Of a DNA stretch of 64,000 bases, positions 1 through 64,000 are shown piece by piece. Positions within the stretch are counted from its first letter, which is position 1, and every line of letters begins with the position of its first letter. The notes beneath the pieces are model-generated. The model saw nothing but the letters and a program-made list of their open reading frames with translations, had not been told where the DNA came from and searched no databases. The DNA is from Antrodiella citrinella (lineage: Eukaryota; Basidiomycota; Agaricomycetes; Polyporales; Steccherinaceae), in the NCBI GenBank assembly GCA_004802725.1, contig SGPM01000008.1, forward strand, positions 124,001 through 188,000. The letters run 5' to 3'. Both the position numbers and the translations under genes were made by a program.

Positions 1-361
1 ATCATGGTACTGGACCGTATCCCAAGGAAGCTGCATAACATCGCACGTCAGACATGTTACGCCAATGTTAAGGGTGACACTTACATGTCCGAACAGCATC
101 TCGTAGAAGATCGTGCCCATGGCGAAAATGTCGACCGGATAGGAGTAGAGAGAGCTAGTGTGCGTCTCGGGTGCCATGTAGGCCCGCGTACCACAATAAG
201 TGTTGGTGATCTGGTTCACGTCGCCGTAGCCCTCGCAGTTCATTCGAAGAAGGTCGTAGGCGGCCTTCTCCGCTTCGCAGGAGTAGGTCTTGAATGCTCG
301 AGCGAGGCCGAGGTCAGCGAGGACCAAATGTCCCTCTCCGTCGATCAGGATGTTCTCGGGT

Positions 362-393
<32 letters not shown>

Positions 394-1977
394 AAGAGCC
401 ACGAGGCCCTGGAGCTGAGGAGAGTGTCAGTGCAACTCGAGGACCAACCGGAGTGAATACGAACGATTTCTGCACCATAAACGCGAGCTCTTTCCTGAGA
501 GAAGCGGCCGTACCGGACCAACTCGCTGCGCAAGTCTCCTCCCGCGTAGAGTGGCTGAAGATGACACCGTTAGTTGAAAGTGGGCACTGGTACTCAGATT
601 GAAACTCACCATGATGAAATAGAAATTGTCGGTATCACAGAACGACCCGAGCAACTGCACAACACCTGGAGCGCCTTCGCAACGGCGGAAGGTGAGCTGT
701 TCGGCCACGGCCATGTTGACGTAGTACTCCTCTCTCTCCCGTTGCTGCGCCGCGGTCATCCCCGCCCTCCAAAGAGGCTTGCGCATGACTTTCATCGCGC
801 ACAAGGCACCAGTCTCTCTGTACTGCACCATGTGTACAGTACCAAAAGTGCCGGACCCAAGCTTCTTGACTGACTGGAAGTCCCGTAAGGCGATGATTGC
901 AAGAGGGACGGGTGGTGGAATAGCGAAGCACTGCGGCTCAGAGCGGTAGACCACACGGGTAGCATTGGCGCGTCGGGCGGTGAAGACTTCATCTCCACCG
1001 CGGAGAAGGGCAACGGCGTCGGCGCCGGGCGCGATGATAGGGAGGAGATACTCCGCACAAGACTCTGGAGTGTCGCTCACGTAGACAGGATCCGGTGTGA
1101 CCTCGTCAAAATCGCAGTCAGTCGAGGTGCCATGGAAATACTCTGCAGTGGAGGGCAAGTAGGGCGGGATACTGTGAATGCTATCGGATGCGACGATGTT
1201 GACTAATGTCCTGGACATGTCGGGTGTGCCCCCGAGAACATAGGGCGGCAGTGGAGAGAGTCGAGCAGTTGGAACTTCGGTTTGTGTATCAGAAAGTATA
1301 CCGTGCGGCTGAATGGGAGCAGCGACCCCCAAGTCGATGGATACAAGGACATCAGACCCTTCACCTGCGAGCTCGTCTTGTCCGAATGAGACGGCAATAT
1401 GGATGGCGTGCTCGGGTGGAGGCAGAGGAATGCGCTCGAGAGACTGGCTGGTGACTGTCAGACTTGAAGTGATGGCCTTGGTAACTGTCGCGGTGTCGCC
1501 ATGCTCGATCCCAAGGATAGTGGTTAAGTCCTTGATAGTGATCGTTCCAGTGCGCAACTAACACCAGAGAGTAAGACGGAGAAGTCCTTCCACCCGAATG
1601 ATGAAACTCACCGTTTGATCCATCCAGTCTGCCAACACACCCTGGCCCGGAGGAGGACGGATGTTGAGGAATCCCGGATCGTGGAAGGCCTCATCCATCG
1701 CTTCAAAAATCTGCTCCTCAGCCTTCAGGACTTCGGTGTGGGACTGAAATACTGCGTTAGCCAACGGTCATAGATAATAATTGCGTACATACAGTGATCA
1801 GGGAGAGTCGCTGGGGAGGAGAGAAAGATGCTGGCAAGGACGTGGGTCTTCTGGTCGGCTGCTCAGAATGACGGTCAGCCCGCCACTTCAAGAAAAGCTG
1901 AAGGGTCTACTTACTTCGATGTGTATAATATTGCTGGATTTAGGTTTGAAGATACGGAGTTTGAAAGAAAAAGCCAT
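1..1977 (-). CDS. Ser/Thr protein kinase, copy 1 (3' end cut off by window edge)
   Basis: Spliced minus-strand gene starting at the ATG at 1977; exons 1977-1915, 1861-1793, 1743-1612, 1557-610, 554-465, 414-85 and 30-1 (incomplete). The N-terminal half has no domain I recognise. The kinase domain shows the glycine loop [11 protein letters not shown], the lysine in ALCAMKVM, the catalytic loop [11 protein letters not shown] in place of DFG, and GTRAYMAPE. It is closely related, exon for exon, to the intact kinase at 30317-33585 on the other strand. Exon 2 begins a little later than in that copy because the equivalent acceptor CAG has become CAT. The donor after exon 5 (GTTCGT) is weak. The role is unknown; AGC-like kinase is my best placement. 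The rest of the gene lies outside the window. Confidence 0.85.
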
Positions 1978-2200
1978 CTTGAGGAGGGCTTGGACGATGC
2001 GATGCGAAGTGCGGCGAAAGAGCTAGTTCGGAGCAAAAAGACGACTGAGGAGCAGACCTCTCCGTCCACGTCCTTTCTACAGCCATGTCAGCCTAGCAGG
2101 GCTGACCAGGGCGAGGTCAGCATCACCGCATGGCTTTCCTCGTCGCGCAGAATGGTCCTTGGAATTCTGCGAAATGCAGTCACGATTGAAATGCGCGTCG
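1..2200 (-). repeat. Left arm of an inverted segmental duplication (kinase gene plus upstream DNA)
   Basis: The kinase gene and about 220 bp upstream of its start match 30100-32260 in reverse orientation. In the non-coding part the match is easily seen at TCGTGACTGCATTT next to GCAGAATTCCAAG (near 2160-2190 here, near 30112-30140 in the partner). The match therefore extends beyond coding sequence, which points to duplication of a genomic segment rather than family resemblance alone. Confidence 0.8.
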
Positions 2201-2817
2201 ATCTGGCTGTCAGCAGCAGAAGTCGTGCATTTTTTGACCCTCTTCACGGGAGTAGGTACCATACAATCAGGTCAAACAAGAATCGAAGTGCCTATAGATG
2301 GTGAATACCACGTAGATACCATGTGTTCTGGCTTCTGCTCAGGATGAACACGGGCACCCACCGTGACAACAGACTGCCAAACCTGTTTTCCGTTTGCTTG
2401 TGTACTCGCAAGGCATGCTGAGTATAAGATTTACGTTGATACAAGAGGAGGGGGAAGAATGTCACCGTATGCTCAAGTTGAACGGTGGAACTCGACGACG
2501 AAGTTATTATCTGAGTGTGAAGAGAGCAAAAATAGCCTGCACAGTTGGGCGCCAAATCTGGCTTTTTGTTTTATGGTGAAGGGTGAACGAAGAGTTGATG
2601 ATATGTATGTATCAGAGATGCTTTGCGTAAGATACAAGTGACGTTCATGCTCAGCATGAGAGGAATTCTGGTACTACAGAAATAAGTGAAGATCGTAGGA
2701 TTTCGTCTAGATAGAAGCGCGAGCGAGAGAGGAATCCCGACGTATTTGGAGGGGAAACGCCTCATACCCGGAGCCCTAGGAAATGCAAGGTCTCGTAAAG
2801 CTACATAATGAAACAAT
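2201..2817. other. Intergenic, no gene seen
   Basis: Short open frames only, none with recognisable domains or good splice sites. It separates the duplicated kinase arm from the 3' end of receptor 1. Confidence 0.4.
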
Positions 2818-4403
2818 TTAGAGCGAAAATGATTGTGGATGTGGGACAGGCGAGGAATGAGAGATGACAGCCTGGGGCAGTGGCGTTGGGGGTGCCAAGT
2901 AAAAGACTGAGAGCGGTGAAGGAGGTGAGCTTGCAGGGTATTCGTCTGAGACAATAATGCGATGAGGCTCTGCTGAAGGTGTGGTCTCATCGTGAGTCTC
3001 GGTGGCCGAACAACTGAAAGATGAGGTTGGAGATGGAGGGTAGAATACGGCTTTCTCCAGGTCGACGTGAACCACGGCTCGAGGCATGTAGGGAGGAAGA
3101 GTATCAGGGCTCGAGGAAGATTTGAATCCATAGCCGGACCTGCGAGAACATATCGTTACTTTGACGACCAAAGGGTTAAAGCGAAAGGTGCTCACGAGAG
3201 TGCGGTTGTGAAGCCCAATTTCTTAGCCCGAGAGAGTGGTTTGAGGCCGAGCTTGGAGACAACATAAGCCAAAGCTGCCACATAATTCCTTCTTGCCTCA
3301 TCTGCAAACCCGAACAGACCGAAGAAGATGAGAGCTGAGAACGGGTAGATCCAACGACTCATTTCAGCGGAAACTGTGTAAGTCACGCTGCTCCTCCAGA
3401 TGACTGCCGGAATCTGTTCCACGAATGAGAAATTGTAATGCGCGTCGGACCAGGACACCCAAGGGGACAGTTGCAGGCCATGAGTATTGATGTAGATGCT
3501 GAATGCGCTCAGAGGCGTGTTCAAGAGCATCGTCAGGCACGATAGAAGCATCAATCTGAAGTAACGATTGACAGTCATGGAGCTTGCCGAAGAGACAAGC
3601 TCGCTGAACTGTACGCGACGGACCCAAAACGCACGAAGCGTTAGACCTAAGCATCAGCATCAGAATTAGATTGCATTGTATTTGGAAAACGTCAACGAAC
3701 GTACCTGCATAGACAAACGAAATCAAACTGAGGAGTACGGGCCACATAAAAACGAGGGGATAAGCGGGTAGCGTATTGTAAATGGCAGGTGTGCATCCTA
3801 TATCTTCCAGGATATTGAAACGATGACCCTGCACTATATAATCTAGAATGAAGAGAGTCAGGATCCTCATGACGATGGTAAAGCTTGCAAATAAAAAAAA
3901 CGTACGTAGAATCATCACCAGCATCGGAATACCGACGGATATGCATAGATCGATGATAGTAGCGCGTCGGCGCTGTAAATCACATTTGGCGATGAGGGGG
4001 AAGTAGATACATAAGAGGAGAACACTTACTTCTTCTCGTCCGATGCTGATGTTGCGTACTGAGGCAATAGAGTACAATCGTCTGTTAATGCAAAGTGCGG
4101 ATGCTGGGATGCCAACACCAGCCCCAATCAAGAATTTCGTGGCTAACATGGAAGATAAGAAGAAGACATATGAGAGCATCAAGATTACACACAGATATCG
4201 CACCACACAGGAGCTACGTCCTGAAGGTTGCCATGCCATATCAGAGAGTCAACGAACTCTATCAAGCATGCAAACGACGCCCATATCATATAGGCGCAAG
4301 TTCCAGCGTTCCAAGCTTGAAGATGCCATGGGAAGGGAACCAGCGACGCGACGAAGCCTACAAACGCGAAGATAGGAAAAAGTGGGTAGGTCGGATCAGA
4401 CAT
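2818..4403 (-). CDS. STE3-type pheromone receptor 1 (B mating-type)
   Basis: Seven-transmembrane fungal pheromone receptor of the STE3 family; it binds a farnesylated peptide pheromone and signals through a heterotrimeric G protein at the plasma membrane. Exons 4403-4193, 4142-4030, 3972-3906, 3842-3705, 3646-3196 and 3139-2818 sum to 1302 nt, giving 433 aa. Family hallmarks: the N-terminal segment ending APVWCDIS, the loop HYIVQGHRFNILEDIGC, TVNRYFRLM, and FADEARRNY after the last membrane helix. The C-terminal tail is Ser/Pro rich, as is usual for regulated receptor tails. Start chosen because MSDPTYP matches receptor 3 (MSDPSYP). Exon lengths 211, 113 and 67 are identical to receptor 3, so 1 and 3 form one subclass. 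HMG-type sites lie upstream at about 4520-4635. Confidence 0.95.
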
Positions 4404-4519
4404 TCGAGAGCGCGATATTGGGGGATATGTCGAAGGAGACTGACAACAGAGCCAGAGGGAGTAGAGACTGGCATGGCGAGGAAGGGTATAGACCTTTAAT
4501 GCGAGCTTGGTATAAGCGA

Positions 4520-4635
4520 CGACAATGGAGGACAATGGGTCTTTGTGGCAAGAGCCTTTGTGACAACCCTTTCGCGAATCCCTTTGTGACTAGACGCTGG
4601 TACCCGTGGGAATACTGTCAAAGTCCATTGTTCAA
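4520..4635. promoter_or_regulatory. Cluster of candidate HMG-box (pheromone response) sites upstream of receptor 1
   Basis: Two ACAATGG sites (about 4522 and 4532), three CTTTGTG sites (about 4540-4595) and CCATTGTTC at 4625 lie within 115 bp. In other fungi, Ste11/Prf1-type HMG proteins bind ACAAAG/ACAATG-like sites before mating genes. The same core recurs before most pheromone and receptor genes in this window. Function is inferred. Confidence 0.5.
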
Positions 4636-5494
4636 GGCGCGTGCTCAGTCGATGATGCGTAGGATTTTGACACAAGTCAAGGGAAGCGTCGTGCGTGCGT
4701 CGACGCAGTGTCACTTCGGAAAATATGGTCGTCGAGTTCCTCAGCACTGTCAATGCTCGCGACAAGTTTTCTTACCTTCGAACAAGTACCGGTTCAAGTT
4801 GGGTGTGCCGAGCTTTCAAGTTGAAGGTATTCGAAACAATCTTAACGGATGAAGAAAGGCGATTTGGCAAGGGGCTCAAGTCGGTAGAGGTGTATAGTGA
4901 GGGCAGGGCGACTCTTCTAGATAGATACTCGCCAACAGTCACCGCTAAATCTCAATGAACAAAACGTTCGATGGCACACGACGAAAGTTTCAGAGCGATG
5001 TCAATGGTGCAGCAGCGATGTATAATGTTATGGGTCGAAACGTTACAACGCAAGCGTAAGAGGATGGAAGGCGAATAACAATCAAAAAATACAGGATGGT
5101 GAAAAGATAGAAGGAGAAGGCAAGCTACAAGGGTACAACACTGAAAATAGCGCAATTGGTACGGATTTCGAGAGCGTATAACGGAGATAGCAATGAGACA
5201 TGCAAAGAAGCGACGTGGTGACGGAGGGTTAAGGAGTGTGGATCGGGATCTGCAACGACAAACAGAAATATAGGAACAGAGAGAACGAAGTCAGAAGTGT
5301 GAAGATGGGGTGTCAAAAGCGAGCACCGAATGACGTTATGGGTATAAGTGAGAGCATAAGTTACAGCCAAAGCCGTAGCAAGATACTGGCTGGGAAAAAT
5401 TGAATTTAGCGCGATCCAGGAGGGGAATGGTTTAGAAGGTACTCACGTAGCGGATGTTCGAGCGTACAAATACATTTGCTCTGTTTCAGCGAGA
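4636..5494. other. Intergenic between receptor 1 and pheromone 1
   Basis: No open frame here looks coding. The part next to 5495 probably holds the 3' untranslated region of pheromone 1. Confidence 0.35.
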
Positions 5495-5674
5495 TCATGC
5501 GATCACGCAGTAGGAGTGAGAGTCGTTGTTGCCAAGATGCTCTGAATCTACCACTTTCGTGGGCTCGAGAGATCTTTCGGCATGGCTCGTAGCAAGAGTG
5601 ATTTTCCCTTCGGGAGAGGATAGTAGACTGTCTCCGCAGAGCAGGGAATCGTCGAATGCTTGGAACTCGTCCAT
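5495..5674 (-). CDS. Pheromone precursor 1 (59 aa, CaaX = CVIA)
   Basis: Single-exon 59-residue precursor beginning MDEF and ending SHSYCVIA, the farnesylation box. In basidiomycetes such precursors are farnesylated at the Cys, trimmed of the last three residues, carboxymethylated and cut internally to give a peptide of roughly 10-14 residues. The likely cut lies before or after the E-H pair (EHLGNNDSHSYC), but this is inferred. TATA box TATAAA (reverse) at 5790-5795, 121 bp upstream; an ATTGTTC site lies further up at about 5830. The original open frame is longer upstream; this ATG is preferred because every other precursor here starts MD(E/T/S/P) at the same spacing from its TATA box. Confidence 0.93.
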   Translation of the reverse strand: MDEFQAFDDSLLCGDSLLSSPEGKITLATSHAERSLEPTKVVDSEHLGNNDSHSYCVIA

Positions 5675-5789
5675 TGCTATGATATGATTGTGTGAGGTTG
5701 AGAACGATGGTGAAGGATAAGTTCGAGTATGTGCGGGGGGCGTAGAAATCGAATCAGAGGTGAGTTTGTAAAGCCAAATCCGCAGGCTT

Positions 5790-5795
5790 TTTATA
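5790..5795 (-). promoter_or_regulatory. TATA box of pheromone 1
   Basis: TATAAA on the minus strand, 121 bp before the start codon; eight of the nine precursor genes have one at 97-132 bp and the ninth at about 200 bp. Confidence 0.6.
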
Positions 5796-5837
5796 CGCTC
5801 CAGGACGCACAATGGATTTTGAACAGGTGATTGTTCG

Positions 5838-7500
5838 CTGCTCGGCATTATATCGGCGGACCGCCGGATAGACGGCACCGCTAGTCGGACTTTCAAATAT
5901 CAGGCACCCTCCAAATGGGACAATAGCCCACGCTGCTGCTGAGCTCGAAACTTGCCGTTCCACCACCAATTTGCGACCTTTCTGCGACATATGGAGGTAC
6001 CGGTAAGCATTGTTACGCATTTCTTGATCCTGCACGAATCGGGGAGATGAGGAGAGCAACGTTTAACCTTAATCTTCTATCTCCGCTCGATGAGATTACT
6101 TAGTACCATGGTTCAGGTCCGACTCGGAACGGGTGTGCTCCTCGAGTCTCATGGCGGTTTGCGACTTACTCCCTCTTCTATTGCAACGTACGCTCATCTA
6201 TGGCGGTCTCCATGCGTACTTCGTGCCGACATAGCCTTATGCCGCGAGGTCTATAGGCCCGGGTAGTCATACCGAATCATGTATTCCGAGTCGTGCTTCC
6301 GAACCGGTTATCCACACGCGATGCGACCGTAACGCTCAGTATTCTGGCGATATCGTCTTCAAGTTGGGCCCATCGATGGGCTCGGATTATTTGATAGACG
6401 GCGGACTACGGCGAACCGCTCCTTCCGCACGTCGCGAAGTCTCCTGCGATTTTGATACCAATTGTACTACTACCTGCGACGAATTACCTGTGGATTTGAA
6501 CTATCCAAGGAGCTGGGCGTACGCCAATTTCCCTTCGCAGAAGTTGACACCTCCGCCCGTCAAACGTAAACCTCTCACTTGGGAGGCTCGTTACCACTTG
6601 CCTCGCCCTCCTCCTTGCTGACCTCAAGGCCTCCCTGGTAGGAAGTGCAACTCTTGGAAAGGCGGAAACGATACCACCTTCTTCCACTCGTCTTCCACTG
6701 TCTTCTGGACGGACCCTCTTCCCTCCCGATTCCGGCCTTCTGTACGTACATATTTTGATATAGAAAACACATGCGTTCTGGACTATCCATTTTTCCAGTA
6801 CATGCAGTTCTATTCTGGTGACGTCTGCTCCGGGGTCTTGGCTTGAGTCGACATCGAACGTGAAAGTGCCTGCCCGAAAGTTATTTGAGCCTTCTCTCGC
6901 ACATTTTGGAGTCAATTTACGCGACCAGCATGTAGTGCTCCTAAACTCCCCGATCTCATACCAAGTCTCGAACCTGACATAACTTAAATGCTATTCTCTA
7001 ATCAGGTCCAAAGCCTAGCGTAGTTCGTACAGTCTCGTATGGTCTCGATATTCGTTTGTCACCTGGAGATGCCTCAGTCGAATAGCTCGATGACAGCCGT
7101 GCAGAAAGGTACTGTTGGAATCACGATTGGATTTCGATGTATGTAAATGGGAGGAGAATACAGGGTATCGTACAAATATAAAGAGACATTTCAAAGAGGA
7201 AGGCAAGGCAAATAATACAGACTAAGGAGCGTGCGTTCGCTGCGGCAAGGCAGCATGGAGAATGAGATGAAGCGGAACGGGGGTGGGAGTCATAAGCGAC
7301 AAATCGCATGTGGTGTAATTGGGAACGGTAGAGGAGGGGGTAATCTGCCGGTGAGAACATGTGAGACATCAGATAGGAACAATGGATTATCATCACATAC
7401 GATGGAGAGAGGTTTCGCATTTCGGATGATCGCACGGCGACGAGGGGATAGACTACTGCACGAGGGTAAGTCAGACGGTGGGTAGGACGGCAGCGAGGAG
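5838..7500. other. Intergenic, no convincing gene
   Basis: Several open frames of 60-140 codons occur but none has a family motif, a CaaX end or sensible splice sites. Confidence 0.35.
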
Positions 7501-7528
7501 ACGAACTTACTATCAATGATATCTGAGA

Positions 7529-7660
7529 TCAAGCAACGACGCATTGCGCGACTTGTATGCCAGAGCCCTCGGTTTCGCCATTGACAGGCGGTCTAGTAGC
7601 GACTTCCGCGGACGGGGAGTTGTCGCTGGTGAGAGCGGGTACGGACTGTTGGGGATCCAT
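7529..7660 (-). CDS. Pheromone precursor 2 (43 aa, CaaX = CVVA)
   Basis: 43-residue open frame starting MDPQQS and ending GIQVAQCVVA. It is too short for most gene finders. The tail GxQVxQC is shared with precursors 3 and 4, so the three are one ligand subfamily. TATA box on the minus strand at 7779-7784, 119 bp upstream. A GTAAGT donor follows the stop codon by about 20 bases, suggesting an intron in the 3' untranslated region. The likely N-terminal maturation point is near the Glu residues (GETEGSG), inferred only. Confidence 0.9.
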   Translation of the reverse strand: MDPQQSVPALTSDNSPSAEVATRPPVNGETEGSGIQVAQCVVA

Positions 7661-8240
7661 AGATGATAATGAGGTAGATGGTTTCAGAGAGTGATTCTAT
7701 GGATGCACGGGGGGTTCGCAGAAGAATAGTAACAGCAACGCGGTGAGAGTAGGTGATCGAGAAATCAAGTGCCCCGGATTTATACAGTTGTAAAGCGCTA
7801 GTGAGACAGGAACGAGGGGGCCGAGGACTCCGACCAATTCCGGGCGCAATCATTAGCACATATTCGACCAAGTGCCTCTTTCAGGCGAGGAAGGGTTGCG
7901 GCTGTACGGGTCGCCGGAGAGAAAGCGAACTCGTATAATTCCACGGCACACGGTTGAATTTGTCCAAGCTTGATCTCTATTATAAGAGATGTTATCATGC
8001 GAACGCAAAACGTGGTAGTCATGAGACAGCACTCACCATTTCGCGCTTTCGCCACAGTTTTGTGTCCTTTCGACGCAAACTTGGTGAGCGTCCTAATCAA
8101 GAACCTAATTTCCAAACAGAGCAGTCCCTTCGGATTCTAACAAGCATAAGCTTCACCAAATAGCTGTAAATCTTGCAGGCCGAGCTCACGCTGCAGTGTA
8201 ATCGGGCATGAGCGCTTAATATGGCGGCACGCTCGGCACG

Positions 8241-8322
8241 ACAATGGGAGTCCTTTGTCCCAACGAACAATGGGTTTTCTCACAACCTCTGTACCGCGCA
8301 GATGCATGCAGGACAGTATAAA
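8241..8322 (+). promoter_or_regulatory. Promoter of pheromone 3: HMG-type sites and TATA box
   Basis: ACAATGGG at 8241, CCTTTGTCC at about 8252 and GAACAATGGG at 8265 precede TATAAA at 8317-8322, which is 117 bp before the ATG at 8434. This arrangement resembles the other pheromone promoters. Confidence 0.55.
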
Positions 8323-8433
8323 GAGTGCGCCAGTTCAGTGCGCATTCCCGCAATCTTTCGCTGAACTCCATTCCACCGAACGCCTTGAGCAACCTCTCGA
8401 ACCCACAACACTACCCATCTTTTCGAATTCACA

Positions 8434-8562
8434 ATGGACGAATTTCTCTCGTTGGACATGTTCACGTCCGAGACTCCCGACAACACACTACCCATCGACA
8501 CTCCCGTAGATTCCGAATATGCGAACTCGGGGACGCAAGTGTGCCAATGCACTATCGCGTAG
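8434..8562 (+). CDS. Pheromone precursor 3 (42 aa, CaaX = CTIA)
   Basis: 42-residue precursor, MDEFLSLD at the start and TQVCQCTIA at the end. The penultimate segment QVCQC carries an extra Cys two residues before the prenylated Cys, as in precursor 4 (QVCQCVIS). It is transcribed away from precursor 2. A likely cleavage site is the acidic D-S-E-Y region about 13 residues before the Cys. TATA box at 8317-8322 and HMG-type sites upstream. Confidence 0.92.
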   Translation: MDEFLSLDMFTSETPDNTLPIDTPVDSEYANSGTQVCQCTIA

Positions 8563-9516
8563 CAGCGACCTGTCAGTATGATACTTTCCCCAGCTTTGTC
8601 GCACCGTTTGCTTATTGCATTGCATTTCTATAGCCGTAACAAGCTATATCATACCCATTCATTCGTCATTTTTATATCCATGTATTGGACCTCTCCGCTT
8701 TTCAACCCGTAAGTCGTAGCCATCTATGTTCACTTCGTCTGTCAAGTTCCTCACACTTCACTTCGTACCTCAGTTGACCGCAATCTGCTGTGCAGGCGAA
8801 GATATTTATCCATATCTATGTCCTCCGTACATTCTATACTCCACCTTCCTTCCTTCTGCGTTCGTGTAACCCCTCTTTCATCTTTTCTCGTTCCGCTGCA
8901 CTACAGCTTGAATTCCGCGCCCATGTATTACTTTGTATCCCTAGTACTCGATTATACAACGTCACGCTTGGTACCGCCGCACCCTATCCTATGATGGTCC
9001 GACACAATGAGAACGTCTTTCACTGACTCCCATACTCTGCCCTCATGTCGCAATGTGACTTCTACTTGTAAGACTGTACATTATGGGGCCGTACGAGTAT
9101 TTTTCACCTCGGTGTACCACCACCGTCAATGGTCAATCGTTCCTTGTGCACCGTTGAGGAGCGTTCGTCGAATCCTCCCTCCAGACTTGAGATTGGCACG
9201 TCCTGGACATCTTGTCTACGCGATCTAGCGTGATTCTTGTCCAAGAATCCTGCTTTGCCGTGCTGTCGACACGAGATCGCACGTACTGGATACCTTGCCT
9301 ATCCAACGTCGTACGAGGGCTGATTTGAGGAGAAGACATGAATGCGAATGTGATAATATTACATTGATCTAGTATCAGGAATGATATAGCATGCAGGTAT
9401 GTGCACTGCGAAGTGAGGTATAAAGAGATACGGATACAGCGTGTCGTGAATCGTAGAGTGGAGATAGAAAATCGGAGATGAGAGACGTTGGAGAAGAATT
9501 GAGGGGCTCGAGCGTC
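8563..9516. other. Intergenic between pheromone 3 and receptor 2
   Basis: A possible 3'-UTR donor (GTCAGT) follows the stop of precursor 3 at about 8575. No other coding signal seen. Confidence 0.3.
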
Positions 9517-11098
9517 TCAGACCATCTCTGCACCATGTTTGTCGTTTTCGATAGTAACATGATGGCGTACGGAGTCGGTTTGGAGTGTAGGTTCCGGGAA
9601 ATGAGGGGTCGGGGGCGTGGAAGGCCTCGAAGCAGGAAACTCGTCTGAGACAGATATATGTCGAAGGATATCGACGGAGAAAGCAGATTCGGATGGGGAG
9701 GATATCGCTGAGAAGCGGCATGCTTGAAGAGGTTCGTTGTGCTCCACTCCCTTCTCAAGATTGAATTGGCTCTGAGACGCCGACATGGTCTTGGAGGAAG
9801 TAGGAGAATAGAATGTGCTGCCAGTAGAAGGCGTGTAGCAGGGAGGGGAATGGTCGTCGTCTGTAACAGAATGGAACTTCTGAACAAGGAACCGTTGAGG
9901 GGAACTGAAATAGTATCCATTAGCGAAAGTCGTCAATCGAGTGGCGGGGAAGCAGTACCTATTCTGAGATGAAAGCGAATCAAACGCTTTCGTCTTCGGG
10001 GTAGGAGACCTCCTGAGGAGGACGCGTTTGATCCAGTCAATAACGTGCTTGCAATCATTCTTGGTATCCTCGCCGAAGGCGAAAAAGATGAAGAAGATGT
10101 AGGCGGATACAGGCATAGCCCACCATATGATGAGCATCTGTTGAAGGTACTGAGGAGGGAGCTCAAAAAGACGGTAGGTGGCGATTCGACCAAAGTCCGA
10201 GTGAACGTCAGCCCAGTTGGTCCACGGCCGCAGGCCGGGAGCGATGTTGTCGTACATCGCGACAGCGTTGAGAGATGTGCCCCAGACAATCTCTGTGACT
10301 GCCATCGCCATCAAGCGAAGATAGCGGTTGGTATTCAACGACGAATTGGAGCTGCTGAGATGCGAGGCGAATGTGATGCGTTGTCTGAAGAAGTGATAGA
10401 GTGCCAGCGCTGAAAGCCCAAGGTGTAAATATCAAGGAAGAACATGCACGGCCAACACGATAGAGTACTCACATGAATAGATAAGGGTGAGAACGGACAA
10501 GAGCAAGGGAGGAAACCAAACGATGAAAACGGCCGGCACAGAGTAGTAAACGGCAGGTTGGCATCCAAGAGCCTCTACGATGTCAAACCGATGACCCTGG
10601 ACGACGTAGTCTGTGGGAACAGGTTAGATGCAGCACAAACAATGATTCAATGTTGGACGTACGCAATGCCATGAGAACGATTGGCACCCCCCAGCACACA
10701 AGCAGCTCGAATATCCTCCGCCGGCGATGGTCTTCATGTGTCAGGCGCACTGTCCTCCCCGACGCCACCATTTCCAAATGTTTGCAGATGCAGAGCGTAG
10801 CCGCAGGAATGGCAGAAGATGCACCGATCATGAGTTTGGTGACTGTATGAAATATTGAGAACGAGGATGTCGGATAAGACTGAGCGCACCACGTACCAAT
10901 ATCGCACCAAACGACGACGTGCGGTGCAGAGTTATCCGCCCACACCAGAGAGTCAATGAAGTAGATTAGATTCATGGCGAAGAGCCACACGACCAGGGAC
11001 ACGGTTGCAACATTTCGAGCGCGCCAGTGGGCAGGCAAGGGAACGAGAACAAGCACGGCGGCGATGAAAGAACCTGCTGGGAGCGCCGAAAGAAACAT
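9517..11098 (-). CDS. STE3-type pheromone receptor 2 (B mating-type)
   Basis: Exons 11098-10897, 10842-10663, 10610-10473, 10409-9959 and 9904-9517 sum to 1359 nt, 452 aa. STE3 features: VVWCDIVTKLMIGA, HYVVQGHRFDIVEALGC, NTNRYLRLMAMA, and FGEDTKNDC after helix 7, followed by a long Ser/Pro-rich cytoplasmic tail containing ISVSDEFPASRP, similar to IVSDEYPASSP in receptor 1. The second exon (180 nt) equals exons 2+3 of receptor 1 (113+67), so this receptor lacks that intron and belongs to a different subclass. The 451-nt fourth exon has exactly the same length as in receptor 1. The last intron (54 nt) is a multiple of three, so the frame is open even if it is retained. HMG-type sites lie upstream. 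Confidence 0.95.
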
Positions 11099-11199
11099 GA
11101 TAGCAGAGAGAGATGAGAGGCGGAATGGGTCGGTGACAGGGCGTTGACCCTCACCTTCATATTGCTATCCACAAGAGAGAAGGCGTTCGAAAGGGCATT

Positions 11200-11280
11200 G
11201 TGCATAGAACAAAGGGAGTCCGTCGTTCATTGTTGTTCAAAGCAGACAATGAACCCATGCAACAATGGCGTGCAGTGTAT
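11200..11280. promoter_or_regulatory. Candidate HMG-box sites upstream of receptor 2
   Basis: GAACAAAGGGA (about 11208), TCATTGTTGTTCAAAG (about 11228), ACAATGAAC (about 11247) and ACAATGG (about 11272) lie 110-180 bp before the receptor start. This is the same ACAAAG/ACAATG core seen at the other mating genes. Regulation inferred. Confidence 0.5.
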
Positions 11281-11926
11281 AGACGCCCAAAATATCTTCG
11301 GCGCCACTCCGGGCCTCCTGCGTGTTTCGCTCCCAATGTTACCACCTGTCAATCGAATGGTCGTGCTTGAAAACATACGGAACCGGATAGCAATATCTAT
11401 TCGAACGCTTCTTTCAAGTTGAATGTGGTTCTTTAACACAGAAATCGTCAAGAGACTCCAAGTCGCTCAGATCATGGCCGCGGCGTTATGCATACTACAC
11501 GGATAGATTCGGTATACAAGTGACAGAGACATGAGGACAGGTAAACGCGACGTGGTAATACAAATACAGACAGGATGACATCAAGAAAGACGAGGAAGGA
11601 GTGTGTGATTGCAGCAAGCAAAAGTGGGACGAACAATCTGAATATATGTGACGAATCGAACGAAAGAAGAAGGCATGACGACGTTCCTCGATACATAGCA
11701 AATAATTTTAGCTGAGTACGACAAGACGGAGCAGATTCTGCAAGTTGCTAGGAGTCAGTAAAGGAGGATATAGAGAACGGATGATCACTGACTTGGAGAG
11801 TAATATACACGCGGTTCGCAATATTGGTGCATTGTGATAGTATGAGTACAACGTCTGAGAATAGCAGATGTCAGAGAAAGCCCGCCTCGTAGAAATAAGA
11901 GAGACGCACTGGCGAGAAGATGGCCA
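11281..11926. other. Intergenic between receptor 2 and pheromone 4
   Basis: No gene seen. The stretch nearest 11926 is probably the 3' untranslated region of precursor 4. Confidence 0.3.
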
Positions 11927-12073
11927 TCACGAGATGACGCACTGGCAAACCTGGCTGCCATCGTTGCTATACTCCTCGTTCACGGGAATAGCAGACGGCA
12001 ACCCGGAGACAGTTTGGTTGGAGAGAGGTGTGACCTCGAAGGTCTGGGAAAGCATGCTATCGAACTCGTCCAT
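11927..12073 (-). CDS. Pheromone precursor 4 (48 aa, CaaX = CVIS)
   Basis: 48-residue precursor starting MDEFDSML and ending SQVCQCVIS. Its tail is nearly the same as that of precursor 3 (TQVCQCTIA) although the two lie on opposite sides of receptor 2. It sits in the opposite frame direction of a longer spurious open frame and is easily missed. A TATA box on the minus strand at 12271-12276 is about 200 bp upstream, further than for the other precursors. Ser in the last position of CaaX is acceptable to farnesyltransferase. Confidence 0.92.
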   Translation of the reverse strand: MDEFDSMLSQTFEVTPLSNQTVSGLPSAIPVNEEYSNDGSQVCQCVIS

Positions 12074-12454
12074 TGCAACGATAAGTGGAGTGTTATTTCA
12101 AGACGGTGATGTAGGCTGGACTAGAGTCGGATGTGCTGAAGCTGCGATTGCGAGGGCAGAGTGCGATGCGATGGTTTGCAGTGAATTCCGCTCCCAGGAT
12201 CTTATATGCATGGGATGTACGGGCCGAATCATCCCGGGCGCACAAAAGACAGGTCATTGTTCCACCGGCGTTTATACACTCACCGCTTCGGTTCTTCATC
12301 GCTCTGCGGCCACATCCCGACGCATTACTGAAGACCGTCGACCACGCCAAAGTAAGAGTCAGACGTTCTTTACGAATTTCATCGGTGAGTCGGAGACACC
12401 CCATTTGAAGTAGATGTGACTTGACGGATGGTATATTAGTCACAGGAACTGCGT

Positions 12455-12505
12455 GAGTAACACGATTGTTCAAAATTCCATTGTCCTCCCGGGTGGGTAT
12501 ATAAA
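12455..12505 (+). promoter_or_regulatory. Promoter of pheromone 5: HMG-type sites and TATA box
   Basis: GATTGTTC (about 12464) and CCATTGTCC (about 12478) precede TATAAA at 12500-12505; the ATG at 12633 is 133 bp further on. The divergent precursor 4 could share these sites. Confidence 0.5.
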
Positions 12506-12632
12506 GTCGAGGGCTCGAAGCTGAATTTCTCACCTCACAAACACTCATCCACCACGCGCCTGCGTATCTTGCGTCTTTGTATCACTCACTTCCTGAACCC
12601 TACGCCTGCACACCCGCGCCGTCTGCTATACC

Positions 12633-12773
12633 ATGGATTCCTTCGACACTTTACCCACCTTCGAGCCAACCGGCCCCTCTCAATCGTCTTGCTCCAAGCA
12701 GGAGACATCGTCAGTCCCGCAGGAATTTGACAGCAATAGCGGGGCTTATCAGAACTACTGCGTGATTTCTTAG
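12633..12773 (+). CDS. Pheromone precursor 5 (46 aa, CaaX = CVIS)
   Basis: 46-residue precursor, MDSFDTLPTF at the start and SGAYQNYCVIS at the end. Its C-terminal part (DSN...YQNYC) is clearly related to precursor 6 (DSN...YQTYC), which lies 4 kb away beyond a repeat block. A GTAAGT donor lies 17-20 bases after the stop, suggesting a 3'-UTR intron. The candidate mature peptide begins around EFDSNSG, inferred from usual length. Confidence 0.93.
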   Translation: MDSFDTLPTFEPTGPSQSSCSKQETSSVPQEFDSNSGAYQNYCVIS

Positions 12774-13424
12774 CCCTTGTGCTGACTCGTAAGTGCAGTT
12801 CGTACCTTCTCGCGCCCTGCTTGTCTGACAAGAATCCGTTTCTAGCTTCATGGGAATGACAGCATGGTTTCCTCTCATCGCTGCATCTGCTCCTTTCCGT
12901 ATACAATCCCCTACCCTCGGGATACTTCACTTTCTTATACATCCCCTTCTCATCACCCACGTTCATGTCCTTCGACGTCTGATCTATCCTTATTATTTCG
13001 ACTTATTTTGGTGTTGGTCGACTCCATTATTCAATCCACATACATCACCATTCGTATCTCACCCAACCCTCTGCCTGTCCCTCTATCTCCTCGATTTCCT
13101 TCGTCGCCGATCGGCCGACTTCCACACTCCTTATCCCTGCTCCCCTTTGATTCGTATCCATAGTTATTTGATTCTTCTGACTGCGAGGTTCATCTACGTG
13201 TATTGTCATAAGCCAAACGACCCATGTATCTCCTAGCCTGTTCTCCCCTCCTACCGAATGACGTATTTCGTTCGTATACCTATCGATGGTCCGCGTGCAT
13301 CCTGTGTGAATTACCGGGCGGGTGTAATGCACGATCATGATTAAGACACTACGCTAGTCGCTCTGTCTTCGAGGAGAGACTCGGAACTTGTGGGATTAGA
13401 AGCTGTGCCGAAATACCAGCACGC
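12774..13424. other. Intergenic 3' of pheromone 5
   Basis: T-rich and C-rich sequence with overlapping open frames in several registers; nothing I can support as a gene. Confidence 0.3.
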
Positions 13425-15650
13425 ATACATGTACCGAGAACGGAGGCGTGCGTCTCGCAGTCGGCTTTGCAACCGGGATGTCAGCCGTGTCGGAGGGACC
13501 GCGAGACGCAGATTGGGAAACGAACTGGTTGTGAACCGCTGCGGCTTACACATGGAATGGTGAGTTCTAAACCCGACTGGAATACATGTATGGAAGGATC
13601 GAGGCGGACATATCTGTTTAGTTTGCAACTAGACCAAGATGACAGCCGTCCGCGCTACATAGCTGCTGCAACGCGAATGGGAAAACGGACCGAGGATTCC
13701 GGCTCACACCTTGGGCGAGTTTCTGAGCAAAGGATCGTCCTCGTCAGCATCTGGTCACAACTGGAGGCGCACACCTTCGATTTGCAATCAGACCTCGGTA
13801 CCAGCCGTCCCCGCATGAGCCGTGGATCGTGATGGGAGCACGTTGGTCCGCAGTGGCACGAGTAGGATTCTAAATCAAACTGAAATGGTCAGCCCTGAAC
13901 CAAGATACTCTAGAGGAGGCAGATATACAGGGCTATCCAGTTCGCAATTAGACCAAGATGCGAGCCGTGCGTCAGCCACTGTGGCCGATATCGCAATCGG
14001 GCAACGCACATTAGGAAACGAACTGGGGACAACCAGCTGTAGTGCGGCTCACGCGCGGGTCAGATTTCGAACCAGCCTGTAGCTGTCAGCCTATATGTGC
14101 AGATGGAGGCGCACATGTTTGTCGGATTTATAACCAGACCAGAGGGTCAGCCATCCTTGATTGAGATATGTTAGGAAACAGACGAGGGGCTGTCGCGCAT
14201 ATGCCGGGTTCTGGTTCATACGAAACTGCCAGCAGAATGACCTACGTATCAAAAGGGAAGACATACCGTGACTGATCACGACTTCGATCGAACTCAGCAG
14301 CTTGAACATAGACGGTCGGATAGACACAGGTGGCAATCAGATGTTCATGAGGCGACGGATTCGATGGGATTAGGTACTGGACCAAGCTGTCAGCACGTAT
14401 ACAATATCTGAAATTGGAGACGTACCATAGTTAGAGTATCAACCGCGGTTGACGTGACAACGGTGTTTGAGAAATGGACCGAGGTGTAAGCCGCTGCGAG
14501 TCATGGGTGAACGATTGTGTTTAGAAGCAGACTGAGATAGGCATACTCACAGGTAGAGACGTACATATTCGTTGAATTTGCAACTCGACCAAGGCAGCCG
14601 TCCGCGTCAGCCGCCGCTGCAGCGTAGATTGCGAAACGGACTGAAGATGCGGCACACGCGCAGGTCGTATGCTAAATCAAACTGTAGTCGTCAGCACAGA
14701 TTCACAGAGGAAGACGTACATGTTTGTTCGGTTTACAATTAGACCAGAATGTCAACCATCCGCGTCGCCATGGCCGTGAGGCACACATTGCAAAGCGGGC
14801 GGGAGGGAATGCCATCGCGGCTCACGCTTGGATTGAGTTTCAAACCAGATTGTATGATTGCGTACATCGTCATCGCTTTCGCATTCGAGGCAGAGTACCA
14901 ACCAGCCAAACCACCGTTGCCCTGATCTATATTGCAACCTCGGGAAACAGTGCAAAAGTCGAGTTCTGGTTCAGAGGAAATTGTTAGCATATACGATTCA
15001 CTTCTACTGATATCAAAAGGAAGACACAGATGATCCAGTTTGAATTTTGCAGCTTAAACATGGATTACCGCCCAAAGGTGTCAGCCTTGGCGGGTGAGTT
15101 TGGGGCGTGTGATGGCTCGTATACGGATCCGACCCAGGATGGGCTGACGTGGCATTCGGATGTGTTCAGATCTAAACCGAACTGTCAGTACCTCGTATAC
15201 ATGGGATGGAAGTGGAGGCGTACCACCGGAGTGTCACTGTCAGCGGTGGTTTGTATCGCAAGCGTGTAAGTAGTTCAAGTTGCGGCTCATGCATGAGAGG
15301 GCCTGTTTCAATGCAGATTGAGAAACAGACTGGCAGTACGCGCCGCCGTGGCTACGGCTCACACATGGGTCGAGTTCCAACCCAAACTGGAATAGTCAGC
15401 CAAAATCGATGTGCATGAAGGCGAGAGCCGTCCCACGTCAGCCACTGTGGTCCATATCACAATCGTGCAGCGGAGCACCGGACACATTGGGAAACGGACT
15501 GAGGAAGCGAACCACGGTGAACATTGCGGTTCACGCATGGGACGGCCGAGTTTCAAACCAGACAGCCTAAATTCACAAAAAGCGGCGTACATGTTTGTCG
15601 GATTTGAAACTGGACCGGGATGCCAGCCATCCCACATAGGCCACCCTGTG
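13425..15650. repeat. Degenerate tandem array of about 160-bp units
   Basis: About a dozen diverged copies of a unit run head to tail. Each unit carries, in order, versions of CAGCCGTCCGCG, GGGAAACGGACTG, GCGGCTCACACATGGG, GAGTTTCAAACCAGACTG, GAGGCGCACATGTTTGT and GGATTTGCAACTAGACCA. The CAGCC(G/A)TCC landmark occurs near 13482, 13641, 13803, 13965, 14146, 14594, 14752, 15428 and 15622; neighbouring spacings are mostly 158-162 bp (some 180-195). Copies differ by many substitutions, so the array is old. It lies between pheromone genes 5 and 6 inside the mating-type locus. No coding capacity is evident. Confidence 0.85.
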
Positions 15651-15659
15651 CAGCTTAGC

Positions 15660-16260
15660 GGCGTGGTCCATGAGGTATCCACTATCCTCCGAGCCTTCGC
15701 CATTTCAGCGGTCCGAATTACCAAAAGCTTACTCATGTCGTGTGATCATCAGGACTCACATTGGGGAGCTGCTGTCATCAATACATGCTCAATAGATTGC
15801 CTCCGAACGCGGGCCATGTACGACAACGCGAACTTGAAAGCAGGCGGTGTGAGAGCATTACGGGCCGTCAAGTTGGGCGCAGGGCATCCCACAGCGGGCT
15901 CCCGAGTGTACAGAAGACTCAATTCTGTGCATGCGCGAGATACAAGGCATTCTAGGGACGCGCCACCTGCCACCTTCATGGTTCACTGTTCCGAATACAA
16001 CATCTTATCAGCTTCATCCGAGCTCTCCGGCCAGAGACTTACCTGAGTACTACTAGTCATGGACTCGGATTCTCGTTCTTCAAAGATGAGCGCCTTTGGA
16101 GGTGAAGTAGTATCAGTTCCACTTTGCTTCGCTGCGCGTACGATCTTGTTCTCCAAGTTGTGGCGCACCGCGGCATCTATAGTAGGGTCAGTTTTGGATG
16201 GATGGACGCGATTTGCGCGTGCAGTGTCAGTGGCGGGGGATGGCAGTATTTGTGCGTGAT
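15660..16260 (-). repeat. Duplicated gene relic, copy A
   Basis: This block and 18370-18960 share recognisable stretches: ACTCATGTC plus a following ACTCAC, then the segment around GAGCGCCT with GTTCTTCAAGTT(T)GTGGCG. On the minus strand there is an exon-like piece 16173-16042 with a good acceptor (CTATAG before ATGCCGCGG) and a good donor (CAG then GTAAGT); it would encode a hydrophilic peptide containing ENKIVRAAKQSG and FEERESESMTSS. This looks like the decayed end of a minus-strand gene that was duplicated. Family not recognised. Confidence 0.5.
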
Positions 16261-16458
16261 TGGTTCGTACTAAGCGCTCATTTATGCGTCTGTACGTGGA
16301 TCCTCGGAGCCGCGAGCCTCATCCAACTTATCGACTTGCTGATAGTCCAAACTTGTAGGGGTCAGATATGTGTTCTGCGAGCTCTGTCCTTGTAGAAACC
16401 CCCACTGTAGCGGTTCTGAATCCGGATACAGGACTCGGAGAATTGACAAATTCTGACC

Positions 16459-16640
16459 GAACAATGGCATAACCAATCGAGGATGCATGCGTACCGGGGG
16501 CTCAAGCGCTCAAGCAAGCTCAAGCAGTCGCAAGCAGTCGCGACTCGCAAGCAGACCTTGGGAAGAAAATCTCTCATCGATATCGGCTAAAAGTTCTAGA
16601 TCACTCGTGACCCATCGGCCATGTGGCGTCCCAGTATAAA
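16459..16640 (+). promoter_or_regulatory. Promoter of pheromone 6: HMG-type site and TATA box
   Basis: GAACAATGG at about 16459 and TATAAA at 16635-16640, the latter 131 bp before the start codon. Short CAAGCAGTCGC/CTCAAGC direct repeats lie between them at about 16500-16555. Confidence 0.5.
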
Positions 16641-16765
16641 AAGACAGCGCCTCGAACGCTATGCCCCCACCTGCACGCCCGTCATTTTATAGCCCACTTG
16701 TTGCACAGAGCTTTACCCACCTTCGTAACATCCACTTCTCACGCAACTCCTACCTACGATCTGCA

Positions 16766-16915
16766 ATGGATACTTTCGAATGTCTACCCATCTCCGAGGA
16801 GTCCTTCGTTGACTCTCTCCCGGAACAATCCAAATCCGAGCGCTCTGCCTCGTCCGTTCCCCAGGATGCAGACAGTAACGCTCAGGAATACCAGACCTAT
16901 TGCGTTATCGCATGA
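16766..16915 (+). CDS. Pheromone precursor 6 (49 aa, CaaX = CVIA)
   Basis: 49-residue precursor from MDTFECLP to EYQTYCVIA. Most similar in its tail to precursor 5 (SSVPQ then DSN then YQ-x-YC). The ATG is chosen for the MDTF start and the TATA spacing; the open frame extends upstream. A GTGAGT donor lies six bases after the stop codon, again pointing to a 3'-UTR intron. It stands alone between the tandem array and the relic region, 2.5 kb from the 3' end of receptor 3. Confidence 0.93.
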   Translation: MDTFECLPISEESFVDSLPEQSKSERSASSVPQDADSNAQEYQTYCVIA

Positions 16916-18280
16916 TTCTCTGTGAGTACAACATTTTTCGTCGTCGTACCGAGCCTTACTGAATGTTGTCCGCTCTCAGACTATCACCGTCGTCGAGGGT
17001 CATACCTTGACTTGACCCATTGTCACGACTTCGGGTCTCATCACGCACTTCCCACTTCCCTGGGCCTCTTCTTTTCCTTTGCCCTATCTAAGCCTTCGTT
17101 CAATCCTCTGTTGACTTTATCATTATAACGTCTACCTGTAACGCCAATGATGTCCCTCCATATACTCCATTTTGTTCCCACTTTTCCCCTCATGACACCG
17201 CTGGTACTCACCCGGAACGCACACTCATTCTATTCCCCCCTTGTCCCCCTTTACTTTTTGCCATAGTCATCCCTGTTTGTATGATGTATCGCACGGCGTG
17301 AAGAAGTAGAAACCTTGCCAAGTAATGTACTGAACGAATGCGATTTGACTCAATAGCGCGTCCCTCATCGTCAGCTTCGACCGGCCCGTCCGCTTCCCCC
17401 GCACTTCATTCGAGACCCCAGTACTCAGTATCCACATGAAATGTCTGCATCCATCGATTAGTTACGTCATTGTTCAGTCAGGAGTGGACCGCTAAATGCC
17501 TCATCCCTCGTACCGATATGGGGTCTTCAGCGTATTGGGACAGATTGGGACCTCATACCGGTACTGTTCGCATCATTCACATGGTCACAGTCCAATCAGG
17601 GCGAAATTGAATGAAAAATGCCTCCGTTCCTAGACATATGCATGTGAATATCTGGCGAGAGCTAATCTCTGCGGATCAAAATCTTAAAGCTTACCGGGGA
17701 TATTGATCCCACGAGGTACAGCAGCGGCGTACAAACCTGTGGCGAGACCTCAAGTGCATGAAGATGCAACATGGGAAGGTGAATGAGCGGATTTGGGCAA
17801 TTCGAGCTGCTGGTGTATGGGTTCGACGTAGCGTTGAAGGACGGCATTGAGTATGTAGCACATGTGTCACGATATTCGCATCGTTCGATGAGATGCTGCG
17901 ACCGAGAACTTGGAGACTGCGTGCCCCCCGAGCCGTACATTCGTCCCGAAGGAATGGCAAACGGGCTTCCGAAGGAGCATCCGAGGTGAGGCCAAGCGAG
18001 GCCGGCACGTTGCAACATCAACGGCGGATACCCAGTACCTAGCCCTCCCTCGGGCCCGGGATTGCGTGGCAAAATATGCCTGATGGCGCAACCCATATCT
18101 CCGGGAGGAAAGTGGATACATTCGCGCTAGAAATATCTAGGTTACCTTGCGGTCCAGGAGCCTAGAAGCCGCACGCGATGAGTGCAAATTTCCATGATAT
18201 GCAGGTGACTCACGAGCACACGAGGGTACCGGTTACTGCTGAAGTCCGGACCGCGCTCATATCGAGGGTACGTTTGGTGT
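16916..18280. other. Non-coding stretch 3' of pheromone 6
   Basis: No gene supported. A 144-codon open frame on the minus strand (18096-17662) has no recognisable domain. Confidence 0.3.
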
Positions 18281-18284
18281 ATTT

Positions 18285-18960
18285 TAGACGTACATTCAAA
18301 GTAGCCCTCAGATTCAACCAGACCAACTGGCAGACCTGCCATCCGTCGACGGATAGTAGCTGACAGTGTGACCCATGCGCTGTCGGCGGTAGAGAACTCT
18401 TCTCTCCAATCTCATGCTTGAATCAGCGGTTGGATTTACCAAAACCTCACTCATGTCAATGAGCATGGATGTCGGGCGACTATAGACTCACGTTGCGAAC
18501 AGCCTGTCCATGAAGTCATCTATACAGCCTCAATTTATTGGAGAGTCCGAACGCGAGCCTGAAGGCAGAGAACCTGAAAGCATGCCGTTCGTGAGTTGCC
18601 CGGACCGATGAACGCAAGAATATGCCACCGAGAAGAGGTATGCGGAAGGCAGCGCTATTTGACGCAAGGAGAGGCAAGTCAGTCTGGGGTCACGCCCGGA
18701 CGCAGAGTCTCGCTGCCTCAACTTAGCCTTTAAGCCTGCAATTCAGATCTATGCACTTCGTTAACATGGCCAGAGACTCACCTGAGTAGTCATGGATCCT
18801 CATCCTTGAAAACGAGCGCCTGCTGGAGGTATGTCACTTCCAACTTGCTTTATCATGATCGCGCGGGAGTTCTTGTTCTTCAAGTTTGTGGCGTCTGTAG
18901 ACTATAGCTTCCGGGTCGGTGACGTAGGTACTTCCATAGATAGACATAGTCGTCCGCATT
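18285..18960 (-). repeat. Duplicated gene relic, copy B, with one fragment of the 160-bp repeat
   Basis: CAGATTCAACCAGACCAA followed by CTGCCATCC (about 18310-18345) is a fragment of the 160-bp unit. It is followed by sequence related to 15660-16260, in the same order and orientation. So unit plus flank were copied together, about 2.7 kb apart, on either side of pheromone 6. Confidence 0.5.
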
Positions 18961-19418
18961 AGGGTGAGCAGTTCCCTTTTTCAGCTGTCCGCAGAGCGTC
19001 CAAAAACGCGCGAAACCAGACGACGAAGTCCTCGAGAGCGAAAGCGTCGTCAAGGTCATGGTTGACTATGGCATCAGTGACAGGTGTACAAGGAACGGCG
19101 ACACACACAGCAGCCAAAGATATCTTACACGTGAATGTGGAATACCGAAGCGCAGAATAGGACGGAGGCTTCTCACCGGCGTACATGAACTGACGTCTGG
19201 AAAGCGAAGGGAGATGCTTGCTGTGACGGAAGGAGGATACACACACTGCTGTCAACCCAAGAGGAGACATGAAGTCATCGCAGGAGATCGTATTCGTCGT
19301 TGATGTAATAACTACAATGGGGGCGGTCATGCATGTGAGTACTGACACAAGAGAGTGTGGGTCTATGATAAGATATACAGAGGAGAACGAATAAACAACG
19401 AATGGATCAGAGCGCGGC

Positions 19419-20970
19419 TCATGAGTGATGCAGAGGCAATGAAGACTGAGACGGAGGCGAGGAAGAGTAGAGAGTCGACGGTGTCGGCGGCATCGCTGGC
19501 TCAGCAGCGATGACATGCGCATCGTATGGCGGAAGAGCGGGTGAGTCAAACGAAGAGCATATGCTCTTGCTCGATGACAAACCTGAGGATAACAGGTGGA
19601 ATTTGGAAGTGGAAGACATCGGCGGCGATGGAAGTGGGTACTTGGCAGATGAATCAGCCAACGGCAAAATACCCCTAATGAACAATGATCAGATAAGAAT
19701 ACTAGATTCGACAAATTCGATACGTACTTTGGGTGTCGTATGCTTTTCCAAGGTACGCAGGCCCGAAGTCTCGAGGTAACCGGCAGTAAGAGGGTGGAGT
19801 AGTTTTTCCTCGCTTCCGCAGCGAAGCCGAAGTACGCAAAAAAGACGAATGCGCAGAATGGGGCAGCCCATCGACTGAGCTCGAAGGCAACGGAGGCGTT
19901 GCTGTCTTGACGCCATACCGCAGCCGGTACCTGGTTGACTTGCCAGTAGTCGAAGTGGGTATCGGCCCAGCTGATCCACGGATGCATGGGTGCTGCTGAC
20001 AGGTTGAGATAGAGCCCGTATGATGAGATGGGAATGGTGCACATGAGCTCGGTGGAAGCGAGCGCCATGAGACGGAAATAGCGATTCGTCGTAAGAGATG
20101 GGTTGGATGCCAAGTATTGCGCAAAGGCTGCGCGGCGTCGGAAGAAGGCACGCAATGTCAAGACTGCAGCGGACGTCGAAGTGAGACGAGAACTTGAAAG
20201 ATGAGAGGCGTAACATACCACAGTAAACGGCGGAGACAAGTCCTATCGCTAGAGGCCACACCTGTGACAAAGGATACGAAGGTGGCGTGTTGTAGGTGTA
20301 AGGGTAACAGCCTATGTCTTCAAAGATATCGTAGCGATGACCTGTATAAGAGGGTAAGGGTGAATATCACTACCAGCAAATCTCGTAAGAAAGTCATACC
20401 AGACACTATGTATTCTGAGCAAGACCATGAGCGACAGAACGAACGTAGAGCGTGACGGACTTACGACAAAGAACCTGGAAGAGCGGGATACCTAGCCCGA
20501 TGGAGAGATCAATCATGATTGCACGACGTTTCTGGTAGAGGAATTTGGAGTCAGCATGGAGCCTCAGGAGCGAGATTTTAGGTACGCACCTCTCCTCTCG
20601 AGATGCTGGCTATTTGCACAGACGAGATATGGTAGAGACGACGATTGATACACAGTGACGAAGCAGGGAGGGCAACGGCCACAGCAACAATAATACGTGA
20701 TGCTAAGACGAGAGCGTTAGAAACGATAAGTAATACATGGGAGAGCATCGTCCACTTACAGATGTCGCACCATACTGGTGCATGATCGATGGCGTTTCCG
20801 TGCCAAACGATAGAGTTGACTCCGAGATTGAGGCACGCTACTGCAGACCAGAACATGAAGAGGCATGTGCCTGAGTTCCAAGCTTGCAAATGCCACGGTA
20901 TTGGAAGGAGCGCGAGGACACAGCCTAGGAAAGCGAGAATGGGGAAGGCGGGATAGCTGGGATCCGACAT
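19419..20970 (-). CDS. STE3-type pheromone receptor 3 (B mating-type)
   Basis: Exons 20970-20760, 20702-20590, 20531-20465, 20414-20400 (15-nt micro-exon), 20341-20219, 20163-19728 and 19674-19419 sum to 1221 nt, 406 aa. Start MSDPSYPAF as in receptor 1. STE3 motifs: APVWCDIS, QYIVSGHRYDIFEDIGC, TTNRYFRLMALA, FAAEARKNY, then a Ser/Pro-rich tail ending SQSSLPLHHS. An extra intron splits the exon that is 138 nt in receptors 1 and 2 into 15+123 nt, leaving the product in frame. A very long open frame (20239-18959) runs through the introns in another register and is a coincidence. HMG-type sites lie between this gene and the divergent pheromone 7. Confidence 0.93.
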
Positions 20971-21079
20971 GAGGAAGGCGAAAGAGGAGGACGTCCGGGA
21001 GGGGGAAGAGACTGAGGCATGGTGAGAGCTGGGACCCTGCGAGATATGTGGTCGAGGACAAAGGCCATTGCGCGTACGA

Positions 21080-21211
21080 GTGGACAATGGACGATGGCTG
21101 ATTGTGCACAAAGGTCCATTGTTCGTTTGGCCTCGTGTTTGTGGAGCGTCTGTAGCGTGTAGGCGCCCTATTGCCGACTTCGGCGACAGGCGCTATTTCG
21201 GATTGTATAAA
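21080..21211. promoter_or_regulatory. Shared divergent promoter of receptor 3 and pheromone 7
   Basis: ACAATGG (about 21086), ACAAAGG (about 21107) and CCATTGTTCG (about 21117) lie between the two start codons, which are 340 bp apart; TATAAA for the pheromone is at 21206-21211. The HMG-type sites could serve both genes. Confidence 0.55.
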
Positions 21212-21309
21212 TACCAGGGTCCTCTCTCATCTAATCCGTACCAAAGTCTCGCATACCACCCACCAGTTTTCACGTCGAACGCCTCTCACCTTTCGAAGAC
21301 GCACATACA

Positions 21310-21456
21310 ATGGACACATTCCAACCCATCGAACACTTCTGCGTTGCAGACACTACCGTCGCAGTCTCATCGCCTAGCACCTCGACGTCCGACTCCCCTG
21401 TTGACCTCGAGAAGGAGAGCAACGATGTCGCGAAATTCTTCTGCGTTATCGCATAG
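21310..21456 (+). CDS. Pheromone precursor 7 (48 aa, CaaX = CVIA)
   Basis: 48-residue precursor MDTFQPIEHF...VAKFFCVIA. Its tail (EKESNDVAKFFC) differs from the other subfamilies. The start follows TATAAA by 104 bp. A GTAAGT donor lies about 14 bases after the stop. Divergently placed from receptor 3. Confidence 0.93.
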   Translation: MDTFQPIEHFCVADTTVAVSSPSTSTSDSPVDLEKESNDVAKFFCVIA

Positions 21457-22491
21457 TCAGCATTGACTGTAAGTGTCTGTTGACGTGACTTGTACTGCTT
21501 CGACGCGTGCTCACTTTCTCATCCAGACTCTGCGATGCTCCGTCACCGGACATCGTCTCTCAGGCCGTAAAGCCTCATCCCATCGCACTTTTGTGCTCCT
21601 TATACTCTTCGTCCAACCGTCTTGAGATGTATTCTCTTCGATCCCCACTCTCCTTACTTGAATGTCGACTGTATCCTTATCGACTATTATTCACCGTCTT
21701 TCGTTCCTGTTCATATTCCTTCCATCCTCATTTTCACGCGCCCTCTTTCTCGTCGCGTTCTCTATGTATCCAAAGTCATGTATTTTGTATCTCGACCTTG
21801 CTACACTGCAGTGCGCCGTAGCTACTTTGACATATCTCTCAATTGCAACTATACCTTTGCCACCTCATCCCTATTGCGAGCGCGAGTTCGAACACACCGT
21901 ATGCGACGCAAATCAGTTCGAATTTGCGTACTGAGCGTGAACAACTTCAACCTCCCCGGTGTTCGTTACATAACGTTGCATCGATGGAGGGAGCGCAAGC
22001 ACACGAAAAGCGTATACGACACGGACCCCGACATGGTAGAGTGCCCCGGATGACTTTCAAGTCATCACGCATGGAATCGCAAACGTTTTCACACTGCAGA
22101 ATGAGGAGATAAACAAAATAAATTGATTTGCTTCTTCGTCGACTCGTCGGACACAGATACACGCTACATGGAGTAATTTACAGATAAATAGCGGCTAGAA
22201 GGCTGCTAATAGGAATCGAATGGATGGGGATATGTGCAACAATGAGGGTGTGAGGCGATCTGAGGAGGGATACAGTAAGTAATTGCGACTGTTGAAAATG
22301 AAGACTCAAACGAACCTGAGACGCGCGATGATGAAACGAAACATGAGGAAAATGTGCAAGAGGATTGATAGCGAGGAGGATATGCGGAGATTCGCTGAGA
22401 AACGATGAGCATACGAGCGCGGTATAGGTATCGAAAAGCTTACAGTCAAGGGGAAGGGACCCATATGCGTAGTGCACCGAAGGACGGGCGA
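21457..22491. other. Intergenic between convergent pheromones 7 and 8
   Basis: Contains the presumed 3'-UTR intron of precursor 7 (donor about 21470, acceptor about 21527). Open frames here overlap in several registers and lack motifs. Confidence 0.3.
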
Positions 22492-22605
22492 TCATGCAAT
22501 GGTACAGCTCGCGCCGTAGTCAAATGGGCGATCGTCATCGACGGGAGGCTGAGGAATAGGCTGGGGCTGGGGCTCAGATTCAGGAATAGCGATGAATGTA
22601 TCCAT
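22492..22605 (-). CDS. Pheromone precursor 8 (37 aa, CaaX = CTIA)
   Basis: The shortest precursor, 37 residues, beginning MDTFIAIPESE and ending DYGASCTIA, with a Pro/Gln-rich middle (PQPQPIPQPP). TATA box on the minus strand at 22697-22702, 97 bp upstream, and CCATTGTTCG plus GAACAAAAG at about 22779-22804. The candidate mature peptide starts in the DDDRPFDYG region. Confidence is slightly lower because of the short length and low complexity, but start, CaaX end and promoter all fit. Confidence 0.88.
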   Translation of the reverse strand: MDTFIAIPESEPQPQPIPQPPVDDDRPFDYGASCTIA

Positions 22606-23043
22606 TGTTGGTTACGGGTGCTGTGAGGCTAGTGCGAGTGCAAAAGGGTGGGTAAGGTTGGGTCGCGGGATGTAGTTGTAGACCAAGAGAGGTGCTTTTA
22701 TAGCAGAGGCCCGGGCCGAGTCTAACCCGCTGTTTGCACACGTTGGGACTCACAGGCACAAGGCAGCACGCTGCACCCTTGAACAAAAGAACCCATTGTT
22801 CGATTTTGGATCTCCGCTCATTTCCTAGACGCTCCTCACATTGTGGCGGTCTTGTTCTGTTCACAGGTCGAGTACGAACTCATCGCGCTGGATTTCGCAA
22901 GATTATATCTCAGGTTGCGCACTGTAGCATCTACTCAGCAATGCGACCCCCGATAAGCGGAACGAGAAACAGTGATTTCTCGGCAGAGTCGGCACTGCTG
23001 TGCCGGGTCATCGCCGCCTATCATCTAGGCGCTAAGTGACAGT

Positions 23044-23093
23044 CACAATGGACCGCATATTGTTCGAGCCGGACCAAGCACGCACCATATAAA
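23044..23093 (+). promoter_or_regulatory. Promoter of pheromone 9: HMG-type sites and TATA box
   Basis: CACAATGGAC (about 23044) and ATTGTTCGAG (about 23059) precede TATAAA at 23088-23093; the ATG is at 23204, 116 bp on. Confidence 0.5.
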
Positions 23094-23203
23094 AGGTAGA
23101 CGGCGGGTTGTACTCTTACCTCCTCTGCTCTGCATCGCATACTCCCTGTTGAACAGTCCCACACGCACTAAACACCTCACAACCACTACTCACCTTTGCT
23201 GCT

Positions 23204-23359
23204 ATGGACTCATTCGCCACTTTCTATATCGAGGACTCCTCGTACATCCAAACCGTCATGCTCTCCTCCCCCATGCAGAGCACAACGTCACCCTCATCTA
23301 TCCCTCAGGATGGAGATCATGAGAGCGACAAGACCGGGGTCTACTGCATTATCGCATAG
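23204..23359 (+). CDS. Pheromone precursor 9 (51 aa, CaaX = CIIA)
   Basis: 51-residue precursor MDSFATFYIE...KTGVYCIIA. Acidic DGDHESDK lies about ten residues before the prenylated Cys, the usual zone for proteolytic maturation. It is the last precursor of the cluster; beyond it the gene content changes to non-mating genes. Confidence 0.92.
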   Translation: MDSFATFYIEDSSYIQTVMLSSPMQSTTSPSSIPQDGDHESDKTGVYCIIA

Positions 23360-25170
23360 CCTTCCTGAACCCGAACCAAAGAATCAACTTGTATACCATC
23401 CACACGCACCTGGTACGTCCCACCTCTTCCTCTTCGTTCTGCTTGGGTTCTGAACTTCCCTCGCCTGCAGCGTTTCTCGAGAGCCGATCTCATTTATTTT
23501 TAACTTATCTCGTCTTCTGACGTTGATGATGTGATTTCTCGTCCTGCCGTCCAGGACTTCAGATGTTTTCGTTCGAGGGGGTTGAAAGAGGGCAGTCGTC
23601 GTCGTCCTCTCCACACATTCATTATTCCGCATCCATTATTCCGTCTCGCTGTCCCGTCTCTCCCGTCCCCCATCCTGCTCTTGTACTTCGTTGTCGCCTC
23701 GTACTCCGTCGTCTCCATTGTATCCTTGTTCTCGTCGTTACTCGTCTCATACATACGCTCGAAATCCAATGTGAAGCGGAACTCCCGCCTGTATTGCTAT
23801 TACCCGAAGTGTGCTCCCATGTGTGTTCACGGGAAGGCGTTGTTATTCCCCCAAAAGTCCTCCGGGCATACCGTACACCGATCCTCGAGGCAGGTACAGT
23901 GCGCTCGCAGCTCGAGTCCAAAATCCATTGTTCGCCAAAAATAGATCCGCCAAGTCTTCCAGGAATAGTTCAATCACAAGCTACAGCACCCATCAATGGG
24001 AGGTGATGGTATTTGCATCAGTGCCGCCAAGACCGATCGACGCCACATGAGTCTAGACAAGCGACCGGAAGTACAGGGTGGGTCCCTCGAGGGTCCCTAG
24101 ACTCTATCCGTCGCCTGTATTCCGGAAGACCGCTGTTCCACACCCACATGCTGAGGTTGACTGGGGCTCGGAGCGCAAGGGAGGGGAGCGCGAAGCATAT
24201 GGATTGACCACATGCACACCGACTTCCGAGAAGACAACCGACGTACAGACTTAGTCAGACCGGTTCTAATGCATGACATCCGCCGTCTCTGTTAGGACCC
24301 CGTCGTTGCACGCGAATATTCGATCAACTGAGGTGGGAACGAACAGTAACGTGGTTGTAACTCTAGAGCCTGGAAGCATGGATACGGGGAAAGCGATTGC
24401 GCCCGGAAGGCTAGGTGATGGAGGCTGAGGAACCCCCTTCTCCGAGTCATCGAACTCAGCTTGCGCCCGGTCCCACGTTCCGGTCCGTTGCACGTAAGAG
24501 AAACGTCTTGAAAATTGGGGTATCTTGGTCATTGTCGAGGCTAGCAGAAAGCACTTGATGATCACGAAGGTTGGCTGATGGTGCGGAAGCTGGTGGCTGG
24601 GCAAACATTCATCGAACTGGTCATGGACGCGTATTGTGGAACATAAAACCTTCCCATATGTCGTGTACTGAGTGTGCAGTAGAAGTGTCGACTAATTCAA
24701 GAGTTCTCGGAGGCCACACAACCTGCGGGTGAGCGAGTACGGGAGACCGGCCGTTCCGCAATCGCGTGCAGCCGCGACTGACAAATAGCGGATCGACGAA
24801 GGAGAGGTCACTGCCAAAGCGTTGTAGACATTGCGTAAGTAATAGAGACAGAGTGTGGCCGGTATCCGCCAGTGGGCGAGTGAGATGTGCAGGTGGCCAA
24901 GGTGGTGGTCGTGAGCGTTGATGCTTGAGTGACGAAGCGTTGTGACAGGACGTGTTTAAATGACCACGCGCTGTGACAGGACGCGTGTGTGATGGCCAGC
25001 CGCTCTGACTCATACGTTCATTGTCAGCACTTAGCCCACTATGCAACGACATGCACACTGCAGAGCTCGCCAAAATAGATACAACGCTACAGCGAACGAA
25101 CACGAAATACAGAGAGAACCCTGTAATGTTCAGAATCTATTACAAGAAGAATCCTGTGCCACTCGAAATT
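23360..25170. other. Boundary region of the pheromone cluster, no gene supported
   Basis: Another CCATTGTTCG-like site occurs near 23924 with no mating gene beside it. A minus-strand frame 24604-24266 encodes a hydrophilic stretch (DDSEKGVPQPPSPSLP) that faintly recalls receptor tails, but no receptor core is present. I see no intact gene. Confidence 0.35.
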
Positions 25171-27111
25171 TCACAACACTCCAAGGTGTTCACAGTGTGA
25201 CTCCTAGCAGCTATAGTTCAGGTGAACATGAGATATCTGAGAGCAGTGGCAGAATGACTTACCTCTGCAGCGATTTTGGTTACGCTTTTGATCTTCTTGC
25301 ATTCCGCTTTGACATTAGAACCTTTCGGACTGTCCAGCGTTCCTTCGTGGTGGAAGCGATAGAGATAGCTGGACGACAACGCCCTTCAACACGAGATCAA
25401 AAAATACAGATGCAGAGATGCGCACCGTAAACATGCTTCCTCTTTGAAATCTGTGTAGAGTTTGCGATTGTACTTGCGCTGGGCGACACGACTGTCAAAT
25501 CGTGTAGTAAGGTATGTATGAGAACATCGTACCTCCTCTCGCCTCGCCTCCTCTTCGTATTTGTGGTTCTGATGGATCAGAAAATGGTCGGATAGCACGT
25601 AGAACGAGACGCCGCTGAGGTACATCTCAAACAGGCAAGCAGCCTTGTTGGCACCGTAGCCTGTGAAGCGTTCGTCGCACCTATTCAACAACAGCTATCA
25701 GCTGAACAGATAGAAACGCTTAAAGAAGTCATACCATGTCACCCATTTGCTTGTAATGACATACGGCTCGTAAGAACTCTGATATGTTTCGACCTTGTAG
25801 ATCTTGTCTGCACCTGGCGGGATCGAATAGTACTTGGGATAGTTGGTGCTGTTGTGACCAGGAGCCCACGACGCGTGGAAGGATGTAATGATGGGCGGTT
25901 TAGTATTGACAAGACGTAGCAGACTCTGCCGCAGGGAAGAAATCAGATTGACCGATGTACGAGTAGGCAGATTTTGCGTACCTCCTTGTCTTGAGGGAAA
26001 GTCCGCTGGTCTTCGCCGTCTTCCTGACTGATATACTCGAATACCGGAAGGACGAGGGCTGCAGATCCTTCACGAAGGGAGTTGGCGACTTCCGATGTAC
26101 GACCTTCTTTGTCCGCAGAGATTCCCCCAGAGCGTCTTGCAATTCCAACGTCGTTTGCATGAGCATCTTTCATCGCTCGTCGGACAGCGCCTCTCCAGTC
26201 GGTACACACAGCAAAGTCGACATCCAGCATCATGACAAACTCCGTCCTAGAAAAAAGACGAGCAACGTTGCGCCAGACGTTGAACTGCCGTCCGCCTTCT
26301 CCGTCGCCCTTGTCCTTGCTATGGGATGCTGAACGGTCGTTATGAGCTTTGCCAGAGAACGGAGAGAGCGCAAGATGAACGTCCACGTAATTCCCAAAGT
26401 GGGGCGTAGAGTGGTACAGATCATGCAGGTCGTGGAGAACAGTCAGAGAAGGAGAGTCCGGAGGGAGATCAGCCAGCGTTGTCGCAGAGGGGAAGGGAAT
26501 ATGTATCGTTACCGAGATCGGTCCTATGAACTACGTTAACGTGGATGAATAACAGCGCATATAGTCATCTACCCACCTCGGTATCGTTCCACCAATTGTT
26601 TCAGCACTTTGAATCGATTGCTTGTCACGAGCGTAGTAATTGTGACGTCGTCGTCGTCGAATTTGCCCGTTGCTCGGTAAAAATACGGGATGATCCTGGT
26701 CGGATGCAGAGACTGAGAGAAAGCCTTGGAAAGAAGAGTATCTTGCGAGAGAGAGACAGTAGAGTTCATATCAGAGTCACCGAGGAGTTTTTGTCGCAGT
26801 CCAGCAGGGTCATAGTCGATAGTTCCAACGACAGGTGCAAACGCGGGATCAGAGCGGTAGACTCCGTTCGACAACAGAGCATACGCGTTTGGATCCAGAT
26901 GCGCAAAGATATCTGCTTGCGTGGCAAGTCTTCCGGTTCCATGTGCTTGAGGTCCAGAATGACTACCGAATCCTTGAGTCCAGATAAGCGTTGGAAGAGA
27001 TGTAATCCAGAATGCAAGCAATTGGCAAACGCATTTTGTGGTGTACAAAACAGCCACGCATACAAATGCTGCTATGCCAAGCTGCAATATTCGGACTGCA
27101 GAATGCATCAT
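25171..27111 (-). CDS. LARGE/GT49-like glycosyltransferase, type II membrane protein
   Basis: First exon 27111-26577 carries an N-terminal hydrophobic anchor (ILQLGIAAFVCVAVLY) and then a lumenal domain. Later exons contain the DxD-type motif FVMMLDVDFAV, which binds the metal-nucleotide sugar, and near the C-terminus WCDERFTGYGANKAAC followed by FYVLSDHFLIHQNH; both match glycosyltransferases related to the LARGE/GT49 group common in agaricomycetes. At least six introns of about 50-95 nt; the stop I favour is at 25171. It probably acts in the Golgi on an unknown acceptor. Exons near the 3' end are less certain. Confidence 0.75.
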
Positions 27112-27189
27112 GGTCCAGGGAAGAAAGTATTATCGCTGCTGGGAGTGATAACGACAGACGACTCAGAACTTACAGAGTGTTCTATCGCA

Positions 27190-28830
27190 CGACAAATGCA
27201 AGTTCAAGTTGTAGCGTCCAAACCCGGCGTTTGCCGAACAAGAGAACTGAATTTTAAAATTAGTATTACCGGCCGCGTTTACTACCGACGACCTCGCTCG
27301 CACTTCCACCAACTCCCAGTCTCTCTTCCTCCAGAGTTCGACTACTTGGTTATCAGCATGCTTTTCAGCGAACTTGAGACGTTGAGAGCATGCGCACTGG
27401 TGTCGAGGGAATGGCTCTGGGGCTATCTCTTCCATGACATCACGATCTCCTACTCTCGTCAATGCGACCGCTTCATAGCATTGGTCTCCCGTTCCGCTGT
27501 CGTCTGCTCCTGGGTCCGGAGATTGCAAGTGTCGCCGTGGGACCTCGTCGCAGACTGGGTCGAGATCTTCCTCGCGTCTTCCCACCTGCCCAACTTCACC
27601 CGTTTGCAGACGTTGGACTTGGCCGACATGTCGTTTGACTGGCATACCGTGTCGTTCCAGATGCTGGCCCAGCTCACCTTGATCAAGCGTCTCACGTTTT
27701 TGCGGTGCGGATTCACCAAGTCGGAGCTGCTGGGCATCGTTTGTGCCTTCCCCGCGCTGACCGATCTGACCGTAGTGAAATTCACTGACCTTTCCGAGGA
27801 TGGATGAGACTGGGTTGCAGCTCATCCACGCACCGTCACTCAGCCGTCTCCATTTCAGCGGGTTTTCGAGTGTACCGGAAAGCTTCGTTCAGTATCTTTG
27901 GGACAAAGGTCATCTCGAGTCTCTGAGATCCTTGGAGGTGGACGTTGCTGAGCAGACAGTGACCTCGTGGAAAAAGTCGGGAGACTAATTCGAGATGTGG
28001 GTCTGCAGTTGGAGGAGCTTCGAATTGTGACATTTCATCACAACGAACCGTTCCGTGAGTGTTTTCTCATGGCATAGCAGCTCGTCTCTCATCTTTGAGC
28101 ACGCAGCTTTCACAGAATCGACGTTTCCCACAACGGAAGATTACTTTACGATGGCCTTTGGATCCAAGCGTGCCAGTCGTTCTGTCCCGTGTCGTCTCCC
28201 CGCATCTCCATACCGTCCAATTCGACTCCGTGCTCGACTTTCATACGTTATCCCGGCTGATAGCCCCCGAGATTGTGCCTGCCTTAGAACACGCTTTGCT
28301 CGCCACAAACTTATCGGGCCTAACGGCAGTGTATTTCAACATCACCTTTGCAGATAACCTGGCATGCTTCGCCGCGTTCTCCGAGCTGCATTAGAGGAGA
28401 CTCTTGCGAGTTACGACTAGGCTGGGCAGTCTGACGACCGGTTGATCCTCGGTAGCTACAAACTACCGTTCTTTGGCATTTGCTTTTGAGCTTGTCAGGT
28501 ATAGCTGCCAGTGGTCACTTGCGCACGAGCCTTTCCCTAGGTTGGAGGAAGATGGAGGTCGGAGCAGTCTGAGGGATCAGTTCCGCTTGAAATGTGTGTG
28601 TGCCTACCAACTCTTTGCGATTCACGTTGATAATTACGGACATACATTTACTACTACAGTCTCGCCGGTACACTTGTCCAATTCCGTGCGCCACTTATCA
28701 CAGTTTGCTCAAATTCGAGACATGTTTAGTGTGCTTTCGACTCTGCCACTCCGCATTCAAGATTTCACCACAAGCTTGGAGACCCTACGCCTGTCAATGA
28801 ACCCCGGTGCGCCAGACAATGGAATTTGAG
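27190..28830 (+). pseudogene. F-box/LRR-like gene, broken by frameshifts
   Basis: The segment at 27300-27805 reads as a typical fungal F-box-like protein (LPVSLPPEFDYLVISML, then LRACALVSREW, then leucine-patterned repeats). The frame ends at 27805, but homologous-looking sequence continues at once in another frame (from 27800: IHAPSLSRLHFSG), then shifts again near 27965 (VGRLIRDVGLQLEELRIV), and later parts (28059-28394, 28473-28829) need further shifts. No intron borders explain all the changes. I read this as a decayed gene. The true start is unclear; 27190 is approximate. Confidence 0.55.
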
Positions 28831-28894
28831 GTGGAATTAAGGTCTGGTCTTGGAATACGCTAGATCACTGTCAGGTTGAAAGCTGAGTGGGGAA

Positions 28895-29336
28895 TTATTC
28901 ACATGGAACATACGTCAGGTTCAGCTTTGTTTGTTTTCCATGAACACTAAAGTTTACGTCGACCATTCCAGCCTGCATAGTGTCATCTTCGGAACACATA
29001 CTCCAATGAGACTGTAGGACTCACCAGCTTGGGTGCGTCAGAGTCGTGCGTGGTGGCTGAGACCGATCCGAAAGTCACATCGGAGTCAGTGGTCTGCAGA
29101 GACACCTTCTTCACCTCATCCCTATACTGCTTGACTGATATCTCCTTGCCGTTCTCCGTAATGGTAAAATCGTCTTTGGCGATGAAGCTGTCGAACGCAG
29201 CGTCGAGGTTCTCCTCGGTCCCGGCGGCATATAGACTCGTGACGCGCTTCTTGACCCAATCTTCGAGTGGTTCAATGAGACGGTCGTGATCTACGCCTGG
29301 ATGTTGAGACGGGATGAAGGGCTTGAGCGAGGCCAT
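28895..29336 (-). CDS. Small NTF2/SnoaL-fold-like protein (129 aa)
   Basis: Exons 29336-29025 and 28972-28895 give 129 aa. Sequence from MASLKPFIPS through LEDWVKKRVTSLYAAG, DSFIAKDDFTITENGKEI, and a final strand GMVDVNFSVHGKQTKLNL shows the alternating pattern of an alpha+beta barrel of the NTF2-like superfamily. These small proteins are frequent in fungi and their ligands are mostly unknown. The second exon was chosen because it supplies the expected last beta strand. Confidence 0.6.
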
Positions 29337-30098
29337 GATGCTTTTTGGTTCGAGGCAAACCTCCTCTCCACTTCTCTTATATGTGCCTTTCCGGGTTTTG
29401 ACGGAGCCACTGATGGACACGACGTATCACCGGTATGATGCCCCGGCGGTCTCGACGAGCCAAGGTGCTCGTAAAGGAGTATGGAGTACTGAACTGAAGG
29501 TGTTATCGTTGCGATCAGTGTGTTACTCTGGAGAACTAGAACGGATCTACAGTCGCTCCTTTTTGTCAGCTGTCGATTTATAGACACAGGTCTTCAATAC
29601 TTGATTCACACCTTTGTATCTACGCTCTACAATCTTCGTAGTGTGGTACATATATGCTTCATTTCTTCTCCGTTGCAATTTGCAAGTGTGCTCGTATGAG
29701 TACTAAATATTAAATTTTAAGGCCGCAGAATTTAAAGATCGTGTTAGCGCCTTGATATTGACCGTGAAGCGCCCAAAACCCGCGACCACACTGCCGACGT
29801 CTCTCTCTCATCTAACTCTCATGATCACTGCTAAGCTGGAAACAGTACCTTCCAAGTCAATACCAGTTTGAGGAGCTTTGTTCAGGACGATGCACCGAAT
29901 GCCCTGTATATGTCAGTGTGTTCGACGCGTGCAGACAACAGGAAGCCGCATGTATGCTTTACGATACCGTCTGGCACTACCGTAAGTCGCTCGCTGTGTC
30001 ACTGTCAGCAATGAACTCAACGCGCTGTATTTTAGGATATATAGTGCTCGTTGAAGCAGCTACTGGCCAAATACAGTTGTTGCTGACACCAGGAACGC
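29337..30098. other. Intergenic
   Basis: AT-rich near 29700; no gene seen. Confidence 0.3.
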
Positions 30099-30099
30099 A

Positions 30100-32260
30100 C
30101 TTATTTCGATCGTGACTGCATTTTGCAGAATTCCAAGACCCTTCTGCGCGGTGCGGAAAGCCATGTCGCGCTGCTGACCTCTTCCTCGTTAGCCTTACTA
30201 GGCTGACAGGACTCTAGAAAGGCGGGGGATGCAGAAGTCTTTCCTTCAGTCGTCTTTTCGCTCCGAACTAGCACTCTCGCCGCACTTCGCATCGCATCGC
30301 CCAACCTCTCCTCAAGATGGCCTTTTCTTTCAAACTCCGTATCTTCAAACCTAAACCCAGTAACATCATACACATCGAAGTAAGTGTACCCTTGAGCTTC
30401 TATGAAACAGCAGGCTGACTGTCAGTCCGAGCAGCCGACCAGAAGACCCAAGTCCCTACCAGCATCTTTCTCTCCTCCTGCTCTACTCTCCCTTATCAAG
30501 CCCGTACGTGCGAATACTACTGTGTGCTGCTTCCATGCTCACTTTTCTTCTAGTCGCGTACCGAAATCCTGCATACTGAGAAGGAGCTCTTCGATGTGAT
30601 GGACGAGGCGTTTCACGATCCGGGATTTCTCAACATCCGTCCTCCTGTGGGTCACGGTGCGTTGGTAGACTGGATGGATCAGACTGTGAGTTTCACTCTT
30701 AGTGGACGTTTTCTTTGTCTCACTCGGTGATGTCAGCTGCGCTCTGGAACCATCACTATCAAGGACCTGTCCACCATCCTTGGTATCGAGCACGGTAACT
30801 GTGCGGAAGTCAGCAAGGCCGTTACTTCCAGCCGGACAGTCGCCAGTCAGTCCCCCGAGCGCATTCCATTACCTCCGCCCGAGCCTACTATCCGAGTTTC
30901 CGTATCCTTCGGAAAGGACGAGCTCGTAAATGAAAGATACGATATCCTCGTCTCCATTGACTTGAGCAACAGCACTCCCGTGCAGTCAAGCATGCTTCTC
31001 GACCATGCAGAAGGTCCCACCACTCGACTCTCGCCACTCCCACCTTACGTTCCCGAGGATACACCCGACATGTCCAGGACTTTGGTTAACATCGTCGTGT
31101 CTAACACTGGCAGCACCCGGATTCCGACCTACTTGCCCTCTACTGGAGATTACTTCTATGACATTCGCGATTCCTGCGAAGTAACGCCAGACCCTATCAG
31201 CGACACCCTCGAGTCGTGTGCAGAGTACCTCCTCCCCGTCCTCTCGCCCGGTGCCGAGGCCGTTGCCCTTCTACGCGGTGGAGATGAAGTCTTCACTGCC
31301 CGTGCTGACGCCGCGGATGTTGTCTGCCACCATGAGCAACAATTGGCTCCTGCAGCACCCGCTCCTCCTGCGATCATCTCCATGCGGGATTTTACGGCGG
31401 TCAAGAAGCTCGGGTCAGGTGCCTTTGGTGTTGTACACATGGTGCAATACAAAGAGACCGGGGCGTTGTGCGCTATCAAAGTCATGTGTAAGCCTCGCTG
31501 GGAGGCCGGTGTGACCGCACTGGAGCAACGGGAAGCCGAGCTGCATTTCATGAAAGCGGCCGTGGACGAACAACTCACCTTCCGCCGCTGTGAGGGTGCT
31601 CAAGGTGTTGTGCAGTTAATCGGATCGTTTTATGACACCGAGAACTTCTACTTCTTGATGGTGAGTTGCGATTTGTGTATCAGTGCCACGTCTTCGCTGA
31701 CAATGATATTTATAGCCGCTCTATGCAGGAGGAGAGTTGCACACTGAGTTGATCCGATATGGCCGTTTTTCTGAAGTCAGGACTCGTGTGTATGCCGCAG
31801 AACTTGTATGTATATCATCTGATCAGCTATCGAATTGCACTGACATCCTGCTTAGGTTCAAGGTCTCGTGGCCCTTCACGAGCGAGGGATCATTCATCGC
31901 GACCTCAAACCTGAGAACATCCTTATCGACGATAAGGGCCATCTGATCATTGCCGACCTTGGCCTCGCGCGAGCCTTCAAGACCTATCCCTGCGACACAG
32001 AGAAAGCCGCCTACGAACTCCTTACGATGAGTGCAGGTTACGGCGACGTCAACGAGGTCACCAACTCATATTGCGGTACGCGGAAGTACATGGCACCGGA
32101 GATATACAGCACCTCCCTCTACTCCTATGCTGTCGATGTGTGGGCATTGGGCACGATTGTCTACGAAATGCTTTTCGGACATGTAAGTCTCCCCATCGTG
32201 GTTTCAATGTCTAAGATAACTGATGTTCTATAGCTTCCTTGGAACTCGGTCGATTACGAT
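30100..32260 (+). repeat. Right arm of the inverted segmental duplication
   Basis: Partner of 1-2200 in opposite orientation, covering about 215 bp of upstream DNA and the kinase gene through its seventh exon, which is as far as the left arm is visible. The two arms bracket the whole pheromone/receptor cluster. Confidence 0.8.
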
Positions 32261-33585
32261 GACCTCGAGGACGCGATCACGCAAGGTGGCGTGGATTTCG
32301 ACGCAGCGGAGGTCGTCGCTTTCGGTATCACGGAAGATGCGTTTTTGTTCTTGAAGCAAGTGAGTAATGAGGTCTTCCTCTGGTCGTGATGCAGTCGCTG
32401 AATTTGCGCTTGTTCAGACGATGGCGATGGCTCCTGAGTATAGGTCATCGTCCTCCAGCCTGAAGCATCATCCATTCTTCAAGAGAATGTGGGTATATCT
32501 GTTCCATATTGTGTTCCGAACATTGTCTGAGACGCGTTCTTTACAGCGATTGGGAGAATTTGAGAACATCGCAGCTGCCTGCGAGCTGGGTGCCGCAGTC
32601 GGACCTCACCTTCGACGAGACCCCACCCAGTCTTGCACAGGGGAAAGAGATCGGTCCACATAACGACTTTTTCCCCTGGTTCAACTACAAGTCCCCTCAA
32701 CTGTCACATCTGACATCCACGGTGCCCGTTGCAGCTCCAGATCCTGAGCTGTCTACCACCATACCGGAGACTTGTACCACAGCGCTGTCTCAAACCGCGA
32801 CGGAAGATGACATCGGGTCGCTCACCTCGATCCCGTTGTCTGGACCTCACACAGGTTTTCCTTCCACGATCATCGCCTCTCCCTCCTCAGAGCTTTCTCT
32901 TCCATGGATTGCTCCTGTTTCTGTTCATGAAACTGGAGCCCAAGGATCTCTGATGGGGGCTGAGTACGCAGACGATCATGTCGTGCCAATATCCCCAGAG
33001 CTTATGGCTTACCCTTCATACGAGATGTCACTCGACTTCGCTTTGCTCGCTTCCAGTCATTCCTGCACCTCCGTTCCCGAGGTCACATCACTGTCCCCTG
33101 CTTCCTCATGGGACGACGGCATGTCTTGGGCTTCATGTGCAGACAGGACGCCCTTCACCGGTGCTGTACAACCAAACACTCAAGTTGTTTGGATCGACGC
33201 ACCTGTTGAGGTTCCTGCCGAAGTCTTCGCTTCGACTTCTATTCAGGATACGTCCCTTGCGCTGCCGAAATCCGCATCTGCACATACCTTTGTCGAGGTC
33301 CTTCATCTCAGTCACTTACTATCTGGCGTCACTTTGTCGAGTGGTTTCTCTTCAGCCACCTCTCTTAGCGACTTTTCCTCAATAATGTCGATTGATCTGC
33401 AAGAGACATCTTCGGTTTTGTCAACACCCCTGACCTCGGTCATCTTCCCTGTCGCTCTCCCAGCTACGCAAGCACTATGCACCGAAGCGTTCCGCTTTGA
33501 AACTGCCTTTTCCTTCAAGCAGCTCTTCTCCCAACTGAAGGATACCATCGGCGCCGTCTGGAAACGATTCATCTCTCGCTCATGA
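30317..33585 (+). CDS. Ser/Thr protein kinase, copy 2 (complete)
   Basis: Nine exons: 30317-30379, 30426-30503, 30554-30685, 30737-31660, 31716-31805, 31856-32182, 32234-32359, 32418-32488 and 32547-33585, in frame throughout, 949 aa. Residues 1-90 contain the conserved block [12 protein letters not shown]; the kinase domain follows at about residues 240-570, with [30 protein letters not shown] (instead of DFG) and GTRKYMAPE, so it should be active. The C-terminal third is a long Ser/Thr/Pro-rich region without a domain. The nearest relative in the window is the truncated copy at 1-1977. Substrate and pathway unknown; it resembles AGC-type kinases most. Confidence 0.9.
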
Positions 33586-33855
33586 CTCCGCTCGCCTGCT
33601 CTCGTCCTCGCCGTCATTTCATACTTCTTGCTTCAAATATTAAACAGCCTAATATCTCTAGTCTATCTCGTTTCTTCCTGTCTTGGTCATCTTGCGTACC
33701 CTTGCTCCGCCGCTCGACTGTCAATCTCGCCAAACGCCTATGCTTGTCAATCCAAGACCCCCTCCCTACTTCGCATCGGGAGATACATGGGGCTCTGGAA
33801 CGCTTCGCGCCGGCTACACTATATCGATACGACAAACTCTTGTCCTGGTCGTGTA

Positions 33856-33999
33856 CTATATCCCATCGTATCTTCGTAACCACCAGAAGTTCGGATCCCC
33901 AGCCAAAATTCAAGCGCTGATCGAGAATCCTGGCTCCTCATTGGCTTAGGAGCCCATTTTACCAACTTGTGGTGGTTCCGAAGATACCGTGAGATATAG
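33856..33999. repeat. Imperfect 35-bp inverted repeat (fold-back)
   Basis: Arms 33856-33890 and 33965-33999 are imperfect reverse complements sharing CTTCG(T/G)(A/A)ACCAC and TATATC(C/T)C cores, with a spacer of about 74 bp. It could be a short MITE relic or a hairpin in the kinase 3' region. Confidence 0.5.
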
Positions 34000-35006
34000 T
34001 ATATTTCCGACTGATCACACACATACGATCCTCATCACCGCTCCTTCGTGAAACACCTCGCCAGGCTAAAGTTGATGTTCCTCTTTCTGCACCCCCCGGT
34101 GGGTGTCTTGGAGGAGGTTCATTACTGTAGATGGAGAGGAAGATGTTCGGTGCTTGTGGACCCGCACTAGAGTACTGTGCTCATTGTCTGTGTCTATGCT
34201 TGTTTGTATACCTGTGGATCTTGGACTTATAATCAACAACTATTCAACTCAGTCTCGGCGCTCAAGCTCAAGTGAAACTCACTCATCGTGCGTCCGCCAG
34301 TCGTTTCGTACGGGTATCGTGGTATGTAGCACAACCCTTGATCACCCATACTGTCCCATCACGACCAGCTTGATGTTAGGATGAGTCAGTCAATGCGAGT
34401 AGGTGCCCATCCTTCCCTAGATGTTAGATCAAAATTGATGTTTGCTTTTCGAAATACAGGGTTAGGCGTTCTCTGCTGCTCCCCTTTCCAGACTGCCACT
34501 CTGAGACCTCGATATGCAGCCTTTGAACAATGTATTAGAAGCAACGAGCATTGAGAGTATCGTTCGACTCTTCCCTCAACTTCGCCTGCTGAAGTGATAA
34601 TACTCAGCATTGGAGAGTTCGCATTCAAACCCTGTAGCTATCCTTGAGCTTTCTGCCGCTCTGATAGTTGATCACTCAGCTCCTCAAGCCTGAATCCCTT
34701 TTCCAAACTAGGACATTGAACGGAATTTCCGTTTTCATTCTGTTTTCAGTCCATCATGCCATTGCACTCGCATGTGACAAAGGCATTTTCGTTCGTTATG
34801 GAGCTGTGCTCGCCAGTCTCGTCAGTCGGTAAGTGGAATTTTGGTCGTCCGAAGTTTTCGGCAGTCTCATTCGTTTACTGGCAACCCTGGTAACCTGCAG
34901 GGCGATATGTAGCTTCATCAGGGGACGTATGTCTGCTGAAGAGTATAAAATCGCATACTCTCAAGAGTAGCAAAATATCACTCCAAGACACGACAAGAAC
35001 TCAGAA
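34000..35006. other. Intergenic before the P450
   Basis: No gene supported. TATAAA at about 34945 would suit the P450 at 35007. Confidence 0.35.
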
Positions 35007-37199
35007 ATGTGGCAATCGCGACTATCGTTGACTCCAACATCCGTCTTCTTGGCATTGGGTGGCCTATGGCTGCTCTACAAACTTCTCATACGTCTCATTC
35101 GACGCTCGCCTCTCGATAACGTCCCCGGTCCAGACCCTGTATCATGGTGGAAAGGTATTAGTCCCAGTATGATAACGGAGTGACTGTCTGACTTAAGATG
35201 CAACATCACTAGGCAACCTTGCATACTTTTATGATCGACATGGATGGCACTTCTTAGATCGTCTTGACACGTATAACGGTGCCGCCAGGGTGGACGGACT
35301 ACTCGGTGTGAGTCTTGTCGTCCTGTACAGTGTCCGTCCAAGCAGCTCACCTCTCTCCGTCAGGCAAAGCTACTCTATGTCTTCGACCCAACGGCCATTC
35401 GACATATCATCTCAGAAGATCAACACGTCTTTGAACGTGCATCTTGGTTCTCAGAGTAAGCATGTCCTCAAGCGGTCTCATTCGTGCTAGCAATAGCTGA
35501 GCACTGCTTAGGTCCCTCCGATTAGCGATCGGACCAGGCTTACTCTCTGCTTGTGGTACGCCGCGACGCTGCCATGATATTGTCTGAAGCTCATTAACAA
35601 ACATCCCTTGTACAGGCGACCACCATCGCAAGCAGCGTAAGATTTTGAACCCTGTTTTCTCCACCGCTCACATGAAGGACATAACTCCTATATTTTACAA
35701 AATAGCGTACCAGGTATGGCAACCACAACATGTGTAATTTTCGCTGGGTCTCACCATCAACTCTCTTGAACAGCTCCGTGATGCAGTCGCGGGACAGGTC
35801 AAAGATTCTCCTCGAAATGTTGACGTCCTCGACTGGATGGGACGGACAGCACTCGAATTGATTGGACAAGGTGGCTTGGGCTGCTCTTTCGGCTCACTGA
35901 CAGAGAACATCCCGAATGCGTATGGGGAAGCGATGAAGGCCTTTGTGTAAGTTCGCCACTGCTCACGCTGAGTCTTGTTTAGATCTGACATGTTCTTCGC
36001 AGTCCGACCATGTTCGCGTTAGGCCCCCTTCGTTTCCTCACTCCATACTTTGCATTCATCGATCGTCTCTCCTTCAAACGCACCTTTATCCATAATGTAC
36101 CAGTTCGGAACTTTCGAAAGCTGCTGAAGTTGATTGGCATCATGGATGCCGCAACCAAGGATGTCTTTGTATGCATCTTTTTCTATCTTATTGGAAACGT
36201 CAGATAGTCTGAAATGCCGTGACAGAACCCTCATATTGACAGCGACGGATACTACGTCTGGTGCACTGACTCACATCCTCCAGCTGCTTGCAGAGCATCC
36301 AACTGTACAGGAAAGACTGCGAGCTGAAATCAAGATGGCAACTCACGATGGGGAGATTCCCTACAACGAGATTATTGCTTTGCCCTACCTAGATGCGGTC
36401 TGTCGTGAGACCCTGAGGCTGTGAGTTCCTACACGATCGCCGTAGAAACGCAGAACTCATCGTCACGCAGACATCCTCCTTCTCCCTTCAGTTACAGAGA
36501 GTAAGAATGAAGCTCTTCAGTCATCTTCGTGCATCGTTCTTACCAGGATCTCGGTTCTAGAGCTAAACAAACGATCTGCATCCCCCTCTCTCAACCCATA
36601 CCAGGCAACGACGGTGCTCTGGTGAACGAGATCACCGTACCCAGGGGCACCGTGACAATTATTGGGATCCGGTCCTGCAATAGGAACAAGATGATCTGGG
36701 GTGACGATGCCCTTGAATGGAAGCCTGAACGTTGGCTATCACCGCTTCCACAATCAGTGGTCAATGCACATATCCCCGGAGTATATTCCAACCTGTATGT
36801 CAATGCTGACTGTGTCCTGACACATTCACTGATGCTGCTATTCTAGAACGACATTTTTGGGTGGAGGCCGGTCTTGCATGTACGCCATGGATTGTCATGA
36901 TACCACTCTGTTCTTCTGTTCACACTCATTCCCACAGCGGTTTCATGTTTTCTCAGCTGGAAATGAGTGAGTCATTTCTCTGTCTCGAGCCTCCGCATGC
37001 CTGACAACAACACTTCGTTCTCACTGAAGAGATCGTCTTGACGGTGCTCCTTGGGTCGTTCAAATTTTCCATGCCTGATGAAACGAAAGGTAAAATGGTT
37101 TGGAACCTGGCTTCCAATAAATACCCCACTGTGGGCGAAGATACCCTGCACGCGACATTCCCGATGAAAGTAGAGCTGCTGACAGCTGACCGGCCGTAA
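35007..37199 (+). pseudogene. Cytochrome P450, near full length but probably decayed
   Basis: Starts with a membrane anchor and a PGPDP hinge (DNVPGPDPVSWW). Exons 35007-35154, 35213-35307, 35364-35455, 35512-35555, 35616-35713, 35774-35946 and 36003-36168 join in frame. The oxygen-binding helix (TATDTTSGAL), ExxR (ETLRL) and haem loop (FLGGGRSCMG) are all present downstream. However, the stretch between helix H and the I helix (usually about 45 residues with a KGKDI-like motif) is missing, no GT-AG pair joins 36168 to the next segment in frame, and the exon after HPPSP also meets a wrong phase. I infer an internal deletion and decay; an unusual splice pattern is the alternative. The fungal P450 family is not assigned. 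Confidence 0.6.
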
Positions 37200-37730
37200 A
37201 GTCACGATGCCTGCAAACCAGTTTCGTTGATTTTACGAGCTGACAGTACTACCGTAGAGGCACTCAGTGCGTATGTACTTATATGTAACACAGAATAGAC
37301 TACTTCACAATCCGCGCCAAAACTTGAGTACGGCACTGAGCGCCACGCCAGTATCGAGCGACTGAGAGCTTCCACTTCGGGTTTTGATGCTTCCGAGTGC
37401 AAATGAATGTTACCACGTCGCAATGGCTCACCGCTCAGGTCAACGATGGTCGTAGACTCGTAGTCTTTCACCAACTGGAACTTGTTCAGTGCCACAATAA
37501 GCGACACGATCATGTGACGCAAGTTGGTATTTAGGGCGTCTACGCGTCGCGTGTTGAATTTCGTTGCCTTCTCCCCTTTTGGAAGTCAAAGCGCATCAAA
37601 AGCTATTGTGCACCAGTGGCCAGCATAAAACACGTTGCGCAGCATGTCTGCCTCTTACTCTGCATCTCTTCCTCCTACCTTTTACTACCCCGCCGTTGGA
37701 TGCTCTCGCTGGCAATACTTTCCATCCACG
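37200..37730. other. Intergenic; a 106-codon minus-strand frame of unknown value
   Basis: The frame 37522-37202 (minus) has no recognised motif. This is probably the promoter of the FunK1 gene. Confidence 0.3.
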
Positions 37731-40693
37731 ATGTCTCAAGAACGCGCTGCGACTGCCGCTCTTCACGAGAACTTCTCAGACGAGGAACTAGACAGGGTTC
37801 CACCAATGATAAATCGTAAACGGCGCTGGCCAGTCTCAGACTCTCCCACTCATCCTCATCAACCTCCCTTGCTGCCAGCTAAGGCTGTGTCCGGTAAAGA
37901 TTTATTCAGCTTAATGGTTACAATGGATGCACGATCTAAACGCCATCTTTTGTATGTAGAAGCGACGCGGCCTACGCCTCTCAGAGGAAGCATGGAATGG
38001 TCCACAAGGTCCACAACCGGATACGTGGATCCCGACGTCAAGGCCTACTTGAGACATCATTTTCGAGGGTCAGTTGTTCGACACTACGACGTAGCCAAGT
38101 TCCTTCGCCAAGTCTGGCACTTCAACATCAACAGCCTTGGACTAGAAGATGGCACCGAGTTCCATATCGACCCATCACACTTCGACAACTTCCTTCGCGG
38201 TACATGGAGCAAGGAGCCGTTGACGGGCAACGCCACACGAATGGAGGGGAATGCTGCGATAGCCTTCCATCAGATATGGGAAGACATCTCTTCGCAATTT
38301 CCTGCAGGCTCTCAGCACCAACCCATGTTTTTCCTTAACATGAAAGATCGCACTGTACGTGGGACGTACACGAAGTACAAGCCGGATTTCGGGTTCTCGG
38401 CGATGGAGAATATTAAGATGCAGCATTGGGACTATCTGGCTGACTGCGGGGAAATGAAGAAGCTGCGCGTATTGCAAATCATAGACAGGATCAAGTATCA
38501 ATACAGGCTCACGATCAACGCCCTTCGGCTACAACAAGTACGTTCGCGTCACCTCTTTCTATTCGCTGGATCCGCTGACATAAGTGTGTAGGTATTCGGT
38601 CCGAATAAGAAGCGCAAACGTCTCATCATGCGCACACGTACGAGCGACGACGAAGAAGCTGACTCGGAAGACAACGACGATGCAGATGACGACGATGACG
38701 ACGATCCCGATTACACCCCAGGGCCCAGCAAACGCCCAAGGACAACGCGAAAAATCCCAACCCTTTCACACGTACCCGAAGCAGCGACCTACACATTGGA
38801 CCCTTCTCTTTGGGACGAAGCGGATGACGCATCGGAGCTGACAGGACCTGAGTTGCAGATCGCAAAATATCTCAACGAGTTGTTGTCCCATGGTGTCCGC
38901 ACATACGCGACGGGCTTCCTGCTTCAAGATACCACGATGTCACTGTGGTATGCAGATCGGATGGGGCTCGTTCAGAGCGAGCCATTCAATGTCGAGACAC
39001 AGCCGCATCTCCTATTGCTTATGGTTGCCGCACATCACTACGGGACGCCTCATGACTTTGGCTTGAACCCACTCCTTTCACTTCCTCCCGACACTCATCA
39101 TCTCACTTCCTATCACAATATGACGCTCACCCTTCCAACCGCCACGTCTGCTATCCTTCCACCTCCAGACGCGACGTCGGAGACCAACACGGTATTCGAC
39201 GAAGGTACGGGAGATGCTCTGGGATCCTTGCAATTCCAAGTCGATCTTGACGGGAACCGGGAGATCAATACAGCGTACGGAACCGTTTCGCGTGGTACCA
39301 CTATCATCCCGGTGGTGGCTACTCAGGGAACGCCCTCAGCTGCATACTGGGGAGCATCACGCCTCGTCGCAAAGTTCGCATGTCCTCTGGAGACGCGACA
39401 AGCAGAGGATCGATTTATCAGGGTCATACGTCGCAAGCTGAACACGGATAGTAAAGCGCGTCAGTTCCTGAAGAACATCGTCGACCTCAAATGCTCGTTC
39501 AGCTGCAAGATGGAAGATGAGTGTATGAGGTTACCCAGGGCTATGATGCGCCGGGTAGCTGACGATGTTCGACGATCCTTCCGTGTCCTCGTCATGCCTG
39601 AATACCTGCCGATGGAGCGTATTTCCAGCCCCCACGAGCTGCAGCGAATCTTCATTGATGTTGTGACCGGTGAGCATCATGCAAGCTATCATGACATCAT
39701 GTTCGTACTGAAGTTCCAAATTCTCTCATAGGTCATCATTGGGTGTTCGAGACGTCTCACATTCTGCACCGTGATATCAGCTACGGCAACATCATGTTCT
39801 ACCGCGAAGAACATGAAGGCGAAGAGAGGGTCATCGGTGTTCTCACTGATTGGGACCTTGCCGAAAAACAGGAAGAGGACGGGACGCAAATCAAGGAAGA
39901 CGAGAGACATCGCAAGCCCATAATAGCCCAACCTTCGGGTTTCAGCTCAAGCTCTCTGACCTCTCTGACGTCCAGCGATACTCAGGGTGGGAAGGAGCAG
40001 ATGGGAGGCCCGGAGGCAGAGCAGGAGGGTGGAAAGAGTAAAGGGAAAGGAAGGAAAAGGAAAAGGGGTCGAAAGGGGAAAGGCAAGGCGCAGGAGCCGG
40101 AGCCAGCGTCGGAGCCGATAGACGAGGATGCCCTGCAGCAGGAGGCTAGGAAACGCCAGAGAGCCAAATATCGCACAGGGACTGGGCCGTTCATGGCATG
40201 GGACCTGCTGCAAGGTGGAGCGACACCTATCCACCTTTATCGTCATGATTTAGAGTCATTCTTCTGGGTTCTGGCGTGGTTCTTGGCCGTCTTCGATCCC
40301 AAGGAACATAAGCTCGGAATCGTCCCTGATTGGCATCAGAGCAGCCTGTTGAATGTTGGTGCGGCGAAGGGCAGCTTCTTGCAGGATCGAGACGTTTTCA
40401 ATCGAGTCTTCGCGAAGACCGATCCTGCGTATCGCCCTCTCACAACGTCCCATCTCAAATGGTTGCGCATCTACATATGTCGCGCGAAGAATCTCTGTAA
40501 TTTGGAAGCTGCCGCCTCTGCTGCATACTTCGAGATGCTGGACCAAGGTTCTGATGCTGACGTCGAGAATCCCTATTGGGACGATATGCTGGCTAAGACC
40601 CGCAAGGATTTGATCATGGCTCGAACGGAGTTACGTGACTTGGTCACATTCGACATGTTCATGGCAGCTATAAACATGCCATTGCCTGCTTAG
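37731..40693 (+). CDS. FunK1-type fungal protein kinase (948 aa)
   Basis: Exons 37731-38537, 38592-39669 and 39732-40693 sum to 2847 nt. The kinase core is the FunK1 type: catalytic loop HRDISYGNIMF and metal-binding DWDLA; an extra low-complexity insertion lies after the catalytic loop. An acidic run (Asp/Glu, 38650-38705) followed by PSKRPRTTRK suggests a nuclear localisation zone. A basic low-complexity block (KGKGRKRKRGRKGK) precedes the C-terminal lobe (YRHDLESFFWVLAW). FunK1 genes are expanded in multicellular basidiomycetes; substrates are not known. Confidence 0.92.
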
Positions 40694-40925
40694 TCGTCCC
40701 AAGCCTCCCGGATCGTGATGATTTTTTGTATATATGCTATTCCCGAACGTTCTGTTGATAGACTGCTACATCAATATAATGCATGGACTACATGACGCAG
40801 AAGGCGAGAGTCGTGAACTTGACAGAATCAAGTAATATGTTCTGGTGCTGACGGTGAATGATCAAACAGGAGGCTGTGAATGAGGTCCTACTTAACGGCA
40901 AGTCATCAATTTAACTGCACGAATA

Positions 40926-42183
40926 TTACAACCGACAGAGCTCACCTCGCACTTCAGACTCACGCCCGCCGAAAACAATATTGCTCTCGATTGCCCCCTC
41001 ATCTCCTGCGCTTCGACCCACCAGCTTCAACGCGGCACCATAAGCCTTGCGATAAAACGTCTTCATCGACGCCGAGAAGCAGAATATACCGAAAAAGCAC
41101 AACGACGCGCTGATGAACAGCCAATACGTCGTCTCAAAAATGGTGCGCATGTAACTCGCCTCGCCCGCAGAGTCAAACCACGCATCAAGTTGGTATATGT
41201 CGACCTGGGAGAGCATGGCGTGCTGGGCTTTGAACCCTTTGTATGGGGCCATGAGTTGGGGGACCAGGAAGATGAGGATGAACATGATGAGAGGGAAGAC
41301 GCAGGCGAGCTGGGTGAAGGACATGATGCTGAGGCGGATGTAGCGGTTGAAGGTGAGCCCGCTGGTGTTGTCGGATGTCAGCTCTTTGAGTAGTTTGCGT
41401 CTGCGGAAGAGGGTATATAGACTAAACGCTATACGGATTATCATGAGAGGACATATCGACGGATGATCGAGATACACATACAGCAGTAAATGCATGACAC
41501 CAGGGAGATCGCTAGAAGCCATCCGCCGTATAGCACGACGTATAGCCAGGTGACTGAGATGGAGTAGAAGCATCCGACTCCCTCGTAAATATTGTACCGC
41601 TGATCCTGGAGGATGTAGACTTAGCAGATTGATCAGCTGAGCATTCACGCCACGGCAAGCAAAGCGGTCTTACAGACTATCAGCTGGAGACACGGCAGCC
41701 CCAAACCAATCGCCAGTTCGATCGCGAGTGCTCGAATCTTCTCCGGTCGATCTTGGGGAACTGGTGCGCCTGTCATGATTTTGCAAACAGTCCGGGATAT
41801 GAGGAGGCCGGAGCAGACCATGCCAGACCCCGCCATCCAAGTTATTCGAACGGCTGGGAAGTGGATTTCAACATTTGGGAGAACTCAACCGCGATTTTGG
41901 GACGTACAGAGATCGCACCAACCTGGGGCAATGTCACGGTCAGAGTGACGCCAAACCAGAAGGTTGACGAATTGCACAAGGCATTGGACGGCGTTCCACG
42001 AGACATAGAGTATAGAGCCTGTGTTCCATGCTTTTGGCAAGATGGTTGTCAGTACATGAGAGCTTGAGATCAACAGAATTACTCACCACGATAGCGCACC
42101 GCGAGGGGGATAATGCTCACAAAGAAGCCAATCAATGAGAACGCAGTTAGGACGTTCTGCTCAACCGCCCACAAACTGTCCAT
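40926..42183 (-). CDS. STE3-type receptor 4, probably non-mating-type paralogue
   Basis: Exons 42183-42087, 42030-41908, 41853-41674, 41619-41482 and 41428-40926 sum to 1041 nt, 346 aa. STE3 signature: RDIAPGWCDLS, FYILQDQRYNIYEGVGC and LTFNRYIRLSIMSF; the last helix is followed by FSASMKTFYRKAYG. It lacks the long Ser/Pro-rich tail of receptors 1-3. Exons of 180 and 138 nt match receptor 2. It is about 17.6 kb from the nearest pheromone gene, beyond several unrelated genes, and I see no HMG-site cluster at its start. Receptors of this sort outside the recombination-suppressed core are known in other mushrooms and are usually not mating determinants. Confidence 0.9.
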
Positions 42184-43182
42184 GCCTCCAGATATCTCCG
42201 TCTCCGTCTTCAAAGTGATCAAGATCGTGCGTGTGTTTCAGCGAAGACAACTGGAGAGTAGTTGCACTTCAGTTGCTAGGAGACTTCCTTCCCATAATCG
42301 CGCTAGGCCGTTCGTGACAGGGAATGGAGACTGTACTGGCACCAGCCAGGATCGCCAAGCGGTGAGGGTGGTCAGAGTCCAAGATACTGGCGAAGCTTGT
42401 GACTAGCTGGCCTGCATGAGAACAGAAAAATCTTCCAACTTTCAACGCATGTTTTTATACACTGTAGCCGCCTGGTTATAGCGAACAACTTCTCGCAGCA
42501 GCCAAGAAGCGTCAAGTCCGGAAGTGCAGGGTTTTTGATTGTTTGCTATAAATTCTGCAATGCAGGGTTGGTGGCCTCAGAAAATGATGAAGCCGTACAC
42601 ACCAGTGACACCAGGAAAATTTTGCACGCGGTGGCGATGTCATAGACAACCTGGTGTCGAGTCTATCACAGGTGAGCATCAAAGGAAGCCAAAGAGTGAT
42701 ACGACGGTATCTGCGGCTGCTTTGCAGGACAGCAGCAAAGTCTCTGGGGATATTGGAGGAACCGCTACTATGGATCGCAGTAGAACTGCAGTAGGACCAC
42801 TGCATAGCAATGGAAGAGCGACTATACTCTCGTATATTCCTTGTGTATCATACACGTTGGTGCGGCATCAATACTTTGTGCAACCGTGATTAGAAACGAT
42901 GGGGTCAATCTCTCGGAAGAAGAATAACATACCTTCATCTCGCTGCGACCGGTTTCGTATTCACCTCCCTGCTGCTTTGATGTCACTGGTAGCTAATAAC
43001 GACAAAGTTAGGTCGAAAACTTCAGAGTTCGAAACATACAGCCTCGACCAGGCCTCGACGAACGGCGCATCACTCGTGGTCGGAAGATGCCGAATCCCAC
43101 GTGGAGAGTACAGAGTTTGTGTAGCGCCCATTTTGTGCGTAGAACTCTTCTTGCTGTGAGTTTGTGACTGTAGAACGGCACC
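42184..43182. other. Intergenic
   Basis: No gene supported, and no CaaX-ending small frame found here. Confidence 0.3.
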
Positions 43183-43625
43183 ATGCTCCCCACACTTATT
43201 GCGCAGTCGGGTCGTTCAGCGTGGAAAGGTACGTCGTTTGAGGTGTGCTGAGAAGTTTCTGTGCTCATTGGAGTTCAGGTCCGTTCTTCGTGGCGTTCCC
43301 AAATTTGCGTGAAGCCTTGGAGAATAACATTCCTATACGAACGAAAGCTCGTTCGTGTACTATCCTTCCTAACTTTGTTGGGTGAGTGATATGCTTTATG
43401 CAATACTCACAACTGTTCTGAATTTGTCAACGTTTCCAGCATCCGGTTCCTGGTACATAACGGAAATCAATACACTCCGGTCATGATCACGCAGGACATG
43501 GTGGGACACAAGCTTGGAGAATTTTCACAGACGAGGAAACGGTTCATGTACAAGTGCGTCTGGTCTTCTTTCCTCTTGGAAACGTGTGGCTGACAACGAC
43601 TCGCAGGCAAACCAAAAACAAGTAG
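43183..43625 (+). CDS. RPS19: Mitochondrial small-subunit ribosomal protein uS19m (93 aa)
   Basis: Four exons 43183-43228, 43279-43381, 43440-43553 and 43607-43625 give 93 aa. Diagnostic S19 sequence: [35 protein letters not shown] and [15 protein letters not shown], ending YKQTKNK. The length matches bacterial and mitochondrial S19, which contacts 16S-like rRNA and S13 in the head of the small subunit. The tiny last exon (19 nt) is needed for the usual basic end. Symbol by analogy with the yeast nuclear gene for mitochondrial S19. Confidence 0.92.
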
Positions 43626-43864
43626 TGAATATACTTGTCTCTCGTCAGACCTGCATTCCCTGTAACATATTTTCTCTCCTAATTGCACTCTCGTCTCCAT
43701 CCATGTTCTGCTGTTCCTATTTCCCATGGGATTTAATACTTATTCCAGCACATCACGTCTACCAGCATCTACGACAGCAACCCACACGACTCCGACACGG
43801 AAGAGCAAACGACGCAGTGTCACCGAACCTACGACCCTGCTTCCCGCTTTCATCACTGAGCGTT

Positions 43865-44152
43865 ATGGAAAGTATCATGCGAGTCATTTCACGTTGTGTA
43901 TTCCCTGATTCATATCCCATTGATGAAGGGACATACATTGTCATGAAAATTGATCGGTACTACAAGGTGCAGGATCTCGGAATTACGGAGGGTATGTACA
44001 TGGTTTGGACGAACGTGAAGCTCGTCAACGTGTCGCTTGCCCGGCAGCCTTGTGTTCTCCTACCAACGGATATCATGGAGTGGGCAGGTCTGTCCAGCCC
44101 TGCAATGGTTCCTGTAGGCGTATGTTTCGCTAGGTGGACAAAAATGTCATAG
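43865..44152 (+). CDS. Hypothetical protein (95 aa), uncertain
   Basis: Open frame starting MESIMRV with an unusually non-random middle (YIVMKIDRYYKVQDLG) but no recognised domain. Upstream exons may exist (a frame from 43726 overlaps in another register). It could be a relic or a small unknown gene. Confidence 0.25.
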   Translation: MESIMRVISRCVFPDSYPIDEGTYIVMKIDRYYKVQDLGITEGMYMVWTNVKLVNVSLARQPCVLLPTDIMEWAGLSSPAMVPVGVCFARWTKMS

Positions 44153-44202
44153 ATGTGCCTGTGGCAGGCTTGTGTGATATCAACAGATAACAGCGCGGTA
44201 TA

Positions 44203-44878
44203 CAGTCATCTCTCTCATAACCCATAGGCGCCGTAACCCATACTCCCTCATAACCCATAGAAAATTCGATCCACCGACCTCGTTCCCTGCTTATAACCCA
44301 TGATTTTCCCATACCCCATACCCCATACTTTTGAGTGAAAATTCTGGCGGAGGTATGGGTTACGAGAGAGAGCGTCTGAACGTCCCGCACATACCATTTT
44401 GAGGAAGTGGCGTACGATCCATGCCCGTCGTTGTCATGGAATTGACGTTCCTCCCGCTCACGAACCACGGCAAGTGTGATTATTGGCTGAGCTAGCCATT
44501 GCGGGCGTCGTCTATAGACAAATGAGGCAGTGACAACGCTGCAGAAGTTCATTGCCGGAGGGATTGGGGATGGAGCAGGCTTGGAAGAGGGATATCTGCG
44601 CGAACTAAGAAAAAGTTTGAATCAGTTCGGTCGTATCACGCGAGCGCCAGGCAACGAGAATATGAGGGAAACCTCAGTATTTTGAAGCTGCTGGTGTGTA
44701 GTGGTAGATAGTAGATACAGTAGGGGATTCTCGCAGTGCTACGTGAACAAGCGCCCATTTTCTGATTCACGTTGTGTAAATAGACGCTCAAAGGGCGCTC
44801 CCTCTTCCCCCATACTCTCCCATAACCCATGGCGTCTCGTATCCACGGAGGGGGTATGGGTTATGAGAGAGATGACTG
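44203..44878. mobile_element. MITE-like non-autonomous DNA transposon with 24-26 bp perfect terminal inverted repeats
   Basis: Left end 44201-44226 and right end 44855-44880 are exact reverse complements (TACAGTCATCTCTCTCATAA then CCCATA). Taking CAGTCATC as the tip, the element of about 676 bp is flanked by TA on each side, as expected for the Tc1/mariner superfamily. No transposase frame is present. Further copies of the ATAACCCATA motif in both orientations lie inside, at 44210-44360 and 44810-44880, so each end is itself a partial palindrome. Confidence 0.8.
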
Positions 44879-44971
44879 TATCTACCATGACAAGCCGAAA
44901 GATAGTCAGAAACCTTGTGTCCGCACAATGTCCCAGAGACAAAACAATGACATACCTTTCAAGCAAGCCGG

Positions 44972-45346
44972 TCAAAAATCAGACACTCGGCCTTTGAAGC
45001 TCCAATCCCCCTCCTCCGTCCACTTCTTCACTGGCTCCCTCTTCGGCCCACCCTTCTCACCCGTTACGGGGTTGACGTCCCCCTCGAACTCAGGCTCCAA
45101 GGGCGGGCGCGCGTCCGGGTGCATGGTCAGGTCTGCTTCTGAGGTCGAGGAGAGCGGTGCTTGGGCTTTGCGTACGAGTTCCTCGAACTCTCGTTGCTGT
45201 GCGCGGGGCAGTGGGGGTGGGGAAGGTCGGTTTAGCGGGTCCCGCGAGGACGACATCAGGCGAGTGAGTGCGGGCACATGGGGCGTGTTTGGCCTCCTGG
45301 ATAGCGCAAACGATTGAGAAAGTGCAGACTTGACTAGAAAACGCAT
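44972..45346 (-). CDS. Succinate dehydrogenase assembly factor 4 (SDHAF4/Sdh8 family)
   Basis: Intronless 124-residue protein. The C-terminus has the family signature: NPVTGEKGGPKREPVKKW, then GDWSFKGRVSDF at the very end. The N-terminus (RFLVKSALSQSFALSRR) looks like a mitochondrial targeting peptide. The known role is binding of the flavinated SDHA subunit during complex II assembly in the matrix. Length and end match the family well. Confidence 0.93.
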   Translation of the reverse strand: MRFLVKSALSQSFALSRRPNTPHVPALTRLMSSSRDPLNRPSPPPLPRAQQREFEELVRKAQAPLSSTSEADLTMHPDARPPLEPEFEGDVNPVTGEKGGPKREPVKKWTEEGDWSFKGRVSDF

Positions 45347-46353
45347 TGCAGAGTATTCCGAGCTGAGTGAAAGTCAGAACTGCCTTCAAGATAATTTGAG
45401 CTCGAACTTCGAAGTCGAAATCAAGTGTAGTAGTCGTCCGCGACTCCGCGGATGTATCGGCCGGTGATTCCCGGAGTGTATCCCGATCACATCCGAAGTA
45501 TGTTCAACTTGAACAAGACTTGCTTGACGGTGCAGGTTGGAACTGGTTGTCGAAGAGGTTGTACTTCGTTGAATCACACTTATCTAATTTTTTACACCCA
45601 TAGCTTCACAAAATTTATATTCCGGCGACCACGAGAAATAACCGCCAATTCGACAGTATCAGTCTAGGTTCGGCAGTGAGCATTCTACGTACTACCTGGA
45701 TCCAATGGGACCAACTGAACGGCGAGGCCTGGACGAAGCTCACGTCGTGGATGTCACATTAGACATCGACATCTGCACGAGTTAAGTCTTGCTACCCCAG
45801 AAAATTTGTCAAAACGTTAGAAGGTGAGCGTACGCCGTCTAATTCGCATGGAAGGCAGCGTGCTGAGCGTCCCGAAGTTGAAGAAGGCGGTGATAGACAT
45901 GGCCGAAGACCGCACTGTAGGCGACTTTCGGAGAGCAGACATAGGCAGCGGTAGGGTTGAGCATGAACAAGCGGGAAGTAGCCAGACCGGAAGGCTCTGG
46001 CGCACCATATTTTTTTGAGATGCGGTCTTCGTCTGTAGGATGGGTACCGAGTAGGGGTGCATGTGTCCGCCTGTACTTAGATGGTGGCGCGAGCCTCAGC
46101 CCGGTGCGGGGCGCACATCATGTCTGGGCCGTTATATGATCCTCACGTGCCAGGATGATCGTCAAAGTCCTTGCGGAGAAAGCTGATGCACTTCGTTGTG
46201 ATATGAGACGACGGTGCATAGCTTCCGGTGATGTTTCCGAATGGTATCACCGTCGAAACAAACGTCCGAAATTTGAGAACAACATCGAAGGGTAGAATGA
46301 CTTACACCTCGTGAACCCGGTATACGGATGGCCAAAGGCACCATAAGGTCGCT
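45347..46353. other. Intergenic, no gene supported
   Basis: Short frames only. Confidence 0.3.
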
Positions 46354-46783
46354 TCAAGCAACCACGAAGACCCAGTTGTACCAACGGGCCCGACCAGCGG
46401 AAGAAATAGATGTGGCCGACGATGTTGTTATTGTTGATGGACCTCCGATAAGGTCAAGCATGTTCACTGACTGATTGAATGGATTGCCAACTGTAGAAGA
46501 GCGCGAACAAGAGCCTCCGGGGCAGACCAGGCTGAGATGGTGCATGTCCTGGATCATCTGTGAGCATCACAAGGAACACAAACAAGATTCCGCAGTGCGC
46601 ACCGGAAGAAATTTCGTAAAACAAAAGAAAGAGGGAGAGGAAGATCAAGGCGCTCGTCCAAATAGAGCGAGTGGCATCAGAGATCAACTGTCTCAAGAAC
46701 AACGCTGCCCTCCTCGACAACGACGGCGACGACGACCACACCGACATTCGCCACGAACGACCACAACATCCACCCACCCACAC
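46354..46783 (-). CDS. Possible small membrane protein, uncertain
   Basis: The minus-strand frame 46783-46454 contains one strong hydrophobic helix (SALIFLSLFLLFYE) and may splice into 46490-46354 (WYNWVFVVA at the end). It would be divergent from the PAK gene. No family recognised; exon structure not established. Confidence 0.25.
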
Positions 46784-46937
46784 TCCCTGCTCGACCTGTC
46801 CGGGTCCTCTTTTACGTGATTGTCCCTAGGTTCAGCTGCAGCTGCGTCGCCATACCTACTTTCAACGACAACAACGACCGCCCAGGGATTCCCAACTACC
46901 ATCTGGTTGACGTCCTGCAGGATCTTGTTCGTTCCTA

Positions 46938-49900
46938 ATGTCCTACAATCAAGTCAGTGCGATGTCTTTGACGCCTAGTCGTCCCGCACCCGCCGCCCCC
47001 CTTAAGCGAGGCGATATCCAGAACGTGCTCGCCAATTCCGGCTACGGCTCCTCGTTTTCGGTCGGTTCCTCTTCCACCTCAACCTCTTCGTACGCGTCGT
47101 CGCACTACTCGGGCATAGGTGGTTCACCAAATCGGAACTCCGATGGTATGACGAGCTCAAACATTGTGCGGTCTGGTGTGGTTAGCATCAAGGAGGATTT
47201 CTTGATCAGCTTGTGGCGACCGAAGTGGATGGTTTTGAAGGATACGACGTTATCGATTCACAAGAATGAGGTGAGCTATCCTACTTGCTACGTGTACTCT
47301 TGGTGTAGAGCTGTGAGGTGGACGCACACGGTCGGAGGTCGACGCGCAAGGGGTGTTGGTTGCTATGGCTTACTCAGCCGTTCTGTTGGCCTCGTCGTGT
47401 CCCCCATCGCAGCTCGCCGACCTCGTCTTCGAGCAAGGGCCCACCATGGATGACAGCTAGCGGACATCCCATGACTGGGTGTTCACTTTCTGTCTAGCCT
47501 TGCCGACTTTCAGGCCTCAGCTTTCGCAGCTGCGTCTAATGTGGCTTTTTGATATTCTATTGTGTAACGTAAACTCATCGCATTTCTAGTCCGCGTCTCA
47601 AGCCCAAAATACCGTCCAACTTGGCGACATCTCAAACATTGAACGAACGGATCTCAAACCGTACTGTCTGTTGGTGGAGACCAAGGACAAACGAATGTAC
47701 TTCTCCCTAAAGAGTGACGAGGAGCTGTATGGGTGGCAGGACGACATCTATTCTCGCAGTCCTCTCATGGGTGTGAGCAACCCAACCAACTTTGTACACA
47801 AGGTGCACGTAGGCTTTGATCCCATCTCGGGTGCTTTCACGGTGAGTCTACTGCACGTTCGTCCGTTTGTGCCCTACTTCATGCGTTACCCAGGGTCTAC
47901 CCGATGCGTGGAGCAAGCTTTTGACGAAATCGGCAATCACACGGGAAGACTACCAGAAAGACCCTCAAGCCGTGCTCGATGTCCTCGAGTTCTATACCGA
48001 CCACCAAAAGCGCGAGTTAGAGGAACTCGGGTTTGGTGGTTCCAACAATCTCAGCGTGCGCTCTGCCAACGGCGGCCCATCAACACTCTCGCCGTATGAC
48101 AACGCAAGTGCGCCACGATTTAACGCAGGGACAGGACTTGGTGGTGCAGCAGGTATGAGCAAATCCTCTTCTATGGACCGTCAGCAACTCAGCAGGCAAG
48201 AATCAGCACCAGCAGGCTTGAACGGTGACATTTCGAGTGGACCCAATGGTGCCCCATTATCGTCCAGTGCAGCCCTGGCTCGAGCTGCAGAATTTGTCGG
48301 TGGATCGCAGGCCCAACATCATGCTAATACCATCTCTGCAGCCGCATCCCAGAACGGCGCGCGTGCCCCCATCCCCGGCTCTTTGCAAGCGTCGCGACCA
48401 GCTCCCCCTCGTCCGCTGTTGACTGCAAACCGACCTGCGCCTCCTGCGCCGCAAGGTGCTCTCCCCAAGCCTCCTCTTCCTGAACATACCCCTTCGTCTG
48501 CGGATCTCCTTGCCCGGGCAAAAGCGCAGGGCCCGCCTACGGAGACTCGAACTGCGAAACCTCCCGGTCTCAACACCGATATCCTACCACAGCGCAGCGA
48601 GTCGCTCACACCAGTCACCGCTCAACGCCCCAACATGGCTCCGGCTAAATCGTCGCCTGCGAACACATTTCCCGCGACGCAGCCTGCTCCTGGTGCAGCT
48701 GGTTCCACGGTCGGTCCCCCGCCCATCAAGCCATTACAGCCGAAAAAGCCATCGCAGCCTGCTGTCACTGTCACGCCGGCGCATGATGAGGACAAGGATA
48801 GCGGTGTCGCTGCTGCTGCCGCCGCATTGGAGAAACCGTCGCCGAAGGAGAAGGAGAAGCGGATAAGCACAATGAATGAGGCGCAGATTATGGAGAAGTT
48901 GCGGAGCGTTGTGAGCAAGGATGATCCTAAGCAGTTGTACAGCAAGATCCGGAAAGTTGGTCAAGGGTGAGTTGACGATTTGTGGTCAACGACGTTGTAC
49001 TCACTGTCTCTTCCAGTGCTTCCGGACACGTCTATGTCGCGAAAACTTTGGCTACTGGCAAGAAGATCGCCATCAAGGAGATGGACTTGTCAAACCAGCC
49101 AAGGAAGGAACTCATCGTGAACGAGATCCTCGTCATGAAGGAGTCGCAACATCCGAATATCGTCAACTTCTTGGAGTCGTACCTCGTGCGGAATAATGAG
49201 TTGTGGGTGGTTATGGAGTACATGGAGGGTGGTGCCTTGACGGATATCATTGAAAACAACACGTTGGAAGAGGATCAGATTTCCAGCATTTGCTTCGAGG
49301 TGCGTCATGTGCCTGTCGATCTCACACAAAGTCTAATCCTCCCTTACTCTCATAGACTTGCAAAGGTCTTGGCCATTTGCACAGTCAGAGCATCATCCAT
49401 CGTGACATCAAGTCAGATAACGTTCTGTTGGATGCCGCAGGACACGTTAAGATTAGTGCGTACTCGGCGTCATACAATTCGAGGCATTTGCGCTGACAAC
49501 TGAACTTCAGCCGATTTCGGATTCTGCGCGAAGCTCACCGATCAGAAGTCGAAGCGTGCGACGATGGTGGGTACTCCGTACTGGATGGCACCTGAAGTCG
49601 TCAAACAGAAGGAGTACGGCGCCAAAGTGGATATCTGGTCGCTGGGTATCATGGCGATTGAAATGATTGAGAACGAGCCCCCATACCTGGACGAGGAGCC
49701 CTTGAAGGCTCTCTACCTCATCGCCACGAACGGCACGCCGACGTTGAAGAAGCCGGAGTCGCTGAGCAGGGAATTGAAGGGATTCCTGAGCGTGTGCTTG
49801 TGCGTGGACGTGAAGAGCAGGGCAACTGCGGCTGAGCTTCTAGAGGTACGGTCTTTATATACCGCTTAGATTGATGGCGTGGCTGACGTGTCTGGCTATT

Positions 49901-49982
49901 ATAGCATGACTTTTTGAAGAAGGCCTGTGCATTGCCAGGCCTGGCGCCGCTTCTCCGGTTCAAACAGAAGCAAGCATCATGA
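46938..49982 (+). CDS. CLA4: p21-activated kinase, Cla4/Ste20 type (PH-CRIB-kinase, 817 aa)
   Basis: Seven exons: 46938-47270, 47590-47841, 47894-48966, 49017-49299, 49356-49455, 49511-49845 and 49905-49982, in frame. Domains: PH (about residues 75-180; [13 protein letters not shown]), CRIB/PBD (about 180-240; [15 protein letters not shown], interrupted by an intron), a long Pro/Ala/Ser-rich linker, then the kinase (about 535-800) with [40 protein letters not shown] and [15 protein letters not shown] domain before CRIB marks the Cla4 branch of PAKs, which act downstream of Cdc42/Rac in polarity, septation and, with Ste20, pheromone MAPK signalling. The third intron-bounded exon carries the linker. 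Ste20 proper, without PH, is the less likely alternative. Confidence 0.95.
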
Positions 49983-50996
49983 GAAGCAGAGACCCGCTGA
50001 TGCGATGTCATGATTTTCTGTACGAATGGGTCCGAATGGCACTTCCTCTTCCTCCTCGTCTCGCTCAGCTTATGCCGCGTAATGAACCAGCCCGCCGTCC
50101 GTGCTCTACTCACGCCCCAATCCAACCCATATTCCATTCGTTCTTGTACACACCCATCTACCCAGACGGCCTTTTCGCCGCATCTAAACACCCACATAGC
50201 GCACGGTTCATCCTCTCTTCCCTCTGTCTTCAGGGATCTTCAGGGTATTATTTAAAGTATCGAGTGCAACCCTGCCCCCAGGTCCTTCGCTCCCATCCAC
50301 CCATATCCCATCATCCATCCTGTTCGTTCGTCGTTCGTCATTTTCCGGTCCATGGAGCGATAGTTTTTGTTTCTTGTTTCTAATCTCCTTCCTGTTGGTC
50401 TTTCATTCTATCTTCTATTTCACCACCATCAGTTATCCCCTCCCTCTTCCTTAGTCCGTGTTTTTCTCCATATTTCGCCGTTGGAAAATGTAGTGTACTC
50501 GATATGACTGCTAGAGATTCCAAGTTTGTCCGATGGCGATATGGTACATAGTACGTATAGAAATACATACGTGTACGGAAAGGAAGCAAAATCTTCTCCC
50601 GCGAGCCGTTGCGCGGCCGCTGTGCAACTTGTAGCCATCTGCTGCGCACTCGCTCACGGGAGCGCACCTACAACTACGTGCGCCCACAACCCACAAGCAA
50701 CATGAGGAATACACACGCAGATTTCCAATTTAATACGGGCATAAGGAACATGAAGAACGAGACGACAAAAGATACCAGAAGGAAACACATGGACAGACTT
50801 GTAAGCGATAAACCGTAGACATAACTTAAGGGTTGAACTAACGAGAAGGAGGGGTAGAGGGGAGGAGAGAATTCCGATCCACCGCTAGCGTACAGCGATC
50901 CAGTACTTAACTACCAAGGATGATGGGGAGGGTGTACATGAGAGACATAATAAACACTATCAGCTACATGTCAGTCCGAGAGTCCGAGAGAGCAAG
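49983..50996. other. Intergenic between convergent PAK and CNOT11 genes
   Basis: Presumably two 3' untranslated regions. No gene seen. Confidence 0.4.
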
Positions 50997-52575
50997 TTAG
51001 AATCTGCCCATGGCGAGGACACGGTATAAGGCGTTAGCTTCTTCGAAGCGCGAGTTGCGCAGCGAGAAGTGCATCATTTCGGTGGAGTCGGCGTCAGAGG
51101 CGGGGTCGACGATAGAGAGCTTGATCAGAGAGTTGTAGAACCGACATAGCTGGAGAAAAAGGGAACCGATGTCAGTCTTTGGCTACCTAGAGAATAATGC
51201 GACTCACGTGCTGCACGCCCTTGGAAAAGCGATCGTCACTGGTGGTACCGGCCTTCTCCTCCTCCTCAGCATTGTCAAGCCACGAAATACTCTCGTGGAT
51301 GAACCAGCCCAGGACTTCTATCCTGACCAGATCAGCGATGGTCGTAACTCCGGCGGTGTTGATATCACGAATCCTGGTCGGATCTCGGAGGAGGCGACCC
51401 AAGACATCGTACGACGGAAGAGTGGGAGGTATATGCTTAAGGACATCCAGATACTGCAAGACGCTGATAGGATCCCGATCCCAGTTGGATGTGATGAGAG
51501 CCGCAATGACTGGATGTGCCAGCGTCGGGTTATTAGCGATTATGGCAGCCAAGTCGTCCGAAGTAATCATGGGTGGATTAGTCAACTGGGTGATGAGAGG
51601 ATTGAGTGCCTATATTTATCGTTAGTATATAAGACTGTCAGTTCAGGAGACGGACAACACTCACGCGCATCTCTGACAGATTGAGGACTCGATCCCGAGC
51701 AGTGAGCAGGAGAGCCATGCCTTCAGATGTGTATGCGTTCTCCCGGTCACGCTCCGCGTTAACTTCGAATGGCTCACCAGGATACTGTGACTCTCCATGG
51801 GAAGCACCATTTGACCCATTGCGCTCGCCATTCCCGTTCTGAGAATCGGGAGAAATGGTGTCCCCAAAGCTATCAAGGAAGAGCACTATAGCCTAGCAAA
51901 GCGCAGATAGTGAAGGCCAACGTACGGGTCAAACTTTGGACGGTTTGCGGGCTCTTCCTCTAAAGCCAGATTGGAAGCCCTCAATCTCGGCGGGACCGAA
52001 GATCGCGCGAGATGAGTCGGAGTGAACGGACCAATCTGATTATGCAAAGTCAGCCCCGCCTCCGAACAAGATGCCACGGGAACGTACGTCACTGCCGTCT
52101 CCTCTCAATATCTTCCACAACACCCATACCAGCTGCTCACTCTCACTGACTCCGCCTGCCTCCGCGGTTTGTGTGGCATTATTCTTTTCTCTAGTGAACA
52201 TCGCCACCAGCACGGACTTGAAGGGATTAATTGCAATAGGGTGCGGTGCATATAATGAGTAGAGCATATAGGACACAAGTATACGTTGCTGAAGCTGCGT
52301 GACGTATGGACGTGAGTGAGGCGCATCACTGATCGACATCGTGCGGGACTTACTTGGGCAGGAGGATCTAGAAGAGGTAACAAGACATCAAGAGCCAGCT
52401 GAAAACGAGATGTTGGCTGCACAAGCTGATTGAAAGCTTGCGCCGCCGCCGTGCAGGGCAACGAGTACGCCCTGGACAGCAGCAAACCAACGGAAGCGCG
52501 TAGTGGGTCCACCGACGGCTGCTTCGTGACCATGGAAGCCTGTGAGAAGTACGCCGTTGTCGTCGTCGTCTGCAT
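50997..52575 (-). CDS. CCR4-NOT complex subunit 11 (CNOT11 family)
   Basis: Spliced minus-strand gene. N-terminal exon: DPLRASVGLLLSRAYS through FQLALDVLLPLLDPPAQ; next: QQRILVSYMLYSLYAPHP then AINPFKSVLVAMF, typical of the N-terminal half of CNOT11. Middle exons include NPPMITSDDLAAIIANN and YLDVLKHIPPTLPSYDVL; the last exon reads LCRFYNSLIKLSIVDP to NSRFEEANALYRVLAMGRF, the conserved C-terminal helices. CNOT11 binds NOT1 together with NOT10 in the deadenylase complex. The start may be at 52575 or at the in-frame ATG at 52533. Some exon edges between 51890 and 52340 were not resolved. Confidence 0.8.
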
Positions 52576-52785
52576 GTTTCAAACGGATCGCATATAGGCT
52601 GCACGCATAATACCAGATGAGAGGGGTTCGTCGACGTCGAGGGCGACGACGAGGGCGGTCAAAGTCAATCCGGATACCTTGCATTTCCATACTGGGCGCT
52701 TCCGCTAAACCACCCATCACGTGGCGGAGCCGAGATCGCTTCGGAGTTGTCGGAGATACGCCACTTTCTCTTCCATCTTGCACTC

Positions 52786-53644
52786 ATGGAGGGTGGTGAA
52801 GGATCGACTGTAGGACGGGCGAGAGGAAGAGGAAGAGGCAAGTCAAGAGGAGGTTTAGGCAAATATCTTCGCGCTCGCGGACGCGGCGGAGGAAGAGGTC
52901 GCGGCGCAGTATGGAGCGAGAGACTGAAGCTGGAGGACGAACAAGACGTCGAGCTCGACGAAGAAGATGCGGAGCACTTGCAGCAGAAATTTAGCAGGAG
53001 GCAACTGGGAACGAATGCAGATCGGTATGTCGAGAAAGAGCCCGAGCTGGATTCCGATGGTGCGTGTCGCGTTTGGTCCTGTGCATCGAGACCCGCTTAG
53101 ATTATATTACTTTCCAGGAGAGCCTATTGTTGAACCCGAGGTGGATCTGTCTTCGTTTCTGGCGCGACAAAAATTGGACGACGATCCACCGCCGTTGTTG
53201 TCACAACCAAAAGAAGACGAAGACATTGATACCTCCCTGCCAGACTACACCGGTGCCAGACCCGCGAGCACGAAGAAGGGGAAAGTTCACCAGATCGAAT
53301 GGGACGCGTCTCTAGAAAATATGACCAGAGAAAAAGCAGCCGCTGATGCAATCAGAGGCGAGCATTTCGTGGTAGCGATACCCTTGTACATAGCTGATAT
53401 CGCAATAGATCTCAAGTCGCGCTTTCGTGCTAATGCTGCAAGGACGCAAGCCGCCAGTAAGATCACACGACCAAATCCCAGGGGTATGTACGACGCACTT
53501 ACCGAAATTTCTCAAGAATTCGAAGCTAATATGTGCACAGATAAACAGTACGTTCAGGCACCTGCGCTGCCAACGGATGCACCTCCGGTGGAGAAGAGCG
53601 AGAAGGAGGAACTTGAAGACTTCTTGGATGACTTATTAGATTGA
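52786..53644 (+). CDS. RGG-rich conserved protein of unknown function
   Basis: The N-terminus is an Arg/Gly-rich tract (GRARGRGRGKSRGG, RGRGGGRGRG), a common RNA-binding feature. It is followed by an acidic segment, then EPIVEPEVDLSSFLARQK and, after the last intron, DKQYVQAPALP and an acidic end EELEDFLDDLLD. At least two introns (donor after DSD at about 53060 with acceptor about 53118; donor at about 53486 with acceptor about 53541); a third near 53370-53410 is possible. Sits head-to-head with CNOT11. I do not recognise the family. Confidence 0.65.
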
Positions 53645-53762
53645 CACATATTCGCGGACCACAGAAGGCAGTGTACAATTGCACAATATTATTACAGCAG
53701 TCAAAAACCCGTGTAAGACCAAAATCTCTTAAGCAACCTCTAATTGTACAGTACTCTATCCT

Positions 53763-56700
53763 CTAGCGTTGTTCAGCACGGTGAAGGGCCCCTCTCAAAT
53801 GCGCGGCGAACGAGTCCACATGTGCCTCAGACAACATCGTGTAATGCTCGCCATCCACATCGATCATCTCAAACCTCTCTCCGCTGAAATCCTTCCAAGC
53901 CGAGAGACGATCGCGTTTGAATTCTTCCCGGGTGCCCATGGAGGGCAGAGGGATAGCACAGAAGATCGAAGTCAACGCCCCAGCGACGCGCCCAGAGGGC
54001 ACATATGGCCGTCCAGAACACCTCAGGTCGTATGCCACGCGGGCCCAGTTGACCAGGTCATCAGTCCGGAGCTGGAGCTCTGCGACCCGCTCGGCATCCG
54101 ACCGCTGGACTAGCCACTCTACGATCTGTGACTCGCTGACTGGAGGCTCGTCCTGCCTGGCTTCGGGGAAGTTATCGAACAGCTCGAGCTTGAGAGGCTC
54201 GAAGGTGTATTTGTCGATGAAGGAGAGAAACATGAAGAGGTTCATGACAACCTCGACCCACACGAGCTCGCGCATCCGGAAGGCGATGTGCGGTGGGAGG
54301 TTGAGTACGCCGACGAAGGCGACATCTTTGCCCTTGCCCTCCAACTCCTTGCCGATCTCGAAGGCGACTGCAGCGCCGAAGCTGTATCCGCCCACGAAGT
54401 ACGGTCCACTAGGGTATTGTGCCTCGATAGCAGCGACGTAGCAATCCACCATCTCCTTGAAGTTAGGGAACGTCCCCTCACCGTCGAATCCCTTTGCACG
54501 GATGGCGTACACGGGACGGTCATCTTGGAGGAGACGGGCGAGGTTGATGAAGACGAGGACTTCGCCGACACCAGAGTGGACTAGGAAGAGCGGTGGCTTG
54601 GATCCCTGCGGTTGCAGACACACGATCGGGTTATACTGGACGACCTTCTTCGACGCTTCCGGGTGCACCAGCGTTTCGAGATAATCGCAGAGCTGCCCGA
54701 TCTCAGGGCGTTTGAGCACCTCGATGGTGGGAATGTCCCCGATCGCAAACCGGGTCTGCAGGTCCTGCTTCAATCGCATCAAGTGCATAGACGACGCTCC
54801 GAGATCGAACAGACTGTGAGACCGCGTCAGAGCGAGGTCGTCTAAGCCAAAGATGGCATTGATGCTATCAAAGACAACCTCCTCAACAGCGTTCCGCGGC
54901 TTGTCGTCTGAGGATGATGTCTTGGCAGCCTGAGAAAGGGTCGTCTCTAAAGAGTCAAACGACCCTTGAAGGTATGCTTTGACGAGGGCGGACCGAGAGA
55001 CCTTTCCGAGTGATGTACGCACGAAGTACTTGCGCGGCAGGGGAAGAACGGTATGAGGTGCTTGGGAGCAGAATACTGCACAGGCACTGCGTATCGCGCG
55101 ATTGGTCTTCGTAATGGTCGCCAAATCCGCCTCGCTGAGCTCATCCTCGACCTTGAGAGTGTGTTGGTAGAAGACAGCGTAAGTCTCCGTGTCTGCATTG
55201 GCGAGGCGCATGGGGCAGACATATGTGAAGGTCTTCATGGCTCCCTCTACAGTGGAATCCTCGATGTAATTTTCGACGTCGACACTGGGATGCTTAACAC
55301 CATTGATGTTGACGCAATCCTTGTCGCGTCCGACCAGGTGCAAGTTGCCGTCGAGGTCAATCTGAGCAGTGTCTCCGGTGATGAACCATCCGTCCGAGGT
55401 GAAGTTCTCCGCCGTCGCCTCCGGATTGTTGTAGTATTCGCGGAAGACGGATGGTCCGGAGATTTGCAACTGTCCCCCAGTCAGAGGAGGACAGACCGTG
55501 CCAGTTTCCGAGTCAACTGTGCGTACGGATACACCGTTGCAGCAACGACCTAGCGAGAGGTACTTCACGTCGCTAGATTCGACGTCACGGACGATAGGTC
55601 GCGTATCGTAGATGCAGCCGGCCTTCAAGCATACATTGTCAGGACCCATGGAGATCGCCGGTAGCAGAAAGACTCACCCCAGTCTCTGTCATTCCAAACC
55701 CAGCTCGCAAAGCTGATCGCGGCGCACCATGACGTTCAATGATATCAGCGAACGCGACAGCAGTTGTCACGGGCACCGACTCTCCCCCCGAAATGAGGGC
55801 CCGGATGTTGGACAGATCAAGATCCTTCTTGTCGTAAGGCGTCGCCGCTACCTCACGACAGATTTGTGCTAGCAAGAAGTTGGGACTGAAGGTGTACGTG
55901 ATGTGGTAACTATGACACCACTCCAAGAGGTTGCGAGGGCGTGAGATGATAGCAGAAGGCGCAACATGATACTGACTACAAAGTGTCGCAATCGTCATCG
56001 TCAGTGACTAGGTTCTCTGGTACACGGACTGGAACTCACTTGGCATCGGCCTGGAGCGCGTGCAGATGGACTTCAGTCACACAAGCGACGTGGTCAAACG
56101 CAATCCAATTGAGGAACTGCGACGCAGAGGTCGTCCCGTGGTGCCTGATCTTCCCGCGAACACTCGACAGCATGTTGCTGTGACGTAGAACGACACCTTT
56201 GCTGTTGCCCGTAGACCCGGAGGTCAACATCAAGCACACCGTGTCGCTTGCTACAGGCTTCCAGTTGGGATAGATCAAGGAGTCGTAGGAAGGGTTGACC
56301 TTGGTGGAGGTGAGTGCGTTCAGTGAGATGGTCTTGAAGCCTGGTACGAGAGTCTCCACGGACTCGACGACGTTCTCGGTGCTTATGAGCGTCGGCTTGT
56401 GGAAGAGCTGGTCCAAATGCGCAAACAATAGCTTCTGCCTCGACAGGTCAGGGTGAAGCGGCGGCATGGGGCAAATGGCGATGCCAACTGTCAGATCAAC
56501 GTGAGCAAAGACGTACACACCGAACATGCACTAGACACGTACCAAAGCAGCAAGCCCAGAACATGCGGATATGACTCTCATGGTCAACAAAGCTGGTGAC
56601 CACTATGTCTTTCCCGGGCTGCAGACCAGCCGACAAGAGGCGCAACGCGTCGCGGCGCGCATTCTCATATATATCCGCACACGAGAGGGACTTCGTGAGC

Positions 56701-56798
56701 TCTCCATCGGCGTTCAGGAAGCCTATGAGTGCGCTGGAGTCCTGCTGGAAGCGAGCATGAAGGAGGTCGGTGAGAGTAGCAGGAATGGTGATTGTCAT
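53763..56798 (-). CDS. NRPS-like synthetase, A-T-TE architecture (953 aa)
   Basis: Four exons 56798-56543, 56487-56040, 55975-55678 and 55622-53763 give 953 aa, the usual length of fungal A-T-TE enzymes. Adenylation motifs: LTSGSTGNSKGVVLRH (A3), NIRALISGGESVP and RAGFGMTETG (A5), GWFITGDTA (A7), GRDKDCVNINGVKH (A8/A10 zone). Carrier domain with the phosphopantetheine Ser in FDLGASSMHLM. Thioesterase with GYSFGA nucleophile motif and a late GEHYTML histidine. Enzymes of this layout activate aromatic keto acids and join two of them to quinones or furanones (atromentin-synthetase type). No condensation domain, so it is not a peptide synthetase. The exact substrate cannot be read from the sequence. 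Confidence 0.88.
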
Positions 56799-58420
56799 TG
56801 TCGGTGAAGCTGGGACTCAGACCTATGGAGGAGATGTGTGAGTCGGTGAGGTGCTGCAGATGTTGGACTGCAACCCACATATTCTTATATGCTATCCAGT
56901 GTTCCGATAGCGGCCGCATTTTACGACCCAGAGGCATGAAGATAATATTGTAAACATATTCATGTATCGCACAGGGACATCGCCGTCAAGGTATCATGTG
57001 TCATAGCCCTAAACAGATTGATCAGTCCGGTTCAGAACAAGATTGAGCGTCACGCACTGCACCTTGAAGACTAAACTGATATCAAGAAGAGGGCATGTCA
57101 GACCGATGTGTACTACACTGAAACATGTGTGTAGATGTGCGTATCGCCGTGCTCGACGTCGTGTAGCAAAAATGACTATGGTAAGAAAGGCAACAAGCAC
57201 GATTAGAATTGATTTGTTCATGGTGGGTTGTGCGTTGGCCTACCATTCGAGACTCTGTTTATAATGATCGTGTTGGAGGCTGGCCATTCCGGATCCCGAG
57301 GTCCACCAAAAAGGGTCCGAGATGCTCTGACCCTGGAATGACCCTACTATATTGGACCTCAGGCCTCAGGATCGGACCGTTCGGCAGACCTACCAGTCGG
57401 TATTTTCTCCAAGAAAGGCGGATCCATAATTCTCAACCTGCCAACGACTGCTTCCGATTGGTCCAAACGTCCACTTGACGACTAGTAGGTCCTGACGGTC
57501 CAATATAGTATTGCCCAAGGTCAGTCACAGCTCAGCAGACATTGCATTCTGAGCTGAGTGCACGTGTGACTCGGAAGTACTTACGAAAACCCACGATTCC
57601 CTTAGAGCTCGAGGCGCTCGGCACGTCTGGGACATCTTGAATTCCCTTGGACCGTCTTAGCTATACTGGATAAGAGTCAAACACTTTGGGTGCAACGGGT
57701 CTCAAGGGAAACAAGAGGACATCTAGGATCTTTATGGCCAAGTGACCGCACGGCGCTGCAGGACGTCGCGATCGCTCCAGGGATTTTTGGCGACAACATA
57801 TCTTCTGTTGAAAAAAACCCTTACTTCAGGATCTCGTACGGTGTAAAAAGTGAAAATGAGGAGACGACTCACATCGCTGATATTAATGCAGGGAAATCCC
57901 TTGATTCTTGAACAATTCGAAGGCGCTGACTTTGAACGTTTCACTCGGAGTCGAACTTCCGAAGCGCGACTTCCCCATCCTATACTGAATGCCACCGTCG
58001 GCTGGATGCACGTTTTGTAAGTGCACGAGTGCTAGTGTCCATGACGTCAATATTGTCTGATGGATGCAGGGTTCGTCTGATCATGACCGGTATTCGTGCG
58101 AGAGTCACTGCAGTGCTAATTCATTCGTTTCACGGCCCAAGGTTCGACCTTGAACAAACGTCCGAAGCACTCAAGTTACACGTGTAGCAATATGACATCC
58201 ATACCAAATATGTGACCATTTCTGCGCATACATGTGGTACACGCCATTTAGATGAGTATTCCACGCGGATTTCATGGCGTACTTTCACCGGCGCTTAAAT
58301 CAAGGTTTTTCGTGGCGACGGGCTCGAAGGCAAAATTGCCTTCTGTGCCAAGGCTGAAATTTCACGCAATCAATACAATACGGGAGAGCATGCCAGTGGT
58401 CGGCGTAGGTAAAGATGCAC
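56799..58420. other. Intergenic, no gene supported
   Basis: A small minus-strand frame (57221-57009) starts with a single hydrophobic helix (ILIVLVAFLTIVIFA) followed by basic residues, like the anchor of a P450, but nothing P450-like follows. Confidence 0.35.
57345..57510. repeat. Short inverted repeat, possible mini-MITE
   Basis: TACTATATTGGAC (57345-57357) and its reverse complement (57498-57510) bound a 166-bp stretch; just inside, TCAGG also pairs imperfectly. No coding content. Confidence 0.4.
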
Positions 58421-58429
58421 TCACTATAT

Positions 58430-59840
58430 AGCTGGCGCTGTCGTCGAGAAATTGGATAACCTGCGCACTAGACGGTTGGAGAGCATCTTGCCAGTGGACC
58501 CGAAAATGTAAGCGACCAGCTGGTTAGACTTGCCAGCAAGGAGGACCTACCGACGCGATAATGGCCGATGGGAACGTGTTGAGATTCATGCCGATAGTCA
58601 GAATGATCACTACCACGATATTGACGGCGATGCTTTACCAGTCATACATTCCATAACAGTAAATACTCAGTGTACTCACAATCCGGGGCTGACTGGATCA
58701 CTCACACGAAAAGGAAGTAAACCAAGCCATCGTTTAGCATCCGATCCAGTAGCCGAGTACGCAGCGTCTTGGATTTCAGACGACGGATCTTGCTGGCCGT
58801 CAGAGCATAGATAACGACATCAACTACGATCGTGTAACCCAGGGAACCCAGGAGGAAACCAGCAAAGGTTGCACGCTGGCTCATCGCGCAGAGAATGACT
58901 TCTGAGAATCATAACATGAAGGTTCAGAGTCACCTGTGACATTGAGAGTCAAATGGCGGGGCTCACCTCCGATGATTAACACCATTTGTCCAAGAAGAAG
59001 AAGGGTCAGAGGAATGACAACGCTCAATTTGAAAGACCAGACAGTCATTCTACAGAAACGTTCGAATTAGAATTGAAGAAGACTCAAGATGACCACCTTT
59101 GACTTACGCGCGTATGCCTAAATTCATACTCGCAAGAGCGTTATACTCCCTGTGAGCTAATAGACAAATGTCAATGACCCTTGGTATCTCCAGGTACCCC
59201 GAAATCAAACAACACGCACAGCGAGTAAAGTTTGTACAGCACCGGTACTGCTTGGGGAGAAGCACGAATCAATGGCCTGATTCGTGTCCGCCGGCAGCAA
59301 GGATTGTCGCAAAGATTGGGGGATATCGTATATACTTCACGTTCAAGTCGTTTTTGAGTCACCGACATACATACAAAATTCGATACTCACGCTATGAGAA
59401 CGGCGCATAACGCGACATAACGTCCAATAAAGTACGGAATCTTTAATATAGGCTGTAAGTCTGGGAGAACCAAGACCATAATTTGAACGGTAAACGTACC
59501 ATGGGCCATGTGAACGCTTTCTGTCGTGTCAAGAAGCTCCGTTCGAAGTCAAGGGACATCAAGAATTCCCATCTGAATGGACACGACCAAAACCCAAGTG
59601 TACGTGTTAGTTCATACACTCGGACGCACCGCAAACTGCAATTTGGCGAGTCGGAGATACACTCACAGGTAAGCACCAGACACCCCGAACACGATGCATA
59701 TCGCTGGAATGAATCATTCGCGTTAGTAGAAAAATGTCTGCTCAGCGAACGAACTGACTTGGAAGGACTTCCATGACATTATCGAGTAGTAAATTGGTCA
59801 ATGCGGCATCTTGAGCATTATGTGAGCTGAGAGTGGTCAT
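58430..59840 (-). CDS. Multi-pass membrane protein of an agaricomycete-expanded family
   Basis: Heavily spliced minus-strand gene, start probably the ATG at 59840 (MTTLSSHNAQDAALTN). Exons carry in order ICIVFGVSGAYL, WEFLMSLDFERSFL with RQKAFTWPM, IPYFIGRYVALCAVLIA, ALASMNLGIRA, WSFKLSVVIPLTLLLLGQ, FAGFLLGSLGYTIVVDVVIY, RRLKSKT..., LLDRMLNDGLVYFLFV and VVVIILTIGMNLNTFPSA. This is the helix order of the uncharacterised DUF6533-like membrane proteins abundant in mushrooms. No function known. The 3' end is not resolved. Confidence 0.55.
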
Positions 59841-61602
59841 CCTTCCAGCCAGTGGTAGAAATACAACGTGGATGATGAATGAGACAGAACCTAGACAAAG
59901 ACAGGAGAGGGTAAGAGTAGAAAGGTAGAAAACGATGACCTCAGCTCATGAGATTGTGTTGCCACGCAGAACATTCGAAGCACTGCCGTTTAGCAACAGA
60001 ACAGCTTTGACGTAGTTTTGACGTTGACAACTTGACATGATATGGCGTCGGATAGTGGCGATGATGATCGTTGTCAGTACTGCCACTGGCAATGTCAGTC
60101 GAGTATGAGAGAGTTTCTATAGTTTCTTGTTCAAATTAGATCGTGATTAAACGCACTTTGATATCGTGATGACCTTCCGGATCCGTTCGTTGACGCTGGG
60201 TCAAGATTGAATATTGAGTGTTCATAAGTATCATGATGCAGCACTGACGATCGTTTGTAGTCTGGTCCGATTTGAGCGACCTTGGCGGGGAGTCTGCAAT
60301 GTATACAGTAATGTAGTAGCTTATGAAGAGATGTATCTACAAGGCCTGTGTAGTATATATATCATCTTGTATATTAATATGGACGAGAGAGGCAAGATGT
60401 ATGCGTCAATCGTCAGACCGGATCAGAGTGCTTCAAGAATATCCAAGATTGCATTCTAAGTCATGACAACGCATACGAGGTGTTACTGCTGTTTCGTCGC
60501 AAAGAGTCGTCGGGGAATAGCAGAGACAGAAATCTGAGCTTGCCCCATGCACAAATATCGTCCCCAACGTATCACTAGGCCAAAATAGTCAGTCAGCAAC
60601 TATACTGATGAGCATATTCTTAGCACTCACCGAGTTCACTAATCACTAACCACCATCCAACAACAAAATCGTCCAAAGACATAGCTTTCAAGTTAGGGTA
60701 TTGTAAATGACGTTTGAATGCTAAATCGTTACCAGTTTGAAAACTGCTAGTAAACGAGCGAGCCTTGTCAAGTTTGTTCTCTATGAACTTGAAAGAGAAG
60801 ATAATAGAATTAATGATGTTTGCGCCTGAGACAGGTAAGTAGTAAGTCTCTGGAACAGTGGAACTTGAAGTTGAGGAGAAGGGAGGACCTTCGGACGTTG
60901 CCGGTATAAGATTTTTGACGGACGCGGCTCCACCCGGACCGTCAAGTTCAAGTTGCCACTAAGTTCAACTTGTTGGTCGCTGGCAGTGAACGGAACCTTG
61001 AATTCGGACGTCGACAACATGTGAGTAAGTACCCTCACTTCACCCTCACTTCACCCACATGATAAACCAAAATTGAAGTATGCCAATGCCATGATGAAAA
61101 TTGTCGCTCGTTACATGATGGCGTAGGATTCTCGATCCCATGTCGCCGGTGGCTCGCACTCAGCATGAGGCTGGACCATCGACCCACACTTCAGCATTCA
61201 AATTCGATACGCTTTACCTGCTGAAACTGGGCCGTGTTGAACGTTGAGGCCGCAAATCTCCCATGCATGCCGGACCAAAATCTCACAATAGTAGGGTATC
61301 TTCCTCCGCAGTCGAGACGGCTGATGTGAAGTACTGTATTAATCGAATTACTCTCAAGCTCTGGTTCGCAGTGCTTGGCCTTGCTTGGCTAAAGTGGCTA
61401 CACTGTCAAGCACTTTTATATTGCTGCACGTTGCGCGACAGAGTCGTACCATGTAGGCTCCTGGAGGTATTTTATTCCTCAATCGACGAGAAGCTTGTGG
61501 CATCACTGCAAGGCTGTCAAAAACGGTCCGAAAAGCTATAAAGAGCCATCAAGATAAAGGCCACTCAGAACTCGACGAGAACATCATACAGAACCTCGCA
61601 GT
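59841..61602. other. Intergenic, no gene supported
   Basis: Small frames only, including one of 85 codons on the minus strand (61038-60781) without motifs. Confidence 0.3.
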
Positions 61603-63708
61603 ATGAACGACATCGTTCTACTCACCCTTGCTGTCTTGTGGATAGTTGTCGTTGCCAGGTCGCGTCAAGTCCAACGTCTTTCTCTGCCGCCCGGCCCCAG
61701 GTCATGGCCCATCGTAGGCAACTTATTCGACATGCCATCTAGTCGGCCTTGGGAGAAATATGGGAGCTGGTGCATGGCTTACAGTACGTGTATTGATTCA
61801 GGGTATTTTTTTGGCTGATGATCTGACATCGCTTTCAGAGTCAGACATTGTCTTTCTTGATCTACCTATGCAGCCCATTTTGGTAGTGGGGTCCGCCAAA
61901 GCTGCGATGGAACTCCTAGAGAAGAGGGCCGGAATATGGTCGGACAGAGTACCGTCTATCATCATTGAACTGTGAGTATCTTGCATTTCAGTAACGTCTC
62001 AGTTCGACTGTGTACACAGAATGAACTGGGATTTCAACCTTGCTTTGATACCATATGGTAATAAATGGCGTATTCATCGCCGGATGTTTCATCAGGAATT
62101 TCACACAAGCATTGTCAAGAAGTATTGGCCTGTCCAGCTCGATTACGCCAGGATGTTCTTGTCATTAATATTGAAATCGCCTGCGGATACGCGCAAACAC
62201 GTGCGACAGTGAGTGTCATGTCCGTGAAACATTAGGTCGAAATTCAAGACTTCGTCATGACAGGATGATTACAGGACTTATTTTCTATATCACTTACGGC
62301 AAACGGGTCTCCGGTATGAACGACGAAGCTGTAGTCGTAGCTCAGATAGCCTTGGAAGGACTCAGCAAAGGTGCCGTACCTGGTTTCAGCTGGCTCGACT
62401 ACTTCCCTCTTGCCAGACACATCCCCAGCTGGTTTCCCGGTACCAGCTCCAGGAAGCTCGCAGAGAAGTACCTGCCGTACGTGCGTGACATGAAAGACAA
62501 GCCTTACGACGAGGTCAAGGCGAATCTGGTACGTATCGCAGGCTCAATCTGATGAGACTTATAACGCACATGTTGACAAGGGATAATAAGGACAAGGGAA
62601 TTGCGCCGCCATCGCTTGCAGCGTCGCTGATCGAAAAGAATCGCAAGTACAGTGGGACCGATGAAGAAGGAGTGTATGACGAAGCCTCTCGGAATGTTGC
62701 TGGGTTGGCGTACGCTGGTGCGCTCTCCCTACTCACGTCTTCGTTGGTGAATTCTGACCATATCACAGCTGGCGCAGATACCGTACGTAGCAACGTACGC
62801 ACACTGATAAGCTCTGATGTTCCATTACTCCAGACCAATTCTTCATGCGAGTCCTTCCTCCTAGCCATGGCCCTCTTCCCCGAAGTGCAGAAGAGAGCAC
62901 AAGCCGAATTAGACCGCGTGGTCGGTCCACACCGCCTCCCAGATTTTGACGATTTCGACAATTTGCCTTATATCCGCGCTATGGTCATGGAAACATCCAG
63001 ATGGTTACCCGTCCTTCCTTCCGGCGTGCCACATGTGTCTATTGCGGATGATGTATACAATGGGTGTCATATCCCGAAGGGGACTGCTGCTATTCCGGCG
63101 AGTTCTTGTATATTTCACAACTTGGATTTAACATCTAACGTTTTGACGTTTCATTTCAGGACGTTTGGTACGTATAGAAAGTTGCACTCATATCCTGAGG
63201 CAAGGCTCATCCCTTCTGCGGAATACAGGGGTATACTACACAATCCAGAGGACTACCCAGAACCAGAAAGATTCTGGCCCGATCGGTTCATTGGAGCGGA
63301 CGGTGAAATTGATCCTACCGTCAGAGATCCCACTACAATCGCATTTGGTTTCGGAAGACGGTAAGCACTTCTTCACGACTCTGTCTCAGTTTTATTGGAC
63401 TGGCTTTGTCGTCAGCCTTTGTGTAGGCAGACCTTTCAGCAACAATACTCTGGCCATCTTCATCGCGTCCATCTTGCATGTCTTTGACATCAGCGCAGGC
63501 GTTGACGATTCCGGCAAGCCCGTAGAGCTAAGCGCGGAGTATATAGGTGGCCTTATCGCGTGCGTACCCCTTTATTTTACCTTCGTATATTCTTCTCATA
63601 CATATGTTCTGCAGAGGACCGCGAGACGTACCCACTGGTCTGAAGCCTCGTTCGGAGGCTGCTAAGGCATTGATCTCGAAGTTCGCCGCGGACTTGGAGA
63701 TGTCATGA
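61603..63708 (+). CDS. Cytochrome P450 monooxygenase (516 aa)
   Basis: Eleven exons: 61603-61783, 61839-61971, 62020-62208, 62264-62528, 62591-62717, 62769-62782 (14 nt), 62834-63097, 63160-63167 (8 nt), 63229-63360, 63416-63559 and 63615-63708, in frame. N-terminal membrane anchor then SLPPGPRSWPIVGN. Oxygen-binding helix AGADTTNSS spans the 14-nt exon; ExxR is ETSR; PERFWPDRF precedes the haem loop FGFGRRLCVGR. The intron before the 8-nt exon appears to start with GC (GCGAGT), the only GC-AG intron I found here; the joined product DVWGILHNPEDYPEP fits the family exactly. Resembles the CYP64/CYP5144-like group of microsomal P450s; it could tailor the product of the nearby NRPS-like enzyme. 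Confidence 0.9.
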
Positions 63709-64000
63709 GGGTCGATGCTATCTGGAGGACTGAGTAGACACCCAAGCGTTGATTTTATTTACGACTCCTGATGTGTCCTACAGCCGTTCACGAAATTGTA
63801 GGCGTGTCCGAAAATAATAGTGTAGTTGTCGGCTAGCGGGAATATGTGGGATTAGGACGCCACTGACAAGAATGTTGCGCGGCACAGGCATATCTTGGTT
63901 GACATCTCTCGTAAATGGTGCGAGATCATCCCCGCTGACTCTCCGTTTAGCTTTATACTGAGCTCCGCCCAGAGCTGGCTACTACTGATTTTTTTCAAAC
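63709..64000. other. Downstream of the P450, nothing seen
   Basis: Short non-coding tail of the window. Confidence 0.3.

Follow-up and report, generated by a model that had tools for sequence, protein, structure and literature searches.

Candidate B mating-type locus of the polypore Antrodiella citrinella, with three receptor and nine pheromone precursor genes, and its probable partner version in the same assembly

Introduction

On sequence grounds, the window analysed here (a 64,000-nucleotide stretch of the Antrodiella citrinella genome, on contig C581) very probably carries the B mating-type locus of one nucleus of a dikaryon, the partner nucleus's version of which lies on contig C502 of the same assembly. 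An earlier sequence-only reading is confirmed in its gene content, since positions 2,818 to 23,359 hold three STE3 receptor genes, all intact, together with nine precursor frames of the MD...CaaX type (37–59 residues), and its assignment of the region to a B-type (pheromone/receptor) locus is borne out by the receptors, the clustered precursors and the divergence between the C581 and C502 versions. The locus is ordinary of its kind, and the comparison of its two versions is the useful part, adding to the earlier reading the opposite receptor types at the middle position and the near constancy of precursors P6, P8 and P9 in both versions. The presence of both in one assembly of a wood-decay fungus makes direct comparison possible; probably derived from one wild dikaryon, they give a short testable list of candidate ligand–receptor pairs and suggest which pheromones cannot discriminate mates. 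Literature searches turned up no description of the mating genes of this rare polypore; those on nine pheromones matched moth papers only, and those on eight pheromones in Schizophyllum commune matched none.

Receptor genes

The three receptor genes of the locus were modelled as follows.

2818–4403, minus strand: R1, STE3 receptor, 433-residue model, Balpha-type clade; exons 4193–4403, 4030–4142, 3906–3972, 3705–3842, 3196–3646 and 2818–3139
9517–11098, minus strand: R2, STE3 receptor, 452 residues, deposited as EUX98_g913, Bbeta-type clade
19419–20970, minus strand: R3, STE3 receptor, 406 residues, deposited as EUX98_g915, Rcb3-like lineage of the Balpha-type clade

Spliced alignment showed the seven-transmembrane-domain regions of all three to be open and free of frameshifts in the modelled part, and the Pfam STE3 model (PF02076, cut-off 29.2 bits) scored 366.1, 335.5 and 365.5 bits for R1, R2 and R3, respectively. 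Hydropathy peaks, which are too coarse for an exact helix count, numbered 7, 9 and 8 in these receptors and 10 and 11 in the two receptors of contig C502 (C502a and C502b). The R1 frame closes with the intron at 3140–3195 (GTGAGC...TCGCAG), picked as the last intron from three that leave the frame open. Exon lengths of 113, 67 and 138 bases are common to R1, C502a and C502b, while R3 splits the last of these exons and R2 fuses the first two. The suggestion that the haplotype is under-annotated held in part: when R1 was part of the query of a protein search, the 120 listed of 1313 matches included no R1-like protein from Antrodiella. Three of the nine window precursors (P6, P7 and P8) and two of the five on C502 (Pa and Pe) are in the protein collection, according to a search with a profile of all 14 precursors; that search used at most 100 query words, so its misses are no proof.

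Pheromone precursor genes

A motif scan of the window, requiring an MD start, a C-x-[IV]-x end and a length of 30–75 residues, recovered all nine precursors.

5495–5674, minus strand: P1, 59 residues, ends CVIA
7529–7660, minus strand: P2, 43 residues, ends CVVA, QVAQC family
8434–8562, plus strand: P3, 42 residues, ends CTIA, QVCQC family
11927–12073, minus strand: P4, 48 residues, ends CVIS, QVCQC family
12633–12773, plus strand: P5, 46 residues, ends CVIS, related to P6, weak likeness to Pd
16766–16915, plus strand: P6, 49 residues, ends CVIA; Pd on C502 matches 14 of the last 15 residues
21310–21456, plus strand: P7, 48 residues, ends CVIA, private, beside R3; Pc is its positional equivalent on C502
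22492–22605, minus strand: P9, 37 residues, ends CTIA; Pb on C502 matches 14 of the last 15 residues
23204–23359, plus strand: P8, 51 residues, ends CIIA; Pa on C502 matches 12 of the last 15 residues

These nine frames all lie in the locus, with none in the remaining window, while 400 second-order Markov sequences built from the locus gave a mean of 0.033 and a maximum of 1 frame, and five other stretches of the genome (50 kb in total) gave one unconvincing match. A stricter CaaX list applied without the MD requirement found 7 frames in the window against 2.2 in 30 shuffles, so that what is distinctive is the combination of motifs together with their clustering. A frame at 30599–30730 (ending CLTR), picked up by a looser CaaX rule, lies within a kinase-like gene copy and was judged to be a chance occurrence. 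The Pfam Pheromone model matched seven of the nine window precursors weakly and none above its cut-off, and in a genome scan it retrieved one of the nine and two of the five on C502, all below the cut-off; because of this poor recovery, motif scanning was adopted as the detector, and searching for short frames thus finds precursors that the model misses. In the alignment, read by eye, the canonical ER/DR maturation site is present in P9 alone (DR), and the other eight have EH, DH, EY, EF, EK, ET or DS at about the same place. The rarity of the canonical site and the sub-threshold Pfam scores both count against the B-locus reading.

The second version of the locus on contig C502

Contig C502, of 11.9 kb, is collinear with window positions 6,212–24,190 and was absent from the earlier reading. 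Two other receptors and five precursors lie on it; in the window direction they run Pe, C502b, Pd, C502a, Pc, Pb, Pa, and the comparable genes of the two versions share identical order and orientation. Two stretches of alignable sequence delimit the comparison.

6212–6801, no strand: island common to both versions, separating the R1 side from the R2 cassette; 88% identity in the first 339 columns and 71% in the following 260
23537–24190, no strand: right flank, where the divergent region stops; 654 bases that differ from the C502 end at 3 positions

Equal conservation of the region between mates, which would have spoken against a mating-type locus, was not seen on C502: most of the DNA is unalignable, a few islands align, and at about 23,537 identity jumps to 99.5% from a value of 74% (162 of 220 columns). 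The flank mismatches are in line with the species-wide nucleotide diversity of 0.0049 (PMC12878558). Strongly diverged versions with a conserved flank were thus observed in one pair of versions, at the right edge. No left part of the partner version came to light, nor any allele of R1, which is a further point against the B-locus reading. Of the three subloci proposed earlier, which are plausible, the one clean positional allele pair is R3 and P7 against C502a and Pc; R2 and P2–P4 are without a C502 counterpart, and the R1 side is absent from that contig.

The culture was derived from pieces of a fruit body (PMC12878558), from which a dikaryon would be expected, and C502 is probably a large part of the partner nucleus's version. 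A duplicated second pheromone/receptor region within the same haploid nucleus could also place both versions in one assembly, whose contigs bear no nucleus label, and two homeodomain family searches did not establish heterozygosity at the A locus. Such a duplication is highly improbable given the shared gene order and orientation, the merging of the C502 end into C581 at 99.5% identity, the origin of the culture from fruit-body tissue, and the failure to find another copy of window positions 24,191–27,300, save about 155 bases repeated inside C502. It is also quite improbable that C581 is chimeric, with cassettes of both nuclei fused during assembly and the receptor and precursor counts inflated as a result. 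The assembly was made from Ion Torrent reads with MIRA and joined in Geneious (PMC12878558), and the 88% part of the island (6,212–6,541) is a possible joining point, just to the left of which C502 ends; yet with a mean read length of 222 bases a false join would call for more than 88% identity, and long, nearly identical stretches were not detected by BLASTN in the rest of the divergent region.

Receptor phylogeny

A quick tree included 61 of 240 retrieved proteins from other species and all eight receptors of this genome, whereas a careful tree was restricted to 34 of those proteins and five own receptors, C107, R4 and C86 being left out because C107 and R4 sat on very long branches in the quick tree; the proteins were picked by hand for named species and spread. 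R3, C502a, R2 and C502b each cluster with genes of other genera and not with their positional partners, a sister relation of which is rejected for R3/C502a (AU p 3e-82) and for R2/C502b (AU p 7.2e-5). Trans-species grouping is the pattern described for Trichaptum mating receptors (PMC8970355). The middle position is occupied by a Bbeta-type receptor (R2) in the window version and by a Balpha-type receptor in the C502 version.

R2 groups with genes of Steccherinum, Cristinia, Somion, Cerrena and Panus at 70–83% identity, and the tree of these relatives is closer to the species tree, which a conserved non-mating receptor would also fit. It is conceivable, though rather unlikely, that only part of the cluster sets mating type, namely the R3/C502a cassette, with R2 and perhaps R1 as linked non-mating receptors; the affinity of R2 to five other genera and the documented linked non-mating receptors STE3.1/STE3.3 of Trichaptum (PMC8970355) and brl of S. 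commune (PMC8161036) favour it. On the other hand, R2 sits within the divergent region and was not found on C502, and precursors P3 and P4 lie about 1 kb off either side of it, whereas brl genes are reportedly without any (PMC8161036). No second copy of R2 was detected among the 602 contigs examined, only more distant receptors being matched.

The locus could also be orthologous to B yet lack mating-type control, as in Phanerochaete chrysosporium, which has three clustered B-orthologous receptors and is bipolar (PMC4101180). No literature account of the A. citrinella mating system was found, and the word "mating" is absent from the main text of PMC12878558. This bipolar arrangement is improbable: if C502 represents the partner nucleus, very old alleles are heterozygous, which suggests continued balancing selection.

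Proposed mechanism of mate recognition

For a B locus with its partner version on C502, three receptor neighbourhoods may be proposed, namely R1 with P1; P2, P3, R2, P4 and P5; and R3 with P7, besides which three precursors (P6, P9 and P8) are kept across versions. As in the known family, the CaaX cysteine of each precursor would receive a farnesyl group, and trimming would leave a lipopeptide of some 10–14 residues for secretion. Recognition of the lipopeptide by a receptor of the other nucleus could trigger G-protein/MAP-kinase signalling, which would permit nuclear migration and clamp fusion, while no ligand of a haplotype would activate that haplotype's own receptors. Because P6, P8 and P9 are almost constant in both versions, they should not discriminate these two nuclei, and recognition between them would rest on the private precursors, P1–P5 and P7 on the window side and Pc and Pe on the C502 side. 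A more specific reading, put forward tentatively and with slightly less than even confidence, is that the middle cassette contains different genes, beyond different alleles, in the two nuclei (Bbeta-type receptor with QV[AC]QC pheromones versus Balpha-type) and that P6, P8 and P9 are shared signals, which would serve third-party haplotypes or self-directed growth rather than recognition between these mates.

Comparison with known systems

The earlier remark that the locus is of unusual size for a single haplotype is not supported, as multi-receptor, multi-pheromone haplotypes are standard (PMC4136793), and nine precursors do not look exceptional for such a locus. As here, the B locus of Coprinopsis cinerea (rcb1–3) has three receptor groups with several pheromones apiece (PMC4136793), and its Rcb3 B45 falls in the same set as R3 in the careful tree; unlike that locus, the middle position in A. 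citrinella, in a comparison of genes only, holds opposite deep receptor clades. The Balpha and Bbeta loci of S. commune likewise have several pheromones per receptor (PMC4136793), and its receptors share the exon lengths (110/113, 67 and 138 bases) and the linkage to non-mating receptors (PMC8161036), although S. commune has two mating receptors against three candidates in A. citrinella. In Flammulina velutipes (PR-a/PR-b), alleles of one sublocus fall in different receptor clades, and different strains have identical predicted mature pheromones, which may be likened to the situation here (PMC5100862); its subloci lie about 180 kb apart, whereas all genes lie within 20.5 kb in A. citrinella. 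Trichaptum MATB resembles the present locus in trans-species polymorphism, linked non-mating receptors and a nearby PAK gene, but has four STE3 genes and two precursors as opposed to nine precursors (PMC8970355). Compared with Grifola frondosa (six receptors and five precursors over 47.8 kb; PMC10607315) and Pycnoporus cinnabarinus (seven potential precursors at B; PMC4101180), the A. citrinella cluster is tighter and its precursors are more numerous. In a dikaryon assembly of Rhizopogon vinicolor, a single cassette may have alleles whose receptors belong to different clades (PMC5473757); the near-identical flank joining C502 and C581 makes allelism better supported here.

Other genes in the window and assembly

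Two further genes were located beyond the cluster, the first of which is absent from the earlier reading.

40989–42150 (approximate), minus strand: R4, fourth STE3 gene (seven-transmembrane part), grouping with the C86 receptor
46911–49500, plus strand: PAK-type kinase with P21-Rho-binding and kinase domains, in three frames

R4 is listed as one copy in the assembly, and no CaaX precursor frame was found by the motif rule in the window past 23,359; R4 is probably a non-mating receptor. The kinase, which we read as CLA4-like, lies about 23 kb from the locus, and a PAK gene is among those flanking MATB in Trichaptum (PMC8970355); its position, like the exon lengths that agree with those of S. 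commune receptors, favours the B-locus reading. A candidate HD gene pair was observed on contig C542 at about 166.7–168.1 kb in the two homeodomain family searches.

Receptors and Precursors of the B Locus

The B locus of Antrodiella citrinella, a polypore of the family Steccherinaceae, follows a known plan, and its useful part is the comparison of two versions. The version in the window contains three STE3 receptor genes, all on the minus strand:

2818-4403, minus strand, receptor R1 (with precursor P1)
9517-11098, minus strand, receptor R2 (with P2-P5)
19419-20970, minus strand, receptor R3 (with P7)

Their spliced-aligner models are free of frameshifts and score well above the PF02076 cut-off. 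Nine precursor frames (P1-P9) of 37-59 residues lie between 5,495 and 23,359, each with an MD start and a CaaX end; the same rule gave no frame in the remainder of the window, and shuffles gave a mean of 0.033 by chance. The three receptors, nine precursors and coordinates of the sequence-only reading were thereby confirmed. Deposited proteins are known for R2 (EUX98_g913 of this species, 99% identity) and R3 (EUX98_g915), and none corresponding to R1 was found among the best 120 of 1313 matches within 0.55-1.75 of query length, though R1 was one of the query rows.

S. commune haplotypes can reach eight or more Bbeta pheromones; a literature search for eight-pheromone wording for S. commune found nothing. 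The plan matches that of C. cinerea, where each of three receptor groups has several pheromones (PMC4136793). S. commune Bbeta gene numbers run to bbp2-9 (PMC12028200), so nine precursors do not look exceptional, and these sources did not support the suggestion of an unusual size for a single haplotype. At title level, a search for A. citrinella and mating returned a single ecology title.

A Second Version of the Locus

Contig C502 (11,892 bases), probably from the partner nucleus, carries two receptors, C502a and C502b (EUX98_g8847, g8848), and five precursors, Pa-Pe. The culture of reference strain DSM 108506 was started from pieces of fruit body, and its genome was assembled from Ion Torrent reads with MIRA and Geneious (PMC12878558). 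The search covered 602 contigs (30.0 Mb) of a published assembly of 1,228 contigs and 33 Mb, so small contigs may be absent from the set covered.

Reverse-complemented C502 is collinear with window 6,212-6,801, 16,247-16,915 and 23,315-24,190, with additional weaker matches of receptor against receptor. In window direction its genes run Pe(+), C502b(-), Pd(+), C502a(-), Pc(+), Pb(-), Pa(+); the right half of the window locus runs P6(+), R3(-), P7(+), P9(-), P8(+). Identity switches about 180 bases past the last precursor: the inner side (window 23,315-23,523) is 74% identical (162/220 columns), and the right flank (23,537-24,190) differs at 3 of 654 bases, with no mismatch to the window over the final 191 bases of C502. 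Given a species-wide pi of 0.0049 (PMC12878558), the flank differs like two ordinary homologues and the interior like an idiomorph. At the left end of C502 (near window 6,140, where the contig stops), no near-identical join to the window was found, and no R1 allele of this nucleus was seen. Immediately past the locus edge (24183-24341), some 155 bases have a second copy at C502 5590-5742, between the receptors, with 81% identity.

Precursor Pairs and Proposed Signalling

Among 45 cross-version precursor pairs, compared by their last 15 residues, three stand out: P6/Pd and P9/Pb (14 shared residues each) and P8/Pa (12). The next, P5/Pd, shares 9 and every remaining pair at most 7; P7/Pc, which adjoin the allelic receptors R3 and C502a, share 6. 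By the established mechanism of the family, the private precursors of one nucleus (P1-P5 and P7, or Pc and Pe) would activate the receptors of the other. Because P6, P8 and P9 are present in both versions, they are predicted, if self-activation is forbidden, to be inactive on R1-R3, C502a and C502b; small residue differences, e.g., in P8/Pa, could still affect specificity. These three may address other haplotypes.

Receptor Phylogeny

Two trees were built, a quick one of 69 rows and a careful one of 39. R2 belongs to the deep clade that contains genes named B beta or Rcb2, and R1, R3, C502a and C502b to the one that contains B alpha or Rcb3 genes, these labels being depositors' gene names. R3 shares a set (99/97) with receptors of Trametes, Dichomitus, Gelatoporia and Cristinia and with C. 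cinerea Rcb3 B45. The sister of C502a is a receptor of Cerrena zonata (99/95), and R1 adjoins Trametopsis and Irpex (88/90). C502b joins Cubamyces and Dichomitus genes weakly (98/77), within a firm seven-row set (98/94). Forcing positional partners together was rejected in two-tree AU tests for both R3 + C502a (p 3.0e-82) and R2 + C502b (p 7.2e-5). Alleles of different clades at a single sublocus are described in Flammulina, with mature pheromones shared, and discussed in Rhizopogon (PMC5100862 and PMC5473757, respectively).

In Trichaptum, mating receptors show a trans-species pattern that linked non-mating receptors do not (PMC8970355), and the receptors here resemble the former, with R2 as the exception. 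Since its tree neighbours look nearer to the species tree, R2 may be a non-mating receptor; however, precursors flank it and it is absent from C502, both of which argue against such a role. Cristinia sonorae, placed in Agaricales by NCBI, has receptors beside R2 (P0003) and in the R3 lineage (P0203) that nest among polypore receptors, which may reflect trans-order alleles or a mislabelled genome.

Other STE3 Genes and Features of the Window

Further STE3 genes were found at:

window ~41-42 kb, R4, the fourth STE3 gene of the window, pairing with the C86 receptor on long branches in the quick tree
C107:6035-6949, a highly divergent STE3 gene
C86:48033-49100, an STE3 gene

R4 is followed by a PAK-type kinase, and the motif rule gave no precursor frame near it. 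R4 fits the pattern of linked non-mating receptors known from other mushrooms (PMC8161036).

A kinase-like gene region occurs twice, inverted, at 2-2218 and 30078-32262 (75% identity), flanking the B locus, and ectopic pairing of the copies could flip it. Diverged direct repeats of 50-114 bases, 63-74% alike, occupy the P5-P6 gap (12900-16300). A Glyco_transf_49-like frame lies at 25946-26530, and the DNA at 27320-28533 has an 81% match to C253:12021-13313. A perfect 27-base inverted repeat (44200-44226 and 44855-44881, about 630 bases apart) is possibly a small transposon. The far end, within 53766-56530 and 62489-63361, holds NRPS-like AMP-binding, PP-binding and thioesterase frames and a cytochrome P450.
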